This document shows positions 1-64,000 of a DNA stretch of 64,000 nt, in pieces. Origin of the DNA: Crossaster papposus (taxonomy: Eukaryota; Echinodermata; Asteroidea; Velatida; Solasteridae); contig JBAIAA010000102.1 of NCBI GenBank assembly GCA_037893245.1, forward strand, positions 1,178,001 to 1,242,000. Reading direction: 5' to 3'. The position numbers and the translations under genes are program-made. Positions within the stretch are counted from its first letter, which is position 1; every line of letters begins with the position of its first letter. Below the pieces are notes generated by a model. The model saw only the letters and a program-made list of their open reading frames with translations, made no database searches and was not told where the DNA came from.

Positions 1-1067
1 AAACAAATACCATGCACGCTGTCTTATTCAGTTTACTATAATTCATATAGTTCGTCATAATGGGTCATTACTAATTTTAATTAGTTATGAAAAACACAGG
101 GTATAAATTTGTTTAATACATTGATGGAATTTAGTTAGGTTGCCTGAAACTTACAACAATGAATGAAGTGAGAACATGGAAATGACATGTAATTATTACA
201 TTATACACATTACTATAAAATAGAGTACAAATGCCATGATACAAACTGAAAAATGTGAAGATTTTCAGCATTTTCCGCTATGATTAAGTCACGGTTTCCC
301 ATAAATGATTTCAATATTTGAATACAAAATGAGATCTAATTAAATAACTCACCTAGATGTTTGCAAGAAATGTAAATTTTAACAGAATTGTTTGAATAAT
401 TACGCATTATGGTCAAGAAAGTGTGTTTTGGGACTAAACAACGAGATTTAACATACTTTTTGTTAATTACACACATTTTCTCACTTCTGATTGGTCAGTT
501 GCTGCGTAATGAGATATTTTGGTGGGCTCGCTCTGTAATTAGACGGGTTGTAGAAAGTTGGTCCTTTAATTTGTAATGTCAATAATACTTCATCACATTT
601 GATTTACATGTACATGACTATGCAGATTTGTCATTTGATGGTGGATTTATGCCCCGTCATTGAAATTAGTCATTGAAATGGCGTGTGCGAGCAGTACCAC
701 ACTATACACTGGTAAACGCATTCTGTCTTTATTTACATGGGCAATTACAGGTTACCAGTTTGTATCAAGTAGCCACGAGGTCGCCGCCGCATGTCCATTT
801 TTACTATAAAAGCCATACAACAAATGGCCAAACGAAAATTATAAAAACTTACCTTAATAGACTGTGTAAGTCTCGCGCACAAAGGTCACGATTAAAGTTC
901 CAAGCTCAATCGAGCCGCCGGCCTGAACCCGTCTCGGATCGAGGTTCGTAAAACAATTATCCCTTGCCTGGGCCCGGTCAATGTCTTTCTTACAAAAACT
1001 CTGGCTTTTCATTTGGAAGTCGGTGTTAAATTTTCCTTCAACCAATTGCTTCGTTTTGTTTTTAAAG
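1..1067. other. intronic or upstream sequence, no exon seen
   Basis: AT-rich sequence without an SRCR, EGF or CCP exon. About 920-1000 resembles the internal part of the AACCAGTTCGCGCC foldback family found at 52960-53226 (shared blocks cctgaacccgtctcggatcg and cctgggcccggtcaat). The rest shows nothing I can name. Confidence 0.5.
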
Positions 1068-1376
1068 TTCGTTTGGTCGATGGTTCAAGCTCCAACGAAG
1101 GTCGCGTGGAGGTGTTTTATCAGGGTGCCTGGGGAACCGTATGTGATAATGGCTGGGACTCCAGCGATGCTCATGTAGTCTGCCAAGAACTGGGCTTCGG
1201 TGAAGCATCACACGCCTTCTCATACGCTTTCTTTGGCGAGAATTATGGTCTCGAGATATTGCTGCACAATCTTGATTGCAACGGCAACGAGAAAACGTTG
1301 TTTGACTGCGAGCATGGCGGTGTGGCAAATCATAACGGTCGGTGCAATCATTATGAGGATGCTGGTGTCCGTTGCA
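1068..1376 (+). CDS. SRCR1 exon (type X)
   Basis: 103 codons between acceptor tttaaag and donor a|gtaagt. It opens [17 protein letters not shown] and holds six cysteines, in [36 protein letters not shown] and VRC. The acidic pair after the first cysteine is DN, not DD. The usual FG.G.GPI.LDNV stretch is altered to [15 protein letters not shown]. The base left at the donor is A, so the split codon to the next exon reads A+CC (Thr). Upstream exons are not in the window. Confidence 0.92.
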
Positions 1377-4300
1377 GTAAGTTCGCAGTTCATTTTCCCC
1401 TAGATTTAACCCTATTTTTATAGCTTCAAGTTAGTGTGTTTGTGCTTTTTGGGTGTGGCACCCTGAAAAATAGATTTTCAAATTGAATAGATAATTTTCT
1501 AGCATTGTATTTGTTAGACATCACACGACAAAATCGGCCAATAATGAATTTTAACTTTTGTTTTAAGAGCGTCCCGCTCTTAATTTGTGGGGTGCCTATA
1601 GTATGCGCATGTATGTGCATGAACGTTGAACAATTGAGAGCAATATAGTTAACTATTGATATAAAAATGTTCACTGTTGTGATTCATGTATACAACACAT
1701 ATAGGGGACAATATAGGGCGTCAACAATTGGGGTTCCACAATTAGAGGAATTTACTTCGCTGTGAGTATTGACGTACATGATAGTTCGCTAGCGTGTGTG
1801 CAATACATGTATTGTGTGCGCATATGGTACGATACCACTAAACCAATCGCACGTACGTATACACATCATGGCATGTTAGCGGCTCGGACCTGTCAATGAC
1901 CTAAATTAAAACAACATTTCACAAGTCTATAGCTAGTTAAATTTGTCTTGATTTTCCCTCAAAACGACTCTCATAGCCAATATTCGTCTTAAAGACGGCC
2001 ACGTCCGTAATGAGGGTCGTGTTGAGGTCTTTCTCAACGGTGAATGGGGTACGGTGTGTGACGACTCCTGGGGACTAGAGGATGCTCAGGTGGCTTGCAG
2101 ACAGCTTGGCTTCCCTGGTGCCCTAGATGTGACCCAAGGCGGTGCTTTTCCAAGTGGAATGGGGCCAATTCACTTAGCCGGCCTGATGTGCGCCAGTGGG
2201 GACTCGAGACTAGACAGTTGTCAGCAGGGCCAGATTGGAGTTGAAAACTGCACTCACTATCAGGATGCAGGCGTCGTCTGCTCTCCTGCGGGTAAATAGT
2301 TCTCTGCAAATCCCTTTAATGTCAGTATTGTCATAAATCATTGATTACTTTTCCTTGATAGAAACTCAAACATTGTTTACATTTGTTCTTGGTAGGTCTA
2401 TATTCTGGGGCACCTAATTTGTGAATTTGATATAGAAGGGCATTATAATTTTGCTGATGCAAGGAATCGTCTAACTCGGTGTGTTTGTAAACCTGAACAT
2501 TTTTTGAACGCTTATATTGCTCCCACTAAAGCCATGTTCGCACTGGACTTAAAATGATAAAACGTACCTAGACGATGGGTCCTTCTCCCATTTTAAGTCC
2601 AGTGCGGACAGCCCAGGACGTTTTCCTCTCAGGTACTTCTCCCGAGTCCAGTGGGTACTTCTACCGGCCAACTGCTGCCCGGGAAAACGTCCCTGGTCCC
2701 TTTTCCCCCAGACGATAAGTCCAGTGCGAACAGCGCGACTCGGTAAAAGCGTCTCAGGAAAACGTTCACCCGGCTATCCAGTGCAAGGTCACGCTATACA
2801 AGGCACTGCGCATGCGCTCTTTGCATTGTTTACGTGCGGGCACGCTGATGCATGCAAATGCGCGCGAATGGGTACACCGGGGTCAATGCAGAAAGGTCAC
2901 GCAAAGCGCCCTCATGAGTCATTATAATGACAGCTCGGCTACTTCTCCCACGGTCTCGGTAAAATTTTCCCGTGTCGAAAGTCCAAGTGCGAACAGTGGT
3001 CACATTTGACCATTTTTTATTTGACCATCGTCTCAGTAAAACCTTCCCCAAAATAAGTCCAATGCGAACACGGCTTAAGAGTGGGCATGTCACTCTTTTT
3101 AGACTGGTCCTCTATATGCCTCCCACAAAGAGTGGACATAATCACTCTTTTTAGACCGGTCCTTTGTGGCTCTTCCAAAGAGTGAACATGTTACACTTTT
3201 TTTAGACTGTTCCCTTATGGCTATTCCAAATAGTGGACACATGTAACTCTTTTTAGACTGGTCCTACATGTATATATGGCTTCTCCAAAGAGTGGACATA
3301 TGTCACTCTTTTTAGACCGGTCCTATATATGGCTTCTCCAAAGAGTGGACATATGTCACTCTTTTAAGACCGTTACCTTATACTTTGTATGGCTCCCCCA
3401 AAGAGTGGACATGTCACTCTTTTTAGACCGGTACTTTATATGGCTCCCCCAAAGAGTGGACATATGTCACTCTTTTTAGACCGGTCCTATATATGGCTTC
3501 TCCAAAGAGTGGACATATATCACTCTTTTTAGATCGTTCCTTATATGGCTCCCCCAAAGAGTGGACATGTCACTCTTTTTAGACCGGTACTTTATATGGC
3601 TCCCCCAAAGAGTGGACATATATGTCACTCTTTTTAGACCGGTCCTATGGCTCCTCCAAAGAGTGGAAATGTCACTCTTTTTAGACCAGTCTTATATATG
3701 GCTCCTCCAAAGAGTGGACTCGTCACTCTTTCTAGACCGGTCCTTTATATGGCTTCTCCAGTAAGTGGACATATGTCACTCTTTTTAGACCGGTCCTATA
3801 TATAGCTTCTCCAGTAAGTGGACATGCCACTCATTTTAGACCGTTCCCTTATATGGCTCCTCCAAAGAGTGGACATGTACGTCGCTCTTTTTAGACCGGT
3901 CCTTTATATGGCTTCTCCAGTAAGTGAACATATGCCCCCCTTTTTAGACGTTCCCTTATATGGCTCCTCCAAAGAGTGAACATTTCGCTCTTTTTAGACC
4001 GTCCTATATATAGCTTCTCCAGTAAGTGCATGGACATGCCACTCTTTTTAGACCGTTCCCTATTGGCTCCTACAAAGAGTGGACATGTCGCTCTTTTTAG
4101 ACCGGTTCTTTATATGGCTTCTCCAGTAAGTGGACATATGTCACTCTTTTTAGACTGTTCCCTTATGGCCCTGTCACACCAGAGCGTATTAGGCCAACGC
4201 GTTAATAACGTGTTGTAATTTTGGCAACACGCTGGCAAACGCTGACCAACGCTAGGCCAGCGTTAGCAACACGCTGAGCGCGTTACTCACACGCTGGGAC

Positions 4301-7300
4301 ACGCTGCCACACGCTGAGGAAAACAAATTTTTTCAACATACCTACAATTTCAAGCGTTTGCCAGCGTGTGACTGCACACGCTGGAGGCGCGCAGGAAGGT
4401 CGTTACTCACGCGTCGAACACGCTAGACGATCGTTATCAACCCACTACTCACACGCTGGCGTACGCTGGCGATGGCCCTGTCAAACCAGACCGTTTTAGG
4501 CCAATGCATGAGTAGCGCGTTAAAAATAGTTGATATGCTGGCAATCGCTGAACTTTCACAGAAAAAGTCAAGTGGAACTGTGATTTCAGCGTGCCCATGA
4601 TAACAGGTTCATAGCGTATGCCAGCGCGTGAGTAGCGTGTGAGGAACGCGCTCATTGTGTGAGGAACGCATCACTGATTTACAGCGGGTCGCCAGCGTGT
4701 GAGTAGTGGGTTGGTAACGATCGTCTAGCGCGTTCGACGCGTGAGTAACAACCTTTCTGCGCGCCGCCAGCGTGTGTAGTCATACGCTGGCAAACGCTGA
4801 ACATTTTTGATATGTTGAAAAATGTATTTTTGCCTCTGCGTGTGACAGCGTGTTCCAGCGTGTGGGTAACGCGCTCAGCGTGTTGCGAACACTGGCCTAG
4901 CGTTGGTCGTTTACCCGCGTGTTGCCGAAATTCCAACACGTTACTCACGCGTTGGCCTAAAACGTTCTGGTGTAACAGGGCCATTACTGTAGTAGCCCGT
5001 CGGCTTTTTATACAACTAATCATGTGGTCGTTGCAGTACGCTGGGCAGTCGTTCATCAGTCCTCAAGCGCGTTACTAACGCGTATACTCATGCGCTGGCG
5101 AATGCTATGAACCCGTTATCAACGCGTTATGGACAGGCTGAAATCCTGGTTCTACTTGACTTTTTCTGTGGAAGTTTAGCGTTTGCCACCGTATCAATTA
5201 TTTTTAACGCGCTACTCACGCGTTGGCCTAAAATGTTCTGGTGTGACAGTGAAAATATGGCTCCTTCAAAGAGTGGACATATGTCACCCGTTTTAGACCG
5301 GTCCTATATATGGCTCCTCTAAAGAGTGGACATGTCACTCTTTTTAGACCGGACTTATATATGGCTCCTCCAAAAGGGTGGACTCGTCACTCTTTTTAAC
5401 CTATTTTAACCTATAAAGATCGGTCCTATGAATGACTTCTCCAGTAAGTCACGTCACTCTTTTAAGACCGGTCCTATATATAGCTTCTCCAGTAAGTGGA
5501 CATGCCACTCTTTTTAGACCGTTCTCTTATATGGCTCCTCCATACAGTGGACATGTGTCACTCGTTTTAGACCGGTCCTATATATGGCTCCTCCAAAGAG
5601 TGGACATGTCACTCTTTTTAGACCGGTCTTATGGCTCCTCCAAAGAGTGGACTCGTCACTCTTTTTAGATCGGTCCTATATATGGCTTCTCCAGTAAGTG
5701 GACACATGTCGCTCTTTTTAGACCGGTCCTTTATATGGCTTCACCAGTAAGTGGACTTGCCACTCTTTTTAGACCGTTCCCTTATATGGCTCCTCCAAAG
5801 AGTGGACATGTCGCTCTTTTTAGACCGGTCTTTTATATGGCTTCTCCAGTAAGTGGACATGTCACTCTTTTTAGACCGGTCCTATGGCTCCTCCCAATAG
5901 TGGACATGTTACTCTTTTTAGACCGGTCCTATTTTTAGACCGGTCCTCCAAAGAGTGGACATGTCACTCTTTTTAGACCGGTCCTATATACTGTATGGCT
6001 CCTCCAAATAGTGGACATGTCGCTCTTTCTAGACCGGCCCTTGATGCTAGGAGTCCACTGGGCCAGCGCCAGTTGGTGCCAGTTTGCGCCAATGCAATTT
6101 GCTGTGGCGCCTAGTGTCGCCAATAAGGTGCCTAGTGGCGTGTAGTGGCTCAAACTGCCTCCCAACTGGCTCGTGGTGGCCCGTAACAGCACCAAATTTG
6201 AATGTGGCGGCAAGAAAATTTCAAAATGTTTGAAATTTTCGTCGCGCCATTTGCATCGAGCAATCAGCGCAAAGTGTCCGCCAAGTGGCACAAATGGCGC
6301 AAACATATTGCCCTTTGGCGCAAACAATCCGCCTATTGGAATTCACTGGAATGTAATGGCGCGCGCCAAGTTGCGCCAATGAGATTTCGCGCCACATGGC
6401 GCCATTTGGTAGCCGATGGCCGGGTAGCCGATGGCCAGTATTTATATAGTCGGCAAGTAGCGCCAAGCGGCGGCAAGTTCAAACCAATTTGGCGACCTTT
6501 GGCACAAACTAGTCACCAAGTGGCGCAAAGTAGCTCGTGGTGGCCCGTAACGGCACTAAATTTGAATGTGGCGGCAAGAAAATTTCAAAATGTTTGAAAT
6601 TTTCGTCGCGCCACTTGCATCGAGCAATCAGCGCCAAGTGTCCGCCAAGTGGCACCAAATGGCGCGAACATATCGCCCTTTGGCGCAAACAATCCGCCTA
6701 TTGGAATCCACTGGAATGTAATGGCGCGCGCCAAGTTGCGCCAATGAGATTTCGCGCCACATGTAGTAGAGATGTTGTTCATACAGCAGCTGAGGAGGGT
6801 CTGAACCAGGTAGCCGATGGCCGGTATTTATATAGTCGGCAAGTAGCGCCAAGCGGCGGCAAGTTCAAACCAATTTGGCGACCTTTGGCACAAACTAATC
6901 ACCAAGTGGCGCAAAGTAGCCGTCTATTGGTGCGAATGGCGCCAACAGGGTGAATTTTGGAATCAAATGGCCGTGTAAAGGCGCAAACTGGCGCAACATT
7001 TTGGAGCAAGCCGGGTGGCATTTGGCGCACGCCATATGGCACCCAGTTTATTCCACTTGGTGACACATACCGAGCGGACATTAATTCGGCGCCACAGCGA
7101 GCCACTACGCGCCAATCACATAATCTTTGGCGCGAACTGGCACCAACTGGCGCTGGCCCAGTGGACTCCTAGCATAAGTGGACATATGTCACGCTTTTTT
7201 ACATTTTACATTTAGACAGCTAGTATTAAGGTGCATTACGTGGCATGCAAGTAAAACAAATCATTTACAACCCGTAAAGGTATATAAAATAACAAGAATT

Positions 7301-10300
7301 ATTTTACATTTATGTTTAAAGTTCGCTTGGAAGACGGGTCAAGCTCGAACGAGGGACGAGTAGAGGTATTTTGGGACGACGATTGGGGAACCATCTGTGT
7401 CGATTTTTATTACTGGAGCATCTCTGAAGCACACGTGGTTTGCAAAGAACTTGGGTTTACGAGAGCTGTGCAGGCTCTGATCTTAGACTTCATACCGGAC
7501 AGTCTGCTGTCAAATGTATGGTGTACAGGGAATGAAGAGACCATTTTTGCTTGCAGACTGCAGAGAACGATCTTTTGCTCCCCTTGGGAATGGACTTCAG
7601 GAGTACGATGTGGTAAGTTTCCATACAACCATCTGCTAATATGTGAGGTGTTCTGGCCAAATGAGACGGAACTGGGCACAGGCCGCAGTGGAGACAAATT
7701 CAAAATAGTGAAGGAATGTGTTTTTCTTTTTAATTTTCTGATTTATTGCTATTCTGATTTGTTGTAATATTTGTTATGTCTATAAACCATATTTGTAAAG
7801 AATTAGTAAGAAAGTAGTGGAATAAAAGCGTTTTTAAGGAAAATAAATTGGCCTTTCTTCTTATCACATGAGCAAAACTCGAAACTTTAAAGTCTTTTCC
7901 TTAACACTTTTCTTTGGCAACATGTCAGTAAATGCACATTTTAAACACGCATACATGTAACTTATTAATGTCCGATTGAAACAGAAATCACATCCAAATC
8001 ACATCCAAATGCTCCGAATTCACATCCTCTTCTGAATTTACATCTCGGGTTTTAAAGTCATTCAAATGCAAATTCACATCCACAGGATGTGAATTTGCAT
8101 TTTGATGGCCTTATCCAAGATGTGAATTTAAAGCATTTGGATGTGGTTTTGGAAATCTTTTGTTGAAATCAAATCCTGCTACTGGCCGTGTCTGCTTTGA
8201 ACACAAAATCACTTCATGCCCATTCTTAGTGTCAGAGAGATTGGTACTAAACAGACAAGATTGGCGTAGGAATTAACTAAGCATGTATGTTCCAATGGGC
8301 AGTACTTTAAGTACACAGGCCAGAGCCATTATCGCCAAAAAAAACCTGGGATATAGTTACGCTGCGTTTTGTTTACATGCATCCTTTTCGTTTCATTTAA
8401 TTTTATTTCAATCAACATTTATTTCCATAGTGCCAAAACATTAATATACATAATGACATTGTGATGCGATTAAGCAAAATGAGATAAAGTCTGGAAATCT
8501 AATATTGAAATTGGCCAGAATAGTATGCTGGGATTGGGTATTTCAGGATTGTTTTTTTGCCAAAATTAATTCCGAGTAAAAAATATTCAACCCTATTTAA
8601 AAAAAGGAAAATAAGCACTTGATCATGACCCAATTTCATGGTGTTGCTTTAGAGGGTGAGTTTTCACGAGGCACGCGAACGATTCGCGAAGGATGCGAAT
8701 GCCGAAAAAATGGCAAAGTCCAACATTCGTATTTTAGGTTCCAAACGATCGCTAAACCCGTGGGGGTTTGTCAGTGGTGTAACAATAGAAATATTTAGAA
8801 AGTTTCTACATTTTGTTATTTTCAAGTGGATTTTTTGTTTTCAAAACTTTATAGAACCCTGTGACAGCAGACCGTGTATGAACGGTGGAAGTTGTACGAG
8901 CTCCAGTGCTGGTTTCAATTGTTTCTGCCTGAAAAGTTACAGCGGCCCAACGTGCGAATATGGTAAATTAAGATAGTAGACTGCTATAATGTTTAATGGT
9001 AGGATACACCATTTTGCAGATATCAATTTTTTTACAACCGAATTATTACGAAATATTTTATTTCTTTAAAAGTGAATGATGATTGTAGGCATTCGGCAAA
9101 ATAAATTCGCTAGATATCCTGTAATTGTTTTGAAAAATGTAGTTTTATAAAAACAAAAACACGATCGCATGAAAAAAACAAAAACAACAAAATAAGAATA
9201 ACTGCCTGACGCCAGTTGAAAACGATTGCCGTTTTTCTTGCTTTTCTCGTCATTCATGATTTTAAAATTCGGTCAGGTCAGTTAAATGATACTTACTATA
9301 ATACAATTTAACCATCTAAACCTACTCATTCATGATAGTTCAAGCAATTAACAATGGTGTTTCCAACCTTTAAAATAATATTAGATGACAAAATAATAAA
9401 AAAAAGAACTGTATCACTCATGTAAATTACTGTTCGTAATGTGGAGAAATTCTTGTCCTTGGATTATGGTCCCCCTCAAGCACTCATTACAGAAGTTTCT
9501 GGACAAATAAATGAAAGTCGAAGCGATAATGGAAAGAGGCTGTACATAAACATAATACTGGTCCCTCTGGCAAGACACTTAACTACAATTGCCCTTCTGC
9601 ACCCAGGAGTACAAATGGGTACCTGTTGGGGGTCGAGGTCGATTTGAGCGTTGATATCGGCTGCCATGTTACCCAGGGCCTGATGAACGGGATAATAATC
9701 AGATAACGCAGTGAGCTTCGTTATAGGCGTATACGCGCGCATTATAAATGCGCATTTGTATTATCCCCCCTCTGAATTTATACTACAAAGTCCTTCTTTA
9801 ACTGTTAATTTTCTAGATAACATTTAATAGTGATGGCAAATTATACAAATTAAAAGAATAGATTATCTCAACAAATAAAATCCACATTGTCGGTGTCTGT
9901 TTTATCTTTGAGACGTACCCAGTACCAAAAGTAAAGAAGCGTAACAGAGGGATAATTTCAAATGGCTCTATTAGTAGCCTAGATCACTACATGTAGTTTC
10001 GCAACTTAAGCAAAATCACACATAATTTAATTTTTATATACATAATTGTTGAACACATGAACACATGTTTTGTTGAAGTATTGAAACGTTAATAGAAGGG
10101 AAAGAAAGTCGGTAATAAAAAACCTCAGCTCAATTAAAAACGACTTAATTACAGATGTATCTATGCAACAACCAACAAAATGCTTTAAAACAGCCAGTTA
10201 GAATTTTGTAGCTGTTTGTAACTGAAATTTTACTGTCAAGTTTCAGGAAAACAAATTACCAACCTTTAGTGTTTAATAACTTATAGTAAAGCTCTTTTCA

Positions 10301-13300
10301 ATGCATAATGTTTTGTTTCCCTTTTTTTAAAAAGCCAAACTTCGTCTTGTAGGCGGAAGCCACTATTACGAAGGCCGACTTGAGATCTCTGTAAACGACA
10401 CGTGGGGTACAGTTTGTGGGGACCTGTGGGGATTGGAAGATGCTCAAGTAGCCTGCCGACAGCTGGGCTTTCCCGGTGCAAGGGAGGCTTTACCAGGTGG
10501 ATCGTTCGGAAGTGGAACAGGGCCGATTTATCTTGATGGTCTTCTCTGTAACGGCGACGAAAACAACCTGGAGAGTTGCGGACATGCCGGCATTGGAATC
10601 CATGACTGCAACCATACGCAAGACGCCGGCATTGAATGCCGGACTGCAGGTATGTATTAGAAACTGTTTTTTGTTCAGATTTGTTTTTTAAAGAGCCATT
10701 AAGTGTACAGAGAAGTTGATTTTGAGCTAAGAGTGCGTTCGTTTAGCTCACACGGGTTCGATACAGGTTAGCCCTGGGTCTTTGGATTAGCTCTGATCAG
10801 ACTACCCACAGTCATTAAAAAGCGATGCTTTATACGTCAAAATACCAAGTGACAAGCGTGCCGGTGATATTATAGTAACGCAGAATGTATTACGCAACAA
10901 GCATGACGGTATTATATCTGGTGGGTACAAAAGAACAAACAAATCAAAGCAACTTGTGTAGTATAGTGGTTAGAGAAAAGCTTTGGTGTTCAGAAGGTTC
11001 GTGGTTTGAATCCGTCCAAAAACTTATTTTTAATATCCTGCAAAAATTTGTACTCGAAAAGTTGTTTTCTTTTAAGGGAAAGACAAAAATCATTGTTGAA
11101 GTCTACTATACTGGCCTCGCATAATAGCGTGCAAATTATAACACTGTTAACACTTTTGTAACGTAGCATTTTGATGTTAAAAGCCTTGCTTATTAACGAC
11201 TGTGGGTAGTCTGGTGCTTACACACTTGCCACCCATGTCAATTGTTTGGAGGTCCACAGTACAAAGGAAATGCTTGTATACCGGTACATGATAGCTTCCC
11301 GGTGTGAATAAACGCAGGCACTTCATTCTCCCAGGACTAAATACTAAGTTGCATCACAAAAATAATTTAATATTTTGTTCTTTGTTTCCCCTTCTTCTTG
11401 AAGTTCGTTTGGTAGATGGATTACCAAATGAGGGGCGGGTCGAGGTCTACGCTGGCGGTGAGTGGGGAACCATCTGTGATGACCGTTGGGACTTGACGAA
11501 CGCTGCCGTTGTCTGCCGGGAATTAGGCTTGGGTGGCGCTTTGAAGGCTCTGCCTTCAGCTGTCTTTGGAGTAGCCGGTTTCGAGACGCCGATACTGCTG
11601 GATAACGTCGCTTGCCTCGGGCATGAAGACACAGTTCTCGAATGCCGACATTTGGGAATTGGAAATCATAACTGCAGGCATTATGATGATGCAGGAGTTC
11701 AATGTGGTGAGTTGGTTCTTTGTAAACAGAATGAACTTCCAGTGTAGAACTGGAAATTCCATTTCGACGTCCATATCAGTTTATGATTTGTATTTATTGG
11801 CCGTCATTTCAGCTCAAATTTTATTTTGGCAATTTCATGAACCTCTGGTTTAAAATGTGACCGGCTCTGGCAAAACCCTACTCTTCATTGCATTTCCCAT
11901 TTTCTTGAAAAAGACAAATTCAACCTCAATGAAATCTGTATTTCCGAATTATGTATTTCCGAATTATGTGAAGTGTGTTGAATAAACGGGGGAAGTTTCA
12001 AGACCCAACTGCTTTTGGCTAATATAATAAAGAGTTTTTCTCAAAATATATAACTTATTTAAAGTGCCACAATTTTGTCAGATTAGATACAAACTTCTCG
12101 AAACATACCTTAAAGGTAGGATACACCATTGGTAATTGTTTGAATATCATGATTAAGTGGATTTTATAGTAAATATTGTTTAACTACCTGTCCAAAGTTT
12201 TACAATCATGGATGCTGAAAAAAGTTTTAAAAAACGGCCTTCGTTTTTACCTTCGCAAATCTTTTTCTTTTGAAGTCGATTTTTTGTCGATGTCGATGCC
12301 TAGAATCATTATTTACTTTTAAATAAGTAAGATATTTCTTAATAACTGGTAATAAATTTCTTTGATATCTGCAAATGGTGTATCCTACCTTTAAATACAA
12401 GCTTGTGGTTTATTTATACATCAAAGTGATACCAGAATCCCAATTTTAAAATTGTAATCAAGAGTTGTTTTTAGCTAAAGCTGGTCACAAATGTGTTTTA
12501 TTGCAATCTAGGTCGACTTCGTCTCGCTAACAGCAGCGTTGAAAGCGAAGGCCGGTTAGAGGTCTTCCTCAACGGTGAATGGGGTACGGTGTGTGACGAC
12601 TCCTGGGGACTAGAGGATGCTCAGGTGGCTTGCAGGCAGCTCAGATTCCCAGGCGCCCTAGAGGTGACCCAAGGAGGGGCCTTCGGAAGTGGTTCCGGCC
12701 CAATACACCTAGATAATGTTGCTTGCTCTGGTTCCGAAAGTAACCTGGAGAGTTGTCCACACGATGGGATCGGGATCCATAACTGCACGCATAGCCAGGA
12801 TGCAGGCATTGTGTGTAACCTATCAGGTAAAACATTGTCACAGGCCATTAGCCTGGGGGGTTGGTCGGTGTCAAATGGGAATAATGCTTTGTGGTATGCC
12901 GTGGCCTCGGGGTCTGGAGCATTAAACTTGCGGTCTGTGGGTAAAGGTACAGGTTGTGGGTTCGAGTCTGGCCTGAAACTATGGTGCATGTGCTCTTGGG
13001 TAGGGCACTTGCTTCACTCCACCCAGGAGTAAATGGGTACCAGTGAGGGGAGAGATGGTTGTTATTAGCTGCTTTGTGCCAAAATGGCAGCATCGAGCTG
13101 TATACTCCCCAGGGAGCTGAGATGATATTTGGAATGTTTCATTCACCCAGGGACCGGGGTAATAGTGATACAGCGCATAGGGACCTAGCTTAGGGTGACA
13201 TGGGCTACCAGTATACATGTATAAGAATGGTTCATTATTATTATTATGCACCCCTGTATACATGTAGTAGGAAAATATGATACGTACAGCATTTCAGCGG

Positions 13301-16300
13301 TGGCAGCTTTTGGGGTGATATCACCCTTTAACAAAAATATGGTTGCCTTAAAATGCTTGTTACCACATATGTGATCGGCTCTACAGAAAGGTGTATTATG
13401 TCGCAAATAAATGAAATTGAGTTATATACATGGTTGAAAAGCCCACAACGTAAGCTTTCATTTGATATATATTTAATATATAGAGCTATATAGCCCCTCT
13501 TATTATGGAGATATGACGTGTTTACATATTGATTACTTCCTTGGAGTTAAAATTACACAACTGAGAAAATGGGCTTTGAAATAGCCGGCTCTGTTGTACT
13601 ACAACATAACGATGCACACAAAATTGTATTTTTTTCCACTTTATTCATCAAAATCAACATTTCTTTGAATGAAACCTGAAACTGTAGGTCTTAAAGATGT
13701 CATTCATGACAAAAAATTTAATCACATTTTGATGAAATGTTTACCCTTTCAACATTGAGCGGGTCATTACATGATAGTGCACAGCCCGACCTAATACACC
13801 TTTTTGTAGAGCCGGTCACACATAATTAATCTGATGACAAGCATATTGGTGCCCATTCAAAAACAAATAAAATGTGCTACGGTATCACACATTTTAGACT
13901 CTATGTGTGCATACCTTGCCAGAAATTGCTTTGAGCATTATTCCATTTAATTATTGGATACCGGTGGCCCAATTTATGGACCAAGGCAGTTGGCCTAAAT
14001 TTAATCAAGAGACCATTTAATCTTGAGATCAAGAAATACGCTTGGTGTAGCAAAAACCAACTTTATAAACATTTGTGACCGAATCCTTTAAAACGAGTCT
14101 TAAATATTAATATTAAAGTGTTCCCTTTTTCTTTACTTAGTTCGTTTGGTCGATGGAGAAGGTTCCAACGAAGGTCGTGTGGAGGTTTTTGTGAATGGTT
14201 CCTGGGGCACTGTTTGCGATGATGGCTGGGGTCTGAATGATGCTCATGTTGTCTGTCGTCAGCTGGGCTACTCCAGGGCGATACGGTCTCTATCAAGCGG
14301 TTACTTCGGAGGCAACTATGCACTGGACATATTTCTGGATAACGTTGCATGCACTGGTAGTGAAAAGGCATTGCAGGACTGCCGACACAGTGGACTTGGT
14401 ATTCACAATTGTGTACATCGCGAAGATGCCGGTGTTCGCTGTGGTAAGTAAATTGCCTAAATTGCCACAAAATAACCGTTGGAAATAGTTTTTTAGGAGA
14501 TAATACGTATCGGGACAAACAAAATAAGTTGTGTGTTTACAGTACCATACATTTTAATCAAGTTTTTAGTGTGGACAGTTATTATTGTTCATGGGGAATA
14601 ATTAGAACTACTTGTAGGGTTCATGTACAATTGTCAACTAGCAAAATGGCAAGTTTAATGTTGGCAATTTAGATGCCCAAAATCCACGTAGGCCGGGTTA
14701 TCGTAAATGTTACCATTTTTTGTTTGTGGCCTCATTGAATAATAATATATAATAATAATATTGATTTATATAGCGCACGTATCCGGTAACCCGATCAAGG
14801 CGCCTACACACAAATTCTGCTCCAAGCTAAATTAAAACTAATGAAATAAATGAGACTTTAGTTCTCTTTTGAAGATGTCCATGGATGTTATTTGACGAAG
14901 TGTGGCAGGGAGTTTATTCCAAATGGAAGGTGCTGCTTTGGCAAAAGCACGCTGACCATAGCGGACAGTAATGTGCCTGAAGATCTCAGAACCTGACCTG
15001 TCTGCTTGTCAGACAGGGATGAGCTCACAGAGATACTGAGGAGCACGACCATGCAGGATTTACTGCAATGGAGGGGACATTACTGCCAATTCAATGACCA
15101 CATGTCCACCAGGCGTGGGATTATTTATCGAACCCCGATGCCAGGTAGTCCGAGTATCTTACGTTCGTCCCTCCTGGATTCACGATTCATTTTTTTTACT
15201 CATTTTACCCGGGGGGCTTGTGCCCCTACCCCAGCCCCCCCCCCCCCCCTGGATCCGCGCCTGTAATATGTGTAGAAGTGTTATAGCCCAGGCCAGGCTA
15301 GAACCCCCAACCTGCAGAACGACCCACAGTTTACTAATGCAATGCTCTAGACCACTAGGCCTTGGCACTTCCCCAAAATTGGGTTGATACTCAGTAAGCA
15401 GGTACTAGACAGGAATGTGTGACAAATATTTTTTTGGCTCCATACTGGGATTGGATTGGATTATCATGTCGTTGATTCATTTTTGTTTCAAATTGTTGAC
15501 ACCCCAAATCGCCCCAAATATAGATTTAAAAGTATATTTTCACCACACGCTGAAACAAGGTTCTTGGGGAAACCTCTATTACAAGTGTCTTATTATTATT
15601 TTTCAGAGCCGTGTGACAGCCAACCCTGTTTGAATGGCGGAACTTGCACCAGTTTGGATCCAGGGTTTTCTTGCAACTGCGCCTCAGGACACAGTGGTCC
15701 TACATGCCAAACTGGTAAAAAAAGATATAAAAAGAAAGACATTTTGCTCAAAAACATTGTTTAAAGAATAATTGTAAGTTGTAATTGCTGAATCATCAAG
15801 AATGGGTGGATTTAGGGGATTTAGGGGATAGTAAATATCGTTTAACAGACCTGACCGATGTTTAACAATCAGGGCATGCCGAGAAAAGAACAAAGACAAA
15901 ACGTTATTCATTTTCTTGGTTTTTTTTGCGATTGGCGTTCGGCAACTGCGAATTTGTTAAATAAAATTCAATTTTTTAAAACAATTACAGAATATCTAGC
16001 GCGCAATCATTTAGCTGGATGCCTAGAATCATTATTTACTTTCAAATAAGTAAGATATTTCATAATAATTCAGTAGTAAAATTTGTCGATAACTGCAAAT
16101 GATGTATCGTACCTTTTAGGTAGTAAGCACCAGTTGCAAACATAAAAAAAGAAAACTACTGAGTTATTACGAAATACCTTATATTTTACTGTAACAGTTT
16201 CAAGCATCCTCTGAAATCACTGCACCTAGTGTACTGTAGTTTTCAAGGAAAGTGGAGTTTTGTATAATTTTCCAACGACTGCCAGCCGGCAATCGTTAGA

Positions 16301-19300
16301 AAACCTGACAATTTTCAAGGAAAGTGGAGTTTTGTATAATTTTTTAACAATTGCCAGCTGCTGGACATCGTCAAGGTAGCGTGGGGGTGGGGGCGCTCTA
16401 GGGGGCAACAGTCCTTCCAGGGACGGCTGTCCTGCCACAAACGCGTCCTCAAAGTACTGGCCATACTGCTGCCCCTAGACCTTGTATGAGTGGACCATGC
16501 GCGTCCGCAGCAGTCGGTGGCCGTCGCCGTCCACCCCGATGGGGGTGGTCTCTAGGCGCCACTTATCCCGCAGGTGCTCACATAAGAAAACTGGCATGTG
16601 GGTGGCCACCTCCCTCATGTGGTGTGGCCGCTGGACGGTGCCGTCCACCTCCAACCCATCTAGGTCCGGTCCGGGAGGTCCACCTGGGACCCGGCCGGCA
16701 AGATTTGGGGCTGTCCACGCCACTGAAGCGTCGGAACTGGAGGGGGCGTCGGGGGCTCCGTCTAAGTCTTGGTCTTGTAGGTGAGGCGGGACCTCCGGCT
16801 GTGAGTCCGGGGGGAATGGCCGGCAACAGACTCTCGCTGCTCTTTTTCCAGCTCCTTCACGTCCGACCGGCGAGAAGAGAGCCTGAACGACTGCCCTAAT
16901 AGATTGTCACCTGGTCGGTTCCATTCTTTGTGTCAACAGGCTGGTGGCGACCACAATCCGGCAGTTGTCTTTAGCCTTCAAGTTGGGGTACACCATCCCG
17001 ACTCCCGCCCGCGACTCGCTCCTTATCTTGTAGACGAGGATCGCTTCGTGTCCGACTGGGACTACCATGTTTTTCGCTACCTGCAACCTCGCCACCATAG
17101 ACTTGTGAATGATATACCCTCCAGGGGAACCGTCCTCCCGTTGAGGGGGACCGTGTGGTCGTCCCATTTCCACTCGCAGTGGTACTTCGACAGGAAGACG
17201 ATCCCCAGAATCACGTTCGGCTCGATCTCTGCCACAGTAAAAGCGTGGCTTAAGCGAAGACCGGCTCAGGCCCTACAACAGACCCTGGAGGAAGCTGAAC
17301 TACCGACCTCACGTCTCTTGCTCCGGCCTTCCCTTTCCGGCTATACTCCTGGGACTCTATAGGAACGCCTCCATCTTTGTCGCCAGCGTGATGGCTTCGG
17401 TCAGGGTCGCCGCCTTCGGAGAGAACAGAGGGCGCTGCAGCTGCTCCTCACCCATGGCCCTCTGGAACGCCTCCACGCCCAAGTCCTCCCGGGCCTGCTC
17501 AGGCAATCATGGGTAGCTTCTCAGCACCAGCCTCCAATGGATTGTCCCAGGCTGCTGAGTGACTTGTCGTGGCCCCTCGTCTATCCGGACAACTGGGCCC
17601 CTCGTCTATCCGGACAACTGGGCCCGATGTAGTGGAACCTGTGCTGTCACGCCTGATGCTCGAAGTTCTCCAAGATGGAGGAGTATTCCCCGCGGCGCCA
17701 TGTCCGCCAGTGCTTCCTGGGCCGTACCCTTCAGGTGAGACGGTACATTGCCTTCTAAGACTCACTCCAACTCAGGCGCTACAAGGAAAGCTGTGCATGG
17801 AAGACACCTCTAAATAACTCTGTTCGGTGGACACCATCCTTTATCTAATGGCCTAAATGGCCGAAATAGATGAGGTCTCCTGAACAACACCATTCTGTAC
17901 TTGTGACAGCAGTAGAATAATTGATAGCTGCCATACTATAAACAAATGAATGGGACTTGGGTAAAGGCCCATAATTTTCACGGTCGGCCTGACTGTGAGT
18001 GAATTCAATATTAAAGGTAACAACTCAAACTGGAAGGTTCGATTGAGGATTACATGGAGTTTAAGCGGAATTGGCCCAAAGGTGTTTAACCAGTTTGCGC
18101 CAGGACTATTTTGACATTGACAAAACTCGGGCACGGGAAAAAATTTTGCGAACATTAATTTCAGGCGAGTTCAGCCGGCATCCGATGGAGAGCACATGCA
18201 CTCACGGATGCCGGCTGCGAGCCGGTCGCTGACAGATAATTCCAGTCTCGTTCCGAGTTCTATGTGACGTGTTTATCCGTCATCCGTTTGAATTCCTGAG
18301 AATCTTTGCATGTATATACGTCATCCGACGCGAACTAGTTAAGTAAAAACACAATTTTTAAAATCTGCCTTTCGAAAGCTAAAAAACACCTTATTAATCT
18401 CTCACTTTCAGCGGAACTTCGTCTAGTCAACGGCAGCAGGCGTAACGAAGGGCGGGTTGAGATGTTTATCAACGGCACGTGGGGCACGGTGTGTGGTGAT
18501 CTCTGGGGCCTAGACGATGCTCGAGTCGCCTGCCGTCAGCTAGGTTTTCCGGATGCCACAGAGGCTGCAACAGGAGGGTCTTTTGGAAGCGGAACTGGGC
18601 AAATTTACTTGGACGATCTCATGTGCACTGGCCTGGAAAGCAGTCTGGAGAGTTGTGCACACGGTGGGATTGGCGTACATAATTGCAATCATATGAATGA
18701 TGCTGGTCTCATCTGTGATCCAGCAGGTAACGTATATTTTGTAGGCTTTTGGTGTTCAGGGCCCAATTTTATAGCTTTAATATAAATTGCTCAAACCATT
18801 AGCAGAAAAGTTGTGCTGATACTGTAGCAGAAAATCATGCTGCTGCTTATAGTACTATTTCAAGGTGTAGATGTGTCGAAGCTTGCTTTTTGTGGGGATT
18901 TATATTGTGATATTTCACTGATTTAACAACGTTTTTCTCTGTGAGTGGATACACATTCTCTATGAAATGACTGAAGCTGTGTTGAGCACAAAATCGGCTG
19001 TTAAGCATTGCTTAGGAAATTGGGCCCAGTTCATTAGAAACTGTTTAAAAAAATGATGATAACTTAACCCAGGGAGGGGAGGGGGTGGCGTTGGGGACAA
19101 ATGCCCACACGGGGATGTTTCACAAAAGCCCACACGGGATGTCTTACAAACATACCGTAGGTCACATTTTTGATAGTCTGGTACATCAATGACCCCTTCT
19201 CTGCCCCCCCCCTAATCAGAGGTATGCTCATAGGTATTCATCCCCCCCCCCCCCCCCATTGGTGGTATGCTCATAGGTTGTATATCTATCATTGGCATTG

Positions 19301-22300
19301 GCATGGAATTTTATCACATATTAATCAATGGGTCATAATTTTCCAATTTGCTAGTAACAATATTTTGTACTGTTAGATATTTCATCCATTGGCAATGTTT
19401 AGTTGAGTGTGCACAAAATCACCTTCTGACCTCCAACCATCCATCTGACCCGTCCGGCCGATTGTACTTAGTTGGTATCAATGGTTGGTATTTGAATCTA
19501 GTTTACCAGCATGGTCAGATACATGTATGCATGGATAATGAAAAACGAGTTCAAAGTGGTTTAGCTATCGGTCTTTATACCTTTAAACTTATAAGAGGCA
19601 ACCCAACCCTAACAAAAAATAGTATCTCCGGGTAACCTACGGTAATTAGATTGATGCATGAACAGGGATTTATGTCCATACATGTATATAATTAGATCAC
19701 ACCTGGGGTAGATTTTACAAAACTTTAGACTCAAATATCTTGAGTCCCCATCCAAAGGTCGATCTTGGCTATAAATACGTGCATAAGATCGATTATACCA
19801 AATCCATCTTAGTGTTAATATCAGCAAGTCAAACGATTATTCAAGTCAAGTCACAAGTCATGTTTTGTCATTTAAAGTCTGAAGTCATTTTTTCCCCAAG
19901 TCAAGATAATTAGGTCTCAAGTAAAATAAATAGCGGGAGTTCGAGTCAGCGACCTGTCCAAAGTTTTTAACTGACCTGTCCGAAGTTTTACAATCCTGGA
20001 TGCTGACAAAAGAAAGAAAAACAGGGGTTAGTTTTCAACCGGTGTTGTGCAGTTGTTCTTGGTTTTTTTTTGTGATCGCCGTCTGGCGATCGTGATTGTT
20101 TTTGAAGTTCGGAAGTAAATTCTTTCAATATCTGCAAATCATGTATTCTACCTTGAATTCTACCGAGTTCAGCTGTATTGCTAAGGGAATTAGGACTTGT
20201 TGAACGTCTTAACTATGGGGTGAAATTGATCCTAGGACGAGTTACTTTTCCTCAGACGCGTTGTAGCGTTTTGTGAAACTGGCCCTAGTAATCATGTTGT
20301 CATAATAATAATAATAATAACAGGCATTTATACTGCGCTTTTCCAAAACATGATCAAAGCGCATAACAAAAGAAAGGATGAATTAAAACAAACTTGAACA
20401 AAACTTAAATCTACTATTTAGGAAAAAGATAAATTTTAAGTTTACTCTTAAATGTAACAACACAAGTAGAGTTACGGACACTAATTGGGAGACTGTTCCA
20501 AAGTTCAGCAGCTGAGTGTGAGAAGGCGTGTTTGCCATAAGATAAACTTTAGTTGTGAGTGTTAAGCCGAGTTCTATCGGAAGAAGAACGGAGTCCTTGA
20601 CGATTGCTTTGGTGAAGATGAAACATATCAGAGAGATAAGGTGGAGCAATGTCCTTCAAACATTTAAAAACATATAGAAGAGTTTTGAACTGGATGCGTT
20701 TCTCCATGGGTAGCCAGTGTAGTTTAGCAAGTAAGGGGGATCCATGAGCTCTCCAACAGTTAACAGTGAGAACAAGTTTGGCAGCTCTGTATTGGATACT
20801 GGTGAGGCGTTTAAGATGTGCTTTGGTGATTCCAGATAACAGGGAGTTACAATAGTCGAGACGAGAAGTGACAAGACAGCGAACCACATGGTGACAAGTT
20901 TCATGATCAATGTATTTTTCGAATCCTTGCAATGTTGCGCAGATGGAAATTAGTAGAGCTACATACTGAATTAACTTGAGATGACATTGACATGACAGGG
21001 TCAAACATGACACCCAAATTCCGAATATTAGTTGAGGGGGTTACCATAGAATTCCCAATGTTAAGAGAAACATCTTTAACATGTGACAATTTGTTCCTAC
21101 AAGTAATTCTACAGGTACTGCTCTTCCTGTTTTATCCTACCGGTACATGTAAATATATACATTCTACTCTAACTCGATCCCAAATCTTGTGGATATTGGA
21201 AGATTCAGGATTGTTAACCAGTTTGTGCCGGATGACAGATATAAACGCAAAGTTTTCCCCAAATTCAAAACGGATGACGCATAAACACGCTAAGTTCAAG
21301 TTCGGAAATGTCTGTCAGCAGCGAGCAAGGCCGGAAATGCGTGAGTGTGCTTCCCGGCACTATCGGCCTGAACCCGCTTCGGATCGAGTTTCGTTAAAAA
21401 TAATCCCACCCCTCGCCTCGGTGATGTTAAAATAATCCCGGCGCGAACTAGTTAAGGGTAAAATAATTTAAAACGGAAGGTTCAGGATTATAAGGGATAA
21501 TTACATTTGTACAGTTTTAAAAACTATAACTACATGTATTCAGACTAAATTTACATTCAAACTTTATAATTTCACTTGGCATTCCAAGTGTTATGGTAAA
21601 CAAATGTTTAGATTCAAAGCTACTTACGCTTTGGTTATAATTTATATGCTTCAAATTTCCAAATGCATGTTATAAGAAAGTTTAGGCTTAAAGGTAGGAT
21701 ACACCATTTGCAGAAATCTAAATTTTTACTACCAAATTATTAAGAAATATCTTATTTATTTTAAAGTATAATGATTGTAGGCATCCAGCAAAATGATTGC
21801 TCTAGATATCCCATAATTGTTTTTAAAAAAATCATGTTCGCAGGACAGCGATCGTGAATTGTGTACAAGAACAACATAAAAACCACTGTCCGACGCCGGT
21901 TACAAACGAACGTCATTTTTCTTGCCTTCCTCAGCATCCATGATTGTAAAACTTCGGACAGGTCAGTTATATACAATATTTACTATACAATTCAACCCCC
22001 CAAATCCACCCATTCATGATAATTCAAGTAATTACCAATGGTGCATTCTAACTTTAACTGGGGTGAAATATCTGTTTGCCTCATAGTCCGCTTGGTAGGA
22101 GGCTCGACTGCTAAGGAAGGACGCGTGGAGGTGTACTCTGGTGTCACTTGGGGGACTATCTGTGACAATGGCTGGGACCTGAACGATGCCGCTGTCATCT
22201 GCCGTGAGCTGGGCTATGGCGGGGCTGTAGGAGCTCTGAAGCGCGCCTTCTTCGGTCAGGGATCTGGGCAGATACTGCTGGAAAATGTCGATTGTAGAGG

Positions 22301-25300
22301 TGACGAGGACACGGTGTTTGACTGTGGACATAGAGGGTTAAGGATCCACTATTGTTCTCATTACGAGGATGCTGGAGTCCGATGTGGTAGGTTGGACATA
22401 GTGAGAGTGTTTGGTCACACGTGTGAAACGGGCAGCCAAAGACCGGTATCTCCGATTGTCTAAAATTCAGTTTAAAATCTTGAAAACCTCTTCATAGGCA
22501 CCATTCAAAAGACATCTAGCCTTTTAAGCAACGATTTTGTTAAATCATGCTAAACCAACATGAAATAACATGCTTGTTGAAAACAATAGAGAGAAGCTTC
22601 TACCTTTAAATACAAGCTTGTGGTTTATTTATACATCAAAGTGATACCAGAATCCCAATTTTAAATGTTTAACCAAGAATTGTTTTTAGCTAAAGCTGGT
22701 CACAAATGTGTTTTATTGCAATCTAGGTCGACTTCGTCTCGCCGACAGCAGCGTTGAAAGCGAAGGCCGGTTAGAGGTCTTCCTCAACGATGAATGGGGT
22801 ACGGTGTGTGACGACTCCTGGGGACTAGAGGATGCTCAGGTGGCTTGCAGGCAGCTCGGATTCCCAGGCGCCCTAGAGGTGACCCAAGGAGGGGCCTTCG
22901 GAAGTGGTTCCGGCCCAATACACCTAGATAATGTTGCTTGCACTGGTTCCGAAAGTAATCTGGAAAGTTGTCCACACGGTGGGATCGGGATCCATAACTG
23001 CACGCATAGCCAGGATGCAGGCATCGTGTGTAACCTATCAGGTAAAACATTGTCACAGGCCATCAGCCTGGGGAGTTGGTCGGTGTCAAATGGGAATAAT
23101 GCTTTGTGGAGTGCCGTGGCTTTGTGGTCTGGAGCATTAAACTTGCAGGTTGTGGGTTCGAGTCTGGCCTGGGACTATAGTGCGTGTGCTCTTGGGTTAA
23201 GGGCACTTGCTTCACTCCACCCAGGAGTAAATGGGTACCAGTGAGGGGAGAGATGGTTGTTATTAGCTGCTTTGTGCGGAAATAGCAGCATCCAGCTGTA
23301 TACTCCCCAGGGAGCTGAGATGGTATTTAGAATGTTTCATTGACCCAGGGGCCACGGTAATAGTGATACAGCGCATAGGGACCTTACGGTGACATGGGCT
23401 ACCGGTATACATGTACAAAGAATGGTTCATTATTATTATTATGCACCCCTGTATAGTTGAAAAATATGATACGTACAGCATTTCAGCGGTGGCAGCTTTT
23501 GGGGTGATATCACCCTTTAAAAAAAATATGGTTGCCTTAAAATGCTTGTTACCACATATAATTAATCTGATGACAAGCATATTGGTGCCCATTCAAAAAC
23601 AAATGAAATGTGCTACGGTATCACACATTTTTAGACTTTATGTGTGCATACCTTGCCAGAAATTGCTTTGAGCATTATTCCATTTAATTATTGGATACCG
23701 GTGGCCCAATTTATGAACCAAGGCAGTTGGCCTAAATTTAATCAAGAGACCATTTAATTTTGAGATTAAGGGGCCGTCCAAAGTTTTCAACATTTTAATG
23801 GTCGTACAAAGCGTACGACAGGGGGGAGGGGGGTCGGAGGCCGCGTACGACTTTAAATTGTGAATAAAATGTTGATTTTGTACCGTACAATCAGCAAAAG
23901 ATAATTATATAATTGGTTTGTTTCCTTCTTTTTTTTCTCGAAAGAATTTTCAACGTTAAAATCAGAAGCGATACAAAGTCCGCTGTTCAAAAATGATTGC
24001 TTCGGCAGGTATGGTTGGTTATACCTTGTTAACAGCTATTGTGCAACTCCGAGAAAAAAAACCTGATGCGTCCCTGGCTAGCTATACATGGCTTGCGAGG
24101 ATGAGATACTTTTGACGCCGCCCGCACTACATGCCGCGGCGACCGAGTTGTCAATGATTTCGTATAGCGCAACGTTAACCATGCGGATACACACATTGAT
24201 GCATACACCCTGAATAAGCGCACGAATGTGCCAAACGTGAATGAATAACCTTTGACACGACTGTACTGCGACTCGTTCCCACAGCTGTGCATGGACATCG
24301 TGCTCGCAATGCCCCATCGCGCCCTACCGGTGTTTGGACTAAATGTTGAAAAGTACTACTTTGGGGGGAGGGAGGGGGGTCTTGAAAAGTAGTACGCTCT
24401 GTACGACCTTAAAAATGTTGACAACTTTGAACGGCCCCTAAAACACAATTTTTTCTGCATTTCACATGTAGTAGAAAGCACATTATTCACTAAATTGACA
24501 TCTTTAATACAGATGTTATTTGTGTGAAAGGGTTAACTCTTTTTATTGTTTTATATTGTGTTGGATAATGTTTAAAGACTTAATACTCAAAAGTAGCTCT
24601 AGTGACTTAACTCATATGTATGTGACCTTCCACCACAAAATGAGAGTAAAGTCGCACAATGTGATTTGGAGATATGGCCATCCAAAGTCAAAATATGAAG
24701 GGGTGGTCAATTTTGAGATTTTGCATAATTTGGAAAGCCTAAGTCCTCTACATATACCTATTTTTTTGGTACAATCAGATGATCGAAAACCTCTTAAATT
24801 ACGTGATTTTGAGTAGTGTTTGCGTAGTTAGTGTTTGGATTAAATTCCATCAGTGGTCTAATTAACACGGTAAATAAATATGCAAATTAGGTCTTCGTAA
24901 CTGTCCCATGTTTTCGAAGTTTTGATATTATGTTGATTATACAATAGCAGGTGTCAGAAGTTTCAAGAAGAAATAATGATTAGAAGATAGCCGTTGCTAT
25001 GCTCAACCGAACCTTCCTTATCCTGTTTGGCAATCTTGTGTGTGTTTTGTTTAGGATGTTTATAATAAGTTTTGTGAAACCTGAGACTTTCTTGAGCGCT
25101 GTAAAATGTATTTATCGCAAAACCCCCAAGTGTTATATACCATTAGAAAGCTCTCTTTTTCAAGAAAGTGAAAATACCAATCTCTTAATTTTAAGTATTT
25201 CCGACTTTACTCTCATTTTGTGATGACAGGTCACATGAGTTGAGTATAACCTTTTTTTTTTTTTAGTGGCATGAACGTAGTTAAAAGTGTTCCCTTTTTC

Positions 25301-28300
25301 TTTTTTTTAGTTCGTTTGGTTGATGGAGAAAGTTCCAACGAAGGTCGTGTGGAGGTTTTCGTGAATGGTTCCTGGGGCACTGTTTGCGATGATGGCTGGG
25401 GTCTGAATGATGCTCATGTTGTCTGTCGTCAGCTGGGCTACTCCAGGGCGATACGGTCTCTATCAAACGGTTACTTCGGAGGCAACTATGCACTGGGCAT
25501 ATTCCTGGATAACGTTGCATGCACTGGTAGGGAAGAGGCATTGCAGGACTGCCAACACAGTGGACTTGGCATCCACAATTGTGTACATCGCGAAGATGCC
25601 GGTGTTCGCTGTGGTAAGTAAATTGCCTAAATTGCCACAAAATAACCGTTGGAAATAGTTTTTTAGGAGATAATACATATCGAGACAAACAAAATAAGTT
25701 GTGTGTTTACAGTACATTTTAATCTAGTTTTAAGTGGGGATAGTTATTATTGTTCATGGGGAATAACTACATGTAGGGTTCATGTACAATTGTCAACAAG
25801 CAAAATGGCAATTTAGATGCCCAAAATCCACGTAGGCCGGGTTATCGTAAATGTTACCATTTTTTGTTTGCGGCCTCATTGAATAATAATATATAATAAT
25901 AATATAGATTTATATAGCGCACGTATCCGGTAACCCGATCAAGGTGCCTACACACAAATTCTGCTCCAAGCTAAATTAAAACTAATGAAATAAATGAGAC
26001 TTTAGTTCTCTTTTGAAGATGTCCATGGATGTTATTTGACGAAGTGTGGCAGGGAGTTTATTCCAAATGGAAGGTGCTGCTTTGCCAAAAGCATGCTGAC
26101 CATAGCGGACAGTAATGTGCCTGAAGATCTCAGAACCTGACCTGTCTGCTTGTCAGACAGGGATGAGCTCACAGAGATACTGAGGAGCACGACCTTGCAG
26201 GATTTACTGCAATGGAGGGGACATTACTGCCAATTCAATGACCACATGTCCACCAGGCGCGGGATTATTTATCGAACCTCGATGCCAGGTAGTCCGAGTA
26301 TCTTACGTTCGTCCCTCCTGGATTCACGATTCATTTTTTTTACTCATTTTACCCGGGGGGCTTGTGCCCCTGCCCCAGCCCCCCCCCCCCCCTCTCCTGG
26401 ATCCGCGCCTGTAATATGTGTAGAAGTGTTATAGCCCAGGCCAGGCTAGAACCCCCAACCTGCAGAACGACCCACAGTTTACTAATGCAATGCTCTAGAC
26501 CACTAGGCCTTGGCACTTCCCCAAAATTGGGTTGATACTCAGTAAGCATGTACTAGACAGGAATGTGTGACAAATGGTTTTTTGGCTCCATACTGGGATT
26601 GGATTGGATTATCATGTCGTTGATTCATTTTTGTTTCAAATTGTTGACACCCCAAATCGCCCCAAATATATATTTAAAAGTATATTTTCACCACACGCTG
26701 AAACAAGGTTCTTGGGGAAACCTCTATTACAAGTGTCTTATTATTATTTTTCAGAGCCGTGTGACAGCCAACCCTGTTTGAATGGCGGAACTTGCACCAG
26801 TTTGGATCCAGGATTTTCTTGCAACTGCGCCTCAGGACACAGTGGTCCTACATGCCAAACTGGTAAAAAAAGATATAAAAAGAAAGACATTTTGCTCAAA
26901 AACATTGTTTAAAGAATAATTGTAAGTTGTAATTGCTGAATCATCAAGAATGGGTGGATTTGGTGGATTTAGGGGATAGTAAATATCGTTGAACAGACCT
27001 GTCCGATGTTTAACAATCAGGGCATGCCGAGAAAAAAACAAAGACAAAACGTTATTAATTTTCTTGGTTTTTTTTGCGATTGGCGTTCGGCAACTGCGAA
27101 TTTGTTAAATAAAATTCAATTTTTTAAAACAATTACAGAATATCTAGCGCGCAATCATTTAGCTGGATGCCTAGAATCATTATTTACTTTCGTAAATAAG
27201 TAAGATATTTCATAATAATTCGGTAGTAAAATTTGTCGATAACTGCAAATGATGTATCGTACCTTTTAGGTACCTTTTAAGCACCAGTTGCAAACATAAA
27301 AAAAACAAACTACTGAGTTATTACGAAATACCTTATTTTTTACTGTAACAGTTTCAAGCATCCTCTGAAATCACTGCACCTAGTGTACTGTAGTTTTCAA
27401 GGAAAGTGGAGTTTTGTATAATTTTCCAACGACTGCCAGCCGGCAATCGTTAGAAAACCTGACAATTTTAAAGGAAAGTGGAGTTTTGTATAATTTTTTA
27501 ACAATTGCCAGCTGCTGGACATCGTCAAGGTAGCGTGGGGGTGGGGGCGCTCCAGGGGGCAATTCCTTCCAGGGACGACTGTCCTGCCACAGACGCGTCC
27601 TCGAAGTACTGGCCATACTGCTGCCCCTCGTACGTCTGCAGGAGTCGCCCAGAGACCTTGTATGAGTGGACCATGCGCGTCCGCAGCAGTCGGTGGCCGT
27701 CGCCGTCCACCCCGATGGGGGTGGTCTCTAGGCGCCACTTATCCCGCAGGTGCTCACATAAGAAAACTGGCATGTGGGTGGCCACCTCCCTCATGCGGTG
27801 TGGCTGCTGGACGGTGCCGTCCACCTCCAACCCATCTAGGTCCGGTCCGGGAGGTCCACCTGGGACCCGGCCGGCAAGATTTGGGGCTGTCCACGCCACT
27901 GAAGCGTCGGAACTGGAGGGGGCGTCGGGGGCTCCGTCTAAGTCCCGCCTTCCGCCCGAGCTGGCAGGGAGGGTTTGGTGGGGCTGCTTTCCTTCGGGTG
28001 GCTGGAGCGGCGTCTGTGGCCGTGTCCCCAGTGCAGCGACCGACGGGGCGGTGGTAGTCGAGGCCGCCCATCCTGGCTCTGGCTTGGTTGGCTGGCCATC
28101 TCGTCCCGCTCCCAACAGGGAGACCAGGAGGACTGCCCTGAGTGGAGGTGGTCCCCTGAATCCCCCGCCAAAACTGCGCCCCGTCGTCTCTTGCAAGGGG
28201 GCTGCAACAAAGGTCAGGCCGCTGCGGGTCGGGGTGGTCTCGTCCGCCGGTGGGAGGTCTGGGCTCCCCTTTCGGGAAAGGCGAGGTGGAAAAGGTCCTC

Positions 28301-31300
28301 GGCTGGCGGGATTGACGAGCTCCATCTCGTCGCCGCTGGGGTGGATCTCCAGCGCGTCCATCTCTGCCATCACCCCGGCCACCAAATTGTTGTCATACCC
28401 CTCGCGAAGTTTTATGTTAATGAGGCTTCCTTTCGAGGGGCAGAGTGGTTTGACTAAAAGGTTCAACAATTATTTTCCCCTATTTATTACAGAAAATAAA
28501 CACAACCACACACATAATGTTGTTGTCTACATTATACTTTATTGATTTAAGCAAAAGAAATCCTTATTACATGTTTCCTTTAAAGAGGCTACACTTGGCC
28601 AGGTCGAGGGTGCTGAACCACTATGCCCCGCTCAATGCGTCGAGGTTGTCCTTGAACCTGGGGATGAGGTACGCGTTGGTATTGTCACCTCGTAGACCCT
28701 CCGGTAGTCTACGCAGAAACGAACAGTTCTGTCCTTCTCCTGGACTACCACCACCGACGACGACCAGGGGCTACCGCAGCATCTGCTATGTACCTGTTGG
28801 TTGGCCTCCTGTCGCTTATGGAGCGGCAACCTCCTCGGTGGTTGGCGAATAGGCGTCGCGTCTCTCGTCTTGATGGCGTGTCTAATCAGCTCCGTGTGCC
28901 TAGACGACCGTCAGGGCCAGTGAACGCGCCGGCATCAGTAACCTGGCCAGTCGCGAACGTTTGGCCCGGTCGAGGTCCGCCGCTCCTCGTTCCAGAAGGT
29001 CTTGTAGGTGAGGCGGGACCTCCGGCTGTGAGTCCGGGGGGAATGGCCGGCAACGGACTCTCGCTGCTCTTCCTCCAGCTCCATCACGTCCGACCGGCGA
29101 GAAGAGAGCCTGAACGACTGCCCTAATAGATTGTCACCTGGTCGGTCGTCGGGTTGAAGACCCTCCCTGGCACGGTTCCATTCTTTGTGTCAACAGGCTG
29201 GTGGCGACCGCAATCCGGCAGTTGTCTTTAGCCTTCAAGTTGGGGTACACCATCCCGACTCCCGCCCGCGACTCGCTCCTTATCTTGTAGACGAGGATCG
29301 CTTCGTGTCCGACCGGGACTACCATGTTCTCCGCTACCTGCAACCTCGCCACCATAGACTTGTGAATGATGCCCTCCAGGGGAACCGTCCTCCCGTTGAG
29401 GGGGACCGTGTGGTCGTCCCATTGCCACTCGCAGTGGTACTTCGACAGGAAGACGATACCCAGAATCACGTTCGGCTCGATCTCTGCCACAGTAAAAGCG
29501 TGGCTTAAGCGAAGACCGGCTCAGGCCCTACAACAGACCCTGGAGGAAGCTGAACTACCGACCTCACGTCTCTTGCTCCGGCCTTCCCTTTCCGGCTATA
29601 CTCCTGGGACTCTATAGGAACGCCTCCATCTTTGTCGCCAGCGTGATGGCTTCGGTCAGGGTCGCCGACTTCGGAGAGAACAGATGACGCTGTAGCTGTT
29701 CCTCACCCATGGCCCTCTGGAACGCCTCCACGCCCAAGTCCTCCCGGGCCTGCTCAGGCAATCATGGGTAGGTTCTCAGCACCAGCCTTCAATGGATTGT
29801 CCCAGGCTGCTGAGCGACTTGTCGTGGCCCCTCGTCTATCCGGACAACTGGGCCCGATGTAGTGGGACCTGTGCCGTCACGCCTGATGCTCGAAATTCTC
29901 CAAGATGGAGGAGTATTCCCCCCGGCGCCATGTCCGCCAGTGCTTCCTGGGCCGTACCCTTCAGGTGAGACGCCAGGTACATTGCCTTCTCAGACTCACT
30001 CCAACTCGGGCGCTACAAGGAAGGCTGTGCATAGAAGACACCTCTAAATAACTCTGTTCGGTGGACACAATCCTTTATTTAATGGCCTAAATGGCCGAAA
30101 TAGATGAGGTCTCCTGAACAACACAATTCTGTACTTGTGACAGCAGTAGAATAATTGATAGCTGCCATACTATAAACAAATGAAACGGTCGGCCTGACTG
30201 TGAGTGAATTCAATATTAAAGGTAACAACTCAAACTGGAAGGTTCGATTGAGGATTACATGAAGTTTAAGCGGAATTGGCCCAAAGGTGTTTAACCAGTT
30301 TGTGCCAGGACTATTTTGACATTGACCAAACTCGGGCACGAGAAAAGAGTTCAGCCGGCATCCGATGGAGAGCACATGCACTCACGGATGCCGGCTGCGA
30401 GCCGGTCGCTGACAGATAATTCTAGTCTCGTTCCGAGTTCTTTGTGACGTGTTTATCCGTCATCCGTTTGAATTCCTGAGAATCTTTGCATGTATATACG
30501 TCATCCGACGCGTAAAAACAAAGTAAAAAAAAAGTAAAAACACAATTTTTAAAATGTGCCTTTCGAAAGCTAAAAAACACCCTATTAATCTCTCACTTTC
30601 AGCGGAACTTCGTTTAGTCAACGGCAGCAGGCGTAACGAAGGGCGGCTTGAGATGTTTATCAACGGCACGTGGGGCACGGTGTGTGGTGATCTCTGGGGC
30701 CTAGACGATGCTCGAGTCGCCTGCCGTCAGCTAGGTTTTCCGGATGCCACAGAGGCTGCAACAGGAGGGTCTTTTGGAAGCGGAACTGGGCCAATTCACT
30801 TGGATGATCTCATGTGCACTGGCCTGGAAAGCAGTCTGGAGAGTTGTGCACACAGTGGAATCGGCGTACATAATTGCAATCATATGAATGATGCTGGTCT
30901 CATCTGTGATCCAGCAGGTAACGTATATTTTGTAGGCTTTTGGTGTTCAGGGCCCAATTTTATAGCTTTAATATAAATTGCTCAAACCATTAGCTGAAAA
31001 GTTGTGCTTATACTGTAGCAGAAAACCATGCTGCTGCTTATACTATTTTAAGGTGTAGATGTGTCGAAGCTTGCTTTTTGTGGGGATTTATATTGTGATA
31101 TTTCACTGATTTAACAACGTTTTTCTCTGTGAGTGGATACACATTCTCTATGAAGTGACTGATCTGAAGCTGTGTTGAGCACAAACTCGGCTGTTAAGCA
31201 GTGCTTAGGAAATTGGGCCCAGTTCATTAGAAACTGTTTAAAAAATATTGATAACTTAACCCAGGGAAGGGAGGGGGTGGCGTTGGTGGAGGGGTGGGGA

Positions 31301-34300
31301 CAAATGCCCACACAGGGATGTTTCACAAAAGTCTACACGGGGATGTCTCACAAACATACCGTAGGTCGCATTTTTGATAGTCTGGTACATCAATGACCCC
31401 TTCTCTGCCCCCCTCCCAAAAACAAATCAGAGGTATGCTCATAGGTATTCCCCCCCCCCCCCTGGTGGTGGTATATGCTCGTAGGTTGTATATCTATCAT
31501 TGGCATTGGCATGGAATTTTATCACATATTAATCAATGGGTCGTAATTTTCCAATTTGCTAGTAACAATATTTTTTACTGTTAGATATTTCATCCATTGG
31601 CAATGTTTAGTTGAGTGTGCACACAATCACCTTCTGACCTCCAACCATCTATCTGACCCGTCCGGTCGATTGTACTTGGTTGGTATCAATGGTTGGTATT
31701 GGAATCTAGTTTATCAGCATGGTCAGATACATGTATGCATGGATAATGAAAAACGAGTTCAAAGTGGTTTAGCTATCGGTCTTTATACCTTTAAACTTAT
31801 AAGAGGCAACCCAACCTTAACAAAAATGAGTATTCCCTGGTAATTGTCTACGGTAATTAGATAGATGCATGAACATGGATTTATGTCCATACATGTATAT
31901 AATTAGATCACACCTGGGGTAGATTTTACAAAACTTGTCGTATCTTGAGACTCAAATTAGGACTTAAGACGAGTCCCCATCCAAAGATCGATCTTGGCTA
32001 AATACGTGGGGTAAGTAAGATCGACTATACCAAATCCATCATTGTGTTAATATATCAGCAAGTCAAAGTTATTCAAGTCAAGTCACAAGTCATGTTTTGT
32101 CAATTCAAGTCTGAAGTCATTTTTGTTCCCAAGTCCGAAGATAATTAAGTCTCAAGTAAAATAAATAGCAGGAGTTCGAGTCAGCGACTCAAGTCAACAA
32201 TACTGACTATAACTCTAGGCCGATATTGCATTTCCAGATGATATACAAATTAACACACGCATTTAATTCAACTCTTTGACCAATCTTTAAGGCAGGATAC
32301 AGCATTGGTAATTGTTTGAATCATCATGATAAATGGGTGGATTTGGGGGGTTGTATTTTATAGTAAATATTTTTTAACTGATCTGTCCGAAGTTTTACAA
32401 TCCTGGATGCTGACAAATGAAAGATAAACGGGGTTAGTTTTCAACCGGCGTCGTGCAGTTGTTCTTGTTTTTTCTTCGTGATCGCCGTCTGGCGATCGTG
32501 ATTTTTTTAAATAAAATTCAATTTTTCGGAACAATTACATAATAGCTAGCGCAACCCTATAATCATTTACTTTAAAATTAGTTAGATATTTCTTAACAGT
32601 TTGGAAGTAAATTCTTTCAATATCTGCAAATGATGTATTCTACCTTAAAGTTAGACGAGTTCAGCCGTATTGCTAAGGAAATTAGGACTTGTTGAACGTC
32701 TTAACTATGGGGTGAAATTTATCCTAGGACGAGTTACTTTTCTGTTTTGTGAAACTGGCCCTAGTAATCATGTTGTCATATGTAATTCTACAGGTACTGC
32801 TCTTCCTGTTTTATCCTACCGGTACATGTAAATATATACATTCTACTCTAACTCGATCCAAAATCTTGTGGATATTGGAAGATTGAGGTTTAACCAGTTC
32901 GCGCCGGATGACAGATATAAACGCAAAGTTTTCCCCAAATTCAAAACGGATGACGCATAAACACGCTAAGTTCAAGTTCGGAAATGTCTGTCAGCAGCGA
33001 GCAAGGCCGGAAATGCGTGGGTGTGCTTCCCGGCACTATCGGCCTGAACCCGCTTCGGATCGAGTTTCGTTAAAAATAATCCCGCCCCTCGGCTCGGTGA
33101 TGTTAAAATAATCCCGGCGCGAACTGGTTATAGGGTAACATTTAAAACGGAAGGTTCAGGATTATAAGGGGTAAACTACATTTGTACAGTTTAAAAAACT
33201 ATAACTACATGTATTCAGACTAAATTTACATTCAAACTTCATAATTTCACTTTGCATTCCAAGTGTTATGGTAAACAAATGTTTAGATTCAAAGCTACAT
33301 ACGCTTTGGTTATAATTTATATGCTTCAAATTTCTAAATGCACGTTATAAGAAAGTTCAGGCTTAAAGGTAGGATACACCATTTGCAGAATTCTAAATTT
33401 TTACTACCAAATTATTAAGAAATATCTTATTTATTTTAAAGTATATAATGATTGTAGGCATCCAGCAAAATGATTGCTCTAGATATCCTGTAATTGTTTT
33501 AAAAAAAATGTTCGCAGGACAGCGATCGTGAATTTTGTACAAGAACAACATAAAAACCACTGTCCGACGCCGGTTACAAACGAACGTCATTTTTCTTGCC
33601 TTTCTCAGCATCCATGATTGTAGAACTTCGGACAGGTCAGTTATATACAATATTTACTATACAATTCAACCCCCCAAATCCACCCATTCATGATAATTCA
33701 AGTAATTACCAATGGTGCATTCTAACTTTAACTGGGGTGAAATATCTGTTTGCCTCATAGTCCGCTTGGTAGGAGGCTCGACTGCTAAGGAAGGACGCGT
33801 GGAGGTGTACTCTGGTGTCACTTGGGGGACTATCTGTGACGATGGCTGGGACCTGAACGATGCCGCTGTCATCTGCCGTGAGCTGGGCTATGGTGGGGCT
33901 GTAGGAGCTCTGACGCAGGCCTTCTTCGGTCAGGGCTCTGGGCAGATACTGCTGGATAATGTCGATTGTAGAGGTGACGAGGACACGGTGTTTGACTGTG
34001 GACATAGAGGGTTGAGGATCCACTATTGTTCTCATTACGAGGATGCTGGAGTCCGATGTGGTAGGTTGGACATAGTGAGAGTGTTTGGTCACACGTGTGA
34101 AACGGGCAGCCAAAGACCGGTATCTCCGATTGTCTAAAATTCAGTTTAAAATCTTGAAAACCTCTTCATAGGCACCATTCAAAAGACATCTAGCCTTTTA
34201 AGCAACGATTTTGTTAAATCATGCTAAACCAACATGAAATAACATGCTTGTTGCTTAAACAATTTGTTGTCCTAAATTCTGTATCATTGTAGTCCCGTAG

Positions 34301-37300
34301 CTCTGTATATCATCATTTGTATGCTAACTTCCAACTTCTACATGCTTTTATGGATTATTGATGAAACTCAAATATGCTTTAAATGTTTCTTTGTCTACAT
34401 ATCTACATATCACAACTCTTTCAAAAAAAAAGGTTTTCTAGTGGTCATTTGAGGTCGTTTCAAAATGCAAAAAAAATGTTTAACTGGTTTGCACCGGGAT
34501 TATATTGACATCACTGAGCCGAGGCGCGGGGGTCGGGGGGCTTTTGTTTAAACTTTTGTTTAGCGCCTCCCAAAATGCAATAAAAAGTACTTTCTTGAAA
34601 ATGCGTATACTGGATCTGCCAAAGTTAGAAGTTGACGTCACGTGCGAAGGGTCTAGCCCCCCTAAAATATTGGCTCTATAATCGCGCCTTGACGGCAGAG
34701 ATAGTTATTGTGGTTGATGTAATAGCTGCTTTACGCCGAAATGGCAGCATTGAGCCGTATAATCCCCAGGGAGATGGTATTTGGAATGTTTTGTGGGTCC
34801 AATGACCGGTGCAATAATGTGAAGTGCTTTGATACTGTTTTTGATAAAGCGCTTTATCTTCAAGCAAACTTGAATCCTCGATCCTGAATGGTCGATCCAT
34901 GGCAACGAACAGTGTGATTATAGACACTATATTGCACCGCCCATATCAAACTCTGTGTGTTGCACTGTGTTCTAACTCCACATATTGCGCAATACGCAAA
35001 ATGCAGTGCTGCACAAACCATTGGAAATTCAAAAGCTGCGCGTTTGCCTCCCATGTGATTTGTCACATTCCACAAACTGTTATCGATATACGCGTGTGTG
35101 GCACATTCTAGTTTAGCACATAGCGCCGTCCGTGTTCCATCATTACTGCGCATTAAGTTTGCTTGAAGAAAAATTTCTATAGGATTATGGCATATGGGAC
35201 ACAGACGGACTACACTATTCCTTGTTTCACTTGCGCTCGCGGGATAGCAAATAATACAGAGTAAAACAAAAGGATACAAAATATATAACGGAATGCCACA
35301 TGTAGAATGTGTAACCATGCAACATGGATAATATACAGGTAGGTAGGTATGGTTTGAAAGAAACAATTTCCACTTCAAAATGAGCTCAAACGTCCAAATC
35401 TGATAATGTTTGACAGCTAGAGTAAATTGGAAGTAATTTTCCAAGAAAAAGTAAAATTTACCATGGTACCAAGTTGTTTAGTTTGGATACTGTGCAAGTG
35501 TAGACTCGAAGTCATTATAGACAATGTCGTCTTTGTCCGTGCATGCAGCACCACCAAAATAAACCAGTGCTGATGGCGGCAGGCATGGTGGCTTATAACT
35601 CTGTCAAACATTAACAGATTTGGACGTTTGATGTCTCATTTTAAAGTGAAACAGTGTATTGTTCAAAACATGTATATATTATTTATGTTGGTTATACGTT
35701 CTACGTGTGGCATTCTGTTATATTTTGTTTGCATTTTTGTTAAGCACTGCTCATTATTATTATTACTCTTTTTAAGCTGAGCTTCGTCTCGTTGGTAACA
35801 ACACTCGCAATGAGGGCCGTGTCGAAATCTTCCGGAACGGTGAATGGGGAACGGTTTGCGGTAACTCCTGGGGGCTAGAGGAAGCCGAGGTAGTTTGCCG
35901 GCAGCTCAGCTTCCCTGGTGCTGTTGAAGCCACGCATCGAGGCCAGCGATATGGGAGCGCCACAGGGCCCATTCATCTCCAGAACGTTACCTGCACTGGT
36001 TCTGAGAGCGACCTAGATAGTTGCCAGTCTAGCTCGACTGGGCTCAACAACTGCACTGATCACAGTCAAGATGCTGAAATCATTTGTACTCCAGCTGGTA
36101 AGCTTATTTAACTTTAACTTCAACAATTATTTCCTTTCAATATACCAGCTGATTTGTGTACCCATTATTTTAGTTGGGTGGTTGTCATTTTCTTTTGATT
36201 TTATTCATTTCTCCACTCCCCCCCCCCTATTTTGGCCTAATTGTGCTCAATTGGTACTCTCTAAATTCCAAAGAGTGAAACTAGGGACTAGACGTTAAAG
36301 TGAAAATCACTATCATTTTAGATTGAAATGTACTGGGGAAAAGTATAATTTCAGTGAAATTCTATTTGATGGAATGAATTTTTAACTCATTCTTCAAGAA
36401 CCCCAACCTATCTGTACCCATCTAAATTCATTCCCTGAGTTCGGCGGATTCCGGATACCTCCATATTGAACAAACTGGTGGACTTTGATGGATTAGGGAT
36501 TGTAAGCAATTAAAGCAATACTGCAAGATTTTGCGGTACTGCAAAAAGGATTTTGAGGTTATGGTTTTGAGGATTCCATTGAAGAAACACACAAAATATT
36601 TTTTAAACCAGCATGGTATCCTGAATCCATCATAATCCATTGCTGGTGGATTGTTGATGGATTCAGGAATTTTCCAGAATTTATACTGGTGAATTTTGAT
36701 GATCTCAGGACACCAGCAGTTTTTGTATGGCAAACTTGGTGGACTTTGACTTTCTAGTAATAGCACTCAAGGGGTTAGGCTTAATGTTTTATTTATCGTT
36801 GTTGAATCGTAATCGTGTTTTTTGCGGTGACCACAATTTCTTGTGGTGGTGCAGTATTGCAATTTCTGTGCCTTGAAATATATATTATATAAATAAATAC
36901 ACAAAGTTACCAGTAGAAGTTTCTTTTAAACAAAATTCCAAAAACACCTAATTCTACAAGGAAAATTTCAAACTGTTAAGAAACAAAATGACTGGATCGA
37001 CTGGATCTTACTAAAATAAAATTGCAAATGTCCTTATCAGAAAATAGACCAAAATACTTGTTTTCCTGTTCTACTTTTGCATTGAAAGTTCGCATTGTTG
37101 ACGGTTCGGTCAGCAACGAGGGTCGGGTTGAAGTGTTCTTGAATGGTGCCTGGGGAACGGTCTGTGATGACTACTGGGGAATCACGGATGCCAATGTCGT
37201 CTGCCGTGAACTGGGCTACACTCGGGCACAGCGGGCATTTAGAAGCGCTGCATTTGGCCGAGGGCAGGGATTGATACTTCTGGACAATGTTGGCTGTATC

Positions 37301-40300
37301 GGTGGTGAGGAGACAATACTCGAGTGCCCCCACAGGGGTGTGGGAGTCCACGATTGTTCACATTCCGAAGATGCTGGGGTCCAATGTGGTAAGATTTAAA
37401 AAGAAAAAAGTAAAGTAGAGTCTGTCCCGAGCCAATGGACGTACCTTATTCACAAGGACGCCATTTTGGTTGTGTTCCCTGAATGTATTTTATCAATTGT
37501 GACACGATCAAGCCGAATCAGTCGGATGTCGGTGAATCCCAAAAATGCACTGTATTCTTCGTTGGTATTTAAACAAATTTACATAACTCGACAACAAAAC
37601 AGATGCCCTCTTTGAAACTACATGAACACTCATTTTTTGACCGGGGCCGACATCCAACTGATTTCGCTTGATCGTGTCACAATTGTGAACTGTTGAATGG
37701 GATGGGGCCAGACTATTTTTGCATTCTAGCCTCGCTTTCAGTATTGATTTTACTGTGGCTAAAACATGCTAAAGGATGTTTAATCACAATTTCTTTAAGC
37801 ATTTATCAGAAAATAATTTGTGGTTTATAATATTATGTCAGTGCTTTAATTTCTATCTGTAAGTTCCCAAAATAAAGATTTTTACCTCACTTTCAATTAA
37901 AATGGCAGACTCGTTAAGAAAATCCATATGGCTCATCAGGCCGGTGTTTAAAGGGGGAATAATACCTTTTGCAGCTATCTAAAACGTAACCAACCAAAAT
38001 ATGGTTGAAAAGCTTTAATACTTGTTAAGATATCAATGATTCTAGAATCCCTCTAGAATCCCTGTAAAAACATTTTGATGCGTCGCAAGGAGGCACTTTT
38101 GAAATATCCGCAAACTGTGCGCAAGCATTTAAACGGCGCAATATGCTTGGGGGCTACTATTGGTCTGTTCATTCGTGTGTGATACGCGTGTAGCTGCAAT
38201 CTCTTCTACTCACTTGTTCCCAACATATATAACTCCACATAACCCACTGCCAGTGGGTATGTCAATAAACCTATTTCTCTTAATAATAAACCTATTTCTA
38301 TTTCAGAACCTTGTGGCAACAATCCGTGCAGGAATGGTGGAACTTGCACAAGTACCAGTACTGGCTTCACTTGCGAATGCCCTGCAGGATATACTGGATT
38401 GAATTGTGACAATGGTAATTATCAATGGTTTTACTAGGCGGCTTACCGTAGAGTGGGGGATCTAAAGCCGTGTTCCCATTGGACTTTTGGGGGTTAACAT
38501 ACTGCAATATTTCTGTAGAAAGATAAAATTTAATTCAATTGGAACGCGTGATAGACTAACATCCCTGTCAACTTACCGCGGCGGTGATGTAAAACTGCAA
38601 GGCTGAAAATGGTCATGAAAAGTTATCAGGGATGCTGAAAAGTCCAATGGGAACAGCCTCGCCCTGTAGACAGATAAAATAAAATTTGATTGGAATGCGC
38701 GGTAGACTAACTTCCCTGTCAACGTACCGCGGCGGTGATGTAAAACTCCGAAGCTGATGGTCGTGAACAATTTTCAGGGATCGATACTGAAAGGTCCAAT
38801 AGTAAAGTACGGATTTGCAGTAAATCTTAATCTACATGTAATAGCCCAAGCTTCATATCGCACAGGTAACAAAATCTGCATTAAAGTTCACTTTGATTTT
38901 GTTTTGGGTATGAAGCTGATGTCCGTCTCGTCGGTGGCAGAACCTATAACGAAGGTCGACTTGAGATCTTCCTCCTCGAGGAATGGGGTACGGTGTGTGA
39001 CGACTCCTGGGGACTGCATGACGCCCAGGTGGCTTGCAGGCAGCTCGGCTTCCCCAATGTTAGCATGGCAACCCCGGGTGGCACCTACGGGAGTGGAACA
39101 GGACCGATTCATCTTAGGAATGTCTCATGCACTGGACTGGAAGACAGCGTGGAGAGTTGCCCGAATAGCACAGACTCAACGCATCGATGTAACCACACCC
39201 AGGATGCAGGCATCGTGTGTTCACACGCAGGTATACATTCACTGTCGGCAATAACCAATTCTGTGTAATTGTTTTTGTTCATATCAAAGCTAATCTTAAT
39301 ATATACAAAATTGCTGCTCTAACTTTGACTTAATAAAGTTGGTGTGTTCATTCTTCTTTTCGTAACGAATTTTGGAGGAAATATAATGTACTCTAACAAA
39401 TAAGTCTACAGCACTCTACTTACCCTGTAGAGCGAATACTACATTTGCATTGTTCCCTATGCCGGCAGGCAAATTGCTAAGAGTTTTACATACAATAGCG
39501 CCCCCTAGTGTCCTATCCCCGACGCCCTGTGACATGCGCACTTTGTTAGCGTCCTCTTTTTTTCTCTTTTTTTCTCTTAGCGCAGGCGAGGTACGACGTG
39601 AAATTTTCAGCTCCTGATTTTCACGTTTTTTTTAAACCGATACCTCATTGCTGTGAGAAAACTATAAGATAAAGTGAGTGTTGTAGAGTTTATAGAGTGA
39701 TATTTGAGTGAATTATTTTAGTGAAGTTAAATTTAAATGAGTAAATCTAGGAAGTTGGGGAGGACTGGGTGTGTCGGTAATGGAGGGACTTACATCCCAC
39801 CAGACAAGCCCAAGTCCTCGGGGGACTGCACCGGTGACGGTACGTTACTGCGGCAGCAGTCCCCTAGTCAGCTCCATCAGCCACTGTCGGCTGTCGGAGC
39901 TGACGGATCCGTTGACCGAGCGGGGGGCCGTACAACCCCATCGTCTCCGGTCAGTATTCACGGGTCCGCCCAATTGAAGGGGAAACGCCCCGGCAAGACA
40001 AAGGTATCGTCTGGTGCCGGGGCAGTACCCAAGAAGGGACGTACGGCCAAGAGTGGCTCCGCTACGGAGCGCACCGTGCCCGTCTCAGACCCGTTTACGG
40101 GGCACACACAGCCCGAGGGATTACCCCTCCACGGCTCAGTGCACCCGGGCCCTCCCAACCCCGTGGCTACCACGGGGCCTGGGGATGGGCTTTTATACGG
40201 CCAGATTGACCGTGCAGCGCCCGCCTATGCTATCGGGCTTGGAGCGCTGTCGGCCGACCAAACCATTCAGCGGGCTTTGGGGCAAGACTCCTGGGGTTCC

Positions 40301-43300
40301 CCCGGGGTTTTATGCTCCGAGGGCCCTACCTATTCATCGGAATTTATCCGTTGTTCAGGCATTCCCGCTGCCCGATTGTCGTCCGAGCCATTCTCGGAGA
40401 CAATTCGGAATCAATCTTCAAGAAGTCTAAAAAGAAACGCCGTTCCCGCCGCTCATCTACGAGTTCTAGCGGGTCCTCGGGACGGTCACACCGTGGTAAA
40501 CGCCACAAGAGTGGTGACCAAATTTCCCGCGAGGATTTTTTAGAAGCGTTCCATTCACTTGCGGCCTCGTTGTCTGGCCGACGAGGGAATCCGGGGCGAG
40601 GCCCATCCGACTCACCCACCGGCCATTACGGTCACGGTTGGATGACACCGGGCCAACGGGACATACCGTACACGGTTAGCCGTGCACCGGAGTCCCCCCC
40701 AGAATTGCAGCTCCCACCCACCAGTCATCACGACCAGGGTGGGTTGACTACAGACCAGCGGGCACGGCCGTACACGGAGAGTCGTGCACCGGCGTCCCCG
40801 CCAGGCATTAGCCTACACCCGTCGGCGTCCTTGGGGTCCGATCGTAGATCGGTACCGGGACACCGTGACGGCGCTATCTCGTCCCTGGGGCATGGTTCCC
40901 TTTCCCCGGTGACATCTCGCCCCCCGTGCTCGGACGATTCCGCAGACGGAGAGGACGAGTTGACCCTCTATATGCAGTGCTTGTCGGTGTCGGAAACCGA
41001 ACTACGCCTGGTCCAGCGGGACATGATCAGAGTAATGGATCTTCCCGCTGACAACGGGCCTCCCCTTCCTGAACGTCAGTCGTTTAAGAAGCGATCGGGA
41101 CAGGCCACAGACGCGGCCAAGGCTTTTCCCACAATGCCATTGGACCGTGTGTGTGTCGAACGCATGGACGGGGTAATGCGCGCAAAGACATGGAGTGCCT
41201 ATTCTAAGCGCATGGACTCTTATTTTCGATTTCCCTCAGAGGATTTCGCAAAATATTTTTCCACCCCGATCTTGCCGGACTCGGCCACCGACAAACTCGC
41301 CGCTGACAGAGGATCGACGTCCTCCAAACTCGCCTTTACGGACAAGAACCGTGGGAAACTGGAGGACTTCGCCCAAAAAATGGACTCGTCGGCGCGCATG
41401 GGTATGCGTGCAACTTCGTTTCTTCTTCTCCTATCCGAATACCTGGCGTTAGGATGTGAAGAAGATTCGGCGGTACCAGCCGACATGATGGTGGCGGCTC
41501 TCCACTGTCTCGATAACGGCTTATGCTCCGTTCTCGACCAGTTCATTAAGGTGGCGACCTTAGCAACATCAACGCGACGCGCCAATGTGCTCGACGCGCT
41601 TTTCCTCCCTTCACAGGGAGCACGTAAACGCCTGGACAGTCTCCCCTTTCGGGCGCGGACAAAATAAACTTGAACAAGCCGCAAGCCGCCATCTCCAAAC
41701 CCGCGGATAAGACAAAGAAGCAAGCTTCGTTTGTCATTCCCCGGCGTCGCCCCCCAATTAGGGCGGCCCGTGGCAGCTTTCGTGGCCGTGCCGACATAAA
41801 CCCGGCCGGCCCACGTTCTTCCGGACTACAGCGTTCCCAGTCGGGGCGCGGTTTCCGGGCGCCCCCTCCCCGGTACACCGGGGCGTGGCGCAAGTGACTT
41901 GCTCGTCTCCGGGCGGCCTCCCGCCGACGGACCCGTGGGAGGCCGCCTTCAGAAATTCTTCGGGTCCTGGGGTCAGGTCACTTTCGACCGATGGGTTCTC
42001 GAAACGATCAGCAGCGGTTACGCACTCGAGTTTACGAGGACCCCCCCGTCGGACATGATTATTCGGCCGACGCCCGTACCGTCCGACACGGCAAAACGCC
42101 GCTCCCTCGAGGGGGAGATAAACGCTCTCCTTCTAAAGAGAGCGGTGCGTTTGGTCCCCCAATTGGGGACTCGGGCGGGATTCATGTCAGTCTTCTTCTT
42201 GGTCCCCAAGAAGGAGGCTGGCATGTGGCGGCCAATATTAAACCTGAAACCCCTCAACAGTTTCATACGTCCGAAACGTTTCCGTATGGAGACGTTGAGG
42301 ACCATCCTTGAATCAATCATAACGCCCGCGTGGGTAGCAAGTCTAGACCTGAAGGACGCGTATTTCCACGTACCGATCAAGCCAGAGCACCGCAAATTCC
42401 TACGTTTCTAGTACAACGGTGTCCTGTACGAATTTGCAGTGCTCCCATTCGGACTTTCCACTTCGCCGCGGGTGTTCACTCGGATTGTAAAAACGATCGG
42501 AGCGACACTGCGCAGGCAGGGGGTCATGATTTTCATGTACCTCGACGATTGGCTGGTCGTGGGCCGTTCCCGGAAGGAGTTAGAAGCGGCGCTCCAACCG
42601 ATCTCGGATTTCTCATCAATACCGAGAAATCCCACCCAATACCCTCGCAGGTTCCCACCTTTCTAGGTGCGTCCCTACTAGATCTTCTTGAGGGACTGGC
42701 CCGCCCATCGGAGGACCGCCTGCTGAACCTTCAACAGTGCGTATCCCTCTTCCTCCCGGCGGTAGTGGCTCCGGCTCGAGCCTGGCTCAGGCTGTTGGGC
42801 CTTATGGCCAGTATGGTAGACTTGGTGGTTTTTTGCAGGCTGAGGATGAGACCAATTCAACTTCACCTGCTGTCTTTCTACAAGCCCCACTGGCACCCGA
42901 TCAACTATCCGGTGCCTACTACACCCTGGCTAGTCCCCCACCTTCGTTGGTGGCTAGTCAGGGCCCATATCATGCAGGGCCGTGTTTTCCGTCCACCCCG
43001 TCCGTCGTTGACAATCACGACCGACGCGTCAGGTTCCGGCTGGGGAGCTACCCTCCACCCATGACAGGTTGCGGGCGTGTGGAGCCTTCAACACCGATCG
43101 TCCCACATCAACGTCCTGGAAATGCTGGCAGTTTTCAACGCGCTACAGCATTTTCAGTCGGACGTCGGGGGACGAGCAGTCCTGGTAAGATGCGACAACG
43201 CCACTGTAGTGGCATACGTCAATCACCAGGGGGGTACTCGGTCGGGCCGTCTGTGTGCTCTAGCGTGGGACCTCACCCTCTGGTGCACACATCACGGAAT

Positions 43301-46300
43301 AACACTGTCGGCAGTCCACATCGCAGGCGAAAAGAACGTCATAGCCGATGCCCTCTCCAGAGGATGGATCGCCCTGACGGAGTGGTCGTTGCTCCCACAA
43401 GTAGCTCGATTACTCTTCAAGATGATCGACCGGCCCCATGTCGACTTGTTCGCCTCCCGAGCGAACAATCAGCTGCCAGTTTATTGCACAAGGGTCCCAG
43501 ACCCCGATGCATGGCAGATCGACGCGCTGACGGTAGGATGGGACGGCCTACTGGCCTATGCCTTTCCACCCATCTCCCTCATTTCTCGAGTACTGACCAA
43601 GGTCGAGCAGGAGGACTGCCGAATCCTCCTCATAGCCCCGTTCTGGCCCCGCCAGCCGTGGTTCCACCGACTTGTCAGGCTCCTGGTTCACCGCCCAGTG
43701 GTTCTGCCTCGACCAGGAAGATATACAGTAGCCGGCTACGCCATTTCTTTAAATGGTGCAGACGGCAATCCCTTCGTCCCCCCAATACTTCTGTAGGGGA
43801 GGTGGGGGATTTCCTCCTATACCTTTTTGACAGCGGTCTCGCAACGGCCACAGTAAACAACTATCGGTCGGCCGTCGCTGCGATTCATCTCGGTTTTCCG
43901 GACGGTTCTTCCGTCTCGGATAACCAACCGATCAGCCAACTGATCAAGGGGATGTTCACGACTCGCCCCCCAGTACGCAAACTAGTTCCATCCTGGGACC
44001 TCTTCAGCCTGCTATCTACATTGGCGAAAGCCCCTTACGAACCGATGGATAGTTCAACTTTGTTGCAACTCTCCATCAAAGTGGTTTTTCTGTTGGCGGT
44101 CGCTACTTCCCGACGGCGTAGTGAAGTACACTCGTTATCGGTGGAGGCAGGACACATCCGGTGGGAGCCGGGGGGTGTCCGCCTGGTCCCTGCAGTCGGT
44201 TTTCTTGCAAAAAAACAGTCTGAGGCTTTTACGCCCCCAGACATAATGCCTGTTTGCATTAGCAGGCCTTTCTACACTTTTAAAAAGTGGTTTCTGTTAT
44301 TGCTCAAATTGCTCGCTCCAGTTTTGAGCGAAAGGTCATAAATGTTCATTTATTTGGGTCATTGACAGGTATGCATTGCAGGTCCGCGCTGCGATAGTAC
44401 AGGTTGCTTGAGCGGTACCGTACCATTCTATATGCACACACAGTACACATCCGCAAATTTGTAGAGACATCTCTTTTTTCTCGTGTACAAATATTTGGGA
44501 CTAGAAACAAATATATCTCTTCAAAATGCTCTTATTTTAACAATGGTTAATTTCTTGGGTTAAAATATTATACACTGTATTTTACCCTATCCAAACACTC
44601 TACCCCAAACACTCTACCCCAAGTTTTTGAGTAAAATCCACCTACCTACCTACATGAATTTATCTATATACCCAGTGGAGACCTTTTGACTCCCATTGTC
44701 CCCATTGTGTTCAGGTCTCCACAGGATACCAAATTAAAACAAATACAGACACATCTACACAATTAGCTTTACCTTCCATACGTAGCTTCCCCCAAAACAA
44801 TTTAACCTTTGATTTTGGGCCTTTCAGCTGTTCCTCTTATTTTTTCTATATAAAACCCTAACCAGTTTTGCCTCTAAAGCTCTTTTTCAGAGAGGGCAAA
44901 ACGAACTGTGAACCTGTCCCAGTCCACAAACTGTAACCCCTTTCCTCATCCTGTGGACGTCAATTGTTCGGTCCACAGTGCGTATGAAATACTAACTCGC
45001 ATAATTATGTGTAAAAACCTTTTGGCGTTGACACTCTTTTGTTTGTACTTTTTGGGAAGGCCTCCCATAGGTTTTGTACACGATTTTCAATCATAGACCC
45101 TATTGTCCTCTATTGTTCTACGTCTACTATTTTAATGCGGATACAAACTCACATACATACAGTGTACATACATAAATGTATGTCTATACTCGCAGCATTG
45201 TAAATACCTCCAATCGTGGACCTCCCTATAGTGTCCTCTTGTTTGTATTTTATCTTTTAGGGAAGACCTGTATGTTTAGTTCTTGTTTATGAATCTTGAC
45301 AGTGAATGTTTGTCAATTATGGACTATATATTGCCCTTAAATGTTCAACGTCCACTATTTAAATGCGTAAATGCACAGGTTTTGTTTTTCGTGCGATGTC
45401 TCATTTGAAAGCTCATAACAAATACAATGCTAGACAAATTATCAATTCAATTTGCAAATCTATTTTTTAGGGTGCCACACCCAAAAAAACACAGACACAC
45501 CAACTTTAACCAGTTCGCGCCGGAATTATTTTAACATCACCGAGCCGACGCGCAGGATAATTTTTAATGAAACTCGTTCCGAAGTAGGTTCAGGCCGGTG
45601 TGGACGGTAATTCTGTCCCCCGGTAAAATTGTCCGGGGGAACAGAATTACCTAGGTAAAAGTGTCCCCCTGGAGCTGTTAATTCTGTCCCCCTCCAGTTT
45701 ATTCTGTTCCCTCTCTAGGTAATTTTGTCCCCCAATGTTCCACACATAAGTGGTTATTTTGATGTTATTTCAATGAAAAGCCCACATGGTATTTATTATT
45801 TGGACTTCTGTTCCCTTCATCGATTTATCAAAATAAAAATAAAAATATAAATAACTGTATTAATTAAATCAACCGATCTACGTTTCTGCGCGAAAGGGAA
45901 ATTAGCGGTAATCAGTATTTTCAGACTTCTTGCACGCGTACAAATTCTGTATACCCAGCACGAATGTGGCAGCACTTTTGACCACCTGTAATTTGTAGTA
46001 CGCTACACATCCTACAGTCTGCCACAAATGATGCACCATGAAGGGGTGAACCTGTACTACACTGGTTGTTGCGTGTAGTGGGTGCTAGACTTGTGACGTT
46101 GCACGGGACAATTTTACCAGGGGGACACGTTTAACATTGGGCAGGGAGATAGAATTACCTGGAGGGGGACAGAAATACCTAGGTAAATGTGTCCCCCCGG
46201 ACAGATTTACCGGGTCACGGGCTGGTAAGTCTGTCCGGGGGGACACATTTACCAGGGGGGACAGAATTACCTTTCACACCGGCAGTACCGGGAAGCACAC

Positions 46301-49300
46301 CCACGCATTTCCGGCCTTGCGTACTGCTGACAGACATTTCCGGCCTTTTTTCGTGGCGTGTTTATACCTCATCCGTTTATATCCGTTGCGTTTATATTCG
46401 TCATCCGGCGCGAACTGGTTAAACACAATAATTGTTTTTAATTTGTTTTCTGGTGTTTATGTTTCAGTTCGTTTAACTGGTGGAATGACGTCTGCAGAAG
46501 GCCTCGTTGAGATGTTCATTGGCGGCGCATGGTTATCCATCTGCAACTCTGCCTACCCAACAAGTCAAAGTTCATGGAATTTGACAGCTGCTAACGTCGT
46601 TTGCTGGGAGCTTGGCTTCTCCGCTGCAGCGCAGGCTCTGAATTGGGATAATTATGATTATGATCTAGATCCGCCGGTCGCGTCGCTTAATGGTTTGCAG
46701 TGTGTGGGAGACGAACGTTCTCTCTTGGAGTGCACATTCTCGGTTGGGTTTCCCTACTGTCGGCCCTGGGAAAATGCAGGTGTACAATGCGGTAAGTTAA
46801 AGCCCACTCACAACCAGGTTACAGCCTAGCCGCGACCGAATAAATGTTGTAATCGCAGGCAAAACGTAGAAAGAGCGCGTGACTGGTTGCATAGGTCGTG
46901 GGTGATCATTGAGATCGAGCAAAATCAGTCTTAGCAAGGTTAATAGTCATGTTCAAAACTCTTGACTTGCGATTCCAAATCGTAAGAGGTCGCAGACAGG
47001 TCTTACATGGTCGTATTAACTTATAGTGTATTTAAAGTGCGCCCTATCTGTTGTTGCACATATTGGCTACCAGGCTTGCAACGTGGCAGAATAAATGAGG
47101 TGAGCTCGTTACAAAATCTATGTCAGAATAATAATAATAATAATGAACATTTATAAGGCGCCGGTATCCGCCAAGCAAGACGCTCATGGCGCACAATACA
47201 GATTGTTTTTAATCACAAAACCGTGAGGTAAACATGTGGGTTTTTAGAGAAGATTTAAATACAGACAATGATGATGACTGACGAATTCCAAAAGGTAATT
47301 TGTTCCAGAGTTCGGGAGCGGCGCGTGAAAAAGACCGGTCTCCCAAAGAGTGATTGGTACGGGGAACCGTAAGCTGTAGCGCTCTGGCTGAACGAAGACT
47401 ACGTGCTCGGGAAATTAAACTTGGAAAGTTGTTGTTTTGAGCCACACAGGATAAATTCAGACTTCTTGTCATTCAATTTGAGACTGTTTGTCATCATCCA
47501 TATCTTGATCTCATCAATGCAAGCCTCGAGATTCTCAAGGGCAGACAAAGCATTGGGTTGAGATGGAGTGAAGGATTGATACAGTTGTATGTCATCAGCA
47601 TAGCAGTGATATTGAAGGTTGTATTTCTGGATGATCTGGCCGAGTGGTAAAATGTAGATGGTGAATAATAGGGGACCACCAACAGATCCTTGTGGAACAC
47701 CACAGTCAAGGGAGGCAGGGGCAGATAATTCTCCATTCAATATCTCACAAAGTTGCGACGAGGCTGTTTCAATAGACATATAACATTGTCATTATGGCAT
47801 AACTCACCAAGTTATGCCATAAGATGTGGCGTACGTAACTAACACATCATGTGTTTTAGTAGGCCTAGTTTTAGGTGGTGTAAGTCGTTGCTATGTGTCG
47901 TAAAAATGGCGTTGCTGCTGCTCGTTCAACGTGAACATCGGAGAGCGCTTTGCCGTGAAAGATTGTTCCCGTGACGGAACAAATTCCCTATATAAACTTG
48001 AAGACGATGAATTCATATGGCGGTATCGGTTTTCTCTGGATGGCATTTCCAGAATCGTTGAAGATTTACCAAGTTTTGGAGCGTCCTACAAGGGTATAAT
48101 ATCCCAGAAAATCCAGAGATACGGCAAGCTTGATTTGCTTCAGGCATACTTGCACATGACGAGTCCAGAAAGTTACTGACAATGAACACACACGAGGGTC
48201 TGTACTACATTTCGCCATCGCCTTTCTGCACCAGCCATTTGGCAGAGAAGTATGAGGCAGATACTACCTGGAGTCCAATGGATCTTGGATGAAATGATCA
48301 TCAACGGTTGCATTAATGAAGAAGACCTCAGTAATTTTAGGAGGGTCCTTGACGTTCTGAAGACCCGTAGACTGTGCTTGAACAAAGCAAAATGCAAATT
48401 CTTCAAGCGCAAGGGGATCTTCAGTGGGCACAAGGTTTATCCATGGAGGCCTGAACAAAATCTAAGATAAAAACGTCCATGCAGTCAGAAATGATCCATG
48501 ACCCAATAGTGTGAGCCAATTGCGTCCATTCTTGGGCCTGGTGAATTACTACCATCGATTCCTACCCAACTTGGCGACTGAGCTGCATCCACTGAATGAG
48601 CTTCTGCAGAAGAACCACAAATGGGTATGGACCCTCTAACTTGTAAGATGGCGTTCCAAAAGGCAAAGTCCTTAACCCTAACTCTCTAGGGTGTGTGCAC
48701 AATTATATTGATTTTATAGGATTTGGGAGCTGGGGTTAGGGTTAATCACAGCATATGAGGTCCTGACAAACTATAATTCAGACCTCCCAGTAAAACTAGC
48801 ATGTGACGCTTCACCCTATGTCTTGGTGCTGTTATGTCACAATGTCATGCCTGATGGTGCTGAACGCTCTGTCGCCTATGCATCATGTACTCTGATGACT
48901 GCAGAACGTTTACTCTCAAACTGACAAGGAGGCACATCGAGTACAAAAATATTGCAAAACACCTCAACACTATAATGACGGGCTATCCAGATGAATATCA
49001 TGCCGTGATACTGTTAATCATTGCGAATATATTTTCTGTTTATATTTTATTTTGTGGACTCGGTGTGTTATTAGTCTTCACTTGAGTCGTGTTGAGTCTT
49101 CTGACGAGGGACTCATTTAGGGGTCTCTTTTTGGTGATATGAGTCATCCTGATGGTGCAAATGTAAACAGAAAGTTGCAAATTTGGTTTTCAAGTTGTGC
49201 AACTCAATCAGTGATTTATTGGCATCATATTTCTTGGCGATTTTGCTTAAAATTGGTCCCTAGAGCCAAGACATGATTATAACACACCTCCAAAGCTTAC

Positions 49301-52300
49301 TGTAAATTTAGTTCTCAAGTTGCACGTCAATCCGTTGTTTTGCCGATTTTACCTAAAATTGACTAGGAGATAGCCAAGACCTGATCATGCATAACAATCT
49401 TTACAATTATCACACACACCAGGTGCCAACAGTCCAGTAAGGTACTTCATAATTAGTTTTTTGATGTTTGCAAATGTATATTCCCTTTAACTCTTTAGTA
49501 AATATATTTCTAGCAATTTGCTTGATTTTGTTTGCCTCGTTCACAGTTGTTGGTTGTCAGTTGGAAGCTCTTGAACCTTCTAGTGTTGCCGTGATTGCAT
49601 CATCTGACCGGACAGCGTATTCTCCTGGTGACTCGGTGAGCTATTCCTGCCCTGGTGGATATCTGCTCAGCGGCTCCGCCATGCGGACTTGCCAGTCAAG
49701 CATGACCTGGTCCGGTCAACCAGCTACGTGCATTCAGGGTAATTCTTGGATAATAACGATACTTTAGAAACGAATACAAAATCGGCAAATTTCAATAAAT
49801 CGTGAAAACTCAAATACGGACTGCCTAAAAATGTTTTCGTCAGCTAGACTTTTCATTCGTTTTTGTTCTTAATAGCTTTGATAATTAATAAACGCTCATT
49901 TTGTAATTTGTTGTAAAATATATTTTAGATCCCTGCACCAGTGGCCCTTGTGTGAATGGGGCTACTTGCACTAGTTTGCCCAGTGGTTTCACGTGTCAAT
50001 GCCCTGAGGGTTACGAAGGACCAACTTGTTCAGAAGGTATTTACCCCTCCCCCCCAATAACAAATGACACGAGTTTGCCTGGTTTTCCAGGCTATTTAAA
50101 AACAAAATGCATTCAAATTCACCAACTCTAACATTCAATTTCGACCGAGAAAATATTTAACACATTTACTAAGCCAATTTTAGTCATTTACCATTCAATT
50201 TCAAATGTTGGTCACTCTATTGTCTGGGGGATATTCGTCATTACATATCAAATTCGTCTATAAGCTGTTGCCGAAAGGCATCATTCACAGATCACAGATC
50301 TTTAATTAATTTCAAACTTATGTTAAATAAATTAGTCTGTGTGCTTGACTCAAGCACACATCAGACTCATTTTAATATTCAACATCAGTTTGAAATTAAT
50401 TAATATAAGACGATTTCGATCTTTGAATGCTGCTCTTCGGCACAAATTAAGTTGGACGAATTTGATCTGTAATGATGAACATTCGGGACCCGGTGACTAA
50501 ATTGTTTTGGTAAAAATATTTGCTTTTTTGTACTTGAACGAAATTGATTGTTACAGTTGGTGTGAATTCAAATTAACAATGTTTTAAAATAGCCGGGAAA
50601 ACCTATACTACAATGCAGAGTTGTAATCGACTCAATCACAAGTCAATTCACAAGTCAGTTAAGTATGAAGAGATGAACAATGACATCGGAATACCTGTGT
50701 CACAGTTCATTCAAATAGCTTGCGAGTTGACTGGATAATTTGTGATTGACTTGTGACTGACTCGATTACATCATTGCTACGGCGAGCGTCTTTTCTGCTC
50801 TATATAAAGTTTGCTAAAATCAGTATCAAGCCAAAAGTCCAATGACTTGAATAGACATTATTATACACATATGGACTGACAATGAGGTCACTAGAGCATG
50901 TCTATTCCCCCGAGAGACTGTGAGTGACCAGAAGGGGAACCTATTTCCCGAGGCCGAAGGCCGAGGGGAATAGGTCCCCCTTTCTGGTCACTTACAGGCC
51001 CGAGGGGGGGATAGACGTGCTCTAGTGACCGAATCATGCCAGCCCACACCTCGGTCCAAAATATGAAATAAGCCATTTTTCATATTAAGATGAGCCTGGC
51101 AAACCTCTTGAGGACGCTGTAACCAGTCAAAAGTTTTAAATCTATTGCCCGCTTCGGGAACTATTTCCCGCAAATTCACGGGCTTCCATTAGTTAACCCA
51201 ATGTGACTGTGTTTCAGCCAACCAGAATACAGAACTAGCAAAAGGTGTGTTAATTATAATGACATCTATCTAAAATTCCAGGACTCTCTGTGTGTCGGCC
51301 GGGCTGCTTGTCTGTCTGCTGTCTGTCTGTCTGTTCGTATTTTGATTATGTGTATCTTTAGAACCGGGCACTGTATGAAGTTAAAAATCAGCAGGTATCT
51401 TGCTCTGGGACTAAGAATGTGCTGAGTCAAGTGTTTGGACGAGCGGTTCTCAAAAAAGCCTGCTAAAAAGCAGCAATACCGGAGGCCTATAGACCTGCAA
51501 ACGCACTGCTGCCATTTGAACACATTCTATACCGCCACGTTTGCGGGTCTACCACAGGCCAATTCAAGTTGCCTGTTCTGAACAGGCCCATTTTGAAAGG
51601 GCACTACACTAGTTTATTTAATTTAAAATTATCAAAGCGGTGTTCTTGGCGTAGTTAAAATAAATACCATTGTTGATTTCTTCCGTGTTGTGTAGTTGCT
51701 CAGTGCGTGGTAAGCCTGGATCCATCCGGCGTCCTAATGGTGGTATCAGATCAGCAGGACTTGTATCTTTCCGGTGACCCAATTGAGTACGAGTGCCCAG
51801 ATGGGTTTCATCTGGACGGATCAGCCGTTAGGATTTGTCAGTTTGATTTCATGTGGTCTGGACAGCCAGCTGCCTGCGTGGAAGGTTACTATGTCCACAT
51901 GTTTATTTTATTATGAGTGCGGTCACGAACAAAATCGAAATTTCCAGTTGCAATGAGCCAGTTCGGTATTCCAACTGCACCTATCTTTTTATATGCAAAA
52001 GCATATAGCAGGTTTTAGCAAATTTTAAGTGATCGTGATGTTTTGAAGTAACATTTTTTCAAAAAAAACTCAAAACTTTTAAACATGCAGCAAATCTTGT
52101 AGGTATCTTGTGTGACCAAACTTTTGCCCAAACAAAATAATCTAATGACATCGTCTTTTCTATTGCATGGAAAGTTTCACAGTACGCAGATTAAGTTAAT
52201 TACCACGTCCCCCATAGCTTGTGTGCGTTTATTTGCCGCATATTTCCCTAAGAGAATAATCATTATTATTATTATCATTATTTGTTTTTTCTGGTAATGA

Positions 52301-55300
52301 AAGCGCCAGGCTGAAGAGAGAAGACAATAAGAATAAAAACAGTTTTTTAAGGTAGGAGGAAAACCCCAGAAGAATATTCTGGGAAAAAACCCATGGAATC
52401 AAACAGGGACTATAAACCTAATCTACATAATTGGCCCAGGCTGGATTTGAGGAAAGAACCGCTACACCAATCTGACTCTCCAAACTGACTGACTCGTTGA
52501 ATCTTGTTGTTCACATGTGCAGTTGGAATACCGAACTGGCTTATTGCTATTGGAGTGCCGTGGCCTCGTGGTCTGGAGCATTGATTTTGTGGTCTGTGGG
52601 TAAAGCTGCAGGTTGTGGGTTCGAGTCCGGCCTGGGGCTATGGTGCGTGCGCCCTTGGGACTAGTTTTTATATTGAAATACACTGAAAAAAACATTATTT
52701 CAGTGGAGCTTGATTGAATTTCGATATTTTTCAACTGAAATAATTCCACTCTAAAATGTCTGGCCCCTAGTTTCAGACTGTGTGATTGAATTAGAAATAG
52801 ACAGTAACTGGAACAGATATATTCACTCTTTGTTAGAAAGAATTGATTGGGAAACCTATAACTGCTTATTTGATGTTGGCAAAGTTCACAATTTTTACTG
52901 GATTACATGCTTGACTTGCCGTGTTTTTGAGTTAACTTCAGATCAGGAGAAAATGGTAGTTTAACCAGTTTGCGTCGGAGGACATGTATACTTGCAAAAT
53001 AAAAAATGGGACGAAATTCAAAACATATGACGAATAAACATGTCACAAGAAAGACTGGAAATATCTGTTAGCTAAAGGCTCACTACGAGCGAGGCCTGAA
53101 AATATCAAGGCATGCTATACCTACAGATGCTGGCCTATAACCCATCTCGGATTGCGATTCGTGAAAAAACAGTCCCCCGCCTGGGCCCCGATCAATTTCT
53201 AAATAATCCCCGCACAAACTGGTTAATTATGAGTGCATAATTCTGACTACTTTTGTTCTCAACAGAGAAATGTGGTAGCCAGCCGTGTTTGAACACTGGA
53301 ACTTGTGTCGGTTCAGCCGAGGGGTTTCAATGCCAGTGTCAATCAGGCTACGAGGGTCCAACCTGTGCAACTGGTAAACTCAGTGTTTTTAATGTAACAA
53401 TTCTGACATCAAACTTTCTGAGAGAATAGGTATGCTCTGGTGTTGACGTTTTTGGTCAACCCTATCCAAACTTGTGGTTGCCTCCACCCAATTCAGTACT
53501 ACATTTTAGCACTTCACCAACAAGTATTTACTCTGTATAGGCCTATTTTAGTGTTGTCTCGAGTATACACTGATGACTCGGGTGGGACTCAAACCCACAA
53601 CCTTCTGTTTTCTAGTGCAGATGTCTAACCACTCGACCATCAAGCTAGCTAGAATCGGCTGGCTGGTTCAAATCTGATTACAATATGAACCAGGAATGTC
53701 TGAAAAGGCTAGATTGTTCACGTTTCAGACATTTTGACACCAACAAAAGCGTTTCAGACATTCCTGGTTTAGAGTGTTAGCAGGAGCATTGGGTTTGAGT
53801 CCCACCCGAGTCAGTGATTTTTTTTTCTTGGGACAACACTGAGTGTACAGTGTTAATATACGTTGGTGAAAGGCCAAAATCTAGTATTGAATTTACATCT
53901 CCCGACGCAAATTCCATCTTATGAAACATTCACACAATTCATTTAAGGCATAGTAATTGCTAGGCTCAGTTTGCAAAGTTTGCATGGGGAACTCCAACAT
54001 TGGAAACATGGGAGCAACTCGGACCCTCCCCGGCGACACTATGACCCATGCTTATATCCACCCCAATTTGAACCATTTTAAAGGTAAAACTGGGCGAAAA
54101 TATACTTTAGTTTTGACCCCAAAACTGACTTCTGGGCACACTACTGTTATGTGTGCTGCAGCTGAAATTGTCCTATGGTCTTTGATATTTTCTCCATTTA
54201 TTTTCCTCTACAAGTTGCCCATTGCGTGTTACATCCTGACCCGTCCAATGTCCTCACGGTGGTATCACCTCAGCAGGACGTGTACTTCCCCGGTGACCAA
54301 GTTGACTATGTCTGTCAGGACGGATATCATCTCAACGGATCAGCCATCAGGCTTTGCAAGTCTAATTTCACATGGTCTGGGCAGCCAACTATGTGTATCC
54401 AAGGTCTCTGTTTGTATTTTACGCTTTGTTGTTGTTTTAAAATTAAGTGTAAACCATACAATTTACACCGACCAAATTAATGTTGAAAAGCTTGCTTGTT
54501 GTAAAGATATCAATGACGCTATTAATGCCCTGTTAAACTTGTCACCGGTTTCACAAAGAGACGGGCATGTCGATTCAGACAGAAACAACAACATATTTTT
54601 AGATAATCGCAGGAAAAGTTTTGTTATTTAAAAAATGCAAAATGTACCACAATGCATTTACTCTGTGAATAAAATACCCACAAGATTCTCAGAAGGGGTG
54701 GTGATGAACAGGGGTTTCTTTGCAAAAGTTATTAGCAAGATATCCGCCTCTTTGTGAAAATGAACATTTCAGTTTAATACTTTTACAATCCACAGTGCCG
54801 TGTGTTTTGCCATAGGGAGAGAACCTGCACGTTTGCACGCGCGCATCTGAAATGTATAAAAGATGAAAACAGGATTTCCACGTTTTCTACCTTTTATGCC
54901 CTTTCGATCAATATGTTTTTTGTGCATAGCAAGTGCGCGTCTCTTCGTGAAAATTAAAAATTCTATTTTGGAGATGTCTGCCCCTTTAATATTAATGTTA
55001 TTACGACATTATGAAAGGCAGAATGGTTGAGTACAATGTTTTAAAAATAAAAAGCAAACAAATCTTGAAACTGACAAAATGTCAATTTTGACATGCTCGT
55101 CCCTTCGTGAAAACGGTGATGAATTATTTTATCTGGCATGCTGTCATTTTGAAGAACACAATAAAAGGTAATTTCTGAATGATGCGTCTCAGAGATGCGA
55201 TTTTGGTTTGTAATTCTTAAATGGTGCGCACAAGCATTGGTATACGACTCACGCGTGACGGGCATGGGTGTTATAATTTAATTGTCGGTGTGTGACACAC

Positions 55301-58300
55301 TTGTAGCTGCAAGCGGCTGAATAAGGAAGGTGTCCTGATCATGAATAATAATAATAATAATAATAATACAAAGTTCTTATAAAGCGCACATATCCTAGAC
55401 ACTAGATCAAGGCGCTGAACAAAAAAGAATTAACAATAATCAAATTAATGAGCTCTGAACAGTTCAGTCTTCAACAGTTTTTTGAATGTCATTATTGAGT
55501 CAGACTGGCGGATTTCTGCAGGGAGTTTGTTCCATAGATTGGGGCCGCTATAACCAAAGGCACCCCGACCAACCACTTTCTTACAGATGGTGGGAGTTTA
55601 CGGAGTCGGCTGTCGCGATGATAAATGGAGAGAAGATTGTTGAGGTAGACAGGTGCTGAGGAGTGAAGGCATTTCCAGACAAAGAGCATTATTTTGAACT
55701 TTATTCTGTCAGAAACCGGAAGCCAATGGAGTTGTTGAAGGATGGGGGTGATGTGTTGGAATTTGATAGTTCCAGTTATTAAGCGAACTGCGTGGTTCTG
55801 GATTCGTTGTAGTCTGGCAATCTGACAACCTGTAGCTCCGTAGAGAATGGCATTACAGTAGTCGATGTTTGAGACAACCAGGGACTGGATAACAGTGCGA
55901 CATGAAGATGTGGTCAGGTATTTCCTTATGTACTTTATTCGACGGAGGTGAAAGTTGCATTTCTTACAAACGGCTGATACCTGAGCACTCATGGATAGAT
56001 GGCGATCGAGTGTTACGCCAAGGTTTCTGCACGTTGAAGATGGCTGGACTACTGTTTCACCAATGACGATGTTGGTTGAGCCGAACTTGCGTAATTGGTG
56101 TGGGGACATTATTTGAAGAAACTCTGTTTTCGTGTCATTCAGTTTGAGAAGGTTTGTGGTCATCCAGTTACGAATTGCACCCGTGCACGAAGAGAGGTGA
56201 TGCTTTGCTCGTTCAAGATCACCGTCGAGGTTTGGATTGTAGAAGACATATAGCTGGATGTCATCTGCATATTTATGGTAGTGTATTTTATGGGATGTGA
56301 TGACGGCTTCAAGTGGTGCAGTATATACATTGAACAGTATGGGGCCAAGAACTGACCCTTGTGGAACACCAAACTTCAGAGGGAATTCATCAGATGTGAA
56401 GGAGCCAATATTGATGCGCTGGGAGCGATGGGAAAGATATGATGCAAACCATGCTTTGGCTTTGCCTACAACACCAAACTGCCTTTCGAGGACACACATA
56501 AGGCGATCTTGGTCGATAGTGTCGAAAGCGGCGGACAGGTCTAACAGCACAAGAAGGCACGCTTTGTTGACACTCAGAGCAGTAGATATGTCATGATGAA
56601 CCTTCAGAAGAGTGCTTTCTGTGCTGGGGTGTCTCTTATAGGCCGACTGAAGATCTTCGTTGAGGTTTATGTTGAAGTGGTCAATGAGCCTCTTGTTTGC
56701 TAGTCTTTCAAGGAGCTTTCCAATGAAGGGCAAGTTGGAAACTGGACGATAGTTCGACAGGTGTTCCTTATCGAGGTTAGGTTTCTTGAGGATTGGGGTG
56801 ATGACTGCCTTCTTAAGATGCGTTGGGAAAGTCCCGGTGAGGAATGACGTGTTAACCAGATTGAGGAGAACTAGAAGGTGAGCTTCAACAGATTGCTTTA
56901 AGATGTCTGTTGGAATAGTGTCAAGCGAACATGACTTTGATGGACTATCTTTGATGATCTTCAGTAGCTCAATAGGATTTGATGGTCGAAGTTCTGCTAA
57001 CTGGGTTAAGCAATTGCGATATGGTATTGGTGTCGTTTGCTCCTGTGGTAGATGAAGAGCTTGGTCTTCCAAATCATTGCGAATGGTTTCAACTTTGTCA
57101 GCAAAGTAATTTGAGAAGCGATTGCAGAGTGATGTAGCATCTGGAGTGGTAGATGGGAGAGCAATTTCACTTCCACCAAGAAGCTTATTCACAGTTCTGA
57201 AGATTATCTTCTGGTTGGAGGTGCTCAGAATATCATGATAGTAGCTGCATTTAGCCTTGGCGATTAGGTTGTTAACAGTAGAGCGACAGTTTATGTAGCG
57301 TTGTCGGTCACATTCTAGATCTCTTCTGCACCAGATCGATTCCAGATGTCTTCTTTGATGCCTCATCTCGTGGATATCTGGAGTATACCAAGAATGGTGC
57401 TTCCTTTGAGTGTTCTTGCGAGTAATTAGAGGGGCATGTTGATGGACGGTGTGAATAGCAGCCTGATTGTAGTTATGAAGAATGCTATTGGGGCAGTTTC
57501 CAGAGGAAGTAGTACTAATAAGGTTGGCAGTCAGGTCCAAGGCGAAGCACTGCTTGTCGATGGATTTGAAGTTCCGATACTGTGTAACGGATTGCAAGGA
57601 TGGAGTGTGATCTATCTTATCGATGGAGAGGGCAAATAGCATGAATGCTGATTTTGGGAACAATTCAAATGATGAATTTAAAAATGAATTCAAATTCTTA
57701 GAGTATTATTTTCTCGGGGACAGCACTTGATCACTAAGTAAATTTCTTAAAATGTTTGGGCATTTTTGCTGCTGCAAACGATAAAAATGCACAACTGCTT
57801 GACAAATGTGACATAGCCACAAAAGTTGGAAAGCCTACAGTGCCGCTTAAATTTGATGTATAATTAAGCTTCATAACCCCTCCCATTTTGGAGATGTGAC
57901 ATGTTTACATATTGATTACTTTCTTGGAGTTCAAATTGCAAAACGTGCTAATTATTGCAATATCTACAACCTGGTGAAGTATACATTCAATAAATAATTA
58001 AATTCCCAATTAACATAATTAACGATTGGACGAACTTATCCTCAAGTGCCGTTTTGCGCTTTTACGAAGAGGCAAATTAAAAATAGCGTGGACTTTAACG
58101 TGTTTATGAAGGGGCGGTTTGGTGCGCGTACTGACTTTTCACAAAGAGACAAATTTGGCGCGTACCGGCTTTTAGCATTTTTACGAAGAGGCGAATTTAG
58201 TGCGCAGTGGCGAAATGTAGACATTCCAACTCTCACAGTCACATGGGCAAAATTGCTAATTTATTATTTTTTCTTTTTTAAGAAGAGGCGCTTCTATTAA

Positions 58301-61300
58301 TTGATTAATTCTGCAAAAGTAATCACCTATTTGTTTAAGTTTTCTAGATTTAGGAAAATTGGAATCTCTTCTTTCCCATGATATCTTAATCTTGTATATT
58401 CTATGGATCTTTATGTTTCAAACTGCTAAACGAAAAAAGGACCAACTTTACACGCGATTTGTTTGAAAGTTTGCTTATACCGTAAAGGGCTAAATTCGCC
58501 TCTTCGTGAAAACGGTGACGAAATGTTCACCCTCTCATCTAAATTGAGTTGTCCATTACATGATAATGCACAGTGCGACATATTACCCTTTTTGTACTGC
58601 CGTTCACAAATGGTTACTATATCCCTTTATTCAACTCCAATCACTCTCTGTCTCGTACACAGGTATAGTCTTTTATCAAACAGAAAATGAAAAAATGTAA
58701 TTGAAAAACAGTTTATTAGACAATTGTGAGGCGTTCTGGCAAAATGAGACTGAACTGGGCACAAGGCATAGTGGAGAAAACAATAATGAAAAATGAGAAA
58801 TTTATTTAATTTTCAGATTTACTGATATTTGAAATCTTTGGCATGCCTACTTATTATATTTTGGACAGAAGTAGTACGGAAGTAGTGTAAAAAGTGTTTT
58901 TAAGGAAAGACAATTAGCATTTTTACATAGCACAACTCAAAACTTCAAAGGCCTTTTTCTTAACATTTTACTTTTGCAACATGTTGACAAATACAAACTT
59001 TAAATACAAACTTTAAACAGCCTTAACTTGATAATGGAATGTCAGATTTAGGTGCAACAAACAGCATTTTAAGGAGAATTCAATCCTCGTTTCTAATAAC
59101 TGGGAATCCTCTTTTTAACTTCTGCCCAGTTCCATCTCATTTTGCCAGAACCCCTCACAATTATTGAATAAAAAGCAGGCGAACATTAAGATTGAATTGT
59201 TAACAGTAAAATGTTTGACTTGGACAATCAAGTTGATGAAAAGTCGACTAGAATAGTCAGGCAGATTGGTGCACAATATGACAAAATTTTCACTTATTCA
59301 TTTGGCACCAGTCGGCATGATCAGAGTATGTCATAGAAAGATATGTGGCCACTAGGGCCATCTCAGATTTGGCCTTTTTACAAATATAGGTAGAATAACA
59401 TGTAATGGCAGCCATTTTGAAAAATTTGAAAATTGCTTGTTATTCTATATCTACACTTTTTCCAAAGGACAAATCTAGGATGGCCTTTCAGCCATACATC
59501 TTTTTTATGACGTGCTATGATTGTGTGCGAAATGTCATGCTTTACTGAACATTTTTTTACCAATCTAGCCTGACCAAAAAAAACCTGTCAATTGTGGACT
59601 ATCTGTTTGAATCTTTTAACAGAGCGCTGCGGCAGCATACCGTGTCTGTTTGGGGGAATGTGCACCAGCTCAACCGACGGGTTCACTTGCCGCTGTCTGT
59701 CTGGCTACAAGGGTCCAACATGCGAAACTGGTAAACTTATTTACTTGAACAAAACATTTGACTGGTGTTAATTTCTAAGACAACGTTAATGTTTTGTTTC
59801 ACCACTATAGGATTAAATCATTTCCTTGGATATTCACAAATTGTTTTTAATGACAGTCAAAGAGGATGGGTTATTTATAGAATTTACATTCATTTCGGTA
59901 TTTACTCTAATCTTTACCAACCCAGCTCGTATATATAAAAAAAAACATGTTTTACCTGCGGCACCTCGAACCTATACAGTGCTTCTCATTAAATGTAAAC
60001 ACAATATAACGGAATGCCACACGTAGAATGTGTAATCAATGTAGATAATATATGTGACCTGTCATCACGAAATGAGCTTAAAGTCGCACAGAGTGATTTC
60101 CCAGTACGGCCAGTCAAAGTCAAAATTTGAAGGGGTGGTCGATTTTGAGATGATATGGTTTTTTTAAAGACTAAATCCCCAACAATCAATTCCAAATTTT
60201 TCAGGACGATCAGATAAAAACAAAATTAGTTTTTGAGACAATTTTGACTATTCCTTTCTATGCCTTTCACACAATTTCTCGCAAGAAATGCCCGTTTTCT
60301 CATAATCTATTATTTTTTTTAGAAATACCCATATTTCAATTTTAGATTTTGTCGACTTTACGCTCATTTTGTGATGACAGGTCACATATGGTTTGAAAGA
60401 TACACCTTTCCACTTTCCACATGAAACGTCCAAATCTGATAATTTTGACAGTTATGAGTAAATCCCAAGAGGGATCAAATTGACCATGGGACCAATTTGT
60501 TTGGATGTTCAAGTGTTTGTGCAAGTGGATTACATTTTGATGTTTAGCATTTAAAAACAAGAAATAAAGAAATAGAAAAGCAGATGGACTTGCATTGGCG
60601 GATCTAGGAGGAGGGTTGTACCAGTCTCTATTCTCTGTTTTATTTCTTGGGAAACGTCAACAAATGCACATACCAAAATTACAAAGAATACACAAATGAA
60701 AGCTTTATATACAGAACATAATAACCAAGACAAACACCCATTCAGCTCCCGAAGGATTACCCAAAAGAAACACTGTTCCTGTCGAGGAGTTGTCCAAGCT
60801 GAATGGGTTACAAGAACAATTATAAAACAAAGATTGTAATTATAAATATAAAAAGAAATCAAATCAAATCAAAAATATGGTAAATAAAGTTCAGAGTATA
60901 GGTAAAATGTATGTACATGTAATTTACTAACTATACAATGCCAGCCACACCATCAAACTGACTGTTTGGTTGTAAACTTTAGCCGTGCATTTTGATTTGA
61001 TCTCATTTAGTTGCCCAGTGCTTAGTCAGCCTTAACACATCCGATGTCCTCATGATGACATCGGACCAGCAAGCTGTATACCTTGCCGGTGACTTGGTGG
61101 AGTATGCCTGCCTGGATGGATATCATCTCACTGGATCAGCTGTCAGGATCTGTCAGTCAGATTTCAAGTGGTCTGGACAGCCAGCTGAATGCATTGAAGG
61201 TAACAATACAAGTATAGGGGCACACCCCAAATAAAGTAGTGCACAGTGCGAAACTGGGAAACTAACTAATTGACGATTAAAAAGAACCAACACCCCAATA

Positions 61301-62191: not shown

Positions 62192-62324
62192 GTAAACAGT
62201 TCATTTCTAGTCGTGCGATATAAACCGTTTATGACAAATGTATAACCTGGGTTATAAAACATGGAGTGAGTATTAATGCCAGGTTGAATATAAACAACAT
62301 TTATGCATGGATATATTTATCAGC

Positions 62325-62450
62325 GTTGTAGTCGAGACTGAGACCAAGACTGAGACCAAGGCTTTCCAGACCAAGACCAAGACCAAGGTTTAGATCGAGA
62401 CCAAGACTTTTGAGACTGAGACTAACACTTCCGAGACCGAGACGACTCCA
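62325..62450. repeat. GAGACCAAGAC low-complexity repeat
   Basis: Degenerate tandem 6- and 11-base units (gagaccaagac, gagactgagac). Confidence 0.8.
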
Positions 62451-62484
62451 TATCCCCCTGAGTAGTAGGGAACGTGCCGTATGT

Positions 62485-62600
62485 AAACCAAATCTTCAAA
62501 AACTCAATTTTGTCTAAATCTTAAAAACTCAATTTTGACCAAATCTTAAAAACTCAATTTAAACCAAATCTTAAAAAACTCAATTTAGTCTAACAAAAAA
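62485..62600. repeat. ~26-bp tandem repeat beside the Polinton-type frame
   Basis: Four units of aaatcttaaaaactcaattt with gacc/aacc/gtct spacers. They lie 120 bp before the polymerase frame and could be a subterminal repeat of that element. Its terminal inverted repeat cannot be confirmed because the other end is outside the window. Confidence 0.7.
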
Positions 62601-62718
62601 AAAACTCACTCTTGCGAGAGCGCCCTCTTTTAAAAAAACAAAACGAGATTTTGTTTATCTTGGTTTACTCTCAAAATAAATTAAATAAAAAAATTATTAT
62701 AATACTTATATATAAATC

Positions 62719-64000
62719 ATGATGACGAAACCAACACCAATAGGATATGGACGTTGGTCTAAATCAACCTTGCAACAATATGTGGAGCGAAATAATATCA
62801 CAATCTCAGGGCGGAGCCTACGTCGGAACTATATCGACGCTATTAGAATAGAGGAGAATAAATATAAAAACTTGAATCGCAAGAAACTAGATGATCTCAA
62901 ACAAATCGTAGACGACGAAGAGTTACAATTTACGCCAACTGGTAAACTAGGTCGATTTTTACGAAAGGATTTAATTTTAGCGATTAAATCGTATAAAAAC
63001 CCCGATAGTTTCAGAGAGGCAGATTTTGAAGTACATAGAGCTTTTAGTAACAGTTATAGAAACTGGGAGCTGACGCCTAGGTTGTTTAACAACGACGTAG
63101 AGCAATTCTTTAATACACACGTGAAGCAGATTGAAAAAATTGTTACGTCGGAGCTTAGAGATCTATCGACCATAAAAGTTCAATTAGGATTTAAAGCGAA
63201 ATACGATAAAACAAATCAAGACGGCTTAGTAGAAACCAGCGCTTTTACCTTTTTTAGTAAAAAGCTAGTTGTTTTAAACGAGAGTCAGATAAAACAAACG
63301 GTAAAAGATCAAATCTTTAAAATAAAAGAAAAACACACCAAAAATACCACTCAAGGATCGGGTTGGAACCTCGTTAAAATACTCGCGTTTTATATTAACA
63401 TAGATCGTTATAGACCTATGAGCGGCAGTTCTTATATAAAATTACCACAGTTTTTAGTAAACAAAAAAGCTTTTATTAACGTCAGAAACAAAGACAACGA
63501 ATGTTTACGGTGGTGTTTGAGAGCCGCTCTCGGCAAGTATACCGACAAAATAAAACAACGAGTAAAAGACAAACCTGATTTTAAAATCCACGAAGACAGG
63601 CCGTCAATTTACGATAAAAACGATGGATTAAATTTAAAAGACGTAGACTTTCCTACTCCAATCAATCAAATAGAAAAGATAGAGAGACAAAACAATCTGA
63701 GTATAAATGTTTTTGCGTACGAAGAGGCTAAAGAAGTACGACCGTTATATTTATCTAAAAACGCCAACGACCCCGCAGCCATAAATCTGTTGTTGTTTTC
63801 TTCAGACGACACAAATCACTATTGTTGGATAAAACATATATCTAGAATATTTTTTAACCAAACGAAACACCAGCATAAAACATACGTCTGTTTCAGATGT
63901 TTGGCACACTACAACACACGAGACAAGTTGGACAGGCATACGCAAGATTGCGAGGGGACAGATAAGCCGCCATCTAAGGTCGTCTTTCCAAAAGGTTTTA
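62719..64000 (+). CDS. Polinton/Maverick-type family B DNA polymerase protein, N-terminal part
   Basis: An ATG at 62719 (ATGATG, directly after tatataaatc) opens 427 codons with no stop; the frame runs off the window. Residues 14-42 (SKSTLQQYVERNN...) and about 54-91 look like two SAP-type helix-extended-helix segments. Residues 256-270 (NKDNECLRWCLRAAL), then FPTPINQIEKIERQN, SINVFAYEEA and DDTNHYCWIKHIS, form the conserved domain that precedes the exonuclease in these polymerases. Its Cys262 and the His of NHY suggest a cysteine-protease-like fold (inference). Residues 391-411 form a C2HC finger, C-x2-C-x12-H-x3-C. The exonuclease and polymerase domains would follow beyond 64000. Codons are A-rich, unlike the host exons. 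The frame is intact, so the element may be young. It lies in sense orientation after EGF8. Confidence 0.82.
   Translation, partial: MMTKPTPIGYGRWSKSTLQQYVERNNITISGRSLRRNYIDAIRIEENKYKNLNRKKLDDLKQIVDDEELQFTPTGKLGRFLRKDLILAIKSYKNPDSFREADFEVHRAFSNSYRNWELTPRLFNNDVEQFFNTHVKQIEKIVTSELRDLSTIKVQLGFKAKYDKTNQDGLVETSAFTFFSKKLVVLNESQIKQTVKDQIFKIKEKHTKNTTQGSGWNLVKILAFYINIDRYRPMSGSSYIKLPQFLVNKKAFINVRNKDNECLRWCLRAALGKYTDKIKQRVKDKPDFKIHEDRPSIYDKNDGLNLKDVDFPTPINQIEKIERQNNLSINVFAYEEAKEVRPLYLSKNANDPAAINLLLFSSDDTNHYCWIKHISRIFFNQTKHQHKTYVCFRCLAHYNTRDKLDRHTQDCEGTDKPPSKVVFPKGF

Follow-up and report, generated by a model that had tools for sequence, protein, structure and literature searches.

A sea star SRCR gene that grew by tandem copying of a five-exon block, with putative calcium-competent and glycan-capped domains in alternation

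Our analysis of a 64,000-nt stretch of the Crossaster papposus genome (contig JBAIAA010000102.1; hereafter the window) showed that an SRCR gene has been enlarged, at least once, through tandem duplication of a whole five-exon block. Within the window, the predicted array runs from a single X through four Y-X-EGF-Y-X SRCR blocks (X and Y being two SRCR subtypes) to CCP and CCP-EGF repeats. We propose, with confidence a little below even, that the gene codes for a block-grown SRCR mosaic in which calcium-competent X domains would act as binders and glycan-capped Y domains as spacers. Long SRCR arrays occur widely among animals, and the binding domains and the reason for the repetition are known for few of them.

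Exon array and reading frame

All 17 SRCR exons of the window (S1 to S17; all features lie on the forward strand and are numbered by window position) have AG/GT splice sites and phase 1-1 where the initial annotation had placed them, and the claimed alternation is real, running X, Y, ..., X from S1 to S17 with zero exceptions. Type X comprises S1 (1068..1376, probably closing a block whose start lies outside the window), S3 (7322..7612), S5 (11404..11706), S7 (14141..14443), S9 (22087..22386), S11 (25311..25613), S13 (33761..34060), S15 (37089..37388) and S17 (46468..46791), with S3 and S17 divergent, matching the other X domains at 38-53%. Type Y comprises S2 (1977..2291), S4 (10335..10649), S6 (12512..12826), S8 (18412..18726), S10 (22727..23041), S12 (30603..30917), S14 (35777..36097) and S16 (38916..39230); seven of these eight exons are 315 nt long, as had been reported, and S14 is 321 nt. 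The EGF exons described after S3, S7, S11 and S15 were found at 8855..8962 (EGF1, 108 nt), 15607..15714 (EGF2), 26755..26862 (EGF3) and 38307..38414 (EGF4). The motif strings offered for the two subtypes capture the general pattern and are only approximate in detail: three X domains (S5, S15, S17) end in VQC instead of VRC, the Y ends vary (SPA, RTA, NLS, DPA, TPA, SHA), and within X the variants VVCRQLG and VICRELG occur in S7/S11 and S9/S13, respectively.

Downstream, in the same phase, the array continues to 62191 with four CCP exons and another three EGF exons absent from the initial annotation: CCP1 (Sushi; 49547..49738), CCP2 (51696..51884, assigned by similarity to CCP3 and CCP4), EGF5 (53266..53373), CCP3 (54215..54403), EGF6 (59623..59730), CCP4 (61011..61199) and EGF7 (62084..62191). 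The S16-S17 intron (7237 nt) carries retroelement ORFs over about 4.6 kb. Pfam was queried with 10 of the 28 exons, the threshold being the curated cut-off of each family. The four SRCR exons submitted (S3, S6, S7, S17) all matched SRCR (PF00530) at 57.9-113.1 bits against a cut-off of 26.1, and all three EGF exons (EGF2, EGF4, EGF6) and all three CCP exons (CCP1, CCP3, CCP4) submitted scored above the cut-offs for EGF and Sushi. An AlphaFold2 model of S6 as a single domain reached a pLDDT of 87.3 and a pTM of 0.82.

All 28 exons are of phase 1-1 and divisible by 3 in length, and joining them in silico yielded one open frame of 2257 codons with no stop, in line with the earlier reading of the exons as parts of one gene; the product would be a large, probably extracellular mosaic protein of an animal gene. 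The divergence of S3 and S17 and the retroelement-bearing S16-S17 intron could be taken to mean that exons of several genes, or dead exons, have been strung together here and do not form one working gene. We consider this very unlikely, given that frame, phase and splice sites are intact in 28/28 exons and that pN/pS between recent copies is low (see below).

Linker lengths are constant within each junction type. Between the last Cys and the following RL there are 3 residues at X to Y (4 junctions), 4 at Y to X (8 junctions) and 5 at EGF to Y (4 junctions); between the last Cys and the first EGF Cys there are 2 at X to EGF (4 junctions). Under random order, 9 X and 8 Y domains would alternate perfectly with a chance of 1 in 24,310, a figure of limited meaning because block copying keeps order and makes alternation automatic. 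For the same reason alternation alone is no argument for the suggestion, made in the initial annotation, that X and Y pack together or bind two different ligands. That suggestion draws on the strictness of the alternation and on the clear separation of the two subtypes, and the short fixed linkers would bring neighbours close; however, we found no X-Y interface signature, with only two alignment columns passing a filter for residues that differ between the types and are alike in at least 7/9 X and at least 7/8 Y. We regard packing or dual ligands as improbable, and propose that "different ligands" be changed to "binding versus capped".

Duplication of a five-exon block

Growth by copying of a five-exon block, as first proposed, holds in part: the window contains one tandem duplication of exactly five exons with their introns, and its breakpoints set the register as Y-X-EGF-Y-X, not X-EGF-Y-X-Y. 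Copy 1 (Y6 X7 EGF2 Y8 X9) spans 12385..22587 and copy 2 (Y10 X11 EGF3 Y12 X13) spans 22600..34263, which makes this a clear example of an entire five-exon unit being duplicated inside one gene. Because the exons are symmetric (phase 1-1), such a block can be copied without breaking the frame. Between the copies, pN is 0.019 (19.5 changes) and pS 0.056 (17.5 changes), giving a pN/pS of 0.34, which is consistent with purifying selection.

Over 8697 aligned bases, 264 substitutions (3.0%) separate the copies. Alleles of some marine invertebrates differ to this extent, and the S10-S13 block could on this ground be a false haplotype duplication of the assembly, with a true gene of 13 SRCR exons here. 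We think this unlikely. The window sequence contains no N, the 20-nt string at the junction between the copies (22580..22599) occurs only once in the window, as do its last 12 nt taken alone, and large insertions distinguish the copies, for example 23770-25284 versus 14033-14115. Moreover, the other blocks show the same exon order regardless of S10-S13.

Phylogeny of the two subtypes

The initial annotation had expected X and Y to form two clades, and in an ML tree of the window domains the branch between them received 100/99.8. A genome scan with S6 yielded 26 bacterial loci, which served as outgroup and baseline, and the 21 pattern matches from a scan of viral contigs included no relative. 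The bacterial outgroup consisted of 14 domains drawn at random, one per ORF after a length filter, from a set of 30 ORFs with 46 nearly full-length domains (the bacterial counts exclude partial domains); with it, Y was recovered at 99/99 and X at 92/95. With an outgroup of six of the nine CD163 domains (D6, D8 and D9 left out), Y was recovered at 99/98 and X at only 62/48. Both outgroup trees omit S10-S13, which are near copies.

Exons at the same position in each block had also been expected to group together, and they do so clearly only for the recent copy. Grouping across the older blocks was approached by ML tree, AU tests, outgroup trees, column bootstrap, separating columns and, for six Y domains, exhaustive parsimony. 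The ML tree places S2 with S6/S10 (75/81) and S4 with S8/S12 (83/91), matched minus swapped positions in Y gave P 0.003 in the column bootstrap, and in exhaustive parsimony the Y grouping amounts to one step. For X as a whole there was no such signal (bootstrap P 0.66; the position split ranks 15 of 35), despite S5 joining S9/S13 at 57/85 in the ML tree, and X in blocks 1 and 4 pointed in the opposite direction, with a bootstrap share at or below zero of 0.983. Pooling X and Y gave P 0.084. Older rounds of block copying appear weakly supported by Y and unsupported by X. A column that separates Ya from Yb (T versus N after C7) seemed persuasive on inspection but was dropped, because three other six-Y splits have equally many strict columns.

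The calcium-site glutamate

The calcium-site residues of SALSA include D1020 and E1086 (PMC7043408). In the window domains, position C7+4 lies 66 residues from the preceding Asp, the same spacing as that of E1086 from D1020, and corresponds by numbering to Glu252/Glu359 of CD163. This position is acidic in 9/9 X and carries an amide in 8/8 Y (Q in S2, S4, S6, S10, S14 and S16; N in S8 and S12). It is E in 44 of the 46 bacterial SRCR domains, a count that supersedes one made with a looser pattern (E 39, D 1, G 1, A 1, 4 unparsed), and therefore Y is the departure. The glutamate was probably lost just once, at the base of Y. The contrast between X and Y at the equivalent of CD163 Glu252 and SALSA E1086 is new here, as is that in the loop sequons described below; both were found after looking at the alignment.

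The other ligands are distributed less evenly. A full DD plus E/D set (equivalents of D1019, D1020 and E1086) is present in 5/9 X (S5, S7, S11, S13, S15), the remaining X sets reading DN-E (S1 and S9), VD-E (S3) and NS-E (S17). Both aspartates of the first site are kept in four of the eight Y domains (S2, S6, S10, S16), and in S8 and S12, which are copies of each other, the second exposed cation site is complete in all four of its residues (equivalents of D1020, D1058, D1059 and N1081). Q and N are common substitutes as cation ligands (PMC7043408). CD163 D6, with Q at the C7+4 equivalent, is listed with bound Ca2+.

N-glycan sequons and the proposed model

An N-glycan sequon occurs in the calcium-site loop of 6/8 Y, 0/9 X and 2/46 bacterial SRCR domains. 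It is NCT in S2, S6, S10 and S14 (the last with a one-residue insertion before it) and NHT in S4 and S16; S8 and S12, the two with N at the calcium site, have none in the loop. Counted over whole domains, Y carries 19 sequons in 834 aa versus 5.9 in shuffled sequences (0 of 5000 shuffles as high), and X carries 3 in 902 aa versus 4.4. In CD163, the R809T change creates an NCT whose place was checked and is the same C7-1 position as that of the Y loop NCT. The R809T receptor stays monomeric, the glycan blocking self-assembly through D7 while ligand is still bound.

These data suggest how the array might work. In X, the third ligand of the standard SRCR calcium site is still acidic, and these domains may bind a ligand or partner chain via a bridging Ca2+. 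Y domains have lost the glutamate and most of them carry a loop sequon, and so they would be capped, weakly binding or non-binding spacers. In an array arranged in this way, with short fixed linkers and an EGF following each fourth SRCR, every other domain would then offer a binding face. By analogy with the family, a likely role would be to bind repetitive surfaces, for instance those of microbes or matrix, in a multivalent, avidity-based manner. Our confidence in binding and capped domains was lowered by two observations: the second exposed cation site is intact in S8/S12, and half of the Y domains keep both aspartates. Further points against the model are the missing loop sequon in S8/S12, the ability of Q and N to bind cations, the incomplete ligand set in four of the nine X domains, the probable single origin of the glutamate loss, the fact that both contrasts emerged from inspecting the alignment, and the ligand binding retained by R809T.

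It is also quite possible, with odds somewhat below even, that the alternation is a by-product of block copying from an early-diverged Y-X pair and that the Y sequons serve folding, solubility or trafficking, with no capping. Block copying is shown once and keeps the order for free, and of the 19 Y sequons, 13 are located away from the calcium-site loop. MARCO was no longer expressed at the surface after a double loss of N-glycan sites, whereas N-glycan mutants of SR-AI still arrived there, some of them with reduced ligand uptake (PMC4758095). On the other hand, a by-product would leave unexplained why loop sequons and glutamate loss coincide in the same subtype and the same loop, and why the sequon count of X is close to that of shuffled sequences. 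Extending the reading of X as binders and Y as spacers, we tentatively suggest that the valence and spacing of a scavenger receptor may be genetically set by alternating calcium-competent with natively glycan-capped SRCR domains, that Y-X-EGF-Y-X may be the unit in which binding sites are gained or lost, and that the NCT position in four Y domains may be the natural counterpart of the one engineered in CD163 against self-assembly. If this rule were true, a kept or lost glutamate together with an absent or present loop sequon would separate binding domains from spacers.

Comparison with known SRCR systems

SRCR domains of group B are encoded by one exon each and usually have eight cysteines, and those of group A are spread over two exons (PMC3100851). 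All 17 window domains have six cysteines (no C1 or C4), a group A trait, and all 17 are encoded by one exon each, a group B trait.

Block repeats are already known from bovine WC1, with the domain order a-b-c-d-e-d-b-c-d-e-d' (PMC2906472). WC1 and CD163 resemble the window gene in that their long SRCR arrays repeat an order of several domains, but they have no EGF domains, and the WC1 order given shows no strict two-type alternation. CD163 D1 has the Y-like pair of NCT plus Q. The CD163 linkers D1-D2, D2-D3 and D3-D4 are 8 residues long, versus 3-4 in the window array, and in the tree with the CD163 outgroup, 13 window domains stood apart from six of the nine CD163 domains at 98/95.

In DMBT1/SALSA/gp340, SRCR arrays alternate with glycosylated spacers, and SRCR binding involves a Ca2+-dependent site (PMC7043408, PMC3100851). 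The DMBT1 spacers described there are SIDs, Ser/Thr-rich stretches of 20-24 residues with potential O-glycans, whereas the putative spacers in the window are themselves SRCR domains; no DMBT1-type SIDs lie between the window SRCR domains, which are joined by 3-5 residues or an EGF exon. DMBT1 also has CUB and ZP domains; the window gene runs beyond the window, and any such domains of its own may lie there.

The five-exon Y-X-EGF-Y-X unit and the alternation of capped and bare domains are not described for sea urchin or sponge in the Results of PMC10855680, where the sponge SRCR duplication units comprise one or two domains. Sea urchin shows an expansion of six-cysteine (group A) SRCR genes, including a cluster in which SRCR domains are encoded in one exon each, with one exception, and EGF-like and Sushi are among the commonest SRCR partner domains there (PMC10855680).

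Exon organization and SRCR subtypes

The DNA of the window is eukaryotic, and its forward strand carries 17 SRCR exons (S1-S17; odd-numbered exons are type X, even-numbered exons type Y) with four EGF exons interspersed, followed downstream by four CCP and three EGF exons; all exon limits are predicted, from splice signals and similarity. The first half of the array reads S1X S2Y S3X EGF S4Y S5X S6Y S7X EGF S8Y S9X and the second S10Y S11X EGF S12Y S13X S14Y S15X EGF S16Y S17X, after which come CCP CCP EGF CCP EGF CCP EGF. All 28 exons have phase 1 at both ends and a length divisible by 3, and joining them in silico gives 2257 stop-free codons. The seven EGF exons are each exactly 108 nt long, and all ten exons sent to Pfam matched SRCR, EGF or Sushi. 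Linker lengths are fixed as well, at 3 residues from X to Y, 4 from Y to X, 2 from X to EGF and 5 from EGF to Y. The downstream part (49547-62191), on which the initial annotation was silent, is likewise a higher-order repeat, the second one of the gene and smaller than the first; it keeps the frame and phase 1-1 and consists of CCP followed by three CCP-EGF units; CCP2 and CCP4 are 69% identical.

The strict alternation of two subtypes, as originally claimed, agrees with a maximum-likelihood tree of the 17 domains, where a single branch separates X from Y (support 100/99.8) and the two do not mix, as they would have to for the original claim to be refuted. When 14 bacterial SRCR domains served as outgroup, support was 99/99 for Y and 92/95 for X, and with six CD163 domains 99/98 for Y but only 62/48 for X. 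Mean identity is 54% within X and 63% within Y, versus 46% between them. S3 (7322-7612) and S17 (46468-46791) are divergent X exons with C-x-P-W-E replacing C-x-H-x-E, and they cluster weakly despite their different block positions (44/83 in the tree of all 17, 88/74 with the bacterial outgroup); S5 has D at the E position of C-x-H-x-E.

Group A SRCR domains are described as having six cysteines and group B domains as encoded by one exon each (PMC3100851); by these two textbook criteria the domains of the window are hybrids, with group A cysteines and a group B exon. SRCR block repeats are already known from bovine WC1 (PMC2906472), SRCR domains alternating with glycosylated spacers from DMBT1 (PMC3100851), and an expansion of six-cysteine SRCR domains, SRCR domains lying in one exon, and EGF and Sushi partners from sea urchin (PMC10855680).

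Block duplication and growth of the array

Self-comparison of the window revealed one recent tandem duplication, introns included, between 12385-22587 (copy 1) and 22600-34263 (copy 2). The duplicated unit is exactly Y-X-EGF-Y-X, its breakpoints falling in the intron upstream of S6, the S9-S10 intron and the intron downstream of S13. Between the copies there are 264 substitutions in 8697 aligned bases (3.0%); across their five exon pairs pN is 0.019 (19.5 changes) and pS 0.056 (17.5 changes), which is consistent with purifying selection, on small counts. The junction string (22580-22599) is unique within the window, and its first 8 nt align loosely to the right flank of copy 2. That the second copy is a false haplotype duplication of the assembly seems to us the less likely reading, and we take the tandem duplication as one round of block growth.

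For earlier rounds the evidence is mixed. In the older blocks, domains at matching positions are more similar than swapped ones for Y (column bootstrap P 0.003) but not for X (P 0.66), and the two jointly give P 0.084. X exons in blocks 1 and 4 are even closer to the swapped position than to the same one, probably due to the divergence of S17. Position grouping of Y gains one parsimony step. AU tests of the four position clades gave p 0.15-0.50, so that no clade was rejected. The proposal that the gene grew by repeated duplication of five-exon blocks is therefore likely, while demonstrated for one round only.

Calcium-site residues and N-glycan sequons

In SALSA SRCR8, one exposed cation is held at D1019, D1020 and E1086 and the other at D1020, D1058, D1059 and N1081, and mutation of D1019 or D1020 abolishes binding of three ligands (PMC7043408); in CD163, Ca2+ is held by Asp186/Glu252 in D2 and Asp293/Glu359 in D3 (PMC12273918). 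By residue numbering, the CD163 glutamate lies four residues past C7, cysteines being counted by the eight-cysteine scheme. At this position all nine X domains are acidic (E in eight, D in S5) and all eight Y domains carry an amide (N in S8 and S12, Q in the other six, with one residue inserted before it in S14), a contrast picked out post hoc, after inspection of the alignment, which weighs against the reading proposed below. Of 46 SRCR domains taken from 26 bacterial MAG loci, 44 have E here (D and Q once each); glutamate is thus more common than other residues outside this gene, and X has kept it where Y has lost it.

The subtypes differ in N-x-S/T sequons too: 19 in 834 residues of Y versus 5.9 expected from shuffles (0/5000 as high), and 3 in 902 residues of X versus 4.4 expected, or 15 and 2 with near copies excluded. 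A sequon lies inside the calcium-site loop in 6/8 Y, 0/9 X and 2/46 bacterial domains, as NCT in S2, S6, S10 and S14 and as NHT in S4 and S16. The CD163 mutation R809T places an N-glycan on N807, which sits centrally in the multimer interface, and the mutant remains monomeric (PMC12274614). N807 immediately precedes C7 of D7, and R809T yields NCT there, identical in motif and place to the NCT of the four Y domains. The combination seen in Y also occurs elsewhere, since CD163 D1 has NCT together with Q. An alternation of bare and capped SRCR subtypes was not found described in the literature searched, largely open-access papers.

X domains may bind ligand through Ca2+ while Y domains would act as capped spacers, making the protein a putative multivalent binder or agglutinin whose valence would shift stepwise, by one block (two X) per step. 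Several points speak against this reading. Amides are able to hold cations (PMC7043408), and CD163 D6 carries Q yet is listed with Ca2+. S8 and S12 have no loop sequon and retain the second exposed site in full, with its four residues; both first-site aspartates are retained in 4/8 Y, and the first site is complete in only 5/9 X. Moreover, R809T blocked self-assembly of CD163 with ligand still bound (PMC12274614).

Additional observations

The bacterial MAGs (Myxococcota, Gammaproteobacteria and others; loci L001-L026) encode mostly six-cysteine SRCR domains, up to 7 being counted per ORF (the maximum, in L002), and the calcium-site glutamate is nearly invariant across them.

The S16-S17 intron holds GC-rich (58%) retroelement ORFs (39737-44341), which we take to be DIRS-like, in which RVT_3 (RNase H-like) scores above its cut-off and reverse transcriptase and integrase SAM-like matches score below theirs. 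Within the CCP-EGF part, the reverse strand carries a reverse transcriptase ORF, presumably LINE-type, that stays open for 737 aa (55492-57705). Also on that strand, 53574-53646 matches the Rfam tRNA model at 34.3 bits (gathering 29), with no call by ARAGORN, and is perhaps a tRNA-derived repeat. The S2-S3 intron contains two related 51-bp minisatellite arrays, at 3087-4155 (~20 copies) and 5255-6041 (~15 copies).
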